From NCBI GenBank assembly GCA_017469425.1, contig JAFUGJ010000085.1, forward strand, positions 1-64,000: a stretch of 64,000 nt of DNA. Direction: 5' to 3'. Under the pieces are notes generated by a model that was not told the DNA's origin, made no database searches, and saw only the letters and a program-made list of their open reading frames with translations. Numbering within the stretch: position 1 is the stretch's first letter; each line of letters opens with the position of its first letter. Shown here piece by piece: positions 1 to 64,000 of this stretch. Both the position numbers and the translations under genes were made by a program. This stretch comes from Bacteroidales bacterium (GTDB taxonomy: Bacteria > Bacteroidota > Bacteroidia > Bacteroidales > UBA932).

Positions 1-1108
1 GGGGATAAATCTTGTCGGTTCCCCAGTACATTTCCATGCTGATTTTGGTAAACTTGTCACGCACGGCCTGAGGGAACTTGGCGGCCTTGATGTCGGTCTG
101 GAAGTATCCGGAATTTTCCCAGTCGTCGGTATGCATGTCGTTCACCATTACATATTCGCTATGGTTCACGGATGTCTGATAAGGATTCGAAACAATGCTC
201 ATGACACTCGCACCTGCAATGGTGTTGCCGGTATACTCTGCCTGGAAATCGTTGTTCTCAAATGAGTTGTACACGAACCTGTCGGTTCTTGCAATGGTTC
301 CGAGACTGTACACTTTACCGGACTGAAGATTGACGACATTGGAGTTGAAAGCACGCCCGGTAAGTCCGGAGAAGGAAAGCTTGAGGTCGACACCCTGAGT
401 AATGGAAGCGGGCAGGACGGGGATATAATAGTCGCCGGGAGCGAAATAGTCGCCATCGCTGCTTGCGCCGCACTGGTGAGGGTCGCCTTCGGCAGCAGTA
501 ACCTCAACGGCAGGAGCCGAATCCGCATTGGGGGTAACATTGAATGTTCCGGACAGGGAACCGGTGATTGCAGAAGCCCTGTTGAAAACCACTACTTCCG
601 AGAGGTCGGTGACATCTGCGGGAACCGTGAATTTGAGAAGGGCGCAAACCTGCTTGAAAACAAGGTTGGTATTGTCCGAAACGGCCACGGCTATGGCCTT
701 CTTGGAATTGTATGTTCCGACAGCGGTTCCGTCGGAAGTCTTGTTGAGCGTTACTCCCTTGATGACTCCGCCATCGATGGTTGCGTCGGCAGAATAAGGG
801 AAAAGTGCATAATACTTGTCGGCGACAGCTGCTGTTCCGCTGAACTCGGCGATTGCGCCACCTTCTTCAGTAGTGAACTTATAGTTGGTTCCGTTTGCAA
901 AAATACTGATTTCTTCGCCGGGTTTGAAGACTACATCCCTGCCTTCGCCGAAAGCGGTCTTGGTAAGGGATTCGGGGGAAGCTGTAAAGGTGAGCTGAAC
1001 AAGTTGTCCGTCAGTACTGCTCTGGTTTCCTTCAGGCTGTGCAGCCTCTTTGTTGCAAGATGCAAATAATGCGATTGCCGCCGCAAAAACGAAAATGGTC
1101 TTTTTCAT
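1..1108 (-). CDS. Fimbrillin-like lipoprotein, C-terminus beyond window
   Basis: The frame is open from an ATG at 1108 down to the window edge, so the 3' end is missing; about 369 codons are visible. The N-terminus is a lipoprotein signal (MKKTIFVFAAAIALFASC, lipid-attached Cys18). A TKTAF motif follows at residues 49-53, then ALFPY and FKQ...LLKFTV segments. This arrangement is typical of the fimbrillin-like (Mfa2/FimB-like) surface lipoproteins of Bacteroidales. The second half (FENNDFQAEYTGN, then a conserved YVMVNDMHTDDW stretch) is not assigned. A 45-residue peptide gene ends 12 nt upstream and is probably co-transcribed. The same gene pair recurs at 34466-36431. The protein is likely exported to the outer membrane surface; its ligand or polymerisation role is unknown. 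Confidence 0.8.
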   Translation of the reverse strand, partial: MKKTIFVFAAAIALFASCNKEAAQPEGNQSSTDGQLVQLTFTASPESLTKTAFGEGRDVVFKPGEEISIFANGTNYKFTTEEGGAIAEFSGTAAVADKYYALFPYSADATIDGGVIKGVTLNKTSDGTAVGTYNSKKAIAVAVSDNTNLVFKQVCALLKFTVPADVTDLSEVVVFNRASAITGSLSGTFNVTPNADSAPAVEVTAAEGDPHQCGASSDGDYFAPGDYYIPVLPASITQGVDLKLSFSGLTGRAFNSNVVNLQSGKVYSLGTIARTDRFVYNSFENNDFQAEYTGNTIAGASVMSIVSNPYQTSVNHSEYVMVNDMHTDDWENSGYFQTDIKAAKFPQAVRDKFTKISMEMYWGTDKIYP

Positions 1109-1120
1109 AAGGCTACAGAA

Positions 1121-1258
1121 TTAAAAAGAAACAAATGCGTCAAAGTCCTCGTCAGTGGAGGAAAAACCTTCGAGACTACCGGAAGTACAGATGGGATTCA
1201 TCTGCAGAAGATCCACCTCGACTGCGAGAGGAACTTCGTAAAACAGTTTTTTACTCAT
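1121..1258 (-). CDS. Small acidic peptide, Y-x-x-P...LL...C-x-S type
   Basis: A 45-residue open frame starts at the ATG at 1258 and stops 12 nt before the fimbrillin-like lipoprotein. The longer in-frame extension upstream is unlikely because a TATATTTG promoter element (1301-1308) lies inside it. The peptide is MSKK-led, with Y7, P10, L17-L18, C24 and S26, then a Ser/Asp-rich acidic tail ending in aromatic residues (DEDFDAFVSF). It aligns without gaps over 22 residues with the 47-residue peptide at 36288-36431, sharing Y, P, LL, C and S. It has no signal peptide or membrane segment. Short peptides of this general look occur beside surface lipoprotein genes in Bacteroidales, but I know of no function. 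It could be a leader peptide, a chaperone-like partner or a modified peptide precursor. Confidence 0.6.
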   Translation of the reverse strand: MSKKLFYEVPLAVEVDLLQMNPICTSGSLEGFSSTDEDFDAFVSF

Positions 1259-1300
1259 AATTATGGTTTGTGTTATCATTGTTTGCGGTATTGGTCGGTG

Positions 1301-1308
1301 CAAATATA
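1301..1308 (-). promoter_or_regulatory. -7 promoter element for the peptide/lipoprotein pair
   Basis: TATATTTG on the minus strand matches TAnnTTTG, the Bacteroidetes -7 element. It lies 42 nt before the peptide start codon and should drive both minus-strand genes. Confidence 0.55.
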
Positions 1309-1382
1309 AGTACACGCATATACGCATGCAATAAATCCACCCCTACAAAAGCCCTACTTGCTTTGTTATCGGCTTATTTTCT

Positions 1383-1390
1383 TATATTTG
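1383..1390 (+). promoter_or_regulatory. -7 element 5 nt from the start of the SusR-like gene
   Basis: TATATTTG is followed by five bases and the ATG at 1396. A TTTG at 1362-1365 is a candidate -33 element. With this spacing transcription would begin at or beside the start codon. Confidence 0.6.
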
Positions 1391-1395
1391 CAGAA

Positions 1396-4152
1396 ATGTC
1401 AAAGTTTTGTCTCAAGATACTTCCCCTGCTGTTGCTGACGGCCTGGCAAAGCATCGCCTCCGGGCAGGAAGCCGCCGGTTTCCGCAAGATTGCAAAGGTG
1501 TCCGACAGCGAGAACATCATATCCGGCTCGCAGGTCTGGAGCATCAGCTGCGTGAACGCCGGAGCGCACGAAGCATTTCCCTCCCCCGTAACCTTCCTCG
1601 CAAGCAACGACGGACTCTTCATGTACAACGGTTCCAGGCTCGCACGCCAGAGTTCCGGAAATCCGGGTTCGATACGCAGCCTGGAATTCGACCCTGCTTC
1701 CGGAAGGCTCTATTCCGCGTCCTCGAACGGTTTCGGATGGTGGGAAAAGGAAGATACCGGCAGGATGGCTTATCATCCCGTGAACGACAACACCGACTCC
1801 GGAAGGAACCGGGATTTCTGGCGGACAAAGATTGCGGCGGACGGGAAAGTGTTCTTCCAGAGCTACGAGCGCATCTGCATATATAATCCTTCCGACGGAA
1901 GCGTGGAAAGCATACTGCCCGAAAATCAGTTCCGCTACATGCATGGGATGAAGGGGCGCATATTCGTCCAGGACGGGAGCATCCTTTTCGAAATCCTGCC
2001 GGACGGAAGCCTCGCTAAAGTCTGTTCCGCCGACGACCGTATCATGGAAATGGTCGATTTTTCGGGGAAGACCATAGTCGGCCTCGAAAGGACCGGACTG
2101 ATGGAACTGCGCAGCGACGGCAGCCTTCACGAACTCCACCGGCAGAGCAATGAAATCCTGTCGAAGGCGAAAATCCTTTCCCTGACAAGATACGACAGCA
2201 CCTCCCTTCTTGTAGGAACGACCCAGGGCGGAATCTTCCTGACGGATGCCGACGGACGCATTCGCCCGGAATTCCGTATGGAAAAACAGTTCTCCGGAGC
2301 AACGGTCCTATCGGTTGCAAGGGATGCCAATGGCGATATATGGACAGGGATGGAAGCCGGAGCGGCCAGGATAGATTTCAGTTCCCATGACTACTATATA
2401 GAAGACCCGCAGCTGGGGCGCGTCAGGGCGGCAGTTCCGCTTGCACCCGGGATTCTTCTCATCGGCTCGAACAAAGGGGCCTTTCTCCATAAAGATGACA
2501 TCCTGAGCCCCGTGCCCGGAAGCACCGGTTCGGTCTGGAACTTGTCTCTCATTGACGGCAAAGCATACATCGCCCACGACCTCGGCCTGTTCCAGTGCAG
2601 GACCGACGGAAGCCTCTTTCCGCTTTACAATGAGACCGGCGTAATGAGCTTTGAACCCTATATCGTTCCGGGGCTTTATGTCTGCGGAACTTACAACGGG
2701 CTCGCAATCTTCGAAGACAAGGGCAGTGGCCCCAGGTTCCGGAATGCAGTGGAGAACTACGACGGATTCGTCCGGAACATACATATCGATTCCGAAGGGC
2801 GCATCTGGGCGCGCGACAGCCGCAAAGGATTCATCCGCCTTACTCTCGACAGTACGCTTTCGAAGGTCGTCGGGAGAAAGGATTTCAACCTCGTGAGCAA
2901 CGAAGGGGATCCGCTTTTCGCTTGCAACACGAAAGAAGGACTGCTGTTTTGCTGCAATTCCGACGCCTGGGAAATCGACCCCGCCACGGGCGACCTCGTT
3001 CCGAGCAGCGAGGGGAAAGTTCTCCTTGACATTTGCGGAGACGGGGTACAGAGCATGGTTTACAATACCGGAGCATGGTGGTACATGTCCGCGTCCGGCT
3101 GCGGGATGGTAGTAAAAGGAGTGGACGGGAAATTCCACAAGATGGGGAGCATCCTGTACGGTGAAGACGACATACGCAATTCCAGCGGCCTCGGGGCTTT
3201 CGGAGACGGGGTCATATGCGGATTCCTGAACGAAGTGGGCATCAGTTACGGCCCGAGAAGCATTGAAGAAAGCATCAGCCTCAGTCAGGTCCAGATGCTG
3301 GGCACGCATAGGCAGAAACTTGCGGACATCGCCGAAGGGCAGGCCGATGTTCCCTTCGACATGAATTCCGTCCGCTTCTTCGTGGGCGGAAACATTGACG
3401 ACGACTATGTCGAATACAGGGTTCTGCCCATGATGAAAGAATGGAAAAAGGCGCCCCTGCGGGATCCTCTTCTTCTTTCCTCTCTCCCTTCGGGGAACTA
3501 TCAGGTAGAGTTCCGTTCCTCCGCCAGACATGAAGTGTCGTGCAGTTTTGACCTGCACATCCTGCGCCCTTGGTTCCTGAAATGGTGGATGCTGTTGTTT
3601 TATCTGGGAGTGATTCTTCTGCTCTCTGCCGGCATCCGGGAGTATTATGCCCGCAAGGCGGAGAAGGAAAGGCAGGCGATGCTCCGCAAAATGGAAGAGG
3701 AACGGCTCAGGAACGACCTGAAAGAAAAGGGGAAGGAGCTTGCCAACATCACCTTCAACAACGCCAAACGCAACAACCAGCTGAAAGAAATCAAAGAGTT
3801 GCTGGCATCGGCAGACCCCATGCGACGGAGCATGGACATCAAGAAAGTGTCCGCAAACACCATACACCTGATAGATTCCTACCTCGAGGACGAGACGGAC
3901 TGGGAAAAGAGCGAAGAGTATTTCAATATCATCTACGACGGAATGCTGGACAAGTTGAAAATGGCATATCCCGGCATCTCCAAAACCGACCTGAAAATCT
4001 GCGTGTACGCCAAACTGAACCTCTCGACCAAGGAAATCGCAGACATCATGAACATCTCGCCCCGGAGCGTAGAGATGGCCCGCTGGCGCCTGCGCAAACG
4101 GCTCGGGCTTCCGAAAGGGCAGGACATCGTGGATATTCTCAGAGAGTTGTAG
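1396..4152 (+). CDS. SusR-like membrane regulator (propeller, Y_Y_Y, TM, LuxR-type HTH)
   Basis: The 918-residue protein has a signal-like N-terminus (MSKFCLKILPLLLLTAWQS). A long periplasmic region of short repeats with W.....G...G..R and DGSLA-like turns follows, typical of two-component-regulator propellers. It ends in a Y_Y_Y-like domain near 650-720, one membrane helix (about 727-748, WWMLLFYLGVILLLSAG), a charged coiled coil (750-800) and a C-terminal LuxR-type helix-turn-helix (TDLKICVYAKL, STKEIADIMNISPRSVE). There is no histidine kinase or receiver domain, so it probably couples binding of a periplasmic ligand directly to DNA binding, as SusR does. I chose the ATG at 1396 because the in-frame ORF extends upstream through the promoter. 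Its target is unclear: no sus-type gene is adjacent, although GH97 and MalQ genes lie 9-14 kb away. Confidence 0.85.
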   Translation: MSKFCLKILPLLLLTAWQSIASGQEAAGFRKIAKVSDSENIISGSQVWSISCVNAGAHEAFPSPVTFLASNDGLFMYNGSRLARQSSGNPGSIRSLEFDPASGRLYSASSNGFGWWEKEDTGRMAYHPVNDNTDSGRNRDFWRTKIAADGKVFFQSYERICIYNPSDGSVESILPENQFRYMHGMKGRIFVQDGSILFEILPDGSLAKVCSADDRIMEMVDFSGKTIVGLERTGLMELRSDGSLHELHRQSNEILSKAKILSLTRYDSTSLLVGTTQGGIFLTDADGRIRPEFRMEKQFSGATVLSVARDANGDIWTGMEAGAARIDFSSHDYYIEDPQLGRVRAAVPLAPGILLIGSNKGAFLHKDDILSPVPGSTGSVWNLSLIDGKAYIAHDLGLFQCRTDGSLFPLYNETGVMSFEPYIVPGLYVCGTYNGLAIFEDKGSGPRFRNAVENYDGFVRNIHIDSEGRIWARDSRKGFIRLTLDSTLSKVVGRKDFNLVSNEGDPLFACNTKEGLLFCCNSDAWEIDPATGDLVPSSEGKVLLDICGDGVQSMVYNTGAWWYMSASGCGMVVKGVDGKFHKMGSILYGEDDIRNSSGLGAFGDGVICGFLNEVGISYGPRSIEESISLSQVQMLGTHRQKLADIAEGQADVPFDMNSVRFFVGGNIDDDYVEYRVLPMMKEWKKAPLRDPLLLSSLPSGNYQVEFRSSARHEVSCSFDLHILRPWFLKWWMLLFYLGVILLLSAGIREYYARKAEKERQAMLRKMEEERLRNDLKEKGKELANITFNNAKRNNQLKEIKELLASADPMRRSMDIKKVSANTIHLIDSYLEDETDWEKSEEYFNIIYDGMLDKLKMAYPGISKTDLKICVYAKLNLSTKEIADIMNISPRSVEMARWRLRKRLGLPKGQDIVDILREL

Positions 4153-4196
4153 CCATAATAATTTGGCGAAGTATAGGCGAAACCAATTCCTTTACT

Positions 4197-4204
4197 TATA
4201 TTTG
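4197..4204 (+). promoter_or_regulatory. -7 element for the ORF6N gene
   Basis: TATATTTG lies 19 nt before the ATG at 4224, leaving a short leader. Confidence 0.55.
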
Positions 4205-4223
4205 ACAAAACTGATTTGAGTCT

Positions 4224-5144
4224 ATGGCAAAAGGGAGAATAATTGGAGCGCCTGACAAAGCGGTTGCAACCTGCAACCAAATAAGTGTCGTACCTATTGA
4301 GAAGAGAATCTATATGGTCCGCAACATTCAGGTAATGATTGACTTGGACCTGGCGTCCTTATATGGGGTCGAAAACCGCTCTTTAAGGCAGACGGTCAGG
4401 AGAAACATAGACAGTTTCCCGGAAGATTTCATGTTCCGGCTCACCAGAGATGAAGCTAACAATCTGATAGCCAAAGGGGTGTCACAATCTGTGATACCCC
4501 CTGGATACAATACTGGAGGATCTGAGATGTTCGCCTTTACGGAGCATGGAGTTGCTATGTTGGCTACTGTCCTTAAAAGCCCTCAGGCCAGAAAAATCAG
4601 TATTGACATAATGCGGACATTTGTTGCAATGAGACGATTCCTCTCTGCCAATGCGCAGGTGTTTCAACGCTTGGAAACAATAGAGTATAAACTGCTTGAA
4701 TCCGATCAAAAGTTTGAGGACATATATTCGAAACTTGAAGAAAAATCCTTGAAACCACAGCAGGGCATTTTCTTTGACGGCCAGATCTATGATGCATACG
4801 AACTCATTTGCACCCTCATCAAATCTGCCGCCTCCAGAATCATACTCATAGACAACTATGTGGACGATAGCGTCCTCACAATGCTCGACAAACGAACTGC
4901 AGGGGTGAGCGCAACAATATACACGCAGAGAATTTCCACCCAATTAGCGCTGGATATTGCCAAACACGATGCACAGTACCCGCCAATTCCGGTGCAGATA
5001 TTCAATAAGTCACATGACAGATTCCTGATTATTGACAATCGGGTTTACCATATAGGGGCATCCGTCAAAGATTTAGGAAAGAAGTGGTTTGCTATCCTCG
5101 AGATGGAAGATCTTGACCCGAACGAACTGATTACCAAGCTATAA
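4224..5144 (+). CDS. ORF6N domain protein with PLD-like C-terminus
   Basis: The 306-residue protein has an N-terminal ORF6N domain (about 20-110: VRNIQVMIDLDLASLYGV, NIDSFPEDFMFRLT, FTEHGVAML), a DNA-binding module first described in phages. A short coiled linker (130-165) follows. The C-terminal half (about 170-300) resembles a phospholipase-D-like fold: RIILIDNYVDD, a KSHDRFLIID strand and then G.S.KDLG. The HxK motif is altered to HDR, so catalysis is doubtful. This architecture and length are common in Bacteroides annotations, where the role is unknown. The gene is visibly more A/T-rich than its neighbours and lies beside the inverted-repeat and tRNA-Ser region, which hints at acquisition by transfer. 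Its last 14 bases overlap the convergent ogt gene. Confidence 0.8.
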   Translation: MAKGRIIGAPDKAVATCNQISVVPIEKRIYMVRNIQVMIDLDLASLYGVENRSLRQTVRRNIDSFPEDFMFRLTRDEANNLIAKGVSQSVIPPGYNTGGSEMFAFTEHGVAMLATVLKSPQARKISIDIMRTFVAMRRFLSANAQVFQRLETIEYKLLESDQKFEDIYSKLEEKSLKPQQGIFFDGQIYDAYELICTLIKSAASRIILIDNYVDDSVLTMLDKRTAGVSATIYTQRISTQLALDIAKHDAQYPPIPVQIFNKSHDRFLIIDNRVYHIGASVKDLGKKWFAILEMEDLDPNELITKL

Positions 5145-5679
5145 CCCCTTCCAATCTCAGCAGGGCGGCTTTCCGCTCGAGACCGCCCGCATATCCGACA
5201 AGTTTCCCGCCCGCACCCACGACACGGTGGCATGGAACAATCAGGGAAATCGGATTGCGAGCGACGGCGGAACCAACGGCCTGGGCGGACACCTTTCCGC
5301 CAGTTTGTTGCTTCGCCAGAATTTTTGCCACATCCCCGTAAGTCAGTGTATTGCCGTAAGGAATTGTTTCGAGAATCTGCCACACGGCCCGCTGAAAAGG
5401 GCTTCCTTCAAGGCGCAGCTTCGGCTTGGTTTCGGGATTCCTGCCACTAAAGTAGCTGTCAAGCCACCGGCAGGTTTCCGCAAAAACCGGAAGGCTGGAA
5501 GGAACGGGTTCGATAGTTGGAGCAGTTTCGTTGGACGAAGAGCTCTTGTATTTCAGAAACTTGGCGACGGGAAAATGCTTCTGCCCATCGAACCATAGTC
5601 CGGTAAGCACTACTCCGTCGCTCCCCAATGTAATGCCTCCCAACGGAGAGTCATAATGATGCGTGTAGAACATATTCAT
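5131..5679 (-). CDS. ogt: Methylated-DNA--protein-cysteine methyltransferase
   Basis: This suicidal repair protein takes the methyl group from O6-methylguanine onto its own cysteine. The 182 residues show the family signature VPCHRVV, with acceptor Cys150, preceded by SAVARNP and followed by GGLERKAALL. The helix-turn-helix region IPYGNTLTYGDVAK is also present. The N-terminal domain is short, as in Ogt-type enzymes without an Ada regulatory half. The start MNMFYTHH is chosen because a TATATTTG element ends 5 nt before it; a second ATG two codons later is possible. The gene converges on the ORF6N gene with a 14-bp overlap. Confidence 0.95.
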   Translation of the reverse strand: MNMFYTHHYDSPLGGITLGSDGVVLTGLWFDGQKHFPVAKFLKYKSSSSNETAPTIEPVPSSLPVFAETCRWLDSYFSGRNPETKPKLRLEGSPFQRAVWQILETIPYGNTLTYGDVAKILAKQQTGGKVSAQAVGSAVARNPISLIVPCHRVVGAGGKLVGYAGGLERKAALLRLEGVIAW

Positions 5680-5684
5680 TCGAA

Positions 5685-5692
5685 CAAATATA
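5685..5692 (-). promoter_or_regulatory. -7 element 5 nt from the ogt start
   Basis: TATATTTG on the minus strand, then five bases, then the ATG at 5679. This predicts a leaderless or nearly leaderless ogt mRNA. Confidence 0.55.
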
Positions 5693-5753
5693 CGCAGTTT
5701 TTGAGAATTCGCTTTGCCGTAGTGCAGCAGCTAACCGTTTCATTATCAGCGCT

Positions 5754-5800
5754 TTCCCGGAAAACAAATCGGTCAAATTCGCCGATTTGTTTTCCGGGAA
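5754..5800. repeat. Perfect 19-bp inverted repeat, core of a larger palindrome
   Basis: The arms 5754-5772 (starting TTCCCGGAAAACAAATCGG) and 5782-5800 are exact reverse complements with a 9-base loop. Outside them, GCAGCAGCTAACC at 5724-5736 can pair imperfectly with GGTTTTAGCAGCTGC ending near 5830, so the whole palindrome spans about 100 bases. No T-run follows on either strand, which argues against a simple terminator. It could be a small non-autonomous repeat element or a protein-binding palindrome. Confidence 0.8.
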
Positions 5801-5900
5801 GTAATTGTTAGTCAAGGTTTTAGCAGCTGCAGAAATCCATAAGAGAGTAGTGGGGGACGAGATTTCGTCGCTGCGCTCCGATTTCTCGTCGTCACCGTCG

Positions 5901-6029
5901 GCAATCAGGTTGCAGGTGCATCCAATGGATGCTTTCTGTTTGCGCCACAGCCCTTCTGAAAGCAAGCTTTCAGCGGGCTGGGCACAAACAGAAATGCCGC
6001 ACTTTCGTGCGGCACCTGCAATTGATTGC
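5901..6029. repeat. 129-nt four-armed imperfect palindrome beside tRNA-Ser
   Basis: Four helices can be read directly. The outer stem pairs 5901-5919 with 6012-6029. A left side hairpin is GCATCC-aat-GGATGC at 5918-5932. The central stem pairs TTTCTGTTTGCGCC..CAGCCC (5933-5953) with GGGCTG.GGCACAAACAGAAA (5975-5994) and is capped by CTGAAAG-caag-CTTTCAG (5956-5973). A right side hairpin is TGCCGCAC-tttc-GTGCGGCA at 5995-6014. The element begins 6 nt past the 3' end of tRNA-Ser, so on the minus strand it lies within the likely tRNA trailer. With no clear U-run, it is either a strong processing or termination structure or a mobile repeat. Confidence 0.75.
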
Positions 6030-6035
6030 TCTGGG

Positions 6036-6122
6036 CGGTGGGGACGAGATTCGAACTCGTGGTACGGTTACCCGTACGGCAGTTTAGCAAACTGCTGGTT
6101 TCAGCCACTCACCCACCCCACC
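6036..6122 (-). tRNA. tRNA-Ser (anticodon GCT)
   Basis: The minus strand folds as an 87-nt class II tRNA. The acceptor stem is GGTGGGG/CCCCACC with discriminator G, and the D-stem is GGT/ACC. The anticodon stem-loop is GCAGT-TTGCTAA-ACTGC with GCT as anticodon. The long variable arm CGTACGG.AACCGTAC is the seryl identity feature, and the T-loop is GTTCGAATC. CCA is not encoded. It reads the serine codons AGC and AGU. Confidence 0.95.
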
Positions 6123-6171
6123 GGAAGGTTTTTGTGTTGAACCATGCGGCCCCGTTTTCGGAACCGGACTG

Positions 6172-6179
6172 CAAATATA
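6172..6179 (-). promoter_or_regulatory. -7 element for tRNA-Ser
   Basis: TATATTTG on the minus strand lies about 50 nt before the mature tRNA 5' end. The remaining bases of 6123-6259 hold nothing else I can recognise. Confidence 0.5.
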
Positions 6180-6259
6180 CCAAATTTTCCGGAAATACAA
6201 TATTTTTAGTTGTATCTATATGGCAAGATGAAGCATCCGAAAGTCCGTAAACACAGCGG

Positions 6260-7006
6260 CTACTGCTCGTCCGGTGAACCATCGTCATTTTCCGGGTCGT
6301 AGAAAAGGGTATTGTCGCGCCTGTTGGCTGCCGCCTCGGTCAGAATCCTGTTCCGGGTGAATTTAAAAAGCCTGTAGCAGAAGTACAGCAGGGCAAGGGA
6401 AATGAGTCCGGAGAAGGCGATGGGAAGTTCCGAGGAGAAGGCAAGGGTGTCGTAGATTCCGTGAAGGAGCATGGGATAAAGCCAGACCCTGATTTTATCC
6501 ATCCTGTCGGTGCCGTCGAAGTGTATGCGCGAATAATAGTAACCCATCACTATTGCAAAGGCAAAGTGCCCTGGAACGGCAAGAAAGGCCCTGGAAACGC
6601 TGACATAGAACCAGGCACTGCCGGAAGAAAGCACATACATGAGGTTCTCAAGGCAGGCAAAGCCCAGACCTACGGAAGCGGCATACACCAGCCCGTCGTA
6701 TCGCTCATTGAACTCAGGACGGTTGCGAAGCAGCAGCCAGAGCATGAACAACTTGGCGGCCTCTTCCGGCAGGGCGGCACCGAAAAACGACACACTTACA
6801 GCCTCAAGGAAAGTGGTCGGCTCATTTACATAAAGACCCAGATTCAGCAGAGGTCCGGAAATAAGGGTCGAAGCGAAGGTGGCAAGCCCTCCGTAAGCGA
6901 AGCCACGGAGCACGAGGTCTCTGGGTTCCGGGTTGAAGTCATTGCTGTAAACATAATAAAGCAATACCAGCGCAGGGGCTATCGCCGCTGTCAAAACAAT
7001 CCACAT
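6260..7006 (-). CDS. prsW: PrsW family intramembrane glutamic protease
   Basis: The 248-residue polytopic membrane protein carries the PrsW/CPBP-superfamily signature: ALPEEAAK with E81-E82, the second motif CLENL with E120, PGH with H147, and LHGIYD with H182 and D185. These polar residues sit in or next to predicted membrane helices, as expected of an intramembrane glutamic protease. PrsW of Bacillus cleaves an anti-sigma factor; the substrate here is unknown. The C-terminus is a charged cytoplasmic tail. It starts 21 nt after the glutathione peroxidase gene and is probably co-transcribed with it. Confidence 0.85.
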   Translation of the reverse strand: MWIVLTAAIAPALVLLYYVYSNDFNPEPRDLVLRGFAYGGLATFASTLISGPLLNLGLYVNEPTTFLEAVSVSFFGAALPEEAAKLFMLWLLLRNRPEFNERYDGLVYAASVGLGFACLENLMYVLSSGSAWFYVSVSRAFLAVPGHFAFAIVMGYYYSRIHFDGTDRMDKIRVWLYPMLLHGIYDTLAFSSELPIAFSGLISLALLYFCYRLFKFTRNRILTEAAANRRDNTLFYDPENDDGSPDEQ

Positions 7007-7027
7007 AATCTTTTTATTCCAATTAAT

Positions 7028-7627
7028 TTACAGTTGTTCTTCCACTGCCTTGCGGACTTCCTTCATATCTGCAACAGGCTCAAACCGGGCGACGATTTCG
7101 CCCTTGCGGTTGATGAGGAACTTGGTAAAATTCCACTTGATGTCCGGATTTGAAGCATAGTCGGGGTCGCGCCGCTTCATCATCTTGTCCATCATCGAGG
7201 CGGACACCCCTTTTCCGAATCCTTCGAATGGCTTCACGGTATAAAGCCATACCCAAAACTCGTCGGCGTTCTCCCCGTTCACATCGATTTTGTTGAACTG
7301 GGGGAAGGTCGTACTATACTTTTCCGTGCAGAACTCGCGGATTTCCTGCATTGAACCGGGGGCCTGCCCGCCGAACTGGTTGCAGGGGAAGTCGAGAATC
7401 TCGAAGCCCTTGTCCTTGCAATCGTCGTACAGGGCCTGCAGTTCCTTGTATTGTGGGGTAAATCCGCATTTGGTAGCGGTGTTCACGACCAGAAGGACCT
7501 TCCCCTCATACTGGGAAAGGGCGACGCAGCGTCCGTCGGAATCCTGGACTTTGAAATCGAACGCGTTTTTTTGCGCGGAAAGGATGGTGCACGCAAAGAG
7601 CGTGGCAATGGCAAATATCTTTTTCAT
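7028..7627 (-). CDS. Exported glutathione peroxidase-like thiol peroxidase
   Basis: The 199-residue protein reduces peroxides with thiols. The catalytic tetrad regions are visible: NTATKCGFTPQY with peroxidatic Cys54, FPCNQFGGQ with Cys82 and Gln84, and KWNFTKF with Trp165 and Asn166. It is a cysteine (not selenocysteine) enzyme and probably thioredoxin-dependent, as most bacterial homologues are. The N-terminus MKKIFAIATLFACTILSAQ is a cleavable Sec signal, placing it in the periplasm. The ATG at 7627 is preferred over an in-frame ATG six codons upstream because the signal peptide starts cleanly there. It lies between GH28 and the PrsW-like gene with 21-nt gaps on both sides. Confidence 0.9.
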   Translation of the reverse strand: MKKIFAIATLFACTILSAQKNAFDFKVQDSDGRCVALSQYEGKVLLVVNTATKCGFTPQYKELQALYDDCKDKGFEILDFPCNQFGGQAPGSMQEIREFCTEKYSTTFPQFNKIDVNGENADEFWVWLYTVKPFEGFGKGVSASMMDKMMKRRDPDYASNPDIKWNFTKFLINRKGEIVARFEPVADMKEVRKAVEEQL

Positions 7628-7648
7628 GACATATAATATTTTCAAAAA

Positions 7649-9022
7649 TCAATAGGTACTCAGCGACACATTTTCAAGATTGAGCATGGCGGGGTCCTCT
7701 ATCTCCGAAAGGGTCTCGGTGCAGAATATCGTGCAGTCGCTGATGTCGATGTCGTGAATCATCCTGACTTCCCCCTTGGCGGAAATGCCTATGCGGGCAT
7801 CGCGGCAGACCACATTGCTGATGTGAATGTCGGTAAACTCGGGAAGGAAGTCCTCCGCCGTGGAGCGTTTGCCGTCGGAGCCCACCGGAACATCGACATA
7901 CGAAGTTTCGAACACTATCGCCTGGTCGCGTATGTCGCTCATGAAAATGTCGGAAATATACAGATTGGAAGTCTTTCCCCCACGCCCGGGAGCGCTTTTG
8001 AAGCGAAGTCCGGTGTCGGTGCCGGAGAAAGTGTTGCACCGAACCACGACATCCTGCACCCCGGCGGAAAACTCTGAACCGATGACAAAGCCCCCGTGGG
8101 CATGGAACACCGTATTGTCCTGTATGAGGATACGCGCATTCGAAGGATATTTGAGCGCGGCTGCACCTCCTCCGGCCTTGAGGCATATGCCGTCGTCGCC
8201 AACATCCACTTTATTGTTCACTATCAGCACATCCTGACAGTACATCAGGTCGATGCCGTCACCGTTCTGTGCATTCCACGGGCAGCGTACCGTCACCCCA
8301 TCGATTATCACATTGTTGCAACGGGTGGGAACAAGGTGGAACTTGGGGGAATTCTGTATGGTTACCCCCTGCACCAGCACTCTTTCGCAGTCGGTAAGAC
8401 GAATCATATGCGTGCGCATCTTTTCCTGAGCCTTGAAATCGGATGCGATGTCGGCCCCGTGCTTCAGAGCGAAGGGATACCAGAGCTTGCCTCCGTCGGC
8501 CTCCGTGCCTCCCATGCGCTTGAAATCTTTCCACTCCACATCGCTCACCTTGCCCCGCTTTACCGCCCTCCACCATTCTCCGTTGCCGTCGATGATACCA
8601 TAACCCGTGATGCTTATGTCCGTGCGCTTGCCGGCAGAGATGCAGGGCATCACCCTACCATCCTTCAAAAAAGCCTCTCTATTGGGAGAAAACAGCACTA
8701 CAGAGCCCTTGTCGAGGTGAAGGTCGATATGGTCCTTGAGAACTATGGGGCCGGTAAGCCATATTCCGGCAGGCACTACAAGATGCCCTCCACCAAGTTT
8801 CGCAAGGCCGGATATTGCCTTTCTGAATGCTTCGGTACAGTCCGTAATTCCGTCGCCGATGGCCCCGAAATCGCTTACCACTACGGTATTGTCGGGTATG
8901 GACGGGAGAGCCGGTTCGCTCAAAGCGACGGGAAGGTCGGAAGTGTAGTATTTGGAGTAATCCCCGGCAGCCGCCGTGAAGGCGAGGGTGCAGAAGAGGA
9001 CGAGAGGCAAAAATGTCTTCAT
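7649..9022 (-). CDS. Glycoside hydrolase family 28 (polygalacturonase-like)
   Basis: The 457-residue secreted protein (signal MKTFLPLVLFCTLAFTAAA) has a right-handed beta-helix with all GH28 active-site motifs. They are N-G-D-G-I-D at 253-258, G-D-D-G at 275-278, A-H-G-G at 308-311 followed by VIGSE, and an LRFKS strand. It opens with the DFGAIGDGITDCTEAF segment typical of pectin-active beta-helices. It should cleave alpha-1,4 galacturonosyl or rhamnogalacturonan links in the periplasm; exo or endo action cannot be told. The start at 9022 sits 5 nt after TATATTTG. Within this window it is the only pectin-type enzyme, so its pathway partners must lie elsewhere. Confidence 0.9.
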   Translation of the reverse strand: MKTFLPLVLFCTLAFTAAAGDYSKYYTSDLPVALSEPALPSIPDNTVVVSDFGAIGDGITDCTEAFRKAISGLAKLGGGHLVVPAGIWLTGPIVLKDHIDLHLDKGSVVLFSPNREAFLKDGRVMPCISAGKRTDISITGYGIIDGNGEWWRAVKRGKVSDVEWKDFKRMGGTEADGGKLWYPFALKHGADIASDFKAQEKMRTHMIRLTDCERVLVQGVTIQNSPKFHLVPTRCNNVIIDGVTVRCPWNAQNGDGIDLMYCQDVLIVNNKVDVGDDGICLKAGGGAAALKYPSNARILIQDNTVFHAHGGFVIGSEFSAGVQDVVVRCNTFSGTDTGLRFKSAPGRGGKTSNLYISDIFMSDIRDQAIVFETSYVDVPVGSDGKRSTAEDFLPEFTDIHISNVVCRDARIGISAKGEVRMIHDIDISDCTIFCTETLSEIEDPAMLNLENVSLSTY

Positions 9023-9027
9023 GGTTG

Positions 9028-9035
9028 CAAATATA
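9028..9035 (-). promoter_or_regulatory. -7 element 5 nt from the GH28 start
   Basis: TATATTTG on the minus strand, five bases, then the ATG at 9022. Confidence 0.55.
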
Positions 9036-9066
9036 AAAAAGTATTGCGAGAAAAAAGGGGGCTTGC

Positions 9067-9074
9067 TATATTTG
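9067..9074 (+). promoter_or_regulatory. -7 element for the TonB receptor
   Basis: TATATTTG lies 18 nt before the ATG at 9093. It is divergent from the GH28 promoter within a 70-bp intergenic space. Confidence 0.55.
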
Positions 9075-9092
9075 CAGCCAAATTGTTGGAAA

Positions 9093-11381
9093 ATGAGAAG
9101 TTTGCGTTTTGTTCCCATGGCCATAACGGCCTTGTTCATGGCATGCCTTCCAACTATGGCGCAGCACCACAATACCGAGGCCAATGTCTATGGACATGTG
9201 CTGGACGCACATACCGGTGAACATGTCGGCTTTGCCTATGTGGCGGTCACCGACCTTGGCATTGGCGCGCAAGCTGATTCCACGGGGCACTACCTTCTTA
9301 CGAACCTCAAGGAAGGGCGGCACGGCATTGAGGTCTCGTTCATGGGATACAGGACGCTTAAAACCACGATTGAGGCCGAAACAGGAAAATCGCTCGAATA
9401 CACCTTCCACCTGATTCCCGAAAACAATTATCTCGACCAGGTGGTGGTGACCGGCAGCCGATATGCCACAAAGAAGAGGGAAACCGGCCAGCTGGTGAAT
9501 GTGGTCGCCCCTAAACTGTTCGAGAACGCGGTTGCAGTGAATCCGGCGGGAGTGCTGGATTTCCAGCCGGGACTGAGGGTGGAGTATGACTGTAGCAACT
9601 GCGGAATTTCACAGCTGCGCATCAACGGTCTTTCCGGACAATACACCCAGATTCTGCTGGACAGCCGCCCGGTGCTCAGCTCGCTGTCGGCGGTCTATGG
9701 CCTGGAGCAGTATCCTTCTTCCATGATTGAGCGGATAGAGGTCGTCCGGGGCGGCGGGTCGGCCCTTTTCGGCTCCAACGCAATCGGCGGCACGGTGAAC
9801 ATCATTACCAAGGAGCCCGTGCGTTCCGGGATAGATTTCAGCAACCAGACCGGCCTTGTGGGAGGCCAGGGAACCGATGTGAGCACTTCCCTCAACGCTT
9901 CCCTGATGAGCGAAGACCGCAGAAGCGGAGCGTATCTTTTTACCATGGTGCGCGACCGCCAGGCATACGACCGGAACGACGACGGATTTTCCGACATCCC
10001 CGCACTTCGCAGCGAAACGGTGGGGATGAGGGCATTCCATAAGCTTTCGGCTGCATCGAAAATCACTGCGGAATATCATCACATCCACGAATTCCGAAAC
10101 GGGGGCGATTCGCTTCTCCTCCCTCCGCATCAGGCCGAAATAAGGGAGCAGACTGAGCACTATATCGACGGCGGAGGACTTTCGTTCGACTGGAACGGCG
10201 AGTCTGATGCCGTCAGCATCTACACTTCCGCCCAAAGCATAAGGCGCAACTCTTATTATGGTGCAGGAAAGGACCCCGACGCATACGGCAACACCCGGGA
10301 TGCAACCCTCACGGCCGGAGCACAATACATTCATCACTTCGGGAAGCTGCTGTTCCTGCCTTCCACCTTTACCGCAGGGGCCGATTTCAACGCAAACAAC
10401 CTGGAAGACACGATGCTCGGATATAACCGGCATCTGGTTCAGGATACAAGGATGGCAGGAGTATTTGCCCAGAACGAATGGAACAGCACGAAATTCGGCC
10501 TTCTGACCGGTCTTCGCATGGATAAACATAACCTTCTGGAGCGGCCCGTGCTCTCTCCGAGGCTTGTGCTGCGCTATGCTCCCGACGCGCACTGGACTTT
10601 CCGTACAAGTTACGCGAGAGGCTTCCGCGCCCCGCAGGCTTACGATGAAGACCTGCATGTTTCTGCCGTCGGGGGAGAAGTTTCCCTCATCCGCCTGGGC
10701 GACAATCTCAGCCCCGAGCGTTCCAACACCCTGAACCTTTCCGCCGACTACTGGGGAAGAAAAGGAGAATGGCAGTTCAATGCCCTCGTGGAAGGATTCT
10801 ATACCGGCCTTTCAAATGTGTTCGTGCTCGAAAACGGAGGGCGCGACGCTGCCGGAAACCTTGTCTTGATTCGAAGCAATTCTGCCGGAGCCACCGTTGC
10901 CGGAGCCAATTTCGAACTCAGGGCGGAAAACTGCGAAAAACTCGAGCTTCAGGCAGGAGCAACCCTGCAGAGCAGTCGCTACAAGGAAGATTTCGAATGG
11001 AGCCCGGATGTTCCCGCAGGAAAGAAAATGCTCCGCAGTCCGGATTTCTATGGATACCTCACTGCCGACTACGAGTTCGGAAAACACCTGCACGCATCTT
11101 TCAACGGCACTTTCACGGGCCCCATGCTTGTTGAGCATTATGCAGGTGCCATCCCCGCCGACGAGCAAATCAGCACGCCGCCATTTTTCGACGGTTCAGC
11201 AAAACTCGCCTGGCACTTTCATCCATCCACCTATATGAGATGCGAACTGTCGGTATGCTGCAAAAACTTCCTGGACAGTTTTCAGAAAGATGCCGATTTC
11301 GGCCCTGAGAAAGATTCCGCCTTCATGTATGGCCCGGCCATGCCGCGAAGTTGGATTCTTGGAATGAAGCTAAGTTTTTAG
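9093..11381 (+). CDS. TonB-dependent outer-membrane receptor (BtuB/FepA type)
   Basis: The 762-residue protein has a signal peptide (MRSLRFVPMAITALFMACLPTMAQ). A carboxypeptidase-regulatory-like domain follows (about 30-115: VYGHVLDAHTGEHVGFAYVAV, GHYLLTNLKEG). A plug then begins at LDQVVVTGSRY and contains RIEVVRGGGSALFGSNAIGGTVNIIT. The rest is a 22-strand-type barrel ending in MKLSF. It is a stand-alone receptor, not a SusC: it has no SusD partner and its barrel is shorter. A Cys pair in the plug (CSNCGISQLRINGL, near 155-168) is notable and recalls receptors for metal complexes or haem-like cargo, but the substrate cannot be assigned. The start at 9093 fits both signal peptide and promoter. 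Confidence 0.9.
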   Translation: MRSLRFVPMAITALFMACLPTMAQHHNTEANVYGHVLDAHTGEHVGFAYVAVTDLGIGAQADSTGHYLLTNLKEGRHGIEVSFMGYRTLKTTIEAETGKSLEYTFHLIPENNYLDQVVVTGSRYATKKRETGQLVNVVAPKLFENAVAVNPAGVLDFQPGLRVEYDCSNCGISQLRINGLSGQYTQILLDSRPVLSSLSAVYGLEQYPSSMIERIEVVRGGGSALFGSNAIGGTVNIITKEPVRSGIDFSNQTGLVGGQGTDVSTSLNASLMSEDRRSGAYLFTMVRDRQAYDRNDDGFSDIPALRSETVGMRAFHKLSAASKITAEYHHIHEFRNGGDSLLLPPHQAEIREQTEHYIDGGGLSFDWNGESDAVSIYTSAQSIRRNSYYGAGKDPDAYGNTRDATLTAGAQYIHHFGKLLFLPSTFTAGADFNANNLEDTMLGYNRHLVQDTRMAGVFAQNEWNSTKFGLLTGLRMDKHNLLERPVLSPRLVLRYAPDAHWTFRTSYARGFRAPQAYDEDLHVSAVGGEVSLIRLGDNLSPERSNTLNLSADYWGRKGEWQFNALVEGFYTGLSNVFVLENGGRDAAGNLVLIRSNSAGATVAGANFELRAENCEKLELQAGATLQSSRYKEDFEWSPDVPAGKKMLRSPDFYGYLTADYEFGKHLHASFNGTFTGPMLVEHYAGAIPADEQISTPPFFDGSAKLAWHFHPSTYMRCELSVCCKNFLDSFQKDADFGPEKDSAFMYGPAMPRSWILGMKLSF

Positions 11382-11390
11382 AAAAAAGAC

Positions 11391-11398
11391 TATTTTTG
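11391..11398 (+). promoter_or_regulatory. -7 element 5 nt from the GH3 start
   Basis: TATTTTTG, five bases (taacc), then the ATG at 11404. It lies just after the stop of the TonB receptor gene, so the GH3 gene has its own promoter. Confidence 0.55.
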
Positions 11399-11403
11399 TA
11401 ACC

Positions 11404-13518
11404 ATGAATAAACCACTCGCTTTCGCACTTGCCGCACTCGGCACACTGACACTGAACGCACAGCCTTATCTGGACCGTACCCTTTCGCCCGAAGAAAGGG
11501 CCGACGACCTCATTTCGCGCCTCTCTCTCGAAGAGAAGACCGCACTCACGCTGAATGCCTCCGATGCAATCCCCCGCTTTGGAATCAAGACATACGACTG
11601 GTGGAACGAAGCCCTGCACGGAGTAGGCCGCAACGGCTCCGCCACCACCTTCCCCATGCCCATAGCAATGGCCGCCTCGTTCGACGACGCGCTCGTATAT
11701 GATGTGTTCACCGCCGTGAGCGACGAAGCCCGCGTAAAACACCGCCTTGCCGATGAGGAAGGCCCCCTTGCAAGATACCAGGGCCTTACTTTCTGGACCC
11801 CGAACATCAATATTTTCCGCGATCCACGCTGGGGCCGCGGCATGGAAACCTACGGAGAAGACCCGTATCTGACAGGACAGATGGGAATGGCAGTGGTGCG
11901 CGGCCTGCAGGGCCCCGACGACTCGCCGGTGCGAAAACTCTTTGCCTGCGCAAAGCACTATGCCGTACATTCCGGGCCCGAACCCGACAGGCACCGTTTT
12001 GACGCGAGGCCCAGCCGAAGGGACCTGCACGAAACCTATCTCCCTGCCTTCAAAGACCTTGTAACCAAAGCCGGAGTGGAACAGGTAATGACCGCCTACA
12101 ACCGCTTCGAGGGCCAGCCCTGCGGAGCCAGCGACTATCTTATAGACACCCTGCTCCGCGGCGAATGGGGATACAAGGGCGTGATTGTCTCCGACTGCTG
12201 GGCGGTTGCCGACTTTTACATCAAAGGCCGCCACGAATATGTGGAAACCATGGCGGAAGCCGCCGCCCTCGCCGTCCGGTACGGTGTTGATGTAGAATGC
12301 GGACATGCCTATCAGGCTATTCCCGAGGCAGTTAAAGCCGGACTTCTGGACGAAGCCGAACTTGACCGCAACCTGCGCAGGATTATCGCCGCACGCATCC
12401 GTCTTGGAGAATTCGACGGCATCGACCCTTGGAAAGACCTGCCTGCAGAACTTGTGGAAGGCCCGGAGCACCGCGCCCTCGGACTGAAAATGGCGCACGA
12501 GACCATGGTACTTCTCCAGAACAAGGGAGGGATTCTTCCCCTGAAGAGCACCGAAGCCGTGGCCCTTATAGGCCCCAATGCCGACGACACGACCATGCAG
12601 TGGGGCAACTACAGCCCTGTTCCCAAGGAAACCGTCACCCTTCTCGGGGCCCTCAAGAACCGCCTCGGCGAAGTTAAATACATAAAAGGATGCGGACATA
12701 TCGACAGCGCCGAACCAGTGGAGGATATTCTTTCCCAACTGGACGGCATCGGAACCGTGATTTTTGCTTCCGGCATCACCCCCTTCCTCGAAGGAGAGCA
12801 GGGAGACGCGGGCGGATTCCCCGGATTTGAAGGCGGCGACCGCACCCGGATCGAACTTCCCGATGTACAGAAGGAACTGATTGCAGCACTTGCCAAGGCC
12901 GGAAAGAAAGTCATCCTCGTAAACTTCAGCGGTTCGGCGATGGCACTCACCGACGAGGCAGCCGAATGCGAAGCCATCCTGCAGGCATGGTATCCAGGAC
13001 AAGACGGCGGTACCGCAATCGCGGATGTGCTTTACGGCGATATCAACCCTTCGGGCAAACTCCCTCTTACCTTCTACAAGAGTACCGAACAGCTGCCCGA
13101 TTTCGGCGACTACAACATGGCAGGACACACCTACCGTTTCTTCAAGGGTGATGTCCTCTACCCCTTCGGATATGGCCTGAGCTATACTTCTTTTAAAGTT
13201 AGTAAGCCCCGCATCCGCGACGGAAAAGCAATCGTCAAGGTCAAGAACACCGGAAAACGCGACGGCGAAGAAGTCATCCAGCTCTATGTGTCACGACCCG
13301 GCGATGCCGACGGCCCTGTCCGCACCCTGCGGGCATACAAGCGCGTTAGCGTTCCTGCCGGAAAGAAAGTCCGCGTGGAGATTCCCCTCGATGACGAAAC
13401 CTTCACATGGTGGAATCCCGAAACCTCACACATGGAACCCCTGCCCGGAAAATATCTCGTTCAGGTGGGCACCAGCTCCGCCGCCAAGGACCTCAAGAGC
13501 CGGAAATACAAGTTTTAA
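11404..13518 (+). CDS. Glycoside hydrolase family 3 (beta-xylosidase/beta-glucosidase type)
   Basis: The 704-residue exported enzyme (signal to about residue 19) has the two-domain GH3 layout. The TIM barrel carries K184-H185 (CAKHYAVHSGPEPDRH) and nucleophile Asp264 in IVSDCWA. The alpha/beta sandwich follows (ALIGPNADD, ILQAWYPGQDGGTAI), then a C-terminal fibronectin-III-like domain (EEVIQLYVS.PG). The N-terminal YDWWNEALHGVGR and the AKHYAVHSGPE pattern match the xylosidase-like branch. It should release terminal beta-linked sugars in the periplasm. Its stop overlaps that of convergent malQ: the palindromic TTAA at 13515-13518 supplies both stop codons. Confidence 0.92.
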   Translation: MNKPLAFALAALGTLTLNAQPYLDRTLSPEERADDLISRLSLEEKTALTLNASDAIPRFGIKTYDWWNEALHGVGRNGSATTFPMPIAMAASFDDALVYDVFTAVSDEARVKHRLADEEGPLARYQGLTFWTPNINIFRDPRWGRGMETYGEDPYLTGQMGMAVVRGLQGPDDSPVRKLFACAKHYAVHSGPEPDRHRFDARPSRRDLHETYLPAFKDLVTKAGVEQVMTAYNRFEGQPCGASDYLIDTLLRGEWGYKGVIVSDCWAVADFYIKGRHEYVETMAEAAALAVRYGVDVECGHAYQAIPEAVKAGLLDEAELDRNLRRIIAARIRLGEFDGIDPWKDLPAELVEGPEHRALGLKMAHETMVLLQNKGGILPLKSTEAVALIGPNADDTTMQWGNYSPVPKETVTLLGALKNRLGEVKYIKGCGHIDSAEPVEDILSQLDGIGTVIFASGITPFLEGEQGDAGGFPGFEGGDRTRIELPDVQKELIAALAKAGKKVILVNFSGSAMALTDEAAECEAILQAWYPGQDGGTAIADVLYGDINPSGKLPLTFYKSTEQLPDFGDYNMAGHTYRFFKGDVLYPFGYGLSYTSFKVSKPRIRDGKAIVKVKNTGKRDGEEVIQLYVSRPGDADGPVRTLRAYKRVSVPAGKKVRVEIPLDDETFTWWNPETSHMEPLPGKYLVQVGTSSAAKDLKSRKYKF

Positions 13519-15383
13519 CGGTTGCTGTCCTTGATGAGGGTGGCAACCTGAGTGCAGAAGGCCGGACTGTCGAGCAGCCGGTCGGTAGTGAGATGCATGC
13601 GCCAGCGCCACTTGTTGTCGGGGTCAGCAGGGTCGTTGATGCGCTCTTCGCCGGGATTCGGCCAGCGGAGAGTGGCATCCATTGAAAGCCAGTCCTGAAG
13701 AGGGAAAATCGCAAGCATGCTGAGGGAATCCAGGTGTTCTTTAAGGATGCGGCGGCATTCTTCGGGCGCTTTATCCTCGCCATTCCAGAGGCGTATGGAT
13801 GTCATGTCGTGCGACGATGTTGCAACCACGCTGAGGTAAGGCCAGGGGCGGCCCTTCTCCATACGCTGCATCTCCAGGCTCAGAATCTTCTCGTGGTCCA
13901 TTACTCCCGGCACGCAGTCGGGCACCATTCCAAGGTCTTCGCCGCAGGCCAGCATCCTTGTGCAGGAAAGGAGTTTGGGGAGCTTGCGCATGGCGTTGCG
14001 GGCCCAGAAATCATTGTGGCGGTGGAAGAAGAAGTCGGTGTAGATGGCGTCGAAACGCTCTTTCTGCCAAGGCTGCAGGGCCGAAGTGTCCGGAGTGATG
14101 AGCGGGTGGAACCAGCCCTCGCGCCGGGGGTCTTCAATGAAAAGCCCCACTATCGGAAGCCCTGCGGCAACTATCTCGTCGCGGCTGTATGGCATTGCAG
14201 GGTTGAAATGGCCGAGCAGCCCGCTCTTGTGAGGGAGAGGAATCTCCCAGATGCGGAAGAAGCCGAGGATATGGTCGATACGGAAAGCGTCGAAATACTT
14301 TGCCATGGTGCGTAGGCGGGCCTTCCACCATGCATAGTCGTCCTTTGCCATTTCATCCCAATTGTAAGTGGGGAAGCCCCAGTTCTGCCCGTCGGCGGCA
14401 AAGAAATCCGGGGGTGCTCCGGCGCTTGAATCAAGATTATAAAGTTGGGGGAAGGAAGCGGCGTCCACACTGTCGCGTCCTACCCCGATGGGAAGGTCGC
14501 CCTTCAGATAGACACCATGCCTGTGGGCATACTCGACAGCCTTTGAAAGCTGCTTGTCGAGATGATACTGAACCCAGCGGTAGAAGTCGGCTTCGACCCC
14601 GTCGCGCTTTGCGCAAAACTCGGCGTAAGCATCCAGCCAGTAGGCGTTTTCCTTGACGAAGCGCTTGTATGCGGCAGCCTTCTTGTCTGTCTCGCCATGG
14701 GCTTTGTAAGCTTCGCGAAGATACTTGACCTTCAGTGTCACAACCCTGGGATAATCCACCGCAGGGAGGGCGTTCAGTTCCTTCTGCGCCTTTTTGTAGG
14801 CGGCATCCTCCTTTACCCCCACTTCGGGAAGATGAATATAGATGGGATGCAGCGCGAATGAAGACACGGGGCTGTAGGGATAGGAATCGCCCCACTCGCC
14901 TTTGCGCGTGGTGTCGTTGATGGGAAGGAGCTGCAGCACGCTCTGGCCGGTGCGCTCCATCCAGTCCACGAACTTGGGGATGTCGCGGAATTCGCCCACG
15001 CCGAAACCCTTCTCGCTGCGGAGCGAAAACACCGGAATCGCAGTGCCTGCGCCACGATAGCCGGGCTTGTCGAAAATCGCCGCGCTGTGTTCGCGGGGGA
15101 AGGGGCAACCGGGAATGGGGCAGTCCACCCAGGAATCCTCAACATCCAGGCTTCCGGCCCTGTCCGCACTGCGGTGATGGTGCGACCACTCGGTCCTTGT
15201 CCAGATGCCATCTTCAATGACGACATAAAAATAATCCTTCAGCAACGACGCCGGAGCCTTCGGAAGGGTCAGCGTCCAGAATCCGCCGTTCTCGTAGGAC
15301 ATGGGGTATTCTTTGTCATCTGCAACAAGTGCGAGGGATTCACCCCAACGGGTATGATATTCAATTCTGAATCTGATAGTCAT
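13515..15383 (-). CDS. malQ: 4-alpha-glucanotransferase (GH77), compact form
   Basis: The enzyme transfers alpha-1,4-glucan segments between maltodextrins in the cytoplasm, and no signal peptide is seen. The GH77 residues are present: nucleophile Asp370 (AFRIDHILGFFR), acid/base Glu482 (CGEDLGMVP) and Asp526 (TSSHDM). The first 90 residues form a single starch-binding-like (CBM20) domain with YFYVV and WSHHHR strands. At 622 residues it is much shorter than the roughly 900-residue Bacteroides MalQ, which I recall as having two such domains and a longer catalytic part. The reading frame is intact, so this is a compact version, not a pseudogene. It is divergent from the GH97 gene, consistent with shared starch or maltodextrin use. 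Confidence 0.93.
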   Translation of the reverse strand: MTIRFRIEYHTRWGESLALVADDKEYPMSYENGGFWTLTLPKAPASLLKDYFYVVIEDGIWTRTEWSHHHRSADRAGSLDVEDSWVDCPIPGCPFPREHSAAIFDKPGYRGAGTAIPVFSLRSEKGFGVGEFRDIPKFVDWMERTGQSVLQLLPINDTTRKGEWGDSYPYSPVSSFALHPIYIHLPEVGVKEDAAYKKAQKELNALPAVDYPRVVTLKVKYLREAYKAHGETDKKAAAYKRFVKENAYWLDAYAEFCAKRDGVEADFYRWVQYHLDKQLSKAVEYAHRHGVYLKGDLPIGVGRDSVDAASFPQLYNLDSSAGAPPDFFAADGQNWGFPTYNWDEMAKDDYAWWKARLRTMAKYFDAFRIDHILGFFRIWEIPLPHKSGLLGHFNPAMPYSRDEIVAAGLPIVGLFIEDPRREGWFHPLITPDTSALQPWQKERFDAIYTDFFFHRHNDFWARNAMRKLPKLLSCTRMLACGEDLGMVPDCVPGVMDHEKILSLEMQRMEKGRPWPYLSVVATSSHDMTSIRLWNGEDKAPEECRRILKEHLDSLSMLAIFPLQDWLSMDATLRWPNPGEERINDPADPDNKWRWRMHLTTDRLLDSPAFCTQVATLIKDSNR

Positions 15384-15426
15384 AGTGTTTTTGGGTTTGG
15401 TTCAACGAAGATAAGAATAATCTTTG

Positions 15427-15434
15427 TAAATTTG
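15427..15434 (+). promoter_or_regulatory. -7 element 6 nt from the GH97 start
   Basis: TAAATTTG, six bases, then the ATG at 15441. Confidence 0.5.
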
Positions 15435-15440
15435 GCAGAT

Positions 15441-17771
15441 ATGAAACATTACATCGCAATTCTCACCTTGGCCGCAGTCCTTTCGGGCTGTACGGCCTCC
15501 AATAAATCCTCAGAAGTCAACTCCTTGACTGACAACATCCAAACCCTGACAAGCCCGGATGGAAGGCTGCGGATGAACTTCGGTCTTAACAAGAAAGGGA
15601 TTCCAACCTATGAACTGAACTACAACGACTGCAAAGTGGTGCTTCCGAGCAAACTTGGCTTCACTTTCAGGGGCAGAAAAGAAGAAAATGTTTACAGCCT
15701 CGAATCCGGGAGCAAGCGCTACGCAAAGCCGGTGGACATGCAGACCGGATTCAGTTTCGTCAGTTCTTCCACCGACAGTTTCGACGAAGTCTGGACCACG
15801 GTCTGGGGCGAAGAATCCAGGATACGGAACAACTACAACGAACTGGCCGTCACCTTGCGCAAAGACAAAGTGCAGATGATTGTGCGTTTCCGCCTCTACG
15901 ACGACGGGCTCGGATTCCGCTATGAGTTTCCCGAACAGCCGGGGCTGGTGGATTTTGTCATTATCGACGAACTTACGGAGTTTGCAATGGCTGGCGACCA
16001 CACTGCATTCTGGATTCCGGGCGACTACGACACCCAGGAATACAGTTACAATGTGACCAGGCTGTCCGAGGTTCCGGCAACAATAAGCGGGATGCAGATA
16101 GGGAACGCCTCGCAGCATGTCATCGGGCCGAGTTCGGTGCAGACATCGCTGCAGATGAAAAGCGACGACGGGCTTTATATCAACATCCACGAGGCAGCTG
16201 TCGTGAATTATCCCACGACCAACCTTGACCTGGATGCGAAAACGCATGTGCTGCGCACACATCTGACCCCGGATGCCGAGGGCTGGGCCGCCCTGCTGCA
16301 GGCCGGTTCCCGTACCCCGTGGCGAACCGTGATGGTTACCGACGATGCGCGCAAAGTGCTTGCTTCCCGCCTGATTCTCAATCTCAACGACCCCTGCGCC
16401 CTGGAGGATGTAAGCTGGATTCACCCCACCAAATACATGGGTGTCTGGTGGGAGATGATTGTCGGACGCAGCACCTGGTCATACACGGCTGAACACAATG
16501 TAATCATCGTCGGGGAAACCGACTATGACAATGCAAAGCCCCACGGAGCTCACGGAGCCAACAACGAAAATGTGAGGCGCTACATCGACTTTGCAGCGGC
16601 CAACGGCATGGACGGACTGCTGATAGAAGGATGGAACATAGGTTGGGAGAACTGGTTCGGGCATCAGAAAGACAGGGTGTTCGACTTCGTGACCCCTTAT
16701 CCCGATTTCGACCTTCCCGCACTGAACGCATACGCCCACAGCAAGGGCATCAGGCTCATCATGCACCACGAAACTTCGTCGTCCACCCTCAATTACGAGC
16801 GCAGCATCCCGGAAGCCTATGCGCTGATGAACAAATACGGATACGACGCCGTAAAGACCGGATATGTCGGCGACATCATCCCCGTGGGAGATTATCATTA
16901 CAGCCAGCCCACCATCAATCATTACAACTATGTCATACGCCGGGCGGCAGAACATCATATCATGGTTGACGGGCACGAAGCAGTGCGGCCTACCGGCCTT
17001 TGCCGTACCTGGCCGAACCTCGTCGGGAACGAATCGGCAAAGGGCGGAGAGTTCTGCGAAAGCGTGGAGCCAAAGCACCTTACCATCCTGCCTTTCACCC
17101 GCCTGCAGGGAGGGCCTATGGACTATACTCCAGGCGCCCTGGAAATGGACCTCAGATATATCAATCCCAAGCGCAGCGATGTCCTGCATTTTACCGTATG
17201 CAAGCAACTCGGGCTTTATCTCACCATGCCTTCTCCCCTGCAGATGGCCTGCGACCTTCCGGAAAACTACGAGCGCTATGCCGACGCATTCCAGTTCATA
17301 AAGGATGTGGCCGTTGACTGGGAGCAGAGCAAATACCTGTACGCCGAACCCGGCGACTACATCGTGGTTGCCCGCCAGCCCCGCAAGTCCACCATGGAAC
17401 TTGCCGCAAAAGGAGTTGCCGCGCTGAAGGACGGGAAGAAGGACTATGTGAACGGTGCCAGCCGCTTCTGTCTTACCGATGTTAACGGCAGGCCGGATGC
17501 AACAAAAGACATCTGGTTCGTGGGAGGCATCACCGACGAGCAGAGCCGCAGTTTCGACATCGCTTTCGACTTCCTCAAGCCGGGAGCCAGGTACGAGGCC
17601 ACTTTCTATGTGGATGCCCCCGACGCCGACGGAGTGAATGTATCGAAAGAAACAGGTTCCGCCCCCTGCGCACGCTACAATATTTATAAACAAACCGTGG
17701 AAGCTTCCACCGTAGTGAATCTTACCATGGCTCCTTCGGGAGGATTTGCAATTTCACTGAAAGAAATATGA
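15441..17771 (+). CDS. SusB-like GH97 alpha-glucosidase lipoprotein
   Basis: The 776-residue protein starts with a lipoprotein signal (AAVLSGC, Cys17). The N-terminal super-sandwich domain (SPDGRLRMNFGLNKKGIPTYEL) is followed by the (beta/alpha)8 domain: KYMGVWWEMI, GLLIEGWNIGWENW, HHETSSS, VDGHEAVRPTG and NESAKGGE. A C-terminal all-beta domain closes it. The spread of glutamates in these motifs, instead of a single aspartate nucleophile, matches the inverting SusB branch of GH97, which hydrolyses maltooligosaccharides. It may sit on the inner face of the outer membrane. The ATG at 15441 is chosen because the longer upstream frame lacks the lipobox position. The stop overlaps the next gene by ATGA, indicating translational coupling. 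Confidence 0.92.
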   Translation: MKHYIAILTLAAVLSGCTASNKSSEVNSLTDNIQTLTSPDGRLRMNFGLNKKGIPTYELNYNDCKVVLPSKLGFTFRGRKEENVYSLESGSKRYAKPVDMQTGFSFVSSSTDSFDEVWTTVWGEESRIRNNYNELAVTLRKDKVQMIVRFRLYDDGLGFRYEFPEQPGLVDFVIIDELTEFAMAGDHTAFWIPGDYDTQEYSYNVTRLSEVPATISGMQIGNASQHVIGPSSVQTSLQMKSDDGLYINIHEAAVVNYPTTNLDLDAKTHVLRTHLTPDAEGWAALLQAGSRTPWRTVMVTDDARKVLASRLILNLNDPCALEDVSWIHPTKYMGVWWEMIVGRSTWSYTAEHNVIIVGETDYDNAKPHGAHGANNENVRRYIDFAAANGMDGLLIEGWNIGWENWFGHQKDRVFDFVTPYPDFDLPALNAYAHSKGIRLIMHHETSSSTLNYERSIPEAYALMNKYGYDAVKTGYVGDIIPVGDYHYSQPTINHYNYVIRRAAEHHIMVDGHEAVRPTGLCRTWPNLVGNESAKGGEFCESVEPKHLTILPFTRLQGGPMDYTPGALEMDLRYINPKRSDVLHFTVCKQLGLYLTMPSPLQMACDLPENYERYADAFQFIKDVAVDWEQSKYLYAEPGDYIVVARQPRKSTMELAAKGVAALKDGKKDYVNGASRFCLTDVNGRPDATKDIWFVGGITDEQSRSFDIAFDFLKPGARYEATFYVDAPDADGVNVSKETGSAPCARYNIYKQTVEASTVVNLTMAPSGGFAISLKEI

Positions 17772-19294
17772 AAACTCTGAAACTCCTTGCCGGACTTGCA
17801 ATCGTGCTCGTCTGGTTGCCGGCAACCGCACAGGACTACGACTATGAGGGTCTTGACTGCACCAGCATCGCGGTAGGAAGGCTCGCCTCCGCCGACGGAA
17901 GTGTAATGACCTCGCACACCTGCGACGGAAAATCCCGCACATGGCTTACACAGGAACCCTCCGCCAGGCATCCCAAGGGAACGGTGCACCCCGTTTACAG
18001 GGGAGGACGCCATAACGCTTTTCCCGGTGACACCACCGGACTGCGCTGCACAGGCGAAATTCCCGAGGTGCGCAAGACTTACGCCTACCTCAACACAGCC
18101 TATCCTTCGCTGAACGAGAAGCAGGTCGGAATAGGAGAAACCACCTTCAGCGGCCCTGATACCCTGCGCAGCGGCAACGGCATCTTCCTCGTGGAAGAAC
18201 TCTGTCGGCTTGCACTGCAGCGCTGCGACAACGCCCGTGACGCCGTCTTGCTGATGGGCAGGCTCGCCGAACAGTATGGCTATATCGACGGGGGAGAGTG
18301 CCTTACCGTGGCCGACCCCAAAGAGGTCTGGTTCTTCGAAATCCTCGGTGCAGGAAAGGGGGAGAAAGGTGCGGTATGGGCTGCCCAGCGCGTACCAGAC
18401 GACGAGGTTGCAGTTTCGGCCAACATCCCCCGCATCGGCAGGATAGACCGCAGCGACAGACGCAACTTCATGGCATCCGACAATGTGGAGGCCGTGGCCT
18501 TGAAATATGGCCTGTGGGATGGAGGAGGGGATTTCTATTTCTACAAAGCCTACCATGCAGCCTATGGCGCGGGCAAGAATTTCCGCGAACGCGAATGGTG
18601 GATACTCAACGAACTCGCCCCCTCTCTCGGGTTGAAATATGAAGACGACGAGATGCCTTTCAGCGTCAAGCCCGAAAAGCCGGTCAGCGTGCGCGATGTG
18701 ATGCAGCTGCTGCGCTCCACCTATGAAGGCGTGGAAGGTTTCGACATGACCGCAAACATCAAGATGGACGGGAAAATCAGCCCGCTGGCGAACCCCTGGC
18801 CTACCACGAACTACCAGAAAACCATAAACAGCATCGCCCCAGGCACCCTGACCTTCCGCCGCACCGTGGCAGTCGCATGGTGCGCATATTCCACCGTCAT
18901 CCAACTTCGCGGATGGCTGCCTGATGCGGTCGGAGGAATCTGCTGGCTTGCCGTTGACAACCCTGCACAGAGCCCGCACATTCCCATTTTTGCAGGCGGA
19001 ACCGAGCTCCCGGAAGCCATGTCGGCCTGCGGACAGAAAAATTACGACCCTTCACTTTTCGTATGGCAGTTCCGCAAGGCGAACAAACTCGCCACGCTGA
19101 GCTGGCAGACCACGAAGGAGGGGTTCAACAAAACCCTCAAGGAAGTGGAAGACGCGGCTTTCGAGGGGCTGCCCGGCCCCAAGGCAGGCAAGGACGAACT
19201 GAACGCCTACACAAAGAAAGTTTACGACAACGCCGCAGCCCGCTGGGCGGAACTCGAGGCCGACTACTGGGTGGAATTCGGAAGGGGATTTTAA
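17768..19294 (+). CDS. Peptidase C69 family dipeptidase
   Basis: The 508-residue exported N-terminal nucleophile hydrolase has a signal MKTLKLLAGLAIVLVWLPATAQ followed by a short propeptide. The catalytic Cys31 is in GLDCTSIAVG, and cleavage before Cys31 should expose it. Further family blocks are TSHTCDGKSRTW, GIGETTFSG, EVWFFEILG and SANIPRIG. It probably releases dipeptides in the periplasm. The start codon overlaps the GH97 stop (ATGA at 17768-17771), so the two are one operon although peptide and glucan hydrolysis are not obviously linked. Confidence 0.9.
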   Translation: MKTLKLLAGLAIVLVWLPATAQDYDYEGLDCTSIAVGRLASADGSVMTSHTCDGKSRTWLTQEPSARHPKGTVHPVYRGGRHNAFPGDTTGLRCTGEIPEVRKTYAYLNTAYPSLNEKQVGIGETTFSGPDTLRSGNGIFLVEELCRLALQRCDNARDAVLLMGRLAEQYGYIDGGECLTVADPKEVWFFEILGAGKGEKGAVWAAQRVPDDEVAVSANIPRIGRIDRSDRRNFMASDNVEAVALKYGLWDGGGDFYFYKAYHAAYGAGKNFREREWWILNELAPSLGLKYEDDEMPFSVKPEKPVSVRDVMQLLRSTYEGVEGFDMTANIKMDGKISPLANPWPTTNYQKTINSIAPGTLTFRRTVAVAWCAYSTVIQLRGWLPDAVGGICWLAVDNPAQSPHIPIFAGGTELPEAMSACGQKNYDPSLFVWQFRKANKLATLSWQTTKEGFNKTLKEVEDAAFEGLPGPKAGKDELNAYTKKVYDNAAARWAELEADYWVEFGRGF

Positions 19295-19326
19295 GACAGG
19301 AAGGAAATGATGCGGAGGAGGCGTTG

Positions 19327-20610
19327 TCAGAAATCGCCTGAGCCGAATCGCCTGCGGGTGAAAGTATAGGACTTGTCGGCTCCGACGACAACGATGTCGC
19401 TTTCTGCCTCAACCTTGTTGCGGTCTATCAGCACTCCATGGAGCAAAAAGTCCATTTCGGTCTTCTGCAAATCTTTATTGGCCGCCACCAGCTTAGACTG
19501 AAGCCCCGGGAGGCGGTTTTCCATTACTACTATCTTCACCGACAGTTTCTCCTTGTCTTCCCCTGCAGCGCTCTTGTATTGGGCGCGCATGTCGTCGAGG
19601 ACCTTGTTGAAACGCGCAATCGTGTCGCGCAGGGCCCGCACTTCGGCAGCCTTTCGCATGTACAGGGCGGTGTTGGGGTCGGCATAGGTCGATGACGACA
19701 AAGCGCTCTTGTTATCCACTTTTTTGAGGTCGTCGGCAGGGGTAAGGCTGCATAGCTCTCGCAGTTCCCCCACGCTCTCAACGGCCTTGCTCACCGGCAG
19801 AACTTCGTATTCCAGCACATAAACCCCGACGCTGTCGGCGGAACAGTCGCGGTTGCTGGCAAATATGCTGTACTTGCCGTCGGCGGAGTTGATGAACAGG
19901 AAATCGTCGGCAGGCGAAGAGTAGGGGAAACCCATGTTCCTGGGAGGACCCCAGCTGCCATCGGTTCGGCGGGTGCAATAATAAATGTCATATCCTCCCA
20001 CGCCGTAGAACCCGCGCGAAGCGAAATAGAGGCGGTTTCCGTTCACCATGGGGAAAATATCGTCGTCGGACGATGAGAGTTCGAGTTTTTCGGGGGCCGA
20101 CCATGAGGCTCCCTCCTGACGGGAGTACATGATGTTGCGCACCCCCATGGTGTCGGCCCCTGACCAGAACACCTCATCAGCCCCGAAGGGATAATAAACC
20201 GCAGGGGAAAAGCGTCCTCCAAGGGAGTCGAGCCTGTTGGGAGAAGGCCGCCACGACTTGTCCGGAAGGGGATAATAGAGAAAAAAATCCTTCAGTGAAA
20301 AGTTCTTGCGCGCCACAACCTTGGGCCTGGTGGCATACGACGACATCATGCGGGCGTTCCTGCTTCCGGTGAGCTTGCTTTCGAGGCTTACGCGCGCCGC
20401 CGAATCGCTGCAGGCTTGCAGCGCGGCCCCGAAAAAGCGCACCGCCCCGGCAAAGTCGTAGCCGTCGTGGGCCCTCTCGGCAAGTTGCGACAGTTCCTCA
20501 TAAGAGAGCACCGCCACCGCCTCTCCGGTGTCGGACTGTGCCGAAAGCCTTGCCGGTGCAATTGCAAGCGCAACCGCACACAACATTGTCAATTTCGGAA
20601 CTGCACGCAT
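19327..20610 (-). CDS. PD40-repeat envelope protein, OmpA-family-like without OmpA domain
   Basis: The 427-residue exported protein has a signal to about residue 25 and a short helical TPR-like segment (LAERAHDGYDFAGAVRFFGAA). A PD40/WD40-like beta-propeller follows: DEVFWSGADTMGVRNIMYS, IFPMVNGNRLYFASRGFYG and GGYDIYY blocks at about 140-275. Its C-terminus is a long coiled coil (330-390). Proteins with TPR-PD40-OmpA order are common cell-envelope components in Bacteroidetes, but this one stops before any OmpA domain. The start at 20610 is preferred over one four codons upstream because it opens directly on the signal peptide. It is convergent with the C69 gene and divergent from secDF. Confidence 0.7.
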   Translation of the reverse strand: MRAVPKLTMLCAVALAIAPARLSAQSDTGEAVAVLSYEELSQLAERAHDGYDFAGAVRFFGAALQACSDSAARVSLESKLTGSRNARMMSSYATRPKVVARKNFSLKDFFLYYPLPDKSWRPSPNRLDSLGGRFSPAVYYPFGADEVFWSGADTMGVRNIMYSRQEGASWSAPEKLELSSSDDDIFPMVNGNRLYFASRGFYGVGGYDIYYCTRRTDGSWGPPRNMGFPYSSPADDFLFINSADGKYSIFASNRDCSADSVGVYVLEYEVLPVSKAVESVGELRELCSLTPADDLKKVDNKSALSSSTYADPNTALYMRKAAEVRALRDTIARFNKVLDDMRAQYKSAAGEDKEKLSVKIVVMENRLPGLQSKLVAANKDLQKTEMDFLLHGVLIDRNKVEAESDIVVVGADKSYTFTRRRFGSGDF

Positions 20611-20632
20611 AATTCGGCACACAAACGGATTG

Positions 20633-20640
20633 CAAAATTA
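20633..20640 (-). promoter_or_regulatory. -7 element for the PD40 gene
   Basis: TAATTTTG on the minus strand, 22 nt before the ATG at 20610. Confidence 0.45.
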
Positions 20641-20652
20641 AGAAATAACTCG

Positions 20653-20660
20653 TACATTTG
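20653..20660 (+). promoter_or_regulatory. -7 element for secDF
   Basis: TACATTTG, 43 nt before the ATG at 20704. Confidence 0.45.
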
Positions 20661-20703
20661 TCGGCTAATTTGCTGAATTATATTTTTAAACTAATAAAAC
20701 ATT

Positions 20704-23700
20704 ATGCAAAGTAAAGGTGCAATCAGATTAGTAGCCATCCTGCTTATCATTGCGTGCCTCTGGCAGCTTTCCTTCACCCTCGTGACGGCGGTGCAGAACA
20801 AGAAGGCCCAAAAATACGCCGAGGCCGCCGCAGTGGCCGTGCAGAGCACCCCTGCCTTCGCAAAAGTGGCGGAAGCAGACCAGGCTTATTATCTTGACTC
20901 CATCAAGAAGGAACAGCAGAAGTGGTACACCGACTCCATTTCTTCTGAAAAAGTTTATTTCGGCTACAAGTTCAAAGATGTCAGGTCCAAGGAAATCAAC
21001 CTCGGCCTCGACCTCAAAGGCGGTATGAATGTAATGCTGCAGGTGCAGCTCGAGGATCTCGTAAAGGCCCTCTCCGGCCACAGCCAGGATCCCCGCTTCC
21101 TTCAGGCAATCTCTCTTGCGAAGAGCCGCAGCGTGAATTCCCAGTCGGACTTCATCACCCTTTTCGGCGAAGCTTGGGAAGAGATTACCGGAGGTGCACG
21201 CCTCAGCCAGATATTCGGCACATACGAGATGCGCGAGAGCATCAAGCCCGAGTCCACCAACGCAGAAGTTCTCAGCGTCATCAAGAATGAAGCCGAGAGC
21301 GCAGTTGCAAACTCCTTCAATGTGCTGCGCAACCGTATCGACCGCTTCGGCGTCACCCAGCCCAGCATCCAGAAGATTGGCAATACCGGCCGTATCCTCG
21401 TGGAACTTCCCGGCGTGAAGGAGCCCGAGCGTGTGCGCAAGCTCCTCCAGGGAACCGCATCCCTCGAGTTCTGGACCACATTTGAGAATTCGGAAATCGC
21501 TCCCTACCTCGCAGAGGCCAACCAGATTCTCGCAGGCATCCTTGCCGAGGAGAACGAGGCCGTTGCCCCTGCAGAGGAAGCGGCTGCCGAAGGTGACATC
21601 GTCGCCGAAGAACTCGCAAACGATTCCGACAACGCAAACATCGAGGCCCTCCGCGCGGAGAATCCCCTCTATGCAGTCCTGCAGCCCATGCAGGGCAACA
21701 GCGGAGCATGCATCGGTTATGCCAGCGTGGCCGACACCGCAAAGGTGAACCGCTATCTCGCAATGCCCCAGATTGCCGCCCTCTTCCCTTCGGAGTTCCG
21801 CCCCATGTGGAGCGTGAAGCCCGTGAACGGAACCGAGAATGTGTTCGAGCTCGTTGCTATCAAGGCTTCTTCGCGTGACGGACAGGCTCCCCTCGACGGA
21901 AGCGCCGTTACCGACGCCCGCGTAAGCTACAACAACCAGCGCAATGGCGAGCCTACCGTATCCATGAACATGAATGCGGAAGGTGCGAATGTGTGGGCTC
22001 ACCTCACCAAGGACAACATCGGCAAGCAGATTGCAATCGTGCTCGACGGCACAGTTTATTCCTACCCTGTAGTGAACAGCGAAATCTCCGGAGGAAGCTC
22101 CGAAATTTCCGGACACTTCACGGTTGAAGAGGCTACCGACCTTGTGAATGTGCTCAAGTCCGGTAAGCTTCCCGCTCCCGCAACCATCGTCCAGGAGCAG
22201 GTGGTAGGCCCTTCGCTCGGTGCGAAGTCCATCCGCGACGGTATGATTTCGTTCATCATCGCCTTCCTCCTCGTGCTCGTCTACATGGTTCTCTTCTACT
22301 CGGGAGCCGGTCTTGCAGCCGACGCAGCGCTTCTTACCAATGTCATTCTCCTCTTCGGTACCCTCGCATCGTTCGGTGCAGTGCTCACCCTGCCCGGCAT
22401 CGCCGGTCTCGTGCTGACCCTGGGTATGGCAGTGGATGCGAATGTCATCATCTACGAGCGCGTCAAGGAAGAGCTCAAGGCAGGAAAGGGCCTCAGCAAG
22501 GCTATCGCCGACGGTTATTCCAACGCCTACTCCGCAATCATCGACGGTCAGCTCACCACCCTACTCACCGGTCTGGTGCTGTTCTTCTTCGGTTCGGGTC
22601 CTGTGAAGGGCTTCGCCACCACCCTCATCATCGGTATCATCACCTCGGTGGTCACTTCCATCTTCATCACCCGCCTCATCTTCGAGGCACGCGTTGCAAA
22701 GGGAAAGAACATCACCTTCGACAATGCCACCACCCGCAATTTCCTCAAGAACACCCATGTCAACTTCCTCGACGCCCGCAAGTGGTCTTACGCCATTTCC
22801 GGATGCCTCATCGTCATCGCCATCCTTTCCATCTTCATCAAGGGATTTACCTATGGTGTCGATTTCACCGGAGGCCGTACCTATGTGGTCCGCTTCGACC
22901 AGCCCGTGCTTGCTGAGGATGTGCGCGCAGCTGTGAACGATGTGTTCGGAGCCGCTGCGGCAGCTGACGAAAATGTGAAGGCTTCTTCGGTTGAGGTGAA
23001 GCAGTTCGGTGGAGACTCCCAGATGAAGATTACCACCTCCTACAAGATTGACGACGAATCCCAGAGCGTCGACGCTGAAATCGAAGGAATGCTCTACACC
23101 GCCCTCAAGGGCCTGTTCGCTGACCAGAGCTTCAGCCAGAGCGACTTCGTTTCCACCCTCGACAATCCCAACGGTATCATTTCCTCCGACAAGGTGGGCG
23201 CATCCATTGCGAACGACATCAAGCGCGACGCCATCATCTCCGTGATTCTCGCACTCATCATCATCTTCGCCTACATCGCCTTCCGTTTCAAGGGTTGGAA
23301 CTGGGGTCTGGGCGGCGTCGTTTCGCTTGCCCACACCGCCATCATCGTGATTGGCTTCTTCTCCCTCTTCTCGGGAATCCTGCCTTTCAACCTCGATGTG
23401 GACCAGACCTTCATTGCGGCCATCCTTACCATCATCGGTTACGCAATCAACGACAATGTGGTTATCTTCGACCGTATCCGTGAAAACAGGCTGCTGCACC
23501 CTGGCGCAGACTTCAAGGAAACGGTGAACACCTCGCTCAACGCAACCCTCACCCGTACGGTGAACACCTCGGTATCCACCCTCCTCCCTATGGTTGCCAT
23601 CGCAATCTTCGGCGGTGAGAGCATCCGCGGTCTTTCCGTCGCCCTCATCCTCGGTATCCTCATCGGAACCTATGCTTCCATCATGATTGGTACTCCTGTG

Positions 23701-23745
23701 ATGTACGACAGCACCAAGAAGGTTGCCCCCAAGGCAAATAAGTAA
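20704..23745 (+). CDS. secDF: Fused protein translocase subunit SecDF
   Basis: The 1013-residue inner-membrane protein uses the proton gradient to pull preproteins out of SecYEG. The SecD half has the first membrane helix at about 5-25, the NLGLDLKGGMNV motif, the periplasmic P1 domain (FNVLRNRIDRFGVTQPSIQ) and a transmembrane block with GMAVDANVIIYERVKEEL. The SecF half restarts near 700 with a helix, the GVDFTGGRTY motif and TIIGYAINDNVVIFDRIRE. Tandem fusion is the usual Bacteroidetes form. An acidic Ala/Glu-rich insertion (about 283-310) sits in the SecD periplasmic region. Codon use is strongly biased, as expected for a highly expressed housekeeping gene. Confidence 0.97.
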   Translation: MQSKGAIRLVAILLIIACLWQLSFTLVTAVQNKKAQKYAEAAAVAVQSTPAFAKVAEADQAYYLDSIKKEQQKWYTDSISSEKVYFGYKFKDVRSKEINLGLDLKGGMNVMLQVQLEDLVKALSGHSQDPRFLQAISLAKSRSVNSQSDFITLFGEAWEEITGGARLSQIFGTYEMRESIKPESTNAEVLSVIKNEAESAVANSFNVLRNRIDRFGVTQPSIQKIGNTGRILVELPGVKEPERVRKLLQGTASLEFWTTFENSEIAPYLAEANQILAGILAEENEAVAPAEEAAAEGDIVAEELANDSDNANIEALRAENPLYAVLQPMQGNSGACIGYASVADTAKVNRYLAMPQIAALFPSEFRPMWSVKPVNGTENVFELVAIKASSRDGQAPLDGSAVTDARVSYNNQRNGEPTVSMNMNAEGANVWAHLTKDNIGKQIAIVLDGTVYSYPVVNSEISGGSSEISGHFTVEEATDLVNVLKSGKLPAPATIVQEQVVGPSLGAKSIRDGMISFIIAFLLVLVYMVLFYSGAGLAADAALLTNVILLFGTLASFGAVLTLPGIAGLVLTLGMAVDANVIIYERVKEELKAGKGLSKAIADGYSNAYSAIIDGQLTTLLTGLVLFFFGSGPVKGFATTLIIGIITSVVTSIFITRLIFEARVAKGKNITFDNATTRNFLKNTHVNFLDARKWSYAISGCLIVIAILSIFIKGFTYGVDFTGGRTYVVRFDQPVLAEDVRAAVNDVFGAAAAADENVKASSVEVKQFGGDSQMKITTSYKIDDESQSVDAEIEGMLYTALKGLFADQSFSQSDFVSTLDNPNGIISSDKVGASIANDIKRDAIISVILALIIIFAYIAFRFKGWNWGLGGVVSLAHTAIIVIGFFSLFSGILPFNLDVDQTFIAAILTIIGYAINDNVVIFDRIRENRLLHPGADFKETVNTSLNATLTRTVNTSVSTLLPMVAIAIFGGESIRGLSVALILGILIGTYASIMIGTPVMYDSTKKVAPKANK

Positions 23746-23762
23746 GAAGGAATCTTCCTCAT

Positions 23763-23799
23763 AAAAAAAGTCCGGTTCGAAAATGACCGGACTTTTTTT
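23763..23799. terminator. Bidirectional terminator shared by secDF and dnaE
   Basis: The stem AAAAAAAGTCCGGT (23763-23776) pairs perfectly with ACCGGACTTTTTTT (23786-23799). This gives a GC stem with a T-run on both strands, and it serves secDF on plus and dnaE on minus. The dnaE stop codon (23798-23800) overlaps the hairpin base. Confidence 0.92.
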
Positions 23800-26700
23800 A
23801 TTTCCCTACAGTGTAGCTGATTCCCAGCTTTTCCAGACCGGCAAGGAGGTCGGAACAGACGGTGACGCCGAATTTCTTTGAGAAAAGTTCGACGCGGTAG
23901 CCGGTGCGGGCGTCGCGCAGATAGACGCTCAGCCGGGTCTTTCCGGAGAAGTCTTTGATTACTCGCACCAGACCTTTGCGGAACTTTTCGTTTAGCTGCG
24001 TGGAATCGATATTTATGGTGAACGACTTCACCATATCCTCGGCAACATTGCCGAGCAGGGTAATTTTCTTGATTTTGAAAGCGTAAGGCGGTTTTTTCCC
24101 TTTGGCGGCATCTTCAGGCTTGAGGCGGAAACGCTCTGCTATCTCTCCTTCGAGGAAAAGCTGCTCATGAAGCTTCATGTAGGACATGTAAGCCTCGTAG
24201 TCTTTGCCGAAGAGAGCAAGTTCATAGGTGCCGCTATAGTCCTCCAGGACGATTCTGCCGCCCGGGGAACCGGTGCGGGTGGTAATCTGTTTGACATCGG
24301 TCACGATGCCCGCCACAGCCGTTTTACGGGCCTTTCCAAGCTTTTCCTGCTCGTCGATTTTTTCCGGAAGTTCGGCAAGCTTGCAGTTGGTGAAGGTTTC
24401 AATGGCAAAGGCATAACGGTCGAGGGGATGCGAGGAAAGATACATGCCTACGACATCCTTCTCCAACTGGAGCATGGCAAGGATGTCTTCTTCGCCGGAG
24501 AAGATAGGTATTTCCGGACGCACTGGCTTCATTTCCTCTATCTCGCCGAACAGGGAACTCGCACTGTCAACCTTGTCGTTGCGGTAGAGGTCGGCATATC
24601 TCAGCAGTTCGTCGATGAAGAGTTCGCCGTTTTTGCAAGGTGTGTAGAACTGGCTGCGCTTGTAGCCGAAGGAATCCAGACACCCTGCGTTGATGAGGGT
24701 CTCCAGAGCCTTGCGGTTCACATTCACGGGTTTGTCCTGACGCTGTCCGTACAGGGCCATGCGCTCCATGAAATCCCACACATCGGCAAAAGGTCCGTTC
24801 TGGCCGCGCTCGTCGATAATCGCGTTGACGATGTTTTCGCCAAAGCCCTTGAGCCCTCCGAGACCGAAGCGTACATCGCCTTCCCTGTTGACGGAAAAGT
24901 CCTTGTCGGATTCGTTGATGTCGGGGTTCAGCACCTTTATACCGCTCTTTTTGCAGTCGGCCATAATCTCCTTCATCTCATCCATGTTGGAACTCTGCTG
25001 GGTGAGATTGGAGGCTTGGAACTCGCTTGGATAATGGGCCTTCAGCCATGCGGTCTGGTAACTTACCCATGCGTAACAGGTGGCGTGACTCTTGTTGAAC
25101 GCATATTTTGCAAAAGCTTCCCAGTCGCTCCAAATCTTTTCGAGCGTTTTCTGCGGATGCCCGTTCGCCACTGCTCCGTCCATGAAGTCTTTCTTGAGCC
25201 CGTCCAGAATGTCCTTCTTCTTCTTTCCCATAGCCTTGCGGAGCTTGTCGGCCTTTCCCTTTGAAAAGCCTGCCACCGCCTGGGAAATCTGCATCACCTG
25301 CTCCTGATAAACGGTTACGCCGTATGTTTCCTGCAGATAATCCCCCATTTCGGGCAGGTCGAAGGAGATTTCTTCCGCCCCGGTCTTTCGCGCCACGAAC
25401 TGCGGAATGTAATCCATGGGGCCCGGACGATAGAGGGCGTTCATTGCAATCAGGTCCTCGAAGCGCTCGGGATGGAGTTTCATCAGCCACTCCCTCATCC
25501 CCCCGGATTCGAACTGGAACACACTCTTGGTGTCGCCGCGAGAATATAGGTCGAAGGTTGCCGCATCGTCGATAGGGATGGCCTCTATGTCTATGTCCGG
25601 ACCTCCGCGTTTCTTTATAAGATTCAGGCATCGGGAGATGATGCTGAGGGTTTTCAGCCCCAGGAAGTCCATCTTCAACATTCCCACATCCTCAATCTGC
25701 GAACCTTCGAACTGGCTCACCCACACCTTCTGTCCGGTAGCCTTGTCCTCGCCCATGGTGATGGGGATGTAGTCCGTCAGGTTTCCACGGCCGATAATCA
25801 TGGCGCAGGCGTGGATGCCCACCTGACGCACGCAGCCTTCCAGCCTCATGGCATAGTCGAGCACTTCGTGAATCAGCGGCTCGCCGTTCTCGTACTCGTT
25901 CTTCAGTTCGGGCACATATTTGATGCAGTTCGCGAGAGTTGGCTTCACTTCCTTCTCCTCGCCCTTTTCCTTCACCACGAAAGCGCGGTCGGGAATCATT
26001 TTCGTAAGGCGGTTGCTTTCCGGGATTGGCAGGTTACTTACACGCGCAACATCCTTCACCGCCAGTTTTGCAGCCATGGTGCCGAAGGTAATCACATGGG
26101 AGATGTGGTCCGCACCATAAAGATCCTGCACATACTGAATTACGCGGTAGCGGCCCTCGTCGTCGAAGTCCACATCAATATCCGGCATGGAGATTCGCTC
26201 GGGATTGAGGAAACGCTCGAACAGGAGTCCGTATTTCACCGGGTCGAGGTTGGTGATGCGCAGACAGTATGACACCACGCTGCCCGCCGCGCTGCCTCGT
26301 CCCGGCCCTACGGAAATGCCGTTGCGCTTCGCCCAGTTGATGAAATCCTGCACGATGAGGAAGTAGTCCGGAAAGCCCATGTAGGAAATGGTCTTGAGCT
26401 CGAAGTCGATGCGTTCGCGAAGCCCTGTATCGGTATCGAGCTGCTCCCCATAGCGCTCACGCGCCCCTTCCCAAGTAAGATGGCAGAGGAAGGCTACGGA
26501 CTTGCAGAACTCTTCTCCCCGGTAGTTGCCTTTTTCGTCGTTGCGGCCACGGTCGATGACATCCTTGTACTCTTCCAGATACTTGTCGATTTCGGCAAGG
26601 AAAGCCGCGTCAATCGTGAATTTCGGGAGGACATGTGCGCTGTTGATGTCGTAGCGTTCCACTTTATCCAGAATCTCCAGGGTGTTGGAAATGGCCTCCG

Positions 26701-27505
26701 GATGGTCCGGGAAGAGTTCGAGCATTTCTTCCTCACTTTTGAGGTATTCCTGCTGGGTATAGCGCAGGCGCTTGGGGTCGTCCACGAGCGCGTTTGTGGT
26801 AAGGCAGATAAGTCTGTCGTGCGCAGGGCCGTCCTCTTTGAGAATGAAGTGCGTGTCGTTGGTGGCTATCACCTTGACCCCGTGCTTTACGGCAAGTTCG
26901 AAGATGGCTTCGTTTACCTTCTGCTGGTTTCGGTAAAGGTCGAGCGACAATCCGGGAACTTCAGTCTTGTGAAGCATTACTTCGAGGTAATAATCTTCCC
27001 CGAAAACCCGCTTGTGCCATTCTATCGCCTTGTCCGCACCGTCCATGTCGCCCGCAAGGATGCAGCGGGGAATCTCGCCGGCAATGCAGGCGGAGGAGCA
27101 TATAAGCCCCTCGTGGTATTTCTCCACCACTTCATGGCTGACGCGCGGCTTGTCGTAATACATGCCCTCGATGTGCCCGGTGGAAACTATCTTCATTAGG
27201 TTTTTATAACCCTGATAGTTCTTTGCCAGGAGGATGAGGTGGAAGTATTTGCGATGTTCGTTGTCCTTGAGTTTATGGTCGTAATGCCTGGTTACATAGA
27301 TTTCGCAGCCGAGAATGGGTTTGACCCCCGGAAACTTTGCGCTTGTGTCGAAAAACTCCTTTACGCCATACATGTTGCCGTGGTCGGTAATGGCAAGGCC
27401 CGGCATCCCTAACTCGTCCGCACGGGCGAAGAGTTTCTTGATGTTCGACATTCCATCGAGGATGGAGTATTCGGTATGGACATGAAGCGGAACGAAATTC
27501 GACAT
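23798..27505 (-). CDS. dnaE: DNA polymerase III alpha subunit
   Basis: The 1235-residue replicative polymerase begins with the PHP domain (VPLHVHTEYSILDG, AITDHGNMYG, about 1-280). The polymerase core includes GPGRGSAAGS and the catalytic aspartates in MPDIDVDF, then fingers with RPGPMDYIP. A tandem helix-hairpin-helix region, an OB-fold (GRIVLEDYSGTYELALFG) and a C-terminal domain follow. It is DnaE1 type: it has no internal proofreading exonuclease and is somewhat longer than the E. coli protein. Its own promoter sits between the upstream terminator and the ATG. Confidence 0.97.
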   Translation of the reverse strand: MSNFVPLHVHTEYSILDGMSNIKKLFARADELGMPGLAITDHGNMYGVKEFFDTSAKFPGVKPILGCEIYVTRHYDHKLKDNEHRKYFHLILLAKNYQGYKNLMKIVSTGHIEGMYYDKPRVSHEVVEKYHEGLICSSACIAGEIPRCILAGDMDGADKAIEWHKRVFGEDYYLEVMLHKTEVPGLSLDLYRNQQKVNEAIFELAVKHGVKVIATNDTHFILKEDGPAHDRLICLTTNALVDDPKRLRYTQQEYLKSEEEMLELFPDHPEAISNTLEILDKVERYDINSAHVLPKFTIDAAFLAEIDKYLEEYKDVIDRGRNDEKGNYRGEEFCKSVAFLCHLTWEGARERYGEQLDTDTGLRERIDFELKTISYMGFPDYFLIVQDFINWAKRNGISVGPGRGSAAGSVVSYCLRITNLDPVKYGLLFERFLNPERISMPDIDVDFDDEGRYRVIQYVQDLYGADHISHVITFGTMAAKLAVKDVARVSNLPIPESNRLTKMIPDRAFVVKEKGEEKEVKPTLANCIKYVPELKNEYENGEPLIHEVLDYAMRLEGCVRQVGIHACAMIIGRGNLTDYIPITMGEDKATGQKVWVSQFEGSQIEDVGMLKMDFLGLKTLSIISRCLNLIKKRGGPDIDIEAIPIDDAATFDLYSRGDTKSVFQFESGGMREWLMKLHPERFEDLIAMNALYRPGPMDYIPQFVARKTGAEEISFDLPEMGDYLQETYGVTVYQEQVMQISQAVAGFSKGKADKLRKAMGKKKKDILDGLKKDFMDGAVANGHPQKTLEKIWSDWEAFAKYAFNKSHATCYAWVSYQTAWLKAHYPSEFQASNLTQQSSNMDEMKEIMADCKKSGIKVLNPDINESDKDFSVNREGDVRFGLGGLKGFGENIVNAIIDERGQNGPFADVWDFMERMALYGQRQDKPVNVNRKALETLINAGCLDSFGYKRSQFYTPCKNGELFIDELLRYADLYRNDKVDSASSLFGEIEEMKPVRPEIPIFSGEEDILAMLQLEKDVVGMYLSSHPLDRYAFAIETFTNCKLAELPEKIDEQEKLGKARKTAVAGIVTDVKQITTRTGSPGGRIVLEDYSGTYELALFGKDYEAYMSYMKLHEQLFLEGEIAERFRLKPEDAAKGKKPPYAFKIKKITLLGNVAEDMVKSFTINIDSTQLNEKFRKGLVRVIKDFSGKTRLSVYLRDARTGYRVELFSKKFGVTVCSDLLAGLEKLGISYTVGK

Positions 27506-27512
27506 AGCCTTA

Positions 27513-27520
27513 CAAAGGTA
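27513..27520 (-). promoter_or_regulatory. -7 element 7 nt from the dnaE start
   Basis: TACCTTTG on the minus strand, squeezed between the terminator at 27523-27553 and the ATG at 27505. This position strongly suggests a real promoter. Confidence 0.6.
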
Positions 27521-27522
27521 AT

Positions 27523-27553
27523 AAAAAGGCGTCCGACCTCAAAGCCGGACGCC
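27523..27553 (-). terminator. Rho-independent terminator after the unknown secreted protein
   Basis: On the minus strand GGCGTCCG (27553-27546) pairs with CGGACGCC (27535-27528) across a 10-base loop. Five T residues follow. Confidence 0.88.
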
Positions 27554-27581
27554 GATAAAAGTTTTCAACAGGACATTTAAC

Positions 27582-28325
27582 TCACTTGAGCATTTCGAAG
27601 AGAGCCTTTTCGTATTCGTCCTTGTTTGTTTCCTTTTTGGGAAGAAGCATTATTACATTCAGGACAGAACGCCCCTCCTTGATGAATGTGTATTTAAATG
27701 AGTCTTTTTTCTTGAGGGAATAAGAATCTATGGCTTTCAGCATAGGTTTCCTTAAATAGGCTTCCAGATAGTTCTGTTTTTTAGCAGGAATCTGGTAATA
27801 ATAGATTTTATCCGCATAACATGGATATTTTCCACTAATGTCCTCAACATAATTCAAAGGATCATAAGACTCAGGATATGCTCCACTCACAATCACAATC
27901 TGGCCTTTTGGAACCTCCGGATATACAAGGTGCAACCCGTTGGCTTGGAACACTTCATGCTTCATTGATGTATGAGGATTCTCCGTTCCCACCTGAAGTA
28001 AAATCAAACATCTGCCATCGTCGCTTTTAACGGCAAATGTATAAAAATTCATCAAGACAGGGCCCTCTTTGGAATACTCTACAGCCCAATTCACATTAGG
28101 GTACAGGCTTTTTGCCTTGAATCCATCCGGAATTGTTAGAGAAACTCCATTTTCCCGCTGCAACAAAACTTTGGCCTGCTCTTCCGTATATTCTACAGAC
28201 TCCGGCGGCGGAGCGGTTTTTCCGTTTGCAGGAAGGAATATGCAAAGGCAAAATAGCAAAGAAAACAATTTACTAAGGGGCGAATGTGGCTTCGCAAGGG
28301 TCAAAGGTCGAGTTAGAATATACAT
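27582..28325 (-). CDS. Secreted protein of unknown function, AT-rich
   Basis: I do not recognise this 247-residue protein. A hydrophobic segment (SKLFSLLFCLCIFLPANG, about 18-35) is preceded by a basic N-terminus and looks like a signal peptide. The mature part is mixed alpha/beta, with VSLTIPDGFKAKSL, QIVIVSGAYPESYDP and a Lys-rich C-terminus. The fold slightly recalls small secreted lipid- or protein-handling proteins, but nothing decisive. The gene is visibly more A/T-rich than its surroundings. It has its own terminator and a structured leader with competing inverted repeats that reach the start codon, so regulation at translation is plausible. An alternative start inside the hydrophobic segment cannot be excluded. 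Confidence 0.65.
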   Translation of the reverse strand: MYILTRPLTLAKPHSPLSKLFSLLFCLCIFLPANGKTAPPPESVEYTEEQAKVLLQRENGVSLTIPDGFKAKSLYPNVNWAVEYSKEGPVLMNFYTFAVKSDDGRCLILLQVGTENPHTSMKHEVFQANGLHLVYPEVPKGQIVIVSGAYPESYDPLNYVEDISGKYPCYADKIYYYQIPAKKQNYLEAYLRKPMLKAIDSYSLKKKDSFKYTFIKEGRSVLNVIMLLPKKETNKDEYEKALFEMLK

Positions 28326-28362
28326 ATTGCACTAAGTGTTTTGGAATAGTTTTCTCGTTCAT
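28273..28362 (-). CDS. Possible upstream ORF / leader peptide (29 residues)
   Basis: A 29-codon frame starts at 28362 after a purine-rich GGTGGAG. It runs across the start codon of the unknown gene in another frame and stops at 28273-28275. The peptide (MNEKTIPKHLVQYVY...) is hydrophilic and unrecognised. Its position inside a structured leader fits an attenuator-type leader peptide, but chance is equally possible. Confidence 0.25.
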   Translation of the reverse strand: MNEKTIPKHLVQYVYSNSTFDPCEATFAP

Positions 28363-28417
28363 TGTATCTCCACCAAAGTCCTTAATCATAAAACTTATGA
28401 AGGACTTCGTGCAATAT
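28324..28417 (-). promoter_or_regulatory. Competing inverted repeats in the leader of the unknown gene
   Basis: Outer arms ATATTGCACTAAGT (28324-28337) and ACTTCGTGCAATAT (28404-28417) match at 13 of 14 positions. An inner hairpin pairs AAGTCCTT (28376-28383) with AAGGACTT (28400-28407) and continues with CATAA/TTATG. The two pairings share the bases 28404-28407, so they partly exclude each other. The outer pairing would bury the first two bases of the start codon at 28325. This could be an RNA switch, or nested repeats of another origin. Confidence 0.45.
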
Positions 28418-28422
28418 AAGAG

Positions 28423-28478
28423 TTAATTCCCTATTATCAAAGCATTTTCTGAATTATATGCCGGTAATAGGGAATTAA
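28423..28478. repeat. Perfect 14-bp inverted repeat after the DUF4923 gene
   Basis: TTAATTCCCTATTA (28423-28436) and TAATAGGGAATTAA (28465-28478) are exact reverse complements around a 28-base spacer. It begins 3 nt past the DUF4923 stop, so it may act as a terminator or 3'-end stabiliser. The AT-rich stem and lack of a T-run make this uncertain. Confidence 0.6.
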
Positions 28479-28481
28479 AGT

Positions 28482-29147
28482 TTACCTCTTCAGGTCGAAG
28501 CCGAGTTTGAGGCCGGTGACCTGGTCGACAAGACCGGTGAGGGAGGACAGCGTGGCGTCCTGCGAGGCGGCGCCTACGACCTTGATGGCCTTGGTGGCGA
28601 ATTTCAGGAACTTGTCGGCGGGGAAAAGAATCTGGCAGCCGCTGGTGGTGGCTGCAACATCGCCGGTCATTGAAAGATAGTTATATACCTTTCCGAATTT
28701 CATCTTCACTACTTTGTCGGCATAGGTATAAGTGCCTGATGCTATGGACTTTCCTCCTGCTGCAATGGTAAAGGTGCCGTCTTCGGCAAAGCTGAGGGTG
28801 GCGATGCCGGGCTTGATACCTACCTTGGCAAGATAGCCGTCGGCCTTGTTTTCAAGGTTTTCTTTGTAAGCGGAAGCGGCAAGACTGGTAAGGGTATTGT
28901 CGGTGGAAATTGCGGTGGCCGAACCATTGTAGGTCCAGTTGCCGGTGAGATTTACGGTCGTGGTCTGGTTCAGAACCGAGCCGATGAGCGAGCCGAGCAC
29001 TCCGGTAGCAGCAGATTCTACAGCAGAGGACGAAGAGGAAGACGAACCTCCGAATACACCTTTGAGGGAATTGAGAAGGCCGCTTTGGGCATTGGCCGAG
29101 GATGCGCCGAGAGCAAGGGCGCAGACAATTACGAGGATTTTTTTCAT
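28482..29147 (-). CDS. DUF4923 family exported protein
   Basis: The 221-residue protein has a Sec signal (MKKILVIVCALALGASSANA), a low-complexity Gly/Ser stretch (GGSSSSSSS, about 34-40), and the conserved DUF4923 body. Body features are LTGNWTYNGSA, KADGYLAKVGIKPG, FAEDGTFTIAAGGKSI and GTYTY, and the C-terminal region resembles a lipocalin-like barrel. The family is widespread in Bacteroidales and its function is unknown. Its start codon overlaps the stop of the ThiL-like gene (ATGA at 29147-29144), so the two are translationally coupled. Confidence 0.85.
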   Translation of the reverse strand: MKKILVIVCALALGASSANAQSGLLNSLKGVFGGSSSSSSSAVESAATGVLGSLIGSVLNQTTTVNLTGNWTYNGSATAISTDNTLTSLAASAYKENLENKADGYLAKVGIKPGIATLSFAEDGTFTIAAGGKSIASGTYTYADKVVKMKFGKVYNYLSMTGDVAATTSGCQILFPADKFLKFATKAIKVVGAASQDATLSSLTGLVDQVTGLKLGFDLKR

Positions 29148-30094
29148 ATAGCGGATATTTTTAATTCAACGCCCTCGGGGGTAACAAGTACTGTGCCTGC
29201 ATCCTCCTGGGCAAGATGGCCGATTATATCGAAAGTCTGGAAATCGCGACGGAATTTTTCCGCCTCAAGAATTGGCACCGTGAACAGAAGCTGAAAGTCC
29301 TCCCCACCATTCATTGCAGCAGATACGGGGTCCAGGTCCAGTTTTCTCCCCAGTTCGAAGGAATTACCCTCGAAGGGTATGCGCTCGGCATAAACCTTGG
29401 CACCAAGGCCGGTCCGCTCTGCGATACGATTCACCGCATCGGCAAGTCCGTGGGTGATGAAGCATCCTTCAGAGGGGATGATTGCGGCGTCCTCCAGTTT
29501 GGAAACTATTCCGGCATCCAGTTCTGGTTTCAGGTAGGCCGCCACCTGCATCTTGTATTTTTCGAGTTCCTTGCGGTCGGATTCTCCTTTGTCGAAACGC
29601 TCGAGTTCGCGCTCCATCACCCTCATGCCGAGATACGCCGCACCGAGCCTTCCGCTGATGCAGAGGAGGTCCTTGCTCTGAGCCTTGGGGCGGCGGACTT
29701 CAGTGAGTTTATTGCGCTCTCCGCTCGCGGCAACGCTGATGGCAAGGCCGTTTTGGGAAGGCTGCAGGTCAAGATGCACATCTTTGTATCCGTGCTCTTT
29801 TGCTGCGGCAGCAATCCCGCCCCAAAGCTCCTCAATCTGGGGATAATCAAGTTTGGAACTGACACCCAGCACCACCGAAAGCTCCCGCGGATGGCGCAGT
29901 TGCGCATAAAGCTCGCCCGTGACGGCAATTACCGCCTTGTATCCCAGATGCTTGAGAGGAAAATAAACCAGGTTGAAGTCCACCCCTTCCAGCAGCACTT
30001 TGTGGGCCGCCGGGATACCCTGTGAAAAAGAAGTCCCTTCGTACAAACGGCGCAGGGACTCTTTCTTTCCTAAATCTGCAAATGACTCTGCCAT
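29144..30094 (-). CDS. ThiL-like (AIR synthase fold) protein, probable pseudoenzyme
   Basis: The 316-residue protein is clearly related to thiamine-monophosphate kinase: LLEGVDFNL, FPLKHLGYKAV, SGRLGAAYLGMRV and NGGEDFQLLF. However, the N-terminal G-D-D-A-A element is absent. The usual S-D in the IYAMN helix is T-G (AVTGELYAQ), the G-G-D-T metal site reads H-L-D-L-Q-P, and S-D-G-L reads T-H-G-L. Nearly all Mg-ATP aspartates are therefore gone, which predicts no kinase activity. The frame is intact and the other blocks are well kept, so selection for another role is likely. A TATTTTTG element 4 nt before the ATG shows it begins its own transcription unit, apart from the long operon upstream. 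Confidence 0.75.
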   Translation of the reverse strand: MAESFADLGKKESLRRLYEGTSFSQGIPAAHKVLLEGVDFNLVYFPLKHLGYKAVIAVTGELYAQLRHPRELSVVLGVSSKLDYPQIEELWGGIAAAAKEHGYKDVHLDLQPSQNGLAISVAASGERNKLTEVRRPKAQSKDLLCISGRLGAAYLGMRVMERELERFDKGESDRKELEKYKMQVAAYLKPELDAGIVSKLEDAAIIPSEGCFITHGLADAVNRIAERTGLGAKVYAERIPFEGNSFELGRKLDLDPVSAAMNGGEDFQLLFTVPILEAEKFRRDFQTFDIIGHLAQEDAGTVLVTPEGVELKISAI

Positions 30095-30098
30095 TCTG

Positions 30099-30106
30099 CA
30101 AAAATA
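30099..30106 (-). promoter_or_regulatory. -7 element 4 nt from the ThiL-like start
   Basis: TATTTTTG on the minus strand between the MFS stop and the ATG at 30094. It marks the likely boundary of the 26.6-kb operon. Confidence 0.5.
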
Positions 30107-30110
30107 GCAA

Positions 30111-31382
30111 TTATTTCATTCTTTTTCGAGAGGACATGAACCAAACGACAAAAGTAAGCATGACGGATACGACCGCCGCACCGAACCAGAACCAGGACAC
30201 GGAAGAGAAATCGTAACTTCCGGCTGCGCTCTTTCCGCTTTCAATGGTGAGACCGCTCACAAAATCCTGAATGGCGGCACCTATATAACTTGCGATGCCA
30301 ACCACTCCGAGCGCCGCTCCGGATGAATTTTTGGGGGCGATGTCAACCGCCATGAGACCTCCCAGATAGCAGATAAGAGCCCCTATGGCAAGACCGAAAA
30401 CCACCATGCTCGCAATCATGCACGCACGCGTGGCCGGTCCGAAGAGGAAGAGGCCGAGTCCGCACACATTCATCAGCCCGAATATAACGGCAGGAGCATT
30501 ACGGCTTCCCTTGAACCACCAGTCCGACACGAAACCCGATATGACCGTTCCTATTATCCCACAGATTGAACTTATCGAGATGATGGAACTTGCCTCCAGG
30601 TTACTGAATCCCCTCTCGGCTTCGAGATAGAATATTCCCCAGCTGTTGACGGCATAACGGGAGATATACATGAAGGCGCTGGCAAACGCAAGGGTCCAGA
30701 TTGCCGGATTGCGGAGCACTTCTTTCTGCGACTCCCAGACAGATGCGCTCTTGGACTCGGAAGGGTGCTCTATCGGGGGCAGGCCGCAATCCTGCGGAGA
30801 ATTGCGAAGCAGGAGTGCAAGCGCCGCGGCACCGGCTATGCCCAGAAGCCCCGCCGAACGGAAGCCCCACTGCCATCCGAGGGAGGCTACCACTGCCGCC
30901 ACGATTATAAAGGTCAGAGCCTCGCCTATGTTGTGGCTTGCCGACCAGATGCCGTAATACCTTCCGCGCTTTTCGTCGGGAACCCAGCGGGACTGTGCCA
31001 CCACGCCTGCCGGAGCACCCATAGACTGCACCCATCCGTTGATGCCCCACATTATGATGAAAACCAGCGAGGAAGTGGTAAAGCCGAGTATCAGATTGAC
31101 GAGGCCCGCAATGAACAGCCCTGCGGACATGAAGCGGCGGATGTTGGCCCTGTCGGCCAGAAAACCGTTCACGAATTTGCCCACGGCGTAGGTAATGAAA
31201 AGGGCGGAGCCGATGATGCCGAGTTCGGTTTCGGACAGCACGCCATTATCCACGATGGGCTTCTTGACCACATTGAGGCTGAGGCGGCACACATAGTAGA
31301 GGCCGTAGCCTATGGTTGCCGTGATGAAAGTCTGAAGACGCAATTTGCGGTAACGGCCGCTCTCGTAAATGTTTTCAGTCAT
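30111..31382 (-). CDS. OPA-family MFS transporter (GlpT/UhpT/UhpC-like)
   Basis: The 423-residue inner-membrane protein has 12 predicted helices. Its organophosphate:phosphate antiporter family signatures are GYGLYYVCRLSLNVVKKP in helix 1, YAVGKFVNGFLADRAN, a GWVQSMGAPAG helix with SRWVP..KRGRYYGIWSASHN, and RNSPQDCGLP in the central loop. Members exchange inorganic phosphate for glycerol-3-phosphate, hexose phosphates or related compounds, or act as sensors (UhpC). The basic residues R and K early in the protein are retained. It is the last gene of the long operon, 10 nt after the GH3 gene, which suggests uptake of a phosphorylated product of that locus. Confidence 0.85.
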   Translation of the reverse strand: MTENIYESGRYRKLRLQTFITATIGYGLYYVCRLSLNVVKKPIVDNGVLSETELGIIGSALFITYAVGKFVNGFLADRANIRRFMSAGLFIAGLVNLILGFTTSSLVFIIMWGINGWVQSMGAPAGVVAQSRWVPDEKRGRYYGIWSASHNIGEALTFIIVAAVVASLGWQWGFRSAGLLGIAGAAALALLLRNSPQDCGLPPIEHPSESKSASVWESQKEVLRNPAIWTLAFASAFMYISRYAVNSWGIFYLEAERGFSNLEASSIISISSICGIIGTVISGFVSDWWFKGSRNAPAVIFGLMNVCGLGLFLFGPATRACMIASMVVFGLAIGALICYLGGLMAVDIAPKNSSGAALGVVGIASYIGAAIQDFVSGLTIESGKSAAGSYDFSSVSWFWFGAAVVSVMLTFVVWFMSSRKRMK

Positions 31383-31392
31383 GGCCTGTTTG

Positions 31393-33390
31393 TCACTTTA
31401 GTTCCACTTTTACAGAATCGCGTATGTCGATGCAGGAATTTCCGACCGATATTGTAAATACCCCGGGTTTTACCTTCCAGTCGTGCACGGATACATCGAA
31501 ATATGCAAAATCTTCCCTGTCGAGGTGCATTACCACCTTTTCGGAAGCGCCTTTGGGCAGCTTGACCTTTGCAAATGCCTTGAGTTCCCTTTCGGGCCGG
31601 GGAACGCATGGAGAATCTTCCCCGACATAAACCTGCACGGTGGCAGCGCCTTCATACCTGCCGGTGTTCCTTACGGTAACGCTCACATCGAAGCCGTCTC
31701 CCGAAGGTTCCACGGAATAGTTCTCAAAATCAAATCCGGTATAACTGAGACCGTATCCGAACGGATAGCGCGGGGCCTTGCCTTTATATCCCCTGTATCC
31801 AACGAAAACGCCCTCTTTGTAGCTTACAAAAGGAACCGAAAGGCCTCTCTTGGTATAGGGCTTTTCAAAACCCCACCACGGCTGGGAAGGATTGTCTTCT
31901 ATAGCCTCGGGGAAGGTGACAGGAAGTCTTCCTGAAGGGGAGAACCCGCCCATGAGCATTTCAGCTATGGCCAGTCCTCCTTCCTGCCCGGGATACCATG
32001 CCCATACAAGGGCAGAAACCTTGTCGGCCCAGCGGGAGACATCTACAGCTCCTCCGGCATTCACAACCACAATCACCGGCTTCCCGGAGGCAATCGCCGC
32101 ATCAATCATACCCTCCTGGCCCTCTGGCAGGGAGAAAGTCCGGTCGGAATGCTCCTTTTCGGTGGTTTTGTCAAATCCCACTGCAACAACAACGGCATCG
32201 GCCTTCGACATCGGAGCTTCTTTCACTCCAAGTTTGGAAAGCCCGCTGCGAAGTGACACTGAATAAACAGGTTCCACGGCTCCGCTGCCACCTCCGCATG
32301 GAATCACATCGGCTTTGGGCCCTATCAGGCACAAGCGTGAGTTCTTGCGCAGTGGCAGAATCCCGTCATTTTCGAGCAGGACCAGGCTCTCGCATGCAAG
32401 ACGGTATGCGACATCCCGGGAATAAGGGTTGTCTTCGGGAATGGAGGGGTCGAGCTGCGGCCTGTCGAGAAATCCGAAAGCGATGAAGGTCTGGAGCAGG
32501 CGACGGACCTTGGCATCTATCTGTTCTTCCGTGACAACCCCCTGTTCCAGCAGAGGGAGCAGTATTTCTTCTTTCATTGTAAGAGACCACGGCATTTCCA
32601 GGTCAACGCCGTCTTCCATTACGCTGATTGGCGAGTAGGTGGCGGTCCAGTCCGACATAGTGAATCCGTCGAAATGCCATCTGTCCCGCAGTGTTTTTTG
32701 AATCAGATAAGGGTTTTCCGTAGCATGCACGAAGTTTACCATATTGTAGGCCAGCATGACGGAGCCCACATTGGCGCGCTCCACCGCCGCCCGGAAGGCA
32801 GGGAAGTATATTTCGTTCATTGTGCGCTCGTCGGCTACGGAGCTGGAATGCAGGCGGTTCTCTTCTTTGTTGTTCAGCGCAAAGTGCTTGATGGTTGCCA
32901 TCACGCCCTCGGATTGGAGACCGTTGATATAGCCCACCGCTGTCTCTGCGGCAAGGCAGGGGTCTTCGCCGAAGTATTCGAAATTGCGACCGCACAACGG
33001 ACTTCTTGCAATATTGGCACCCGGGCCGAGCATGATGTGGACCCCGCGGGCCCGGGCGTCCTGTCCGAGAGCCTTGCCCATTTCATAAACAAGTGCGGGG
33101 TTCCAAGTGGCAGCTGCGGCCACTCCGCAGGCGTAGAGGGTGCTTCGTGTGTTGTTCCGCACGCCCTGCGGCCCGTCGGCGAGGCGGATTTCGGGAATCC
33201 CGAGCCTCTCCACCGGGGCTATATAGAATCCGTCGCGGTACCCTCCGAGCAGGGAAATCTTCTCGTGAAGGGTCATCTGCGAAACAAGGGCGGCTGCCCT
33301 GTCTTTATTTTCCTGTGTCACTTTCTGGGCCGAGCAGGGAAGGATTGCAATGATGCAAAGCAGGGCGCCCAGCACTTTATCTGATGCCAT
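31393..33390 (-). CDS. Glycoside hydrolase family 3, second type
   Basis: The 665-residue exported enzyme (signal to about residue 21) has the GH3 barrel with K168-H169 (TIKHFALNNKE) and nucleophile Asp247 (GFTMSDWTATYS). The alpha/beta sandwich (CLIGPKADVIPCGGGSG, LVWAWYPGQEGGLAI) and a fibronectin-III-like C-terminal domain follow. There is no PA14 insertion. The MLAYNMVN and MSDW.A signatures place it in the beta-glucosidase-like branch, away from the GH3 at 11404. Its first 14 bases overlap the end of the SGNH hydrolase gene. It is the only glycoside hydrolase in the long operon, so it probably trims a terminal beta-linked sugar from the imported compound. Confidence 0.92.
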   Translation of the reverse strand: MASDKVLGALLCIIAILPCSAQKVTQENKDRAAALVSQMTLHEKISLLGGYRDGFYIAPVERLGIPEIRLADGPQGVRNNTRSTLYACGVAAAATWNPALVYEMGKALGQDARARGVHIMLGPGANIARSPLCGRNFEYFGEDPCLAAETAVGYINGLQSEGVMATIKHFALNNKEENRLHSSSVADERTMNEIYFPAFRAAVERANVGSVMLAYNMVNFVHATENPYLIQKTLRDRWHFDGFTMSDWTATYSPISVMEDGVDLEMPWSLTMKEEILLPLLEQGVVTEEQIDAKVRRLLQTFIAFGFLDRPQLDPSIPEDNPYSRDVAYRLACESLVLLENDGILPLRKNSRLCLIGPKADVIPCGGGSGAVEPVYSVSLRSGLSKLGVKEAPMSKADAVVVAVGFDKTTEKEHSDRTFSLPEGQEGMIDAAIASGKPVIVVVNAGGAVDVSRWADKVSALVWAWYPGQEGGLAIAEMLMGGFSPSGRLPVTFPEAIEDNPSQPWWGFEKPYTKRGLSVPFVSYKEGVFVGYRGYKGKAPRYPFGYGLSYTGFDFENYSVEPSGDGFDVSVTVRNTGRYEGAATVQVYVGEDSPCVPRPERELKAFAKVKLPKGASEKVVMHLDREDFAYFDVSVHDWKVKPGVFTISVGNSCIDIRDSVKVELK

Positions 33391-34465
33391 ATTTCTTTAG
33401 AATTTTCAATAAGGGTTTGCGGATGGAACGGGCCCAGAGAGTATAGCCATAATCACCCGGGTGCGTGCCGTCAACGGAGGTATAGTGGTCGGAAGATGTT
33501 GCATTTGTGCATGTCAGGAAATAAACATCTTCATATTTCCTGCAGGCTTCCTTCATCATATTTTCCACAAGGGCTACGCGGTCGCTGTCCCATTTACGGT
33601 TGACCGTGTCGAAATTACCCCTTTCCCTGTAGATTGTCTGAAGGAAAACCAGGGGCTTTCCGGGATGCGCGGCCTTCATGGCCTCGATAAAGGGGTAGAG
33701 CCTGTCTTCAACCTCTTTTGGTGTAGGATTGGAGAAGGTGTCGAATACGAACGCATCAACATCGGGGGCCGCAGCAAGGGCTGCGGCAAAATAGTCCTGC
33801 AGTTTGCATCGCCCGCTCACACCAAGGTTCAGGAACAGAAGCCCCGTTTCGCGGGAAAGAATCGATGGCCAGGCCATTCCGGACTTGGAACAGGCAGCGC
33901 CTTGGGTAAAACTCGAGCCGAAAACCGCTATCCTGTGCCTGAAAGGATTCGCAAGAGGCCTGATGCCTGAGCCCTCGGGCACTCCCACCTTGAGGGAAAG
34001 GACTTCACTGAATCCAGGAAGATAGAGCAGACACTCTTTTTCCCCTTCGGGGAGATTGTTTATGATTTTGAGGGGCTTTCCGGGGGTTTTGTCGTCCGGC
34101 ACTCCGGAAGCAGCCCAGAGCCACTGCCCGTCTTTGCGGATGTAAAGGTCGTATCCCCTTGCCATGAAAGCATTGGAATTGAGGCTGTACGACTTATATC
34201 CGAATTCGGTGCAGAGAGTTATTGAGGGCGAATCTGTAACGAACGCCACTGCAAGGCCGGCAGAATTCTGAAGCAGGCGGATTTCGTGGGAGGTGAATCC
34301 CTTGTACGCAGCAGAATCAAGCCTGTGATAGGGATTCGGCGTTTCGGGGAACACTTTCCCTGTGATGGTCAATTCCGATGCTTCGGTAAAGGAAAGGGCG
34401 GCCCCGCCCTGTGCAGATGCAATCGTACACAGGAACAGGGCGGCCACTAATAAAGAATACCTCAT
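33377..34465 (-). CDS. Secreted SGNH/GDSL-type esterase
   Basis: The 362-residue protein has a signal peptide (MRYSLLVAALFLCTIASAQ), an N-terminal jelly-roll-like domain (about 20-165) and a C-terminal SGNH hydrolase domain. The catalytic blocks are visible: GSSFTQG (Ser of block I), NLGVSGR (block II Gly) and VDGTHPGDYG (Asp and His of block V). The order jelly-roll then SGNH resembles two-domain carbohydrate acetylesterases (CE2-like or related), so removal of acyl groups from a glycan is the likely role. It starts directly after the stop of the preceding lipoprotein gene (TAA-ATG, no gap) and overlaps GH3. Confidence 0.85.
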   Translation of the reverse strand: MRYSLLVAALFLCTIASAQGGAALSFTEASELTITGKVFPETPNPYHRLDSAAYKGFTSHEIRLLQNSAGLAVAFVTDSPSITLCTEFGYKSYSLNSNAFMARGYDLYIRKDGQWLWAASGVPDDKTPGKPLKIINNLPEGEKECLLYLPGFSEVLSLKVGVPEGSGIRPLANPFRHRIAVFGSSFTQGAACSKSGMAWPSILSRETGLLFLNLGVSGRCKLQDYFAAALAAAPDVDAFVFDTFSNPTPKEVEDRLYPFIEAMKAAHPGKPLVFLQTIYRERGNFDTVNRKWDSDRVALVENMMKEACRKYEDVYFLTCTNATSSDHYTSVDGTHPGDYGYTLWARSIRKPLLKILKKYGIR

Positions 34466-36274
34466 TTACTCGATGGTTATCTTGCGGAGAGTATATTTCC
34501 AGTCGAAGAAATAGAGGATGTTGGAGTTCTCGGGATCAATGGTAATATCCTGAGGCTGGTTGGTAAGCTGGATGTTGGCACCTACACCGTCCCTCAGCGA
34601 AGAACCGCCACCGAGGATGGTGGTAACAACAGCGTCCTTCCAGCCATCGGAGCCCTTGGTAATGCGGCGGACAGCCCAGGAATCAACCATGATAAGGGAG
34701 CCGTCGGGCATCTGGGCGATACCTGACACACTGCTGCTGAACACCGCTTCACCCACACCGCCGTCGGCGAGCTTGGCAAAACTTGTTCCCTTCACGCCCT
34801 TGCCGATTGCAGACACCACGCTTCCGTCGGGAGCAATGACATAAACCTTGAATGCGGTAGTGGATGTTCCCTTGCTGGAGCTTACGGTCACAATGGCATT
34901 TCCATCGGTATCGAATGTGAGTGCAACAGGCCAGTTGGTGTCGGTGCCATGGTCGAGTGCAGCGAAGTCAAAGAATTTTACGGGAGCATTTGAAAAGCCA
35001 CCTTCATATTTCCAGACTGCGGAAGCGTCGCGGCACACCACATAAGCGTCATCGCCTTTGAACCTCACGCACATAGGGCCGCCGGAGACTGAAACCACAT
35101 CGGCAACTTCGTCTGTCGTCGGATTCCAGGTGCGGACCTTATTTGCAGCCTTATCGGTGAAATAGAAGATGCCTCCGTGCATCTCACCCTGCCAGGGAGC
35201 GTTGGTAGTAAGGGCTTTGGCACTTGTAACAGCCTTTGTATCCTTGTTGAACTTGCGGATAACACGGCTGCCGTTCGATTCGGTGAGCAGGAGATTCTGG
35301 TTGTCGAGCCAGCAAAGGCCGCGCACCTGATTTAATTTCGCGGCGGTACCCGTACCATCAACTGTTGCATTGCTGCCGTAGGTTCCTGCAGCTTCCTCAA
35401 CGCTGTATTTGGCAAGTTTTACTGCAGGCATGGGGGTGATGGTTGCACGCTCAATAGTCACATTGCTCGCTGTGCGCACGGAGCCCGGAACTTCTGTTCC
35501 GCTGGCAAAGGCAAGAGCAACGCGCAGTTTGGGATACTGGTGCGATGCACCGGGGCCTACGGGCAGCGGCACATAGAAGGTAACGCCGTCATCGGAAGCC
35601 TTCTGGGCAGCCTGTGCAGCCGTAAAATCCTGGGTAAGCACGCTGCTGCCGCTTACAGAAGCAGACTGCACATAAGGCTCGGTCGTGCCTTCAACAGCAA
35701 ACACGCCGCTCAGCTGATAGGAGTTGGAAGCATCTACAGGTGCCGAAACCAACAGTTTCACAGCCTTGGGAGGGATGTATTTATAAGTAATCTTGAGAAG
35801 GCCGCCAAGTTGCTTGAATGCAAGGGTGGAACCTTCTTCAACATTAGCCATCATGGGAGCTTCGGCATTGCCGTCGGACCATGTGTATGTATCCTTGAGG
35901 ACTGCTTTCACCACACCGCCCTCAACGCAGGGATAGGACCCGGAAGCGGTGGCGGGATACAGGGCAAAACTGCCTGTGCCGGTGTAAACCATGTCGCCGG
36001 TACTCTGGCTTGTGAAAGTAGCTACGGTCACGGCATCGGTGCCGGAGTAAACATATTCGGTGTACCCTGCGGCATTTTTGCTGCGGGCAAGGAAGGCATC
36101 ATCTTTCTTCCATTTGTACACGCCCTCATCGAAGCCGGTCTTGGTAACATCGCCGAATGCAGCGGTAAGTTCATCGCCTGCTCCGGTTTCTGGAGTGGTG
36201 CCTGCAAATTCCTTGGAGCACGATGCTGCGAGCAGCGCTGCAGCAAAAACGGATAAAGCAATTATTTTTTTCAT
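34466..36274 (-). CDS. Lipoprotein: fimbrillin-like N-terminus plus NHL-type propeller
   Basis: The 602-residue protein has a lipoprotein signal (LLAASC, Cys19) and a TKTGF motif at 44-48. A fimbrillin-like domain with ALYPA and FKQLGGLLKITY follows, as in the lipoprotein at 1-1108. From about 310 to the end there is an NHL-type beta-propeller (LNQVRGLCWLDNQNLLLTE, GGPMCVRFKGDDAYVV, LGGGSSLRDGVG, LRKITIE). The ATG at 36274 is chosen because AAGGAGGAC sits at ideal spacing before it; an ATG two codons upstream (MAMKK) is too close to that sequence. A strong Shine-Dalgarno is unusual in Bacteroidetes. The 47-residue peptide gene ends 13 nt upstream. It is probably a surface-exposed binding protein. 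Confidence 0.85.
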   Translation of the reverse strand: MKKIIALSVFAAALLAASCSKEFAGTTPETGAGDELTAAFGDVTKTGFDEGVYKWKKDDAFLARSKNAAGYTEYVYSGTDAVTVATFTSQSTGDMVYTGTGSFALYPATASGSYPCVEGGVVKAVLKDTYTWSDGNAEAPMMANVEEGSTLAFKQLGGLLKITYKYIPPKAVKLLVSAPVDASNSYQLSGVFAVEGTTEPYVQSASVSGSSVLTQDFTAAQAAQKASDDGVTFYVPLPVGPGASHQYPKLRVALAFASGTEVPGSVRTASNVTIERATITPMPAVKLAKYSVEEAAGTYGSNATVDGTGTAAKLNQVRGLCWLDNQNLLLTESNGSRVIRKFNKDTKAVTSAKALTTNAPWQGEMHGGIFYFTDKAANKVRTWNPTTDEVADVVSVSGGPMCVRFKGDDAYVVCRDASAVWKYEGGFSNAPVKFFDFAALDHGTDTNWPVALTFDTDGNAIVTVSSSKGTSTTAFKVYVIAPDGSVVSAIGKGVKGTSFAKLADGGVGEAVFSSSVSGIAQMPDGSLIMVDSWAVRRITKGSDGWKDAVVTTILGGGSSLRDGVGANIQLTNQPQDITIDPENSNILYFFDWKYTLRKITIE

Positions 36275-36280
36275 GGCCAT

Positions 36281-36287
36281 GTCCTCC
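36281..36287 (-). promoter_or_regulatory. Strong Shine-Dalgarno that decides the lipoprotein start
   Basis: GGAGGAC on the minus strand immediately follows the peptide stop codon. The AGGAGG core lies at optimal distance from the ATG at 36274. Confidence 0.6.
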
Positions 36288-36431
36288 TTAAAGATCCCAG
36301 TCTCCGTCTGAGCCGGTAATCCATGATTCAATTCCTCCGTCTGTGGACGGGATTGTGGCCGAGCCGCAAAGGACCTGGCCGCTTAGTAGTTCCGAGAAAC
36401 TGGTCTCGGGTATCGAGTATTTCTTTTTCAT
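36288..36431 (-). CDS. Small acidic peptide, Y-x-x-P...LL...C-x-S type (second copy)
   Basis: The 47-residue frame begins MKKKYSIP and shows Y5, P8, L15-L16, C22 and S24, then a Thr/Asp/Gly-rich acidic tail ending SDGDWDL. The spacing Y-2-P-6-LL-5-C-1-S equals that of the peptide at 1121-1258, with no gaps, although the other residues differ. Both copies precede a fimbrillin-like lipoprotein by 12-13 nt. There is no signal peptide, so if exported it would need the neighbour or another route. The gene lies inside the long operon, 37 nt after the EEP gene. Function is unknown. Confidence 0.65.
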   Translation of the reverse strand: MKKKYSIPETSFSELLSGQVLCGSATIPSTDGGIESWITGSDGDWDL

Positions 36432-36468
36432 ACGAAAAACAGGTGTGTTTCGAGGTTGCGATTCAAGT

Positions 36469-37431
36469 TTATAGTACAATGTCCAAGAGTATGGGCAGGT
36501 GATCGGAAGGACGGAAGAACGAGTGCACCTCCTTGCTTCGTACAGGGGAGGTGTACCTGTCTTCAACTATCCTTGCCTCTCTGACTTTTGCGGCAAGAGC
36601 TTCGGTAGTGTAAACGAAGTCGATGCGCTGGCACGACTGTGCCGATGCAAGGAAGCTTCTCGGGTTAAGCTCATGCACGATATCTATGTATGGCGTGCTG
36701 CCGAGCACATAGTCGTGCACCAGGAAACGGGTATCATCGTCGGGATAACCGTAAAACGCATTGTCGAGCCTTGATACCGCGTTGAAATCGCCCATCATCA
36801 TCCAATAATGCTCCGACGCTTCGGGGTCGGTAAGGATGGTGGAAGAGCAAATATACTCGAGTTCCATCCGGCGGTAACGGTCGCCTCCGCCACGGGCGGC
36901 ATCGGCGTCTTGCTCTGCCTTCGTGGCCTTTTTGAGGCGGAAGTCATAGGCAAGGGGGCATGTGTGCAGAGTCACGATTTCAAGCGACTTGCCGCGTATG
37001 TTTACCCTGGCCCAGCCCGCACCATGCACTACGAGGGAATCCGGTTCGGCCCCGGTTATCCTGGCAATGTTGCTGATGGGATATCGTGAAGTTATAACCT
37101 GGGGATAACTGTCCCTGTGCCCGCCCACATACACATATTTGTGACCGTAGCGGCGGGCAAGGATTTTCCAGTTATCGACAAGGAAGCGTTCCTCTGCGGG
37201 GAGGCGGCGGTCGGTACCCGTATAGTAGATGCTCTGGGCTTCGCACCAGACGCAGATATCGGGTTTCTTTTCCTTCACCCACCCCACGAATGCCTCGTAG
37301 TCATCCTCCTGCCCGGACCACATTCCGTTCTGTATGTTCCAGTACAGGAGCCGGAGAGGCTGTTCGCCGCCCCTGCCCCATGCACTGAAGCATAAAATCA
37401 AAACCGAGCAAAGAGTAAGGATTCTTTTCAT
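36469..37431 (-). CDS. Secreted endonuclease/exonuclease/phosphatase (EEP) family enzyme
   Basis: The 320-residue protein has a Sec signal (MKRILTLCSVLILCFSAWG). The complete metal-dependent EEP active site follows: YWNIQNG with Asn32, CVWCEA with Glu64, TLH with His156, MGDFN with Asp215 and Asn217, RIDFV with Asp271, and SDH with Asp310-His311. EEP enzymes cleave phosphoester or phosphodiester bonds in DNA, RNA, inositol phosphates or phospholipids. The substrate here is not given by sequence. It is very similar to the C-terminal domain of the lipoprotein at 48290-50782 (shared GMW, PDxCVWCEAxSI, YPQxITSRY), so both belong to one subfamily. It starts 4 nt after the IPT/NHL lipoprotein gene. 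Confidence 0.9.
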   Translation of the reverse strand: MKRILTLCSVLILCFSAWGRGGEQPLRLLYWNIQNGMWSGQEDDYEAFVGWVKEKKPDICVWCEAQSIYYTGTDRRLPAEERFLVDNWKILARRYGHKYVYVGGHRDSYPQVITSRYPISNIARITGAEPDSLVVHGAGWARVNIRGKSLEIVTLHTCPLAYDFRLKKATKAEQDADAARGGGDRYRRMELEYICSSTILTDPEASEHYWMMMGDFNAVSRLDNAFYGYPDDDTRFLVHDYVLGSTPYIDIVHELNPRSFLASAQSCQRIDFVYTTEALAAKVREARIVEDRYTSPVRSKEVHSFFRPSDHLPILLDIVL

Positions 37432-37435
37432 CAGA

Positions 37436-39280
37436 TTACTCGAGGGTCATTGTTCGGATAATGTTGCTGCCGCAGTTGGTGAAGTAGAACACACCTGTCT
37501 TGGGATCACGGCAGAGCTGTCCGGCCTGGTCTTTGGTGCAAACCTTTGCTTCCAAACCGGTTCCGTCGGTCAGGCCATAAGAATAAGGCTGTCCGGCGAT
37601 GGTTTTGAGGATACCCTTCGTGAAGTCACCGTCAACGCCGGGAACAAGGACGCGGATGAGGGCATGACGCATATCGATAAGATAAATGTATCCGTCTTCG
37701 GGATCCTGATAAAGTCCGGGAACGGGGCCGAGCGTAGCGGAAAGCGGGTTGCCGGGGTCACCGTCGGTAACTGTGGATGCATCGCCCTGCGTCGATTTGG
37801 GGCCGCCGCAGATAATCTTTGACTCTCCGCTTGCAAGGTTAATCATGATAAGACCCCATCCGTTGGCTCCCACGAAGATGTTCTCCTGCTTTGTGTCAAG
37901 AAGAAGGGAGTAAGGAGACTTTTCGATATTGTAGGCCTTTTCGAATTTGCCGTCATATACCGAAATAATGTTGAAGTGGGGAGCTTTCTGGTCGGTTCCG
38001 CGGGATGCAACGAACATGTGTCCGTCTTTGTGGAACTTAACGCTCATGGGGTTGCCGAAATTGAAGTCTGCAGGAAAGTCGGCGATAGTATAGGTGGACC
38101 AGGTTCCGTCCTTTGCCACTTTGCCGATGACATGCTTGCCTTTGCATGCGATATGGAATTCACCATTGGCGTCGAAGTCGCCGCCCCAAGGATAGAATCC
38201 GCTTCCGATTGTTGCGGGAGCCACGATTGTGGTCACGGAGTAATCAGAGAGGTCTGCCTTGAAAATACCATGCGCAGCAGTGCTGCCGCGGGTGCTGATC
38301 CACAGACTTCCGTCAGGAGCGATGCCGCAATATTCGGGAAGCTGCAGTGCAGCCTCTTTTCCTGTTCCCTCTATGTTGGCAGCCTTTCCAGCGCCGATTA
38401 CCGTAGCGAGCGTGGCCGTTTTAAGCTTGTAGAAAACGAAATCGGGAGTATCGACAGCAACGGCGCCCTTCACTGCCACATTGAACTTGTACTGTCCTTT
38501 CTGGAGTTCGGGGAGCGTAACAGTAAGGGAAGTTTCAGTTACGACGCTTACGGAAACGGCTGTTCCGTTGACGGTGACAACATTGTCGGCAAGGGTCTCG
38601 GAGAAACCTGTTCCGGTAATTGTGATTTCGTCGCCAGTGGTTCCGATAGGAGGATTGACAGCCTCAATCGTCACAACCCTGTCAACCTTATAACTGAAGG
38701 TTCCTGCAGGAACGACTTCGTCACCCTTCTTCACGAGAACGGCAACCTCGCCGCTTCCTTCGGGAGCAGTGACGGTAATCTTGGTGTCCTCAAGTTCCTT
38801 AATGGTGGCAACTGCGTCAGCGAAGAGGACCTGGAGGGCGCTCTTGTCGGTGCCGAAGTTGGTGCCGCTGATAACCACATCCTCACCCACTTTGGCCTCT
38901 GCCGGGGCAATACCGCTCACGGTAATGGGCTTCACGACTTCGAGATAGGTGAATTTCTCAGCTGCGGATTTCTGTCCGCCCACGGTAACAGTAACATCAA
39001 CTTCGCCCACGGGATTCTCGGGAACGGTAACGGTAAGGGAAGTGGCACTTGCCTTTGCAACGGTTGCGGCGGCAGTGCCGAAATTCACGGTGTTCTCCGA
39101 TGCAGTGGCGGAGAAATCCTTTCCGGAAATCACCACCAGGTCACCGGCGTAGCCGCTGTTGGGAGCGATGGATGTGACGGAAGGAACCACTTTCGTCTCT
39201 TCCTTTGGTTCATCATTCTTGCTGCAGGAAATCGCAATGAGCGAAATGGCTGCAAGAGAGATTAACAATGCTTTTTTCAT
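37436..39280 (-). CDS. IPT/TIG-repeat and NHL-propeller surface lipoprotein
   Basis: The 614-residue protein has a lipoprotein signal (SLIAISC). Three IPT/TIG immunoglobulin-like domains follow (about 30-115, 118-197, 200-285), each opening with a P..G..GD.V.I.G..F pattern. An NHL-type beta-propeller runs from 290 to the end (YCGIAPDGSLWISTRG, NPMSVKFHKDGHMFVASRG, GTGLEAKVC, IIRTMTLE). Such multi-IPT lipoproteins downstream of SusD commonly act as surface glycan-binding proteins, where the IPT domains form a spacer and the C-terminus binds ligand. Its C-terminal propeller is paralogous to that of the lipoprotein at 34466-36274. An ATG two codons further upstream is possible. Confidence 0.88.
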   Translation of the reverse strand: MKKALLISLAAISLIAISCSKNDEPKEETKVVPSVTSIAPNSGYAGDLVVISGKDFSATASENTVNFGTAAATVAKASATSLTVTVPENPVGEVDVTVTVGGQKSAAEKFTYLEVVKPITVSGIAPAEAKVGEDVVISGTNFGTDKSALQVLFADAVATIKELEDTKITVTAPEGSGEVAVLVKKGDEVVPAGTFSYKVDRVVTIEAVNPPIGTTGDEITITGTGFSETLADNVVTVNGTAVSVSVVTETSLTVTLPELQKGQYKFNVAVKGAVAVDTPDFVFYKLKTATLATVIGAGKAANIEGTGKEAALQLPEYCGIAPDGSLWISTRGSTAAHGIFKADLSDYSVTTIVAPATIGSGFYPWGGDFDANGEFHIACKGKHVIGKVAKDGTWSTYTIADFPADFNFGNPMSVKFHKDGHMFVASRGTDQKAPHFNIISVYDGKFEKAYNIEKSPYSLLLDTKQENIFVGANGWGLIMINLASGESKIICGGPKSTQGDASTVTDGDPGNPLSATLGPVPGLYQDPEDGYIYLIDMRHALIRVLVPGVDGDFTKGILKTIAGQPYSYGLTDGTGLEAKVCTKDQAGQLCRDPKTGVFYFTNCGSNIIRTMTLE

Positions 39281-39302
39281 AATCATAAATTTTAATGAAT
39301 GG

Positions 39303-41693
39303 TTATTTGTTATATCGGATTGCTATGTAGTCAAGGGAACTGGAATGCATGTCGTTGTCGAAATCGGCCCCGATGACGGCATCGGCATAGTCGGCCCCGG
39401 TGCTGCAAATATCATTTGCAGGCGTGAGCTTGATGAATACGCTCGGGTGCCCGAGGATGGTGGCGGGGAGTTCGAAATCCATAGCCTTGTATCCCACTAT
39501 CGAAGAATAGAGGGTGTTGCTCCATGTAGAGATGTCGGGAACGGTATATTCAGCAACCGGATTCCACTGCGAATCGTCGTTCACCTTGTCGGTCAGGCCC
39601 CACTCAATCTTCCAGTAGCGGGGGGAATAGAAACGCTGGGAAGTGTTCATGGCCGAAATCTGCAGGGAAATATGGTCGGTTGTAATGCCTTCTGTTGAGA
39701 AATTCAGCAGCCATGAATAGCCCCTGTTGGTATCGTAATCCCACCAGTAGATTGAACGGAATGCGCAGTAGCAGTCGGGAGAGCACCAGCTCTTGCCTGC
39801 CATGGAGCCTCCGTTGGCCAGCCTCACTCCTCCAACTTCGTCAGAGACACTTGGAGCTATCCATTCAAGGCCGTTTTCGCTTGTTCCAACCCAGTCCTCC
39901 ATCTCAGGATTGTAGTGTTCCTTTTCGGGATCGAGCACAATTCCGAGACCGTTCATGTTGCCGCCGTTGGTGACGCTCTCCGCAAACATGGTTCCGCTCA
40001 GGCCCATGGGGCCGAGGTATGAGAAGGTGGCCTCTCCGTACATGTGCTGGCCGTAGGCTGCCTCGTTCGTGAAATCCTTGGCCGGAGAGCCCGAATAAGC
40101 GGCCTGGTAGGTGTGGGTGAACCAGCCGTTGGTGCCGTAAGTAGGCAGTTGGCGTCCATTTTCCGTATCGGGGTTCCAGAAGCGGTATTCGGTAAGCAGG
40201 GCTGAGAAACTGTCTTCAACGCTGTCGTTCATGTTCTTCCAGATGTCATCCTTGGTCTGGTGACGGATCTGATACCGTCCTATATTGCCCAAGGTGAGGT
40301 CGTCGTTGATATCCAGGGGATCGGCGCCGTTCTTCCATTCGAAACGGCAGAAACGCTCATGTACGATGACGCCCGATATGGAGCCGCTTCCGTAGGGCAG
40401 GCGGGTTCCGTCGTTGCGATAGACGCAGACGGTGTTGGTGTACATGTAGGTATGGTTTCCATCCTTGCCGCGCACCAGAAGGGGATATTTGCTGATACGG
40501 TTGGCCCTTCCGCCTATCGAATAGCCTTCATTGATAGGAGAGAGGGAGCCCTTGCGTATAGGGAATTCCACATCTTCGAGAGTCACATAAGTGTAAACAT
40601 CATCGTCGGTGAGCGTTCCGATTGTGCGTTTTTTCTCGGGAACCGCTGCGGCGCTTCCGCTTACCTGCGACACCACCATGCTGCCTGTGACACCGGTAAT
40701 ATCATAGCGTTCTGGCTCTTCGTATTTGGTTACGGTTGCTCCGAAAAGCAGGACCTGAACTTTGTCATACTGCTTGAACACATTGTCGGCCACGGTTGCG
40801 GTATGCACGCAGAAGCCGTATTTTCCATCGAGGGATTCGAGATATACGGTAGTCTTTGAGCCATTGTAGTCTATGGCGGAGGTGGTTTTCTGTTCATTCT
40901 CCCCGGCGTTGCCGTTTTCAGTGTTGCTTACCACTATGCCCTCGACAATTATGTATTTGTCAACAGGGCTTCCCGTTGCATAGTCGAGCCTTACATCTTC
41001 GAACGATGTGAGGGTTCCAAGCACACCTTTTGCGGTTTTCTGGGTAATGTTCAGCAGCAGCGAAGAATTCTCTCCCCATCCGTCGGTGTAGGAAAGCAGG
41101 ATCGACGCTGTGCGCACCTTGTCTTCTTCGGGATTGGAAGCCACGCCAAGGGAGAGCGTCCCTTTGCTGATATCGACGCTGTTGATCCATTCAGCCCCGG
41201 AATCTCCATAGCTGATGCTGACATCGAAGTTTTCGAAGGGGATATTGGTGTCGATGGGAACGCTGGTGACGCCTTCGGTATTCTCGCAAATAATGGACGC
41301 ATTGTCGATGGCGAGCTCTGCCTCAAGCATTCCCTTCTGTTTCACAAGAAGGGTGTCGCGGCGCTCGTCGATGTCGCTGCACAGCACCAGGGTGGCCATC
41401 CTTTTGAAGCTCTCGTTCATCTGGTAATCGGCCTCTATGGTGGCGTCGCCCTTTTCCGACATTTTGCCGAGGGTAAGCCAGTCAGCCTCGTTGCCGAATT
41501 CGAAATGGTAGGCATCGTTCGCATACACTTTTATATCGAAGGAACCTTCCGAGGCTTCGAGAACATACTCCTTCACCTGCGCGCCGAGTTCCACCATTAC
41601 TGTATTCATCTCCGCATCATCCACCTGGCATGCTTGCAGGGCGGATGCAAAGACAAATGCTAAAAGTATTGTTCTGTTTTTCATATCACTCAT
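39303..41693 (-). CDS. BACON and DUF5689 domain lipoprotein
   Basis: The 796-residue protein has a lipoprotein signal (SALQAC). Two BACON-like domains follow (about 38-120 with EADWLTLG and DTLLVKQKG, and 125-215 with GAEWI and LLNITQK), then a DUF5689 region (220-450: YIIVEGIVVSN, YVTLEDVEF). A C-terminal discoidin-like module (about 455-796) with FYSPRYWKIEWG ends at DYIAIRYNK. BACON domains are thought to bind mucin or carbohydrate or to act as spacers. The start codon overlaps the previous stop (ATGA), favouring the first ATG, though MKNRT three codons later also opens the signal. It is a likely surface binding component of the SusCD system. Confidence 0.82.
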   Translation of the reverse strand: MSDMKNRTILLAFVFASALQACQVDDAEMNTVMVELGAQVKEYVLEASEGSFDIKVYANDAYHFEFGNEADWLTLGKMSEKGDATIEADYQMNESFKRMATLVLCSDIDERRDTLLVKQKGMLEAELAIDNASIICENTEGVTSVPIDTNIPFENFDVSISYGDSGAEWINSVDISKGTLSLGVASNPEEDKVRTASILLSYTDGWGENSSLLLNITQKTAKGVLGTLTSFEDVRLDYATGSPVDKYIIVEGIVVSNTENGNAGENEQKTTSAIDYNGSKTTVYLESLDGKYGFCVHTATVADNVFKQYDKVQVLLFGATVTKYEEPERYDITGVTGSMVVSQVSGSAAAVPEKKRTIGTLTDDDVYTYVTLEDVEFPIRKGSLSPINEGYSIGGRANRISKYPLLVRGKDGNHTYMYTNTVCVYRNDGTRLPYGSGSISGVIVHERFCRFEWKNGADPLDINDDLTLGNIGRYQIRHQTKDDIWKNMNDSVEDSFSALLTEYRFWNPDTENGRQLPTYGTNGWFTHTYQAAYSGSPAKDFTNEAAYGQHMYGEATFSYLGPMGLSGTMFAESVTNGGNMNGLGIVLDPEKEHYNPEMEDWVGTSENGLEWIAPSVSDEVGGVRLANGGSMAGKSWCSPDCYCAFRSIYWWDYDTNRGYSWLLNFSTEGITTDHISLQISAMNTSQRFYSPRYWKIEWGLTDKVNDDSQWNPVAEYTVPDISTWSNTLYSSIVGYKAMDFELPATILGHPSVFIKLTPANDICSTGADYADAVIGADFDNDMHSSSLDYIAIRYNK

Positions 41694-42670
41694 GCTTTTT
41701 GTAAGACAGTAAACTCACCCTTCACGCTCTTGCCGGCCAAATCGATGAAGTTGACGGATATCTGCGCAGAGCGCATGGCTCCGGAATTGTTGGCATCCAG
41801 CGAGAACATCAGGCCGTTTTTGGTCAGGCGGATATCGTGTATCCAACCGGCCTTGCATGTGATGAACACATCGTCGGAGTAAGGGTAAATGTTATTGAGG
41901 GTGCACTTGGCTGTGTATTCTGCCGCAGTATTGTTGTATGTTCCGGAGATTGACGAAAGAACGAACATGGGAGAATCAGTGTTCTGCTTCACCGTAAACA
42001 GGGAACGGAAGTTGCGCCCGGTGGGATCATCAATCGATACCACCAGATCGGCGCTTCGCGTTCCGGTTCCCGAATAGGGCGACACATCCAGCCCGATGCG
42101 GTCGTAACGCTTCACAGCATCTACTATCCAATGCTCTGTAGACGCATTTTCCGGAGCCACCAACACTGTGTCCTTTTTACCGGATGCATCGGTGTATATG
42201 GCTGTGACGCGGATAGCCTCGGTGCTGTAGTAGAGATTACTCGTGCCCGGTATAAAAGCCAAGCCCCCGTTCTTCAGCACTTCAAGAGTATTGTATTCGA
42301 GCTTGAACGAAGGGGAGGTAACAGGGCCCTTCTGGGTCACGAAAACTGTGTCACGGTCCGACCCGCTTTCCAGCACAACACCCACCCTGCGGGCGATTCC
42401 GTAGTTGGCTGAGTAGCTGAAAACCAGGTCATTTACTCCTTCGCCGGAGAGTTTGCTGAGCGCGGCCCAGTCCACTTCCCCGGCAAGGGAAGCCTTCCAT
42501 TCTCCGGATGCATACACCATGATATGGGTGGAACCGGCATCGGAAGGAAGGGTAAGATTGTGCGCCGTTACCGAAAGCGGCAGATTGTATTCGTATGGCT
42601 TGTCGCACGCCTGGACTCCAAGCATGGCGACGAGGGCGGCCAGCGCCAGCTTACATTCCATATTTCGCAT
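41690..42670 (-). CDS. BACON domain lipoprotein
   Basis: The 326-residue protein has a lipoprotein signal (AMLGVQAC). A first BACON domain (about 35-115) shows VDWAALSKLSGEGVNDLVFSY and DTVFVTQKG. A second similar domain follows (125-235: EHWIVDA, SLFTVKQN), and a third beta domain ends in GEFTVLQKA. The pattern of W...L...G.G...F.. and VTQ-like closing strands repeats three times, so it may be an elongated spacer or glycan-binding rod. The start overlaps the end of susD by 20 nt at 42670; an ATG three codons later (42661) is nearly as good. It overlaps the next gene by ATGA. Confidence 0.75.
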   Translation of the reverse strand: MRNMECKLALAALVAMLGVQACDKPYEYNLPLSVTAHNLTLPSDAGSTHIMVYASGEWKASLAGEVDWAALSKLSGEGVNDLVFSYSANYGIARRVGVVLESGSDRDTVFVTQKGPVTSPSFKLEYNTLEVLKNGGLAFIPGTSNLYYSTEAIRVTAIYTDASGKKDTVLVAPENASTEHWIVDAVKRYDRIGLDVSPYSGTGTRSADLVVSIDDPTGRNFRSLFTVKQNTDSPMFVLSSISGTYNNTAAEYTAKCTLNNIYPYSDDVFITCKAGWIHDIRLTKNGLMFSLDANNSGAMRSAQISVNFIDLAGKSVKGEFTVLQKA

Positions 42671-44150
42671 ATTCATTGTTGTCGAGATTATGTTTTGAAT
42701 ACACCACCTGCACATCCGGAATAGGGTAATACTCGTGGCAGGGTTTGATGTTGTTCTGGAGGGTACCATAGTCGTTGTAGGCAACTACGGCATCGTACCA
42801 GATGCCCCAGCGCACCAGGTCGAACTTGCGCTGGAACTCCCCGAACAGTTCGCGGGCGCGTTCGCAGCGGATTTCCTCCTGAAGGCGAGGGAAAGTGCGG
42901 AAAGTGTAATCCCTCACGCCTGCACGGTTGCGGGTCTTGTTGAGGTACAGGATGGCATTGTCGCTGTCGCCGAGTTCGCAGTAGCATTCGGCCATCAGCA
43001 GGAGGGCATCGGCATAGCGGAAAATATTGTAGTTGTTGCTGTCGCGGGTGGTCTTCATGCCAGGGCACCAGAACTTGGGCCCCATCCACGGCCTCGTGTT
43101 GTTCTTGAGGCTGGTGAAGGTTATGCCGTCATAGGTCCACGCCGTGTTGTAGAGGGCGCGTTTGTCGCTTGTCATCTTTGGCATCAGGCCCTGGCAATAA
43201 TACACTGTGGGCTGGGCCGACTGCCATGTGGTGGCCTCATTCCCGAGCTCGGGGATTTCGATGCCGTCGTAAATGTCTCCGCTGCGTCTGGGAGGGGTGC
43301 ACACGCAGGCAACATTCGAGGTGTAGGCAAGGCCTCCGTCAACATAGAGGTGCTGGATTTCAAAGATGGATTCCGGCGTATTCTTGTTGCGCCACAGGAC
43401 ATTTTCTTCGAGGTCGTATTCCGACAGGTCGCCATATATCTTTTCAAGCTGCTTGCAGGCATCGAGGGCCACTTCCCACTCCTTGTTCCAGACGGCCATC
43501 TTGGCAATCACCATATAGGCCATAGCGGCGCCAAGGCGGTTGCCGGTGTTGTCGCAGGTGCGTGTCTGGGGAACGGCCGATGCCAACGGGAGAAGGTCTT
43601 CGATAACCTTGTCGCGGGTCTGCACAGCACTCATACGCGGAAGCACCGCAATGCGTTCGAGGGCTTCGTTGTCGGTCACATCGTCGAAGTAGAAAGGAAC
43701 ATCGCCGAAGAAGGAAGTGAGCGTCCAGTAGTAGAAACCGCGAAGAGCCTTCACCTCACACAAAAGTTCGTTGCGCTGCGCGTCGGTGAGAGCTTCGCTT
43801 TCTTCAATTCCCTTGACGGCGAAGTTGCACCTCTGCACTCCGAGATAGCCCTGCTGCCACACATTCGCTCCGAAACGGGGCTTTACGGGGCTGATGTCGA
43901 GCTGGGCGTCAAGGGTACCCGAAGCGCACCAGATTACATCCGAGACGCACTCGGTGGCGAGGAAGTAATTGTAAACATATATCGACTTCAGCGGTATATA
44001 GCAGCTGTTCACCACGGACTGGCATTCCTGATAGTTCCTGAAGAAGTTCTCGGGTGTGCTTACCGCCGATGTTGAATCCTCGTCCAGGGAGCATGAAACC
44101 GCTGCTCCGAGAACGGCAAGTATGCCAAATATTTTATACAAAGTTTTCAT
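42651..44150 (-). CDS. SusD/RagB family outer-membrane lipoprotein (first pair)
   Basis: The 499-residue protein has a lipoprotein signal (LGAAVSC, Cys20). It has the SusD fold: an N-terminal helical TPR-like part (YQECQSVVNSCYIPLKS, EVKALRGFYYWTLTSFFGDVPFY) and the C-terminal RagB/SusD block (RYADALLLMAECYCELGD, AILYLNKTRNRAGV, IRCERARELFGEFQRKFDLVRWG, YYPIPDVQV). It lids the SusC transporter on the cell surface and captures the ligand. It starts 6 nt after the cognate susC, the usual order. Confidence 0.95.
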   Translation of the reverse strand: MKTLYKIFGILAVLGAAVSCSLDEDSTSAVSTPENFFRNYQECQSVVNSCYIPLKSIYVYNYFLATECVSDVIWCASGTLDAQLDISPVKPRFGANVWQQGYLGVQRCNFAVKGIEESEALTDAQRNELLCEVKALRGFYYWTLTSFFGDVPFYFDDVTDNEALERIAVLPRMSAVQTRDKVIEDLLPLASAVPQTRTCDNTGNRLGAAMAYMVIAKMAVWNKEWEVALDACKQLEKIYGDLSEYDLEENVLWRNKNTPESIFEIQHLYVDGGLAYTSNVACVCTPPRRSGDIYDGIEIPELGNEATTWQSAQPTVYYCQGLMPKMTSDKRALYNTAWTYDGITFTSLKNNTRPWMGPKFWCPGMKTTRDSNNYNIFRYADALLLMAECYCELGDSDNAILYLNKTRNRAGVRDYTFRTFPRLQEEIRCERARELFGEFQRKFDLVRWGIWYDAVVAYNDYGTLQNNIKPCHEYYPIPDVQVVYSKHNLDNNEYAKYGM

Positions 44151-44156
44151 ATTCGT

Positions 44157-47100
44157 CTAATATCTTACCTGGATGCTGAAAGTAATCGTACGGGATTTAG
44201 GGTATGCTCCAAGGTCAACGCGGCGCAGTGTGGAGGATGTTCCTTCGCTCGACACATCGGGATCGAAGCCATTGTAGTACTTCCAAAGCAAGAGATTGTC
44301 GCCCGAAAGGGAGAAGGTGGCATCGCGCAGCTTTGAACGGGTCTTGGAAAGGTCGAGGGTGTAGCCTATGCTCACCGTCTTCAGACGCAGGTACGATGCA
44401 TCGTGGATCAGGAAGTCGCTGGGGATTGACACATCGGTGTAGCAGGCCCTGGGGATGTTCGACTCGGGATTGCGTTCCGGGTGCCAGGCGTTCAGCATGT
44501 AACGGTACTGGTTGGTGTACATTCCTCCTGCCTGATAGAACTCGGAGTAGTTGTAGATTTTTCCTCCGAGGGAATACGCAAAATAGACTCCGAGTTTGAA
44601 ATTCTTATAGTAGAAAGTGTTCTGGAGTCCTCCGTAGATATACGGGTCGGCATTGCCCTGGTACACAAGGTCGTCCTGATTGAGGACGCCATCGTGGTTG
44701 GTGTCGTAGTAACGCGGGGTTCCGTCGTCCCATTTGGCCGTGGTGCTCACATAGGTTTTGGTAACCTTGTTGCGCTGACGCTCTTCGTCGCTCTTCCACA
44801 CGCCTGCATACTGGAAGCCCCAGAGGGAGTTGAGCGGATAACCCTTCACATAACCATATATCATGTAGGGATTGTTGCCCGGGGAGTTCATGGCCGACAC
44901 GAATTCTTCCGTTCCCACATCCTCAACGCGCTGGCGGTTATGGGAGATGGTGAAGGAGGAGGTCCACTGGAAGTCTTTTTTGGCTATGTTCATGCTGTCG
45001 AACGAGAGTTCAATACCCCTGTTGGAGATACGGCCCAGGTTCATCAGGTGCGAAGAATATCCTGTCTGGTTTGCCACCTGCACCGACAGGAGCAGGTCGG
45101 TAGTGTTGGAAGAATATGCTTCGGCCGTTACGGTGAGACGCCCCTTGAGCACCGACAGGTCGAGAGCGGCATTGTAAGATGTCGTTGTCTCCCATCCGAG
45201 TTCGGGCTGGGCAAGGCGGCTGCGGTAGAAAGCAACGGGCTGTGTTCCGTTGAAAAGATATCCGTCGGTCGTGCTCGAAAGGGCGGCGAGGGAACGGAAA
45301 GAACTGATGGCATCGTTGCCCGTTTTTCCGGCGCTGAGCCTCAACGAAAGATTGTCTATCCATGCCGCACCCTTCATGAAGTTTTCATTGGAGATGTTCC
45401 AGCGGAAAGCAGCCGAGGGGAAGGGTGCCCATTTGCGGTTGCGCGCGAAATTGGAAGCGCCGTCGTAGCGTAAAGTGGCTGTCAAATAGTAGCGGGAGTC
45501 GTAATTGTAGTCGGCCCTTGCGAATGCCGACATCTTTGTCTTGCCCGTCATGGAAGTGGAGGCGCTGTAGGTATTCTTGTCCACCACGGCATTCATGTTG
45601 TTCCAGAGAATCTGGTCGTCCATGTAGCCTTTTCCGGTAAGGGAGAAGTTGTCGGTATCAGATTTATATACGGAGAAACCAAGCAGCGGCACGAGCGAGT
45701 GCCGTCCTGCCTTCAGGTCATAGCGTGCAGTGGTTTCCGACGACAGCGAATAACTGTGGTTTTCGGTACGGGTGGCCTGTCCGCCTTCGTCTTCGGTCTT
45801 TGCAGGCAGGTTTCCGGGGATATAGCGGTACATCGAGCCTGTGTATAAGTAGTACGACAGGATGCTCTTGATGTGGAGATTCTTTACCGGCTCAAGGTCG
45901 GCATCGAAGGAATGGTTCATCGAATTGCGCTCGGTGTAATGGGTGTTGAGGTCTATCAGCACCCTCGGCGTATTGATGCGCTGACCGAGGTTGTAGAGAG
46001 GGTTCTCAATGTCGGTGACCTTAATCATAGGAGACAGGTACTGTGCCGAATTCCACCAGGAGGTGCCACCTATCGAGGCCTTTGTCTCATCGGTATGGCG
46101 GAAGGTGTAGGAGCCGTTGTATCCGACCCTGAGGAAGGGGAAGAGCTGCCTGTCCATCTTGATGCGCCCGGTGAAACGCTTCTGCCCGCTGTCCTGGATG
46201 ATACCCTCGGTGTCGTTGTAGGAAAGCGATACATAGTAGTTGTGCAGATGGTCGCCGCCCATTACCGAGAGGGAATAGTTCTGGACAATGGCCGTGCGGG
46301 TGATTTCCCCGATCCAGTCGGTTCCCTTGCCGAGGCTCATAGGGTCTTTGTAAACCGACTGCGACAGAGGTGTGTCGGGCCCGACGCTTGAGTGCGAAGG
46401 GTCTTTACCGAAATAGGCGTAGTCGTTGCGGTAGAGGGCGAATTCCGAAGCATTCATGAGGTCCAGCGATTTGGGAAGCCGGCTCACACCGAAATCGGCC
46501 TTGAAAGAGATGCGGGGCTTTCCGCCGGCATCGGAACCGCTCTTGGTGGTGATGATGATGACACCGTTCGCTCCCCTGGAGCCATAGATTGCCGTGGAGG
46601 ATGCATCCTTCAGCACGGAAATGCTGGCGATATCGTCGGAGTTGATGTCGTTGAGATCGTTGATTGCGTCAATGATACCGTCAACCACAATCAGAGGCTC
46701 GTTGGAAGCCGAAATGGAACGGGTACCACGGATACGAATGGTAGTTGTCGAACCCGGGGCACCGTCTGTTGACATGAAATCGGCGCCTGCGATACGGCCC
46801 TGCAAGGCGTTGTCGATTGACAGCACAGGAGTACTCTTCACATCATCCATCTTCACATTTGCCACGGAACCGGTAAGGTCGGTTTTCTTCGCGGTGCCGT
46901 AGGCAATCACCACAACATCTTCAAGCATGTTGCTGTCCTCCGCAAGGGAGAAGTCGATTGTGGTCTTGTCGCCAACCTTGACTTCCTGGGGGATATAACC
47001 CATATACTCGGCCACCAGCACGGCCGACGAGGCGGCGTTGATGGAATATTTGCCGTCCATATCGGCCAGCACGCCGTTACTGCTGCCTTTCACCATTACG

Positions 47101-47240
47101 GTGGCGGCAGGAAGAGGCGCACCGCTGTCGTCGGTGACACGGCCTTTGATTTGCCGCTGCGCCGCAGCAGACCATCCTGTCAGCGCCACGGCCAACAAGA
47201 CAGCCAAAACTTTTCTGCTATTATTCATTGTCTTGCTCAT
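44157..47240 (-). CDS. SusC/RagA TonB-linked outer-membrane transporter (first pair)
   Basis: The 1027-residue protein has a signal peptide and a carboxypeptidase-regulatory-like domain (QIKGRVTDDSGAPLPAATVMVKG, about 28-110). A plug has EDVVVIAYGTAKKTDLTGSV, LQGRIAGADFMS and SILKDASSTAIYGSRGANGVI. The long barrel ends in TITFSIQVRY. It has no STN domain, so it probably is not itself the sensor for the sigma/anti-sigma pair. Its start overlaps the stop of the upstream lipoprotein gene by ATGA, which supports the MSK start over a second ATG four codons later. Confidence 0.96.
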   Translation of the reverse strand: MSKTMNNSRKVLAVLLAVALTGWSAAAQRQIKGRVTDDSGAPLPAATVMVKGSSNGVLADMDGKYSINAASSAVLVAEYMGYIPQEVKVGDKTTIDFSLAEDSNMLEDVVVIAYGTAKKTDLTGSVANVKMDDVKSTPVLSIDNALQGRIAGADFMSTDGAPGSTTTIRIRGTRSISASNEPLIVVDGIIDAINDLNDINSDDIASISVLKDASSTAIYGSRGANGVIIITTKSGSDAGGKPRISFKADFGVSRLPKSLDLMNASEFALYRNDYAYFGKDPSHSSVGPDTPLSQSVYKDPMSLGKGTDWIGEITRTAIVQNYSLSVMGGDHLHNYYVSLSYNDTEGIIQDSGQKRFTGRIKMDRQLFPFLRVGYNGSYTFRHTDETKASIGGTSWWNSAQYLSPMIKVTDIENPLYNLGQRINTPRVLIDLNTHYTERNSMNHSFDADLEPVKNLHIKSILSYYLYTGSMYRYIPGNLPAKTEDEGGQATRTENHSYSLSSETTARYDLKAGRHSLVPLLGFSVYKSDTDNFSLTGKGYMDDQILWNNMNAVVDKNTYSASTSMTGKTKMSAFARADYNYDSRYYLTATLRYDGASNFARNRKWAPFPSAAFRWNISNENFMKGAAWIDNLSLRLSAGKTGNDAISSFRSLAALSSTTDGYLFNGTQPVAFYRSRLAQPELGWETTTSYNAALDLSVLKGRLTVTAEAYSSNTTDLLLSVQVANQTGYSSHLMNLGRISNRGIELSFDSMNIAKKDFQWTSSFTISHNRQRVEDVGTEEFVSAMNSPGNNPYMIYGYVKGYPLNSLWGFQYAGVWKSDEERQRNKVTKTYVSTTAKWDDGTPRYYDTNHDGVLNQDDLVYQGNADPYIYGGLQNTFYYKNFKLGVYFAYSLGGKIYNYSEFYQAGGMYTNQYRYMLNAWHPERNPESNIPRACYTDVSIPSDFLIHDASYLRLKTVSIGYTLDLSKTRSKLRDATFSLSGDNLLLWKYYNGFDPDVSSEGTSSTLRRVDLGAYPKSRTITFSIQVRY

Positions 47241-48283
47241 TTGTCTGAATAAATCTTATCCCGTCCGCTTCCGCCGTTGGCGATGAAGAAATCTTCGTCG
47301 AAACCGTCGATGATGCGCACGACCGAAATGTTGTCAACATATAGCCTGGCATTGCCCGTTCCGTCGGGTGTGCCCGATGTGATACGGATACGGGTGCGGG
47401 TAGTAAGGGGGTTTGTCTCCGTTGCTGCAATGAAAACCATGAAATGGCCGCTTTCCCCGAGGTAGGGGGCATCCAGCACGAGGGAAGTGCCGCCTTCTGC
47501 TGCCAGGTCGCGGATAACTCCTCCGTCAAGCACATCGACGACGAATTTTCCCTGGTCTTTCACACTGCCGTCCTCGGATTTCCAAGCGAGCGCATCGAAG
47601 CATACCATCAGCAGGGAATCGCTTCGGAATCCTTCGTCATAAGGCGTGCAGATGCATCCTCGGTGCCCCTCTTCGTCGCCGAGCTTCACCATCCCGTTTT
47701 TGCCGTAACAGCGCGACAGGGTGTCGGGAGCAACGGGGGCAGAAGTGAATCCAAGGTTCTTCAGCTGGGTCGTCCATGTGGAAATCTCAGTTTCCCCGGC
47801 AGTAACATAAGGATCTTCGGAACCGTACACCAACTCGTCGAAACGGCTGCCCGTGCGTTCGTACGCTCCCTGATATACGGGAAGGAACACGCCAAGGGCG
47901 CTTTCAGGCTTCACCACGGACAAGGTGCCCACCCTGCGGGTATAGAGAGGATAAGCCGCACGGTCGTCGTATGCCAGCGACACTTTCCAAACATCGCCGG
48001 ACACTTGCTCGCAGCTTGTCACTTCCGCCCAGGGAAGAGGGGCGGCATCTTGCCAGAAAGCCTTGAAATCCGACACGCCGGTGCGGACATAGAAGTCCTG
48101 CACCCCGGCCTTGACTCCCAGGCAGAATTTGTCGAGGGGAGCCTCTCCGTCACATTCTGCGGAGGGCCACAGTTCCATCGTATCCGGCCTGACTGCATTC
48201 GAATCCTTGTCGCTGCACGACAGGAGCGCCGACGCAGACAAAAACAGTACGAGGATTTTTAAAAGTTTCATATTCATAGTCAT
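47237..48283 (-). CDS. Lipoprotein of unknown function in the SusCD operon
   Basis: The 348-residue protein has a lipoprotein signal (SASALLSC). I do not recognise a named domain. The body is all-beta in character, with a central LLMVCFDALAWKSEDG stretch and a C-terminal jelly-roll-like strand pattern (GNARLYVDNISVVRI) like that of many carbohydrate-binding modules. Cysteines near CYGKNG and RGCIC could form a disulphide. It lies between the EEP lipoprotein (6 nt upstream) and susC (4-nt overlap), so it should be produced with them, perhaps as a surface binding protein. Three in-frame ATG codons lie at 48283, 48277 and 48271; any could be the start. Confidence 0.65.
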   Translation of the reverse strand: MTMNMKLLKILVLFLSASALLSCSDKDSNAVRPDTMELWPSAECDGEAPLDKFCLGVKAGVQDFYVRTGVSDFKAFWQDAAPLPWAEVTSCEQVSGDVWKVSLAYDDRAAYPLYTRRVGTLSVVKPESALGVFLPVYQGAYERTGSRFDELVYGSEDPYVTAGETEISTWTTQLKNLGFTSAPVAPDTLSRCYGKNGMVKLGDEEGHRGCICTPYDEGFRSDSLLMVCFDALAWKSEDGSVKDQGKFVVDVLDGGVIRDLAAEGGTSLVLDAPYLGESGHFMVFIAATETNPLTTRTRIRITSGTPDGTGNARLYVDNISVVRIIDGFDEDFFIANGGSGRDKIYSDK

Positions 48284-48289
48284 ATCTGA

Positions 48290-50782
48290 TTATTTCATTC
48301 TGAAGTCAACAAGCACCGGACGATGGTCGGAAGGGAAACAGAGGTATCCTGTCACATTTTCGACCTGATAGGGATTGGCCCAGGAATCGGTGAGTATTAC
48401 CGCATTCGCAACCCTTTCGTACATCTGGGGCGAAGCAAACATATAGTCTATGCGGCTCGTGGCAGCGCACACAGATGTCATGAATGCACCGGGATACTGT
48501 TCCGCAATTATGTCGTGGTAGTCGGTAGTTTCGAGTATCTGCTTCTGGGCAAGATACTGTGTGGAGCCAGTGCCCAGTTTGTAGTAATGCTCATCATTGG
48601 GCGACTTGGAATTGAAGTCTCCCATCATTATCCAGTTTTTAACATTCGCATATTCGGGATTGTTCCTGGTCTGGGAAATCACATATTTCACTTCATGTTC
48701 CCTGTAATAGTCGCCGCCATGGGCAGCCGTGGAAGCATCCCGCTCCGATGACGGAACATCGAACGCATAGGATTGGGCATAAGGATGGAGGGTGACTATG
48801 TAAATGTCTTCCCCTGCAACAGTAATGCGGAACAGCCCGGCACCACTCACGACCGGCCGTCCGGTTTCGTCCGTGTCGGTAATGCGTTTCAGCGTCGTGA
48901 TGCTGTAGCGCGAGGTAATGGCCTGGGGATAATTGTTCCTGTCGCCGCCAAGTGCGTAATAGCCATGATTGTATTTTGGATAGAGCGAAGGCCATGCATT
49001 GGTGAGCATGGATGCCTTCTCAGTCTTGGAGAGGTAGGTTCCGGATGCATTGAAGATTGAACGGGCTTCGCACCACACGCAAACATCCGGAGAGTAACGC
49101 TTTACCCATTCTATGAAATTGCTGTAATTATTGTACTGGTCGGCCCACATTCCATCCTGTATGTTCCAGTACATCACGCGGAATGTTCCGTTGTCGCGGA
49201 CACTGCGGTCTTTGGTTTTGCGGATTTCTACATTGTCGAGCCAGAATCCGTGCGTTCCCTTGCCTTCATCGGCGGTGGAGATACGGAAATATGTGGCGTC
49301 GTTCGCATTGCGTATCTTCAGTTCCGCCCTGTGCCAGCGCTTGTTTTCGGCCATGGAGCCGGTGAGGTATGCCTGCGTCTCAAAATTGCAGGTGTGTGTC
49401 ACGGCAACATATCCGGAACCTGAGCCAAGGGTTTCAAGCTGCTGACCGTCAACCGACACCGACTCGATGTATCCTCCGTCAACAATCTGCACCTGCGGCA
49501 TGTCCTTGATGCCGGGGCTAAGCACAAAGTCGAAGCTCAGGGTAAGGTCGGACAGCCCGCCGATTACGCCCATCGGCACGGTCTGCCAGATGCCCCTGCT
49601 GTCGTCGCCTGTGCCTACGGCAATGTAGCCGGGATGCTCCTGACAGCGATAAAGGAAGCGGTAGTCGCCTATATTGCGGCTTGCCACATAGGCAGCGCTC
49701 ATTTTGTGAGACTGTTCCACGGTCTTTCCGGCCACATCCATGAAAATGGTGGACTGGATGAATCCCGAGCCGGGCTGGGTGTATGGCACGGCAACCAGGG
49801 CCTTTTCATAACCCCGCAGGCTTGCATCCGCCTCGGTTCCGGTATCTTTGCCGGTAACGGCGAACCCGGCACCTTTGCTTCCCGCTACTATATCTCCTCC
49901 CCATACGAAATTGTCGAAGCCGTCGTAGAATATCACTTCGCTGTCGGGAGCCCAGTCGGCGTTGCAGGCAACAACCTCATCGGAAGCAATTGCCGTATTG
50001 CTGACATGTATCCTCTGCACGCGGTGCTTCTTATCCGTGACAGTCACATCAAGCCCGGAAGGATACTCTCCGGCCGCAACCAGCACAATGAACTTGCTTC
50101 CTCTTGCTGCGGTGCAATTCAAATTCGCCCAGCTGAACCCTTTGGACATCACATTCGCCTTCCTGGAAACCATATAATTTCCTACTCCGGACAGGAGGGC
50201 CCCGTCTGCAGCGGAAACATTTACCGACACGATATCTTCAGCACCGGCCAGCGTGAGGGCAAGCGCCCCGCAACCGGGAGACAGGTATAGGATATTGCCG
50301 TTCGAGCTGTCGTAGGAAGCGAACTGCGGAAGGGTGGCCACATCGTCGGTAAAAGAATCAAGGAACTGGCCCTGAGGGAGTATCAGGGATGTGTAGGTTG
50401 AGGAGCCTGTGAACTTTTCCGCCCCGGGGGCAAGCATTGAGGCATTGTAAGTTGCCGTCTGGTTTGCCGCCGCTTCGATAAAATAATCTCCATTTTCATC
50501 CTGCTCAACGGGATATTCCTTCCCTCCTACCGTAACCGTCTGTCCATCTCCCGGCTTAAACGCGACCCCGGAGGCATCACAGACTCCGCCTTCCTTGAAT
50601 TTCAGGTAAAACTTCACCTTCCCGTCAACCACCCGGATAGGTTCGCCGGGCTTGTCCGTTTCCTCTATATTGGGCCCGTCGGGATCATCAGGGCTGTCTG
50701 TTCCTGTCGTTTTCTTCGAACAGGAAAGCAACACCAGTCCGCTTGCAAGAATCAAGAATAATCTGTTTGTCAATCGTTTCAT
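48290..50782 (-). CDS. Lipoprotein with C-terminal EEP enzyme domain
   Basis: The 830-residue protein has a lipoprotein signal (LVLLSC, Cys21) and a Thr/Asp/Pro-rich linker. An N-terminal beta region follows (about 50-290), then a jelly-roll-like binding domain (about 300-520: FWLDNVEIRK strand at its end). The complete EEP phosphoesterase domain at 532-830 has YWNIQDG, CVWCEA, TLH, MGDFN, RIDYM and SDH. All catalytic residues are present. The domain is closely related to the separate enzyme at 36469-37431. Lipid anchoring suggests it acts at the cell surface, before import through SusC. The start is set at the ATG at 50782, which overlaps the susD stop by one base (TGATG). Confidence 0.87.
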   Translation of the reverse strand: MKRLTNRLFLILASGLVLLSCSKKTTGTDSPDDPDGPNIEETDKPGEPIRVVDGKVKFYLKFKEGGVCDASGVAFKPGDGQTVTVGGKEYPVEQDENGDYFIEAAANQTATYNASMLAPGAEKFTGSSTYTSLILPQGQFLDSFTDDVATLPQFASYDSSNGNILYLSPGCGALALTLAGAEDIVSVNVSAADGALLSGVGNYMVSRKANVMSKGFSWANLNCTAARGSKFIVLVAAGEYPSGLDVTVTDKKHRVQRIHVSNTAIASDEVVACNADWAPDSEVIFYDGFDNFVWGGDIVAGSKGAGFAVTGKDTGTEADASLRGYEKALVAVPYTQPGSGFIQSTIFMDVAGKTVEQSHKMSAAYVASRNIGDYRFLYRCQEHPGYIAVGTGDDSRGIWQTVPMGVIGGLSDLTLSFDFVLSPGIKDMPQVQIVDGGYIESVSVDGQQLETLGSGSGYVAVTHTCNFETQAYLTGSMAENKRWHRAELKIRNANDATYFRISTADEGKGTHGFWLDNVEIRKTKDRSVRDNGTFRVMYWNIQDGMWADQYNNYSNFIEWVKRYSPDVCVWCEARSIFNASGTYLSKTEKASMLTNAWPSLYPKYNHGYYALGGDRNNYPQAITSRYSITTLKRITDTDETGRPVVSGAGLFRITVAGEDIYIVTLHPYAQSYAFDVPSSERDASTAAHGGDYYREHEVKYVISQTRNNPEYANVKNWIMMGDFNSKSPNDEHYYKLGTGSTQYLAQKQILETTDYHDIIAEQYPGAFMTSVCAATSRIDYMFASPQMYERVANAVILTDSWANPYQVENVTGYLCFPSDHRPVLVDFRMK

Positions 50783-52509
50783 CAGTTCCAATTAGGATTT
50801 TGGGTTATTGCTCCGCCGGTGAGCACTATGTCATCGGTGGGTATGGGGTATAAATAGTCTCTGTCTTCGCGCCAGTTCCTGGGAATATTGCCGAAACGCA
50901 CTATGTTTCCGCTCATGCCTTGGGTGAGCGCAAGGTCGGCTATGTTGGAATAGGCCACCCCGCTTTCCACTGCGGGTGCATCGCCGAGGTATATGCAGAA
51001 ATCAACGCTTCCATTGCCATCGAGGTCGTAAGTTCCGGGGCCGGGGAAATACATCCCGACGAAAGGCCTGTCAAATCGTTTCCCTTCTTTCCAGCGCATG
51101 ATGTCCCAATACCTGAATCCTTCGCACACCAATTCTATCGTACGCTCCCTCCGGATTTCAAGTATTATCCCCTTGTTCGGGCCGCTTACATTGCGGTAGC
51201 CTGTCACAGGGTCGCAGAGATATGGGTCAGGAGCCGCATTTGCTGACGACAAATCAAGGGCGGGCATACCCACGCGGCTGCGGAGCAGGCACACAGTCTC
51301 GTCGAGGTCGGCCTGCGTGATGGTTCCCAGCTCTGCCTTTGCTTCTGCGTAATTGAGATAAACCTCTGCAATCCTGAAGAGAGGGAGGTCGTTCTCGGAG
51401 GTGTTCGAGATGTCGTAGCGTGCTTCCCCGACAAACTTTGTTATCTGGTAACCGGTCAGCGTCGCGTTCATGTCGGGCGCCACCCACGAATTGCTGCCCA
51501 CCCTGGTATATCCTGGAGTACGGATGGTCTGCGCCAGCCTGGGGTCGCGGTTTTGGCATTCTGCCACAAAATCGAGGTTGTCGAAATCTTCGCCGGAAGT
51601 AAAAGTGCTTCCGTCTTTCATCAGATACATGTCAACCACATCCTTCAACAGGCCGGAACGCCCCATCGTGGTGGATGTGAAATAGTCGTTGGCGTTGTGG
51701 GTCAGGCCCATCGACAAGCCGTACGACTGTGCAAGTATCACTTCCTTGCTGATGGTGTTTTTGCTGAGGAAAAGGTCGCGGTACGGAGTCTCCCCTTCAG
51801 TGTAGAGGGAGTAGCCTCCGTTATCGATAAGTTCTTTGCATGCTAATATGCATTCGTCGAGGCATTCCTCCCACCCGGGAAGCCCGTGATACTTCCGGAA
51901 TGTTCCTTCAAACAGGAAAATGCGGCTCTTGAGGGCAAGTGCGGTCCAGCGTGTCACCCTGTAATCTTCATGTTCTGAAGGAAGGGTCGCAATGGCTTCG
52001 TTGATGTCTTCGAGGACCCTGGCACACACTGTCTGCCTGCTGTCCCTTTCCTTATAAAGGGTAATGTCTGCAGGGTCGAGGGTGTGGTCGTACCAGGGGA
52101 CATCGCCGAAGCGCCGCAGTTTGTCGAAATAGAAGAATGCCCTGAAGAATTTGGCAAGACCGCAGTATTCCGCACGCACAGCCGCATCGTCGCATCGCCA
52201 GGCATTTTCGAGGAAGAAATTGATTTCCCTGAGGGCATCCCATGTCCAGTTCTTGTCCTTCGACGATACGAAGCGCGCCCCGCGGATTTCGGGGGCCAGC
52301 GTACTCTTGATTATTATGTCGGCTCCTTCATCGAAGATGGCGGCTCCTGAAGGCAGGATGCGGTAGAAGCGGTTTGTATAGAGGCGGCACTGCGTTTCAT
52401 CCTTGAAGAAGTCCTCAACGGCAAGCGAATCCTCCGGCTCCTTAACCAGGAAAGATGAGCAGGAAGCGGCGGCAAACGCACAGAGCAGATATGTGATAAT
52501 CTTCTTCAT
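50782..52509 (-). CDS. SusD/RagB family outer-membrane lipoprotein (second pair)
   Basis: The 575-residue protein has a lipoprotein signal (FAAASC, Cys17) and SusD features: an N-terminal helical region (LVKEPEDSLAVEDFFKDE, LAKFFRAFFYFDKLRRFGDVPWY, RWTALALKSRIFLFEGTFRKY) and a C-terminal RagB/SusD block (PLFRIAEVYLNYAEAKAELG, LRSRVGMP, IRRERTIELVCEGFRYWDIMRW, LYPIPTDDI). It is larger than the first SusD and only distantly similar to it, so the two pairs probably take different ligands or different fragments. It lies 4 nt after its susC. Confidence 0.95.
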   Translation of the reverse strand: MKKIITYLLCAFAAASCSSFLVKEPEDSLAVEDFFKDETQCRLYTNRFYRILPSGAAIFDEGADIIIKSTLAPEIRGARFVSSKDKNWTWDALREINFFLENAWRCDDAAVRAEYCGLAKFFRAFFYFDKLRRFGDVPWYDHTLDPADITLYKERDSRQTVCARVLEDINEAIATLPSEHEDYRVTRWTALALKSRIFLFEGTFRKYHGLPGWEECLDECILACKELIDNGGYSLYTEGETPYRDLFLSKNTISKEVILAQSYGLSMGLTHNANDYFTSTTMGRSGLLKDVVDMYLMKDGSTFTSGEDFDNLDFVAECQNRDPRLAQTIRTPGYTRVGSNSWVAPDMNATLTGYQITKFVGEARYDISNTSENDLPLFRIAEVYLNYAEAKAELGTITQADLDETVCLLRSRVGMPALDLSSANAAPDPYLCDPVTGYRNVSGPNKGIILEIRRERTIELVCEGFRYWDIMRWKEGKRFDRPFVGMYFPGPGTYDLDGNGSVDFCIYLGDAPAVESGVAYSNIADLALTQGMSGNIVRFGNIPRNWREDRDYLYPIPTDDIVLTGGAITQNPNWN

Positions 52510-52513
52510 GGTG

Positions 52514-55500
52514 TCAGAATGTCAAGCTTATGCCAAGTGAATAAACCTTATACCAGGGATAGGTATTGCCGTTACGGTCGCTGTGCGCGGAAATCTGCTC
52601 CGGGTCAACATATTTTCCATGCACCGCACTCCATGTGAGAACATTCTCTCCGCTGAAGCAGATTCTGGCCTCCGACAGCCCGGCCTTGGATATAATCCGC
52701 CCGGGGATATTGTATGCGAGCGAAATGTTTTTCAGTCTCAGGTAGGCGAGATTCTGCAGATAGCGGGAGTTGGTATAGTATAGGGAACCGCTCGTGGATG
52801 AAAGCGCGGCATATCCCCTCGGTCTCGGGAAATACGCTCCGGTATTATCCTCAGCCCAGACATCGTTCATGAAACCCTTGGGAACGAAGGAGGCATAAGG
52901 ACGGGAATAAGGCCCCCAGAAACGCATGTTTTCGTGTCCGGGATACCAGTCCATGTGCCCTATCCCCTGAAAGAAAAACTGCAGGGTCCATCCGCTCCAC
53001 GACACATTGCCCCTCAATCCATAGTGCCAGCGGGGAAGGCTGTTGCCTATCACTTTCTGGTCGCCGGGATCCTTGAGGGTATTGTTGCCAGAGGTGATTT
53101 TGCCATCGCCGTTGAGATCCACATACTTCATGTCTCCGCCCCTCACTCCGCGCGAATCCTCATTGAACGAAGAGAAGTACCCCGGACTTATCTGCGACAG
53201 GTCAACCTTGGCGGCATAGGCGGCCGCTTCTTCATCGCTGGAGAATAGTCCATCCACTTCATATCCCCATATTTCACCAAGCCTGCGGCCGGGATAAGGT
53301 TCCGTAAGAAGGCCCGAAGGATTGTCGCAGCGCATGTATGTGGATATGTAGTCGGACAGCGTTGCCGTTATCCCATATTTCAGTTTTTTGCTCCACAGGA
53401 CACATTCGTCATTCCACGAGAGGGTTAGCTCGAAGCCCTTGGTCCTTATGTCATGGGCATTCACCAGAGGTTCAGTTGCGCCGTAGAACGAAGGCAGGGC
53501 CTGGCCGGAAGTGAGAATCCCGATGGCATCCCTAACATATATATCCGCCGATGCAGTGAGCCTGTTCCCGGCAAGTGTCATGTCGAGGCCTGCATTGCTC
53601 GTTATTATTTTCTCCCAGGTGCCGGTGTCAACAGGGTCATCCGCAACGGCATACCTGCCCAGTGTCTTTCCATCGAAAGAATAGCGCATGAAATTTCCCG
53701 TATGAATGGTCTGCCAGTATGCATATTCGTTGATTGACTGGTTTCCCAGCGAGCCGTAGGAAGCCCTGAATTTGAGTAGGGAAACAATTCCGCGGAAGTT
53801 ATCCCAGAATGGTTCGTCGCTGATTCTCCAGCCCCCGGAGAAAGACGGGAAGAGCCCCCATTTATTCCCTTTGGGGAAGCGGGAGGATCCATCGAAACGG
53901 CCGTTCGACTCAAACAGGTAACGCCCCTTCCAGTCATAGGAAAGGCGGTAGAAAAAGCCTGCAAGGGAATACTCCTTCACGCCTCCGGTGAGTCGTTTCA
54001 CCTCGCCCACGGCAAGGTTGAAATCCGACATGCTTTCGGAAAGGAGATCCTTCCTCTGGACAGTCAGCTGCCTGCTGGTCCAGTCTTCATAGGAACCGCC
54101 GCCCACGGCTGTGAGGTGATGGCGGCCGGCGAATGTGCGTTCATAAGTAAGGAAGGCATCAAAGGAATTCCTCCGTGTGCGTGTATCCTTTTCGGAAATA
54201 TAATCCTCGTAGGCGTTTTCGGGTTCGTACGCAGTTTCGCCCGGATACATTGAATATGCCGCAGGGGCACTGCGGTAGAGATTCTGCAAAGTATAGGAAT
54301 GGAAGGTGTACGAGCCTTTGAGGGATAATCCGGGCAGAAGGTCGGCAGTAAAATCGATGGTGTTGTACGACTGTTCGTCGGTGTTGGTTCCTCCTGTATT
54401 TCCGCTGCGAATCATGGAATTGTAGCCCGACATTATGAAGTGGGCCGATGAATTGGTGAGCACGGTGTGCGAGACGCTGGTGCCGTCCGGGTTCACAGGC
54501 AGGAAAGAGGGCAAGGCATGAATGGAAGGACGATAGAAGTTGATATACTGCGAATCCGTTCCGAGGTATTTATATCCCGAATTATAGTAACGGGAACTGT
54601 ATCCGAGGCTCAGCCAGTCGCGAAGCTGCATCTGAACCCTGCTCGAAAGGGTGTAGGAACTGAACCTGTCGGGCCCCATGCGCTGTATGCCCTGCTGGTC
54701 GTAGAAGCGGCCGCTGATTTTATACGAAACCCTGCTGGAGCCACCGGAAATCTCAATATTGTAATCCTGGGTCGGACGGGACTCGTTGTACAGATAGTCA
54801 TACCAGTCGAAATTGCCGAGGTAGATGTAAGAAGGCACACCGTCGCGCATTTCCGTAACAGTCCAAGGGCGTTCAGCCACCGGTTTCCTGTCGCCCCTCC
54901 GTTCATACAGGCGCTGATAGTCGGCATCCGTATATCGTGTGTAAGGGATACCGGAAACCGATGACAACATAAACTTGTCTGCTATCTTGGCGGCATCGTA
55001 TCCCCTTGTTTCGTAGTTGGTGGAAACGGTGTTCGCCGACAAAGAGAACCTCATGTTGAGGCTGACTTTGGGAGGCCTGTCACGCTGTCCGCTCCGGGTG
55101 GAGATAAGAATCACACCGAATGCCCCGCGCACACCATATATTGCAGCGGAAGAGGCGTCTTTAAGTATTGAAATTGACTCGATGTCTGCAGGATTCACGC
55201 TCATGGGATCGGTTTCCACTCCGTCCACGAGAATCAGGGGATCTCCTCCGTTGAGGGATGTCTTTCCCCGTATGTTGAACAGCGAAACCGCACCCGGCTG
55301 TCCGGATTCCTGCAGGATGTTCAGGTTGGATACCATTCCCTGCATCACCTGTCCGATTCCGGCAACCGGCCTGTCCTTCATATCCTTTTCGTCGAGGACA
55401 GACACCGCTCCGGTGACATTCTGCTTCATCTGCACGCCATATCCCACCACCACAGCCTCTTTGAGGACATTAATCATCCTTGCCGCACTGCGGACCTGCC

Positions 55501-55870
55501 CGGTATCGGCCGGAGGGGTGGAACTAGTGGCAAAAACATCCGAGTACAGGGTGTCGGCAATGATTTTCCTGCGCTCGGGAATCAGCACAATGCGCTCTTC
55601 GAGAATCAGGCAGCGCATATCAGGGAAAACCATGTTCAGGATATCCACAAGCTGCATATCCTTTACCTTGACGGTGACCCGCTTTGAGACATTTACCTCA
55701 TTGTTATTGAAGAAGAAAGCAAGGCCGGTTTCATTTTCAATGCTGCGGAACAGTTCCAGCACGCTCACATCCTCAAGATTGAGCGTAAGCTTCTGTGCTT
55801 CAAGCGTATGGTTGATTGCCTGAAGACACGACAAAAGAACAGTCAAGATGATAATCCGACTCCAGCGCAT
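52514..55870 (-). CDS. SusC/RagA transporter with STN signalling domain (second pair)
   Basis: The 1118-residue protein has a signal peptide and then an STN (secretin/TonB N-terminal) domain (about 25-100: LNLEDVSVLELFRSIENETGLAFFF, MQLVDILNMVF, RIVLIPERR). STN contacts the periplasmic part of FecR, so this transporter should signal substrate capture to the ECF sigma factor. A short Ser/Thr/Pro linker leads straight to the plug (VLKEAVVVGYGVQMKQNVTG, SILKDASSAAIYGVRG). The carboxypeptidase-regulatory-like domain usually found between STN and plug appears to be missing. The barrel ends in LGISLTF. It lies 21 nt after fecR. Confidence 0.95.
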   Translation of the reverse strand: MRWSRIIILTVLLSCLQAINHTLEAQKLTLNLEDVSVLELFRSIENETGLAFFFNNNEVNVSKRVTVKVKDMQLVDILNMVFPDMRCLILEERIVLIPERRKIIADTLYSDVFATSSTPPADTGQVRSAARMINVLKEAVVVGYGVQMKQNVTGAVSVLDEKDMKDRPVAGIGQVMQGMVSNLNILQESGQPGAVSLFNIRGKTSLNGGDPLILVDGVETDPMSVNPADIESISILKDASSAAIYGVRGAFGVILISTRSGQRDRPPKVSLNMRFSLSANTVSTNYETRGYDAAKIADKFMLSSVSGIPYTRYTDADYQRLYERRGDRKPVAERPWTVTEMRDGVPSYIYLGNFDWYDYLYNESRPTQDYNIEISGGSSRVSYKISGRFYDQQGIQRMGPDRFSSYTLSSRVQMQLRDWLSLGYSSRYYNSGYKYLGTDSQYINFYRPSIHALPSFLPVNPDGTSVSHTVLTNSSAHFIMSGYNSMIRSGNTGGTNTDEQSYNTIDFTADLLPGLSLKGSYTFHSYTLQNLYRSAPAAYSMYPGETAYEPENAYEDYISEKDTRTRRNSFDAFLTYERTFAGRHHLTAVGGGSYEDWTSRQLTVQRKDLLSESMSDFNLAVGEVKRLTGGVKEYSLAGFFYRLSYDWKGRYLFESNGRFDGSSRFPKGNKWGLFPSFSGGWRISDEPFWDNFRGIVSLLKFRASYGSLGNQSINEYAYWQTIHTGNFMRYSFDGKTLGRYAVADDPVDTGTWEKIITSNAGLDMTLAGNRLTASADIYVRDAIGILTSGQALPSFYGATEPLVNAHDIRTKGFELTLSWNDECVLWSKKLKYGITATLSDYISTYMRCDNPSGLLTEPYPGRRLGEIWGYEVDGLFSSDEEAAAYAAKVDLSQISPGYFSSFNEDSRGVRGGDMKYVDLNGDGKITSGNNTLKDPGDQKVIGNSLPRWHYGLRGNVSWSGWTLQFFFQGIGHMDWYPGHENMRFWGPYSRPYASFVPKGFMNDVWAEDNTGAYFPRPRGYAALSSTSGSLYYTNSRYLQNLAYLRLKNISLAYNIPGRIISKAGLSEARICFSGENVLTWSAVHGKYVDPEQISAHSDRNGNTYPWYKVYSLGISLTF

Positions 55871-55891
55871 AGAATGTCCTGTAAATAAATT

Positions 55892-56704
55892 CTACCTGAT
55901 GGAGACGGTTTCCCCCGAAAGGAGGTTGATGGTTGCGAGTATGGTATCCACGCTCTCGCCCCTTACGGTCATCGAGAGTTTGATATCGTGGGCTTCAAGA
56001 GTGTCGCTTATGGCAAGGCGGACGCCGAACCAATGCTCAAGAGAGGAAACCACCTCATCAAGAGGCATGTTTTCCATAACGAGCTTGTCGGAAATCCATA
56101 GGCTGTGGCACTTTGCATCGGTATCGGATACTGTCCAGGTGCTACCGTCGAAGGCAATGCTCTGGTCGGGATGCAGTTGCGTTGTGGCAAGGCCCTTGCC
56201 ATTCACCTTGATGGAACCTTCTTCCAGCCAGGCCGCAGGGAGAGCATCCTTATATGCCGATACGGTAAACTTTGTGCCGAGGACTGTTATGTCCATATCG
56301 CCGGTTTCCACCACAAAGGGATGTTCCGCATCCTTCACCACATCGAAATAGGCCTCCCCGCTGAGTTTCACGGTCCTTGTCGAAGAACCGAAGCCGGGAG
56401 CATATTCGAGGCTGGAATTCCTGTTCAGCCAGACGCTCGAACCGTCGGGAAGCGAGAATTGGGTCTTCTCGGCATCGGCGAGCAACATAACACTCTCCTG
56501 CCTGTTCGACCCTATGAAAACACCTGCAAAAACTACAGCAATAACTGCTGCCGAAGAAAGGATTGAGACCGTGCGCCTGCGTATGGCCCGCTCCTTAGAA
56601 AGACCTTTGGACAGAACCGCATCGGCCGATGAAAGACCCTTCCCTTCAAGAGGAGAAGCGGAATCCCATATCTGCCTGAGCCTGTCTTCTGATACTTTGG
56701 TCAT
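55892..56704 (-). CDS. FecR family anti-sigma factor
   Basis: The 270-residue protein has a short cytoplasmic part (1-42), one membrane helix (about 43-64, TVSILSSAAVIAVVFAGVFIG), and a periplasmic FecR domain (about 75-165: KTQFSLPDGSSVWLNRNSSLEY, VKLSGEAYFDVVKD, PFVVETGDMDITVLGTKFTVSAY). The C-terminal DUF4974 region (190-265: MENMPLDEVVSSLEHWFGV) resembles STN and binds the transporter. It should hold the divergently encoded sigma factor inactive until the STN-SusC reports ligand. It is first in the long operon and has its own TATATTTG element. Confidence 0.93.
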   Translation of the reverse strand: MTKVSEDRLRQIWDSASPLEGKGLSSADAVLSKGLSKERAIRRRTVSILSSAAVIAVVFAGVFIGSNRQESVMLLADAEKTQFSLPDGSSVWLNRNSSLEYAPGFGSSTRTVKLSGEAYFDVVKDAEHPFVVETGDMDITVLGTKFTVSAYKDALPAAWLEEGSIKVNGKGLATTQLHPDQSIAFDGSTWTVSDTDAKCHSLWISDKLVMENMPLDEVVSSLEHWFGVRLAISDTLEAHDIKLSMTVRGESVDTILATINLLSGETVSIR

Positions 56705-56712
56705 ATCCGATT

Positions 56713-56720
56713 CAAATATA
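56713..56720 (-). promoter_or_regulatory. -7 element for fecR and the long operon
   Basis: TATATTTG on the minus strand, 8 nt before the fecR ATG. ECF-dependent promoters may have other signals nearby that I cannot identify. Confidence 0.5.
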
Positions 56721-56786
56721 ATGATTTTATTGATATGACGACTTACTGCAGCAAAACACGTAATTACATTTTTTGGAAATAAGAAT

Positions 56787-56794
56787 TATCTTTG
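56787..56794 (+). promoter_or_regulatory. -7 element for the ECF sigma gene
   Basis: TATCTTTG, 20 nt before the proposed GTG start at 56815. It lies inside the longer in-frame open reading frame and so argues for the later start. Confidence 0.5.
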
Positions 56795-56814
56795 TATTCC
56801 AAACTAATAACCAA

Positions 56815-57345
56815 GTGGAGACTTCCCATGAAATCCTGACATGTCTCGGACAAGGAGACAGAACAGCTTTTTCGGCATTATACGACAGTTATGCCGGACA
56901 ATGCGCAGGTTTCATTGATGCCCTTATCCACGATTCCGAGTCCGCACGCGACCTCACCCAGGATATTTTCGTAAAGATTTGGCTGCGCAGAAAAATTGTT
57001 TGCAGGGCGAGGGATTTCGAAGCATACCTTATGGGTATGGCAAGGAATGCAGTTCTCGACTATTCCAAACACAAGAAGGTGGCGCTCCGCTTTGTTACTG
57101 AAGCTACAGGCTTGGCTAAAGAACTGATGGGAGAATCATTCGACGCAGCCGAGCAGTCCGAAACTGTTGAAAGGCTTCAAAAGGCAATAGGCAAGATGCC
57201 GCCCCAAAGGCGCAGGATATTTGTAATGAGCAGGTTGCAGGGCATGAACAACGCTCTGATTTCAGACCTCACAGGTTTAAGCATTCGTACTGTCGAGACT
57301 CATATCTCCCATGCCCTCAAGCAATTGAGAAAAGAGTTTTACTAA
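56815..57345 (+). CDS. ECF sigma-70 factor, FecI-like
   Basis: The 176-residue sigma factor has region 2 (FSALYDSYAGQCAGFIDALI, ARDLTQDIFVKIWLRR, FEAYLMGMARNAVLDYSK) and region 4 (LQKAIGKMPPQRRRIFVMSRLQGMNN, ISDLTGLSIRTVETHISHALKQL). It should direct RNA polymerase to the divergent fecR-susC operon when FecR releases it. The start is taken as GTG at 56815: there is no in-frame ATG before region 2, and the only upstream alternative is a TTG that precedes the promoter element. Its last codons overlap the end of the convergent FAD oxidoreductase gene by 4 bp. Confidence 0.92.
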   Translation: METSHEILTCLGQGDRTAFSALYDSYAGQCAGFIDALIHDSESARDLTQDIFVKIWLRRKIVCRARDFEAYLMGMARNAVLDYSKHKKVALRFVTEATGLAKELMGESFDAAEQSETVERLQKAIGKMPPQRRRIFVMSRLQGMNNALISDLTGLSIRTVETHISHALKQLRKEFY

Positions 57346-58901
57346 AAAAGGCAGCGTACTCTCCGGTAGTCTATATCCTGCACGCTGCAAGCTTCGTCGG
57401 CCGCTATGCAGGCCGCCCGGGCCGCAACTTCCCCGAGAGTCATGAACACAGGTTCCATCCTTATGGAGCCGAAAGCTATGTGGCTCGCCGACACACACAC
57501 CGGAACAAGCAGATTGGTGCATTCTTCCCGCTTTGGAACTATCGCCCTGTACGAAACGGGATATGGCCCCGGAATCTTGATTTCCACATCTCCCTCGTTC
57601 TTAACCATTTTCACTCCGTTCCTCTCAACCACTATCCTCTGGCAGTTGTGCGAATCCATCATGTAGGCGGCCTCCGCTATGCCGTCCTCCACCCTGATTC
57701 TTCCCTCGCAGTCCGCCTGGGTCACGACATAATCTCCCAGCATACGCCTGCCTTCCCGCACATAGAGCTGCGGCGTCCAGTGACCGTTTTCCGTATATTC
57801 ATCTTTGGGATATCCCCAGCGCGAAACCTCCCTGCTGAGCGCCTGTGGCACCCTCGGGTCGGTCAGGATAAACCAGAAAAGTCCTTTGATGTACTCCCCG
57901 TGTGCGTCCAGAATTTCCTTGCGCCTGGAATAAGAACCCTCAATGTATCCGGAATTGCATCCTATCATGTCGGTGGAAAAGCCTCCGTAGTTGTTTATGT
58001 CAGTTTTCCGCCCGGGCATGGGGCTCCAGATAAAATAACGGGCGTCCTCGGGCTGTGCAGCCATCAGCCGCGCCAGGAGTTCATATCTTCCAGCATCGTA
58101 TCCGTCAGGTTTCGTGAAAGGGATGCGGTTGTCAGTACTGTCAGTAAGGCACACCCGGAGATTGTAAGCCTGAACCAGGCTGTCCGCCGACCCTTCGGGA
58201 GATTCCGCCGCATCCGATATTCCCCACAGCAATCCACTCGAAGGCTCTCCCGGAACCACATAAGGGTCCACCCCGTCGGGGAACTGATGATACCATGCAA
58301 AATGAAATCCGTTCCAGGGTTCGCCGTAAGTTTCGGAAGATTCCCTTCCGGTGGTGTACCCCACACCCGCGGAAGCCATCAGGTCACCCTCGTAACTGCA
58401 GTCGATGAAAACCTTTGCCCTGATTGTTTTCTCCCTACCGGCAAAACAGCCTTTATCGTCAAGGGGAGCTATTCTGATACTCTTTATCTTCCTACCTCTG
58501 ACAACAGCCTTCCGAAGTCCTGTATCCTTGCAGATGCGTATCTTTGGAGAATCAAGATAGGATGCGAAAATTTCCGATGCAGCATGAGGTTCGAATACCA
58601 ATTTTGATACCGTGCCGTAGTATTTCCCAACATCATCGTAAAAATCCTTTGCAAGACCGCAGAGTTTCTGACGCTTTCCCATGTCGGTCTGCCCGAGGCC
58701 TCCGGTCGTAAGGCCCCCAATATGGGAAGAAGGTTCTATCAGTATTACATTTTTCCCCTGCTGCGCAGCACTTCTGGCAGCAATAACTCCCGCTGATGTT
58801 CCGCCATAAATGCAAATATCGCAGTCCGTTCCTGCCGGAGAGGCACAGGCTGCGATGCATATTGCCGGGAGAAGAAGCGACAAAAGCCCCCTCATGCCCA
58901 T
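57342..58901 (-). CDS. Secreted FAD-dependent oxidoreductase
   Basis: The 519-residue protein has an export signal (MRGLLSLLLPAICIAAC, perhaps a lipobox) followed by a Rossmann FAD site (CDICIYGGTSAGVIAARSAAQQG, GGLTTGGLGQTD). Further FAD_oxidored family blocks are VFIDCSYEGDLMASAGV, GYIEGSYSRRKEI, VTQADCEGRIRVEDGIAEAAYMMDSH and VPVCVSASHIAFGSIRMEPV. Members of this group are often found in polysaccharide loci, and some are annotated xanthan-lyase-like, but the substrate is unknown. The start overlaps the glyS stop by one base (TAATG). An exported redox enzyme in the glyS-suf operon is unexpected; it may belong functionally with the neighbouring sigma-controlled locus. Confidence 0.82.
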   Translation of the reverse strand: MGMRGLLSLLLPAICIAACASPAGTDCDICIYGGTSAGVIAARSAAQQGKNVILIEPSSHIGGLTTGGLGQTDMGKRQKLCGLAKDFYDDVGKYYGTVSKLVFEPHAASEIFASYLDSPKIRICKDTGLRKAVVRGRKIKSIRIAPLDDKGCFAGREKTIRAKVFIDCSYEGDLMASAGVGYTTGRESSETYGEPWNGFHFAWYHQFPDGVDPYVVPGEPSSGLLWGISDAAESPEGSADSLVQAYNLRVCLTDSTDNRIPFTKPDGYDAGRYELLARLMAAQPEDARYFIWSPMPGRKTDINNYGGFSTDMIGCNSGYIEGSYSRRKEILDAHGEYIKGLFWFILTDPRVPQALSREVSRWGYPKDEYTENGHWTPQLYVREGRRMLGDYVVTQADCEGRIRVEDGIAEAAYMMDSHNCQRIVVERNGVKMVKNEGDVEIKIPGPYPVSYRAIVPKREECTNLLVPVCVSASHIAFGSIRMEPVFMTLGEVAARAACIAADEACSVQDIDYRRVRCLF

Positions 58902-60439
58902 TACAGGTTCCTGAGCAAATTGCTGAGAGACACTTTCCTGTCAATCATGGCACGGAGGTCCGCAATGGGAACGCGTTCCTGTGCCATGGTGTCGCGGTCG
59001 CGCACGGTGACGCAACCGTCTTCCAGGCTCTGATGGTCAACTGTGATGCAGAACGGGGTTCCGATGGCATCCTGGCGGCGGTAGCGCTTGCCTATGCTGT
59101 CCTTTTCCTCGTACTGGCAGTTGAAGTCGTATTTGAGTTCGTCCATCACCTTCTGCGCAAGTTCGGGCAGTCCGTCCTTCTTTACGAGGGGTAGCACTGC
59201 AGCCTTTACGGGAGCAAGAGGCGCGGGGATGCTGAGCACTACGCGGCTTTCGCCGTTTTCGAGTTGTTCATTCTTGTACGCATGGCTCAGGACGGTGAGG
59301 AACATACGGTCAACTCCGATGGATGTTTCCACGCAGTAGGGAACATAGCTTTCGCCCGTTTCGCTGTCGAAGTACTGAAGTTTCTTTCCGGAGAGTTTCT
59401 GGTGGTTTCCGAGGTCGAAATCGGTACGGCTGTGAATGCCTTCCAGTTCCTTGAATCCGAAGGGGAAATTGAACTCGATGTCGGTTGCTGCATTGGCATA
59501 ATGCGCGAGCTTTTCATGGTCGTGGAAACGGTAGTTTTCATCTCCCATGCCGAGATTCTTGTGCCATTTCATGCGGAATTCCTTCCATTTGGCAAACCAT
59601 TCCATTTCGGTGCCGGGCTTGCAGAAGAACTCCATCTCCATCTGCTCGAATTCTCGCATGCGGAAGATGAACTGGCGCGCCACTACTTCGTTGCGGAAGG
59701 CTTTGCCTATCTGTGCAATACCGAAGGGTATCTTCATGCGCCCGGTCTTCTGCACATTGATGTAGTCGACAAATATGCCCTGTGCGGTTTCGGGACGGAG
59801 ATACACGGTATTGGAACCTTCTCCGGTGGAGCCGAACTGAGTGCTGAACATCAGGTTGAACTGGCGCACATCGGTCCAGTTCTTTGTTCCGGAAATGGGG
59901 CAGACTATATTGCAGTCGAGAATTATCTGCTTGTACTCGGCAAGGTCGTTCGCCTGTTCCGCCTTCAGGTAGCGGTTGTGAACTTCCTCATAGTGAGCCT
60001 TTTCGCGAAGGATGTTGGGATTGGTTTCGCGGAATTTGGCCTCATCGAAAGCCTCACCGAAACGCCTGCGACCCTTCTCTACCTCCTTGTTCATCTTCTC
60101 CTCTATCTTTGCGAGATAGTCTTCGATGAGAACATCGGCACGGTAGCGTTTCTTGGAGTCGCGGTTGTCGATGAGCGGGTCGTTGAAGGCAGCGACATGC
60201 CCGGATGCAACCCATGTGCTGGGATGCATGAAAATAGCGGCATCGATTCCCACTATATTCTCATGGAGGCGGACCATTGCCTGCCACCAGTAATTCTTGA
60301 TATTGTTCTTGAGTTCCACACCAAGCTGGCCATAGTCATACACGGCGCCGAGACCGTCGTAGATTTCGCTGGAAGGGAAGATGAATCCGTATTCCTTGCA
60401 GTGGGCCACCAAGATTTTGAAAAGTTCGTCCTGTGTCAT
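58901..60439 (-). CDS. glyS: Glycyl-tRNA synthetase, single-chain (alpha2) type
   Basis: The 512-residue class II synthetase attaches glycine to tRNA-Gly. Visible parts are the N-terminal SSEIYDGLGAVYDYGQLG, motif 2 (GIAQIGKAFRNEVV.RQFIFRMREFEQMEMEFF), the TYLRPETAQGIFVDY segment and motif 3 (YCVETSIGVDRMFL). A C-terminal anticodon-binding domain follows (LAPVKAAVLPLVKKDGLPELA, DAIGTPFCITVDHQ). This is the eukaryote/archaea-like alpha2 form, not the bacterial alpha2beta2 form. A TAAATTTG element 22 nt upstream gives it a promoter of its own in addition to read-through from folK. Confidence 0.96.
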   Translation of the reverse strand: MTQDELFKILVAHCKEYGFIFPSSEIYDGLGAVYDYGQLGVELKNNIKNYWWQAMVRLHENIVGIDAAIFMHPSTWVASGHVAAFNDPLIDNRDSKKRYRADVLIEDYLAKIEEKMNKEVEKGRRRFGEAFDEAKFRETNPNILREKAHYEEVHNRYLKAEQANDLAEYKQIILDCNIVCPISGTKNWTDVRQFNLMFSTQFGSTGEGSNTVYLRPETAQGIFVDYINVQKTGRMKIPFGIAQIGKAFRNEVVARQFIFRMREFEQMEMEFFCKPGTEMEWFAKWKEFRMKWHKNLGMGDENYRFHDHEKLAHYANAATDIEFNFPFGFKELEGIHSRTDFDLGNHQKLSGKKLQYFDSETGESYVPYCVETSIGVDRMFLTVLSHAYKNEQLENGESRVVLSIPAPLAPVKAAVLPLVKKDGLPELAQKVMDELKYDFNCQYEEKDSIGKRYRRQDAIGTPFCITVDHQSLEDGCVTVRDRDTMAQERVPIADLRAMIDRKVSLSNLLRNL

Positions 60440-60461
60440 TTTCCTATTATCTATTTATCTG

Positions 60462-60469
60462 CAAATTTA
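60462..60469 (-). promoter_or_regulatory. -7 element for glyS
   Basis: TAAATTTG on the minus strand, 22 nt before the glyS ATG. It overlaps the last bases of folK. Confidence 0.45.
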
Positions 60470-60892
60470 ATCATTTTTGCGCACCTGATCCAAGAGTGGG
60501 CGGATAAAGGGCCTTTCCTCCACCTGAGGATGGGGAATCGTGAGCGTAGGGGTGGACATCTGCACTTTCCCGTAAAGGAGGATATCGATGTCAACGATGC
60601 GGTTGTGGTATATCCTGCTCCCGTCCGCTGCATACTGCGGCTGGTCGGTACGGCCCATGCGCCGTTCTATCTCCTTGCATATGCCGAGTATGGTTTCCGG
60701 ACGCTTGCGGGTGTTGTATCGCGCCACGCAATTCAGGAAAGACGGTCCGTCGAAACCAACAGCTTCCGTTTCCATTATTTCGGAAAGCGCTTCATATCGC
60801 CCGAGATACCCATTCAGGAAACTCAGGGCCGACATTATATTGGCCTTCCGTGCTCCAATGTTGCTTCCAAGTGCAAGATAAAGTTCTGCCAT
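60467..60892 (-). CDS. folK: 2-amino-4-hydroxy-6-hydroxymethyldihydropteridine pyrophosphokinase
   Basis: The 141-residue cytoplasmic enzyme transfers pyrophosphate from ATP to hydroxymethyl-dihydropterin in folate synthesis. Family features are LALGSNIGARKANI at the N-terminus, ETEAVGFDGPSFLNCVARY, KEIERRMGR, and the HPPK signature RIVDIDILLYG with its Asp pair, followed by IPHPQVEERPF. The length is normal. It lies 6 nt after the DUF59 gene and 27 nt before glyS. Confidence 0.95.
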   Translation of the reverse strand: MAELYLALGSNIGARKANIMSALSFLNGYLGRYEALSEIMETEAVGFDGPSFLNCVARYNTRKRPETILGICKEIERRMGRTDQPQYAADGSRIYHNRIVDIDILLYGKVQMSTPTLTIPHPQVEERPFIRPLLDQVRKND

Positions 60893-60898
60893 ATCGCT

Positions 60899-61261
60899 TT
60901 ACAGTTCAGGATCCATTCCAAGAGCGATGCGGGCTTCGTCGGACAGCATGGACTGATCCCATACCGGTTCGAAAGTGAGTTCTATTTCACACTTGGTAAT
61001 CCCCGGGGTGAGTTCCACGCTATGCTGCACTTCAGCAATCACCTCGTCTGCCATGGGGCAGTTAGGCGCGGTGAAAGTCATTTTGATATACACTTCATGG
61101 GCCTTGTTGATGTTCAACTCGTAGATGAGGCCCAGGTCGTAGATATTGACAGGAATCTCAGGGTCGTACACCTGCTTCAAGGCGAGGATAACCGCATCGT
61201 AAAGGGGCGAAAGTTCCTTTACATCTTCCGGGGTGAGTATTTCATCCATATTGTCAGACAT
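60899..61261 (-). CDS. DUF59/MIP18 family iron-sulfur assembly protein (SufT-like)
   Basis: The 120-residue protein has the MIP18 signature YDPEIPVNIYDLGLIY and the conserved cysteine motif TAPNCPMAD (Cys68), then a C-terminal FEPVWDQSMLSDEAR. Homologues such as SufT act in maturation of Fe-S proteins. Its start overlaps sufE by 8 nt, and it follows sufS and sufE, which supports the Fe-S role. Confidence 0.92.
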   Translation of the reverse strand: MSDNMDEILTPEDVKELSPLYDAVILALKQVYDPEIPVNIYDLGLIYELNINKAHEVYIKMTFTAPNCPMADEVIAEVQHSVELTPGITKCEIELTFEPVWDQSMLSDEARIALGMDPEL

Positions 61262-61670
61262 TCTTTTCAGCCTCCGTGCGTATCGTGTTTATCATGGAAA
61301 GAAGCCCATTCGCCCTGGTTGGAGAAAGGTTCTCCTTCAATCCAATTTGTTCTATGAAAGAAAAGTCATCACCAGCAATCTCCTCTGCGGTGCGACCGCT
61401 GTAAACAGAAATCAAAAGAGAAATAATTCCCTTTGTAATGATGGCATCGCTGTCCGCCCGGAAATAAAGCCTGCCGCCGCGCAGCTCTGTATCGAGCCAA
61501 ACGCGTGACTGACAACCCTTTATTAAGCGGTCATCGGTCTTAAGTTCCACGGGGAACACTTCAAGATTCTTTCCAAGATCGATGAGATACTCATACTTGT
61601 CGAGCCACTCGTCGAACATGGAAAACTCTTCTACTACAGCGTTTTTAGCATCCTCTAAACTCTGCATCAT
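61254..61670 (-). CDS. sufE: SufE sulfur acceptor protein
   Basis: The 138-residue protein accepts persulfide sulfur from SufS and stimulates its desulfurase activity. The acceptor is Cys53 in LIKGCQSRVW. Other SufE blocks are EYLIDLGK, SDAIITKGIISLLISVYSG and LSPTRANGL. The start codon overlaps the sufS stop by ATGA, so synthesis is coupled. Confidence 0.95.
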   Translation of the reverse strand: MMQSLEDAKNAVVEEFSMFDEWLDKYEYLIDLGKNLEVFPVELKTDDRLIKGCQSRVWLDTELRGGRLYFRADSDAIITKGIISLLISVYSGRTAEEIAGDDFSFIEQIGLKENLSPTRANGLLSMINTIRTEAEKNV

Positions 61671-62887
61671 CTCAACATTTTAACAGCCTTCCTGAGGCTT
61701 TCCACAAAATATCGGGCTTCGTCCATGGTGTTGTAAGGAGCGAACGACGCCCTCAGCAAACCTGTAACGCCCAAACTGTCCATCAAAGGTTCGGCACACA
61801 TCTGTCCGGACCTGGTTGCGATGCCCATTTTATCGAGAATCAGCGCAAGGTCCTCATGGTGAACACCATCGACCGCAATGGAAAACAGGCTGATTTTGTT
61901 TTCGGCATCGTGCGGATTTCCATAAAGGGTTACGCCAGGTTCTGAAGCCATGGTTTCGAGCATCCAATCCTTCAGTTCCGAAGTCCTGGCAACCAAATCG
62001 CTATCCCTCATTTGTTTAATAAGCTCAATGGCAGGCTTGAGGGTTGGAACGCCCGAGATGTTTTGGGTTCCTGCTTCGAACCTTCGGGGAATGGGAGCAA
62101 AGGTGGTTTTATCCCAACTGACACTCTCTATCATCTCCCCTCCGCCCATATAAGGAGGCAAGTTTTCAAGCAAATGTTTCTTTCCATACAGAACTCCGGT
62201 TCCGGGAGCCGCATACATCTTGTGTCCGGAGAACGCATAGAAGTCGCAATCCATGCGGCGGACATCGGTCTCGACATGGGGAATTCCCTGGGCACCGTCA
62301 ACAAGCAGCAATGTTCCGTTGGCATGGCAGGTATCGGCAATCTTTCTTACAGGATTTACCACGCCGAGAACATTGGAAACCTGGGAGACGCAGCAAATCT
62401 TTGTCCTGTCACTTAGAAGCGAAGGAAGAAGATCTAAGCGCAATTCACCCTGCTCATTTATAGGTAAAACTTTGATTATAAGCTTATTACTATCCTTGAG
62501 CAACTGCCATGGAACTATGTTGGAATGGTGCTCTGCGGCAGAAATGATTATTTCATCTCCCTCGGAAAAAGACTTTCCGAGAGTTGCGGCCAGGAGGTTC
62601 ACGGACTGCGTGGTTCCGGAAGTGAAGACAATTTCTTCCGGAAATTCCGCACCGATAAAAGAAGCGACGGCCTCCCTTGTGGACTCATACTCCTCGGTGG
62701 CGGCAACTGCAGTAAAATGTACTGCTCGATGAAGGTTGGAATTATACTTCAACGACATTTCCTCCCATTTACGCACTACCGGAAGCGGACGGAGGGATGT
62801 TGCCGCATTGTCAAGATAAACAAGCGGCTTTCCGTAAACCTTCCCAGCAGTCTGAGGAAACAGGGAGCGTAATTCGTCGATATTCAT
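61667..62887 (-). CDS. sufS: Cysteine desulfurase SufS
   Basis: The 406-residue PLP enzyme releases sulfur from cysteine for Fe-S cluster assembly. PLP-binding Lys223 is in FSGHKMYAAPGTGVLYG. The persulfide cysteine Cys364 is in ATRSGQMCAEP, the group II SufS context. YLDNAATSLRP and AEHHSNIVPWQ are also typical. The ATG at 62887 is preferred because the ten codons upstream (a hydrophobic run) are not part of the family. No sufBCD genes are in view; they must lie elsewhere. Confidence 0.95.
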   Translation of the reverse strand: MNIDELRSLFPQTAGKVYGKPLVYLDNAATSLRPLPVVRKWEEMSLKYNSNLHRAVHFTAVAATEEYESTREAVASFIGAEFPEEIVFTSGTTQSVNLLAATLGKSFSEGDEIIISAAEHHSNIVPWQLLKDSNKLIIKVLPINEQGELRLDLLPSLLSDRTKICCVSQVSNVLGVVNPVRKIADTCHANGTLLLVDGAQGIPHVETDVRRMDCDFYAFSGHKMYAAPGTGVLYGKKHLLENLPPYMGGGEMIESVSWDKTTFAPIPRRFEAGTQNISGVPTLKPAIELIKQMRDSDLVARTSELKDWMLETMASEPGVTLYGNPHDAENKISLFSIAVDGVHHEDLALILDKMGIATRSGQMCAEPLMDSLGVTGLLRASFAPYNTMDEARYFVESLRKAVKMLR

Positions 62888-62905
62888 ATTCAGTAAATAG
62901 AAAAG

Positions 62906-62913
62906 CAAAATTA
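62906..62913 (-). promoter_or_regulatory. -7 element for sufS
   Basis: TAATTTTG on the minus strand, 18 nt before the sufS ATG. Confidence 0.45.
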
Positions 62914-62925
62914 GCAAAATTTAAG

Positions 62926-62933
62926 TACATTTG
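62926..62933 (+). promoter_or_regulatory. -7 element for ruvA
   Basis: TACATTTG, 22 nt before the ruvA ATG. It is divergent from the sufS promoter. Confidence 0.5.
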
Positions 62934-62955
62934 CGATAATTAACTCCACAATACA

Positions 62956-63549
62956 ATGATAGATTACATTTCCGGCAAAATTGAAGAACTCAACCCTACC
63001 CAGGTCGTGATTGACAACAATGGCATAGGCTACCGACTGGAAATTTCCCTGCAGACCTACGCACTGCTCGAAGGAAAAGACAGCGGCAGGGTTTATGTTC
63101 AGACACAAGTGAATACCAGAGATGGAAGCGAGGTGTCGTATGGGTTTGCAAATAAAGATGAACGAGCTCTGTTTCAACTAATTACAAGTGTTTCCGGAAT
63201 GGGGGCGGCATCTGCAAGAATGGTTCTTTCTTCGCTCTCGGCAGACGAATTCCGTCAGGCCGTATTGTCGGAAAATGTCAACCTGATAAAATCAGTAAAA
63301 GGAATAGGACTGAAAACTGCACAACGGCTCGTACTCGAACTTAAAGACAAGATTGTCGAAGGCGGAGGAAGCGACTCTTCAGCACTATTCAGCGTAGCAA
63401 GCAACGAAGTCATTGACGAAGCGAGCACAGCCCTGGTTCTGCTTGGATTCAACAAGGCAAATGTTCAGAAAGCTATACAGCAGATACTCAAATCGAAGCC
63501 GGACGCACCGGTGGAAGAAATAATAAAGAGTGCGCTGAAAATGCTTTAA
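62956..63549 (+). CDS. ruvA: Holliday junction branch migration protein RuvA
   Basis: The 197-residue protein binds Holliday junctions as a tetramer and recruits the RuvB motor. Domain I is the OB-fold (MIDYISGKIEELNPTQVVIDNNGIGYRLEIS). Domain II has two helix-hairpin-helix motifs (LITSVSGMGAASARMVLSSL, LIKSVKGIGLKTAQRLVLELKDKI). Domain III at the C-terminus (ALVLLGFNKANVQKAI) contacts RuvB. Length and order are normal. It is convergent with mnmG, with 3 bases between the stops. Confidence 0.97.
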   Translation: MIDYISGKIEELNPTQVVIDNNGIGYRLEISLQTYALLEGKDSGRVYVQTQVNTRDGSEVSYGFANKDERALFQLITSVSGMGAASARMVLSSLSADEFRQAVLSENVNLIKSVKGIGLKTAQRLVLELKDKIVEGGGSDSSALFSVASNEVIDEASTALVLLGFNKANVQKAIQQILKSKPDAPVEEIIKSALKML

Positions 63550-63552
63550 ACC

Positions 63553-64000
63553 TCAGCGTCCAAAATAAACGAGAAGTACCGAAATATCGGAAGGAGAAAC
63601 TCCGGAAATACGAGAAGCCTGAGCTATGGTTTTAGGAGCATAGCGCTTGAGTTTTTGCCTGCATTCTATTGTAAGTCCGGAAACCCTGTCGAAGTCAAAA
63701 CCATCAGGAATAACAAGATTCTCCAGTTTCTGCAGTTTTTCCGCCATTCGCTTCTCCCTTTCAATATAGCCACGGTATTTCAGAGTAATCTCCGCAGACT
63801 CTACTACTTTTTCATCGAAAATATCCAGTGTTCCATGTGGAACAAATTCTAATAAATCTCCAAGATTGACTTCAGGGCGCAAGGCGACTTCCGCTATCTT
63901 TTTTGAATCACCAAGCGGCGAAGAGGAAACGGAAGCAAGATAATCGTTAGCTTGCTTAGCAGTCACATTAGTAGAATCACAGAAGTTCAGGAGTGCATCA
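63553..64000 (-). CDS. mnmG: MnmG (GidA) tRNA uridine modification enzyme, C-terminal part
   Basis: Only the last 148 codons or so are in the window; the frame is open to its edge. The visible C-terminal helical domain has LASVSSSPLGDS, EITLKYRGYIEREKRMAEKLQKLENLVIP, FDFDRVSGLTIECRQKLKRYAPKTIAQASRISGVSPSDISVLLVY, characteristic of MnmG. With MnmE it adds the carboxymethylaminomethyl group to the wobble uridine of several tRNAs. The FAD-binding part lies beyond the window. Confidence 0.95.
   Translation of the reverse strand, partial: DALLNFCDSTNVTAKQANDYLASVSSSPLGDSKKIAEVALRPEVNLGDLLEFVPHGTLDIFDEKVVESAEITLKYRGYIEREKRMAEKLQKLENLVIPDGFDFDRVSGLTIECRQKLKRYAPKTIAQASRISGVSPSDISVLLVYFGR

Follow-up and report, generated by a model that had tools for sequence, protein, structure and literature searches.

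A SusCD operon with two EEP enzymes in a rumen-type Bacteroidales bacterium, a candidate system for phosphate-bearing glycopolymers

The window analysed here is a whole stretch of 64,000 nt (contig JAFUGJ010000085.1, Bacteroidales bacterium), of which the operon is one part; the host is a rumen-type gut bacterium. At 30111–56704, 16 genes lie on the minus strand in the order fecR, susC1, susD1, EEP1, L348, susC2, susD2, BACON, DUF5689, TIG, EEP2, 47-aa peptide, NHL-like, SGNH, GH3 and MFS, and a gene for an ECF sigma factor diverges from fecR. The operon encodes two SusC/SusD pairs, two EEP enzymes, six other lipoproteins or peptides, an SGNH esterase, a GH3 glycosidase and an MFS transporter. 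We judged lipoprotein signals and signal peptides, as well as the STN-like start of SusC1, by eye.

56773..57345, plus strand: ECF sigma factor, divergent from fecR (TIGR02985, 3.2e-38; Sigma70 r2/r4)
56713..56720, minus strand: TATATTTG, promoter-like element upstream of fecR; a single motif match, by itself no evidence of function
55892..56704, minus strand: FecR-type anti-sigma factor (PF04773, 1.1e-16)
52514..55870, minus strand: SusC1, TonB-dependent transporter; its N-terminal extension resembles an STN signalling domain (by eye) (TIGR04056, 3.7e-210)
50782..52509, minus strand: SusD1 (PF07980, 6.3e-44)
48290..50782, minus strand: EEP1, long N-terminal region and C-terminal EEP domain (PF03372, 1.1e-9)
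47237..48283, minus strand: L348, which has no Pfam family and whose relatives adjoin EEP and SusC2 (Pfam search, neighbourhoods)
44157..47240, minus strand: SusC2 (TIGR04056, 3.6e-248)
42651..44150, minus strand: SusD2 (PF07980, 8.4e-27; EEP within 10 kb in 11 of 13 relatives)
41690..42676, minus strand: BACON-domain protein, start approximate (PF13004, 7.3e-8)
39303..41693, minus strand: DUF5689 protein (PF18942, 2.2e-10)
37436..39286, minus strand: TIG-domain protein, C-terminal half probably an NHL-type propeller (PF01833, 1.3e-40; relative L062_8 has TIG and NHL)
36469..37431, minus strand: EEP2, stand-alone EEP enzyme with a signal peptide (by eye) and intact catalytic residues (PF03372, 4.3e-9)
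36288..36431, minus strand: 47-aa peptide, in a slot common to L043 and L171 (locus comparison)
34466..36280, minus strand: NHL-like protein, 604 aa (NHL at E 0.035, under cut-off; PDB search gave nothing useful)
33377..34465, minus strand: SGNH esterase, GxDLY and Lipase_GDSL_3 (Pfam); solved counterpart 4lhs, an uncharacterised protein
31393..33390, minus strand: GH3 glycosidase, nearest to beta-glucosidases (family and PDB matches)
30111..31382, minus strand: OPA-type MFS transporter (TIGR00881, 1e-75, below the curated cut-off; GlpT 1pw4, 5.8e-47)
30099–30106: TATTTTTG, promoter-like match between the MFS gene and a thiL-like gene (motif match)

Gene calls bear out the original prediction of a 16-gene operon with gaps of at most 37 nt, and likewise its stated content, in which the last gene was described as an organophosphate-type transporter. 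From fecR to the MFS gene the gaps are 21, 4, -1, 6, -4, 6, a short overlap, -4, 16, 4, 37, 7, 0, -14 and 10 nt; these values follow manually picked gene starts, and the maximum of 37 nt holds because the 47-aa peptide is counted as a gene. Overlaps of the 4-nt ATGA type, predicted to be many, are present but number just two, the remaining overlaps differing in length. The TAnnTTTG element, claimed to be absent from the interior, has three coding-strand matches there (30149, 36848 and 48436), each within a gene. A match does lie where a new promoter had been predicted after the last gene, but the window holds 27 such motifs in total against 23.2 (sd 5.3) in shuffles, which is the shuffled level. 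Since the thiL-like gene follows the MFS gene on the same strand after only 16 nt, the 3′ boundary of the operon depends on this one promoter-like match. That the cluster is more than a chance assembly follows from its recurrence in relatives. The sole match in an Rfam search of the window was a tRNA, and a PHROGs search with EEP2, the 47-aa peptide and L348 gave no match.

Both EEP1 and EEP2 belong to the EEP superfamily of nuclease-like phosphoesterases, with PF03372 matches over the cut-off and conserved catalytic residues, and their EEP domains are 38% identical. We aligned 42 sequences, comprising 40 of 41 relatives (the truncated L065 was omitted) and the two window domains. Residues E64, H156, D215, N217, D271, D310 and H311 (EEP2 numbering), which we take to be the usual EEP catalytic positions, are invariant in all 42, and N32 is kept in each of the 37 sequences that reach it. 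When searched alone against the PDB, EEP2 had no match at E 1. At E 0.01, the sole PDB matches of a profile of EEP1 and EEP2 were LINE-1-type endonucleases (best 3.1e-9), and the mannosyl-6-phosphatase 4c1r was not among these matches, which places the pair outside the 4c1r-like group. Judged by these searches, the EEP1/EEP2 family appears distant from all solved structures.

The operon is not isolated: SusC2/D2 and EEP recur together as a block in Bacteroidales of gut and rumen. A SusC2 relative sharing 50% identity or more occurs in 26 of the 120 fetched loci, accompanied by EEP, L348, SusD2, BACON, DUF5689 and TIG genes in whole or in part, with a different gene order in L068 and L081. L092 is the same locus as L043 (also given as L042), and L151 and L152 are near-duplicates. 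Because all 120 loci were fetched by EEP, the presence of that enzyme is by construction, and the fair test is the reverse one, a search of 299 genomes that starts from SusD2 relatives. Thirteen of these were scored (best five candidates per genome, counting the window and its ortholog), and for 11 of them an EEP match is found no more than 10 kb away, where 0.42 would be expected; the two that lack a nearby EEP are the most distant of the set. The search for SusCD loci with the same EEP subfamily, which the original prediction had proposed, thus finds them recurrent. For SusD1 relatives the corresponding figure is 9 of 109 against 1.41 expected (best four candidates per genome), both expectations assuming 2.5 Mb for each genome. 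SusD2 therefore tracks EEP and SusD1 does so far less, which identifies SusC2/D2 as the EEP-dedicated pair.

SusC1/D1 falls in a broad clade, a minority of which is EEP-linked. Its relatives occur with EEP2 and NAGPA (L216, L217), with a histidine phosphatase (L214) or with DUF5689 (L212, L213); some fetched regions, these included, were chosen partly for their neighbours, and rates among them are no test. SusC/D is absent from the same strand within 6 kb in 61 of 103 fetched EEP loci. By parsimony on the EEP tree, linkage to SusCD, OPA and NAGPA changes 12, 8 and 4 times, respectively. All linkage tests in this study treat loci as independent, ignoring shared descent, and their expectations assume random placement. 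For relatives we used gene calls from an in-house program based on codon usage, which overlooked the EEP of L116, L127 and L140 and performed poorly on L057.

The window locus contains neither NAGPA (a phosphodiester glycosidase) nor GDPD, which counts against the reading favoured below. The phosphoester genes that sister EEP loci carry in addition, NAGPA among them, speak for the substrate. A first test of NAGPA covered 8 genomes (26 loci) out of a set of 24 (59 loci) that had been chosen after NAGPA or core-block loci were already seen in many of them; the NAGPA matches of G588 and G088 and one under the cut-off were omitted. Of these 26 EEP loci, 8 have NAGPA no further than 8 kb away against 0.61 expected, a figure biased because several genomes were picked once NAGPA was known to be there. 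A set of 40 other genomes, whose choice did not depend on NAGPA, has it within 8 kb of 4 of 45 EEP loci (0.45 expected, P 0.001) and within 15 kb of 7 of 45 (0.85 expected, P 2e-5), hits that include sister genomes (G557 and G554 are probably sisters, as are G468 and G513). Two NAGPA matches under the cut-off and the second half of one split carrier match were left out of this repeat. As the enrichment is seen again in genomes not selected for it, the NAGPA–EEP link holds. Across the fetched loci, NAGPA is within 9 kb in 8 of 42 SusCD-linked cases versus 0 of 61 other EEP loci. Three layouts are seen: SusCD-NAGPA-TIG-EEP2 in L062, L063, L066 and L171 (SGNH in three, GH3 in L062 and L063), SusC1/D1-BACON/NAGPA-EEP2-MFS in L065 and L079, and sigma-EEP2-fecR-SusC1/D1-NAGPA in L216 and L217. 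A GDPD–EEP link was dropped as not significant (3/59 against 2.3 expected, P 0.4; at 15 kb, 7/59 against 4.1, P 0.11).

The last gene encodes a full-length GlpT/UhpT homologue of the OPA family, although it scores below every NCBIfam equivalog cut-off, so that these models assign it no substrate. Its best PDB match is GlpT (1pw4, 5.8e-47), followed by SLC37A4 glucose-6-phosphate exchangers, and the aligned columns contain the arginines and the histidine that we take to be the GlpT substrate-site residues. OPA carriers are found, at varied positions, within 9 kb of 8 of 42 SusCD-linked EEP loci versus 0 of the 61 others (103 fetched; Fisher P 5e-4). In the 24 genomes picked by core-block loci, the link to EEP is modest, with 5 of 59 loci at 8 kb against 1.9 expected (P 0.04) and 9 of 59 at 15 kb against 3.4 (P 0.006). 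A general OPA–EEP link was not seen again: the 49 EEP loci of another 41 genomes include none with a window-type MFS within 15 kb (0.46 expected), which limits the link to some lineages. The MFS gene is also absent from the three closest orthologous loci (L043, the same as L092; L093; L100), in which GH3 is directly followed by the thiL-like gene. Carriers of this kind do adjoin GDPD, with 19 of 103 lying within 4.5 kb of it against 2.0 expected; the 103 are the carrier matches used, with weaker ones, second halves of split matches and unlisted ones omitted. The run GH3-GDPD-OPA occurs in the sister loci L094 and L096.

In its two adjacent SusC/SusD pairs, surface proteins and sigma and FecR genes, the operon resembles a Sus-type PUL. 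It differs in its main enzymes: one GH3 and one SGNH stand among 16 genes, and the recurrent enzymes of window-type loci are phosphoesterases rather than enzymes of glycan degradation. GlpQ–GlpT is a system for glycerophosphodiester use, and the window carrier is related to GlpT, with kin that pair with GDPD in sister genomes. As GDPD is lacking here, an EEP would have to supply the GlpQ-like diesterase step.

SusCD loci with phosphoesterases in place of CAZymes have been published as the PUS (PusCD) of Flavobacterium johnsoniae, and in the available part of that paper the only EEP tabulated is marked as an orphan outside the PUS loci (PMC8115612). With its two EEP genes the window operon is predicted, at family level, to share the combination of SusCD and a phosphodiesterase or phosphatase. 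It differs in having EEPs, sigma/FecR genes, SGNH, GH3 and an OPA carrier, and a Pfam search of the operon found none of the PF00149, PF16670 and PF00245 enzymes of PUSI and PUSII. A 2019 survey likewise reports SusCD with phosphodiesterases, 576 of 14,713 loci being CAZyme-free with such an enzyme; as far as the available part of the survey goes, PF00149 and PF01663 were counted and EEP was not, and the GH3 gene would place the window locus outside its CAZyme-free set (PMC6499787). Phosphoesterase-bearing SusCD loci are thus already on record, and the EEP-based form appears to be new. Among the titles listed by our literature search, a weak one in that it covered few subscription papers, none dealt with EEP enzymes in SusCD loci or with teichoic-acid PULs.

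The reading we favour, and hold with confidence about midway between doubt and belief, is that of a PUL-like operon under sigma/FecR control which serves the use of a phosphate-bearing glycopolymer, most probably a phosphodiester-linked or -decorated one. From binding onward we infer the following scheme, in which localisation, substrate, direction of flow, diesterase activity and regulation are all predicted. The polymer would be bound at the surface by SusD1/D2 and the BACON, DUF5689, TIG, NHL-like and L348 proteins, and its phosphoester bonds would be hydrolysed by EEP1 and EEP2. SusC1 and SusC2 would import the resulting pieces, from which the SGNH esterase would remove acyl groups and GH3 a beta-linked sugar. 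The OPA-type carrier present in this strain would bring a phosphorylated product, such as a sugar phosphate or glycerol phosphate, into the cytoplasm, and the divergent sigma factor would receive a SusC1 signal through FecR. A teichoic-acid-like polymer would explain the esterase, the beta-glycosidase, the sister-locus GDPD and the GlpT-like carrier together. The original prediction of a phosphodiester-bearing polymer is strengthened as regards a phosphoester-bearing substrate, through the company EEP keeps with SusD2 relatives, the NAGPA enrichment and the OPA-type MFS, but weakened as regards a diester rather than a monoester by the mannosyl-6-phosphatase match of a sister EEP. Uptake of a phosphorylated product, also predicted, gains from the carrier's family and loses from its absence in the closest orthologs and the further EEP loci.

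The mannosyl-6-phosphatase match underlies one alternative, in which the EEPs would be phosphomonoesterases stripping phosphate from a phosphate-decorated polysaccharide whose glycosidic backbone is cut by enzymes encoded elsewhere. The structure 4c1r is, we assume, BT3783 from a mannan PUL of B. thetaiotaomicron, an EEP-superfamily enzyme acting on a sugar phosphate that reportedly removes phosphate from yeast mannan. Sister loci have a third EEP that the window lacks and that matches this structure at E 7.9e-17; in L043 it is part of an NHL–EEP fusion, located between EEP2 and the 47-aa peptide. EEPs of such loci can hence be monoesterases, and those of the window may be so too; GH3 and SGNH would suit this reading, as would L044 (identical to L101), where EEP2 and a histidine phosphatase are fused, a fusion that speaks for the favoured reading as well. 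However, the likeness to 4c1r belongs to the third EEP, to which the EEP1/2 profile is only remotely similar, and EEP2 itself lacks a PDB match. NAGPA enrichment points toward sugar phosphodiesters, and the operon has one glycosidase among its 16 genes. We regard monoesterase action as unlikely.

Slightly less probable is phosphate scavenging as in Flavobacterium, where loci combining SusCD with phosphodiesterases or phosphatases are described, in the part of the paper available, as induced by phosphate depletion (PMC8115612); the operon would then take phosphate from mixed organic phosphorus under shortage. The control genes in the window are instead ECF sigma/FecR, the characteristic PUS enzymes are absent, and an esterase, a glycosidase and a sugar-phosphate-type carrier would seem to fit carbon use better. 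We find it more doubtful still that the locus captures nucleic acid, with the EEPs as nucleases and DUF5689 proteins as surface DNA binders. LINE-1-type endonucleases are the profile's only PDB matches at E 0.01, a DUF5689 protein is reportedly required for natural transformation in Riemerella, according to the part of that study available (PMC8459023), and the available part of the survey suggests that some SusCD loci with phosphodiesterases act on nucleic acids (PMC6499787). EEP2 loci L119, L122 and L157 also adjoin purine-synthesis genes (PurL of L119 by Pfam, the rest by eye), but these loci lack SusCD. No nucleoside or base salvage family is among the Pfam matches of the operon, and NAGPA, GH3, SGNH and OPA would have no clear role on nucleic acid.

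Returning to the phosphate-bearing glycopolymer, a broader proposal is tentative, and we would sooner doubt it than hold it: the locus may represent a recurrent, so far unnamed class in gut and rumen Bacteroidales that lives on the phosphodiester-linked polymers, teichoic-acid-like or glycosyl-phosphate, in the walls or capsules of other microbes. EEP1/EEP2 would then be a new family of phosphodiesterases that cut such polymers, and in some lineages an OPA carrier would import the phosphorylated unit. If true, it would name enzymes that recycle phosphate-linked polymers in these bacteria and a food source overlooked by CAZyme-based PUL prediction, and an EEP beside a SusC2/D2-type pair would mark such loci. 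Two modest enzymes would turn the diet of CAZyme-poor SusCD loci into a testable question.

Relatives of EEP2 were present in 5 of 295 genomes sampled from the order (E 1e-15) and in 49 of 299 sampled from the family (E 1e-10), where they occur in 4 of 25 genera; plasmids gave no match. Among named genomes, 425 candidate stretches encode an EEP2 relative, and the best 80 of these were examined. Most of them are MAGs that bear the title Bacteroidales or Bacteroidia, many being derived from the gut of ruminants, and they also include Parabacteroides, Alistipes, Cacconaster, Prevotella and a few titled Flavobacteriales. Closest among the best 80 are the MAGs RUG10780, in which RUG presumably stands for rumen, and SRR12081293 bin 22, at 86–87%. 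Parabacteroides faecis carries a SusC-SusD-EEP2 run (L107), and Alistipes montrealensis has EEP2 with no SusCD in the region viewed (L119); the core block was seen in neither. Other EEP loci that lack SusCD adjoin a type I phosphodiesterase (L141 by Pfam, with similar 307-aa genes elsewhere).

Downstream of EEP2, the stand-alone EEP-family enzyme (PF03372) of the operon, sister loci among the relatives carry a gene of about 850–900 aa that the window lacks (36432–36468 in the window versus 7204–9852 in L043, in coordinates local to that locus). Pfam identifies this gene as an NHL-EEP fusion in L043 and L062, and the same assignment is made from length and similarity in L063, L094, L096, L097, and L171. 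L093 and L100, which with L043 are the closest orthologous loci, contain neither this gene after EEP2 nor the 604-aa NHL-like protein. In the window, a 47-aa peptide (36288–36431) occupies the slot ahead of the NHL-like protein, and a 47-aa peptide of similar make-up fills the same slot in L043 (9871–10014) and L171 (near 13650). The make-up of a 50-aa peptide in L080 resembles that of these peptides.

EEP2 also occurs among regulatory genes. L216 and L217 share the order ECF-sigma-like gene, EEP2, fecR, followed by the first SusC/SusD pair (SusC1/D1) and a phosphodiester glycosidase family (NAGPA) protein, placing the EEP within the regulatory pair. DUF6377 proteins, which are possible regulators, lie near the EEP-SusCD loci in L068, L078, and L149, and by similarity in L077.

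Purine-synthesis genes adjoin EEP2 relatives in L119 (PurL by Pfam) and, as judged by eye, in L122 and L157. In a Cacconaster genome (L101 8735–10888, the same locus as L044), an EEP2-type domain is fused to a histidine phosphatase (branch 2); genes in L045 and L046 resemble this fusion in length. Downstream of a stand-alone EEP2 in L141 lies a protein of the type I phosphodiesterase family, 307 aa long (10953–11876), and other loci have 307-aa genes at the matching position, a likeness of length and place. The compact SusC-SusD-EEP2 set of Parabacteroides faecis (L107) precedes a gene that by eye looks like a polyphosphate kinase. Consecutive genes in L212 (156–5131), close to a SusC1/D1 relative, encode an EEP, a GDSL esterase that carries a beta-helix, and a member of the GH65 family.
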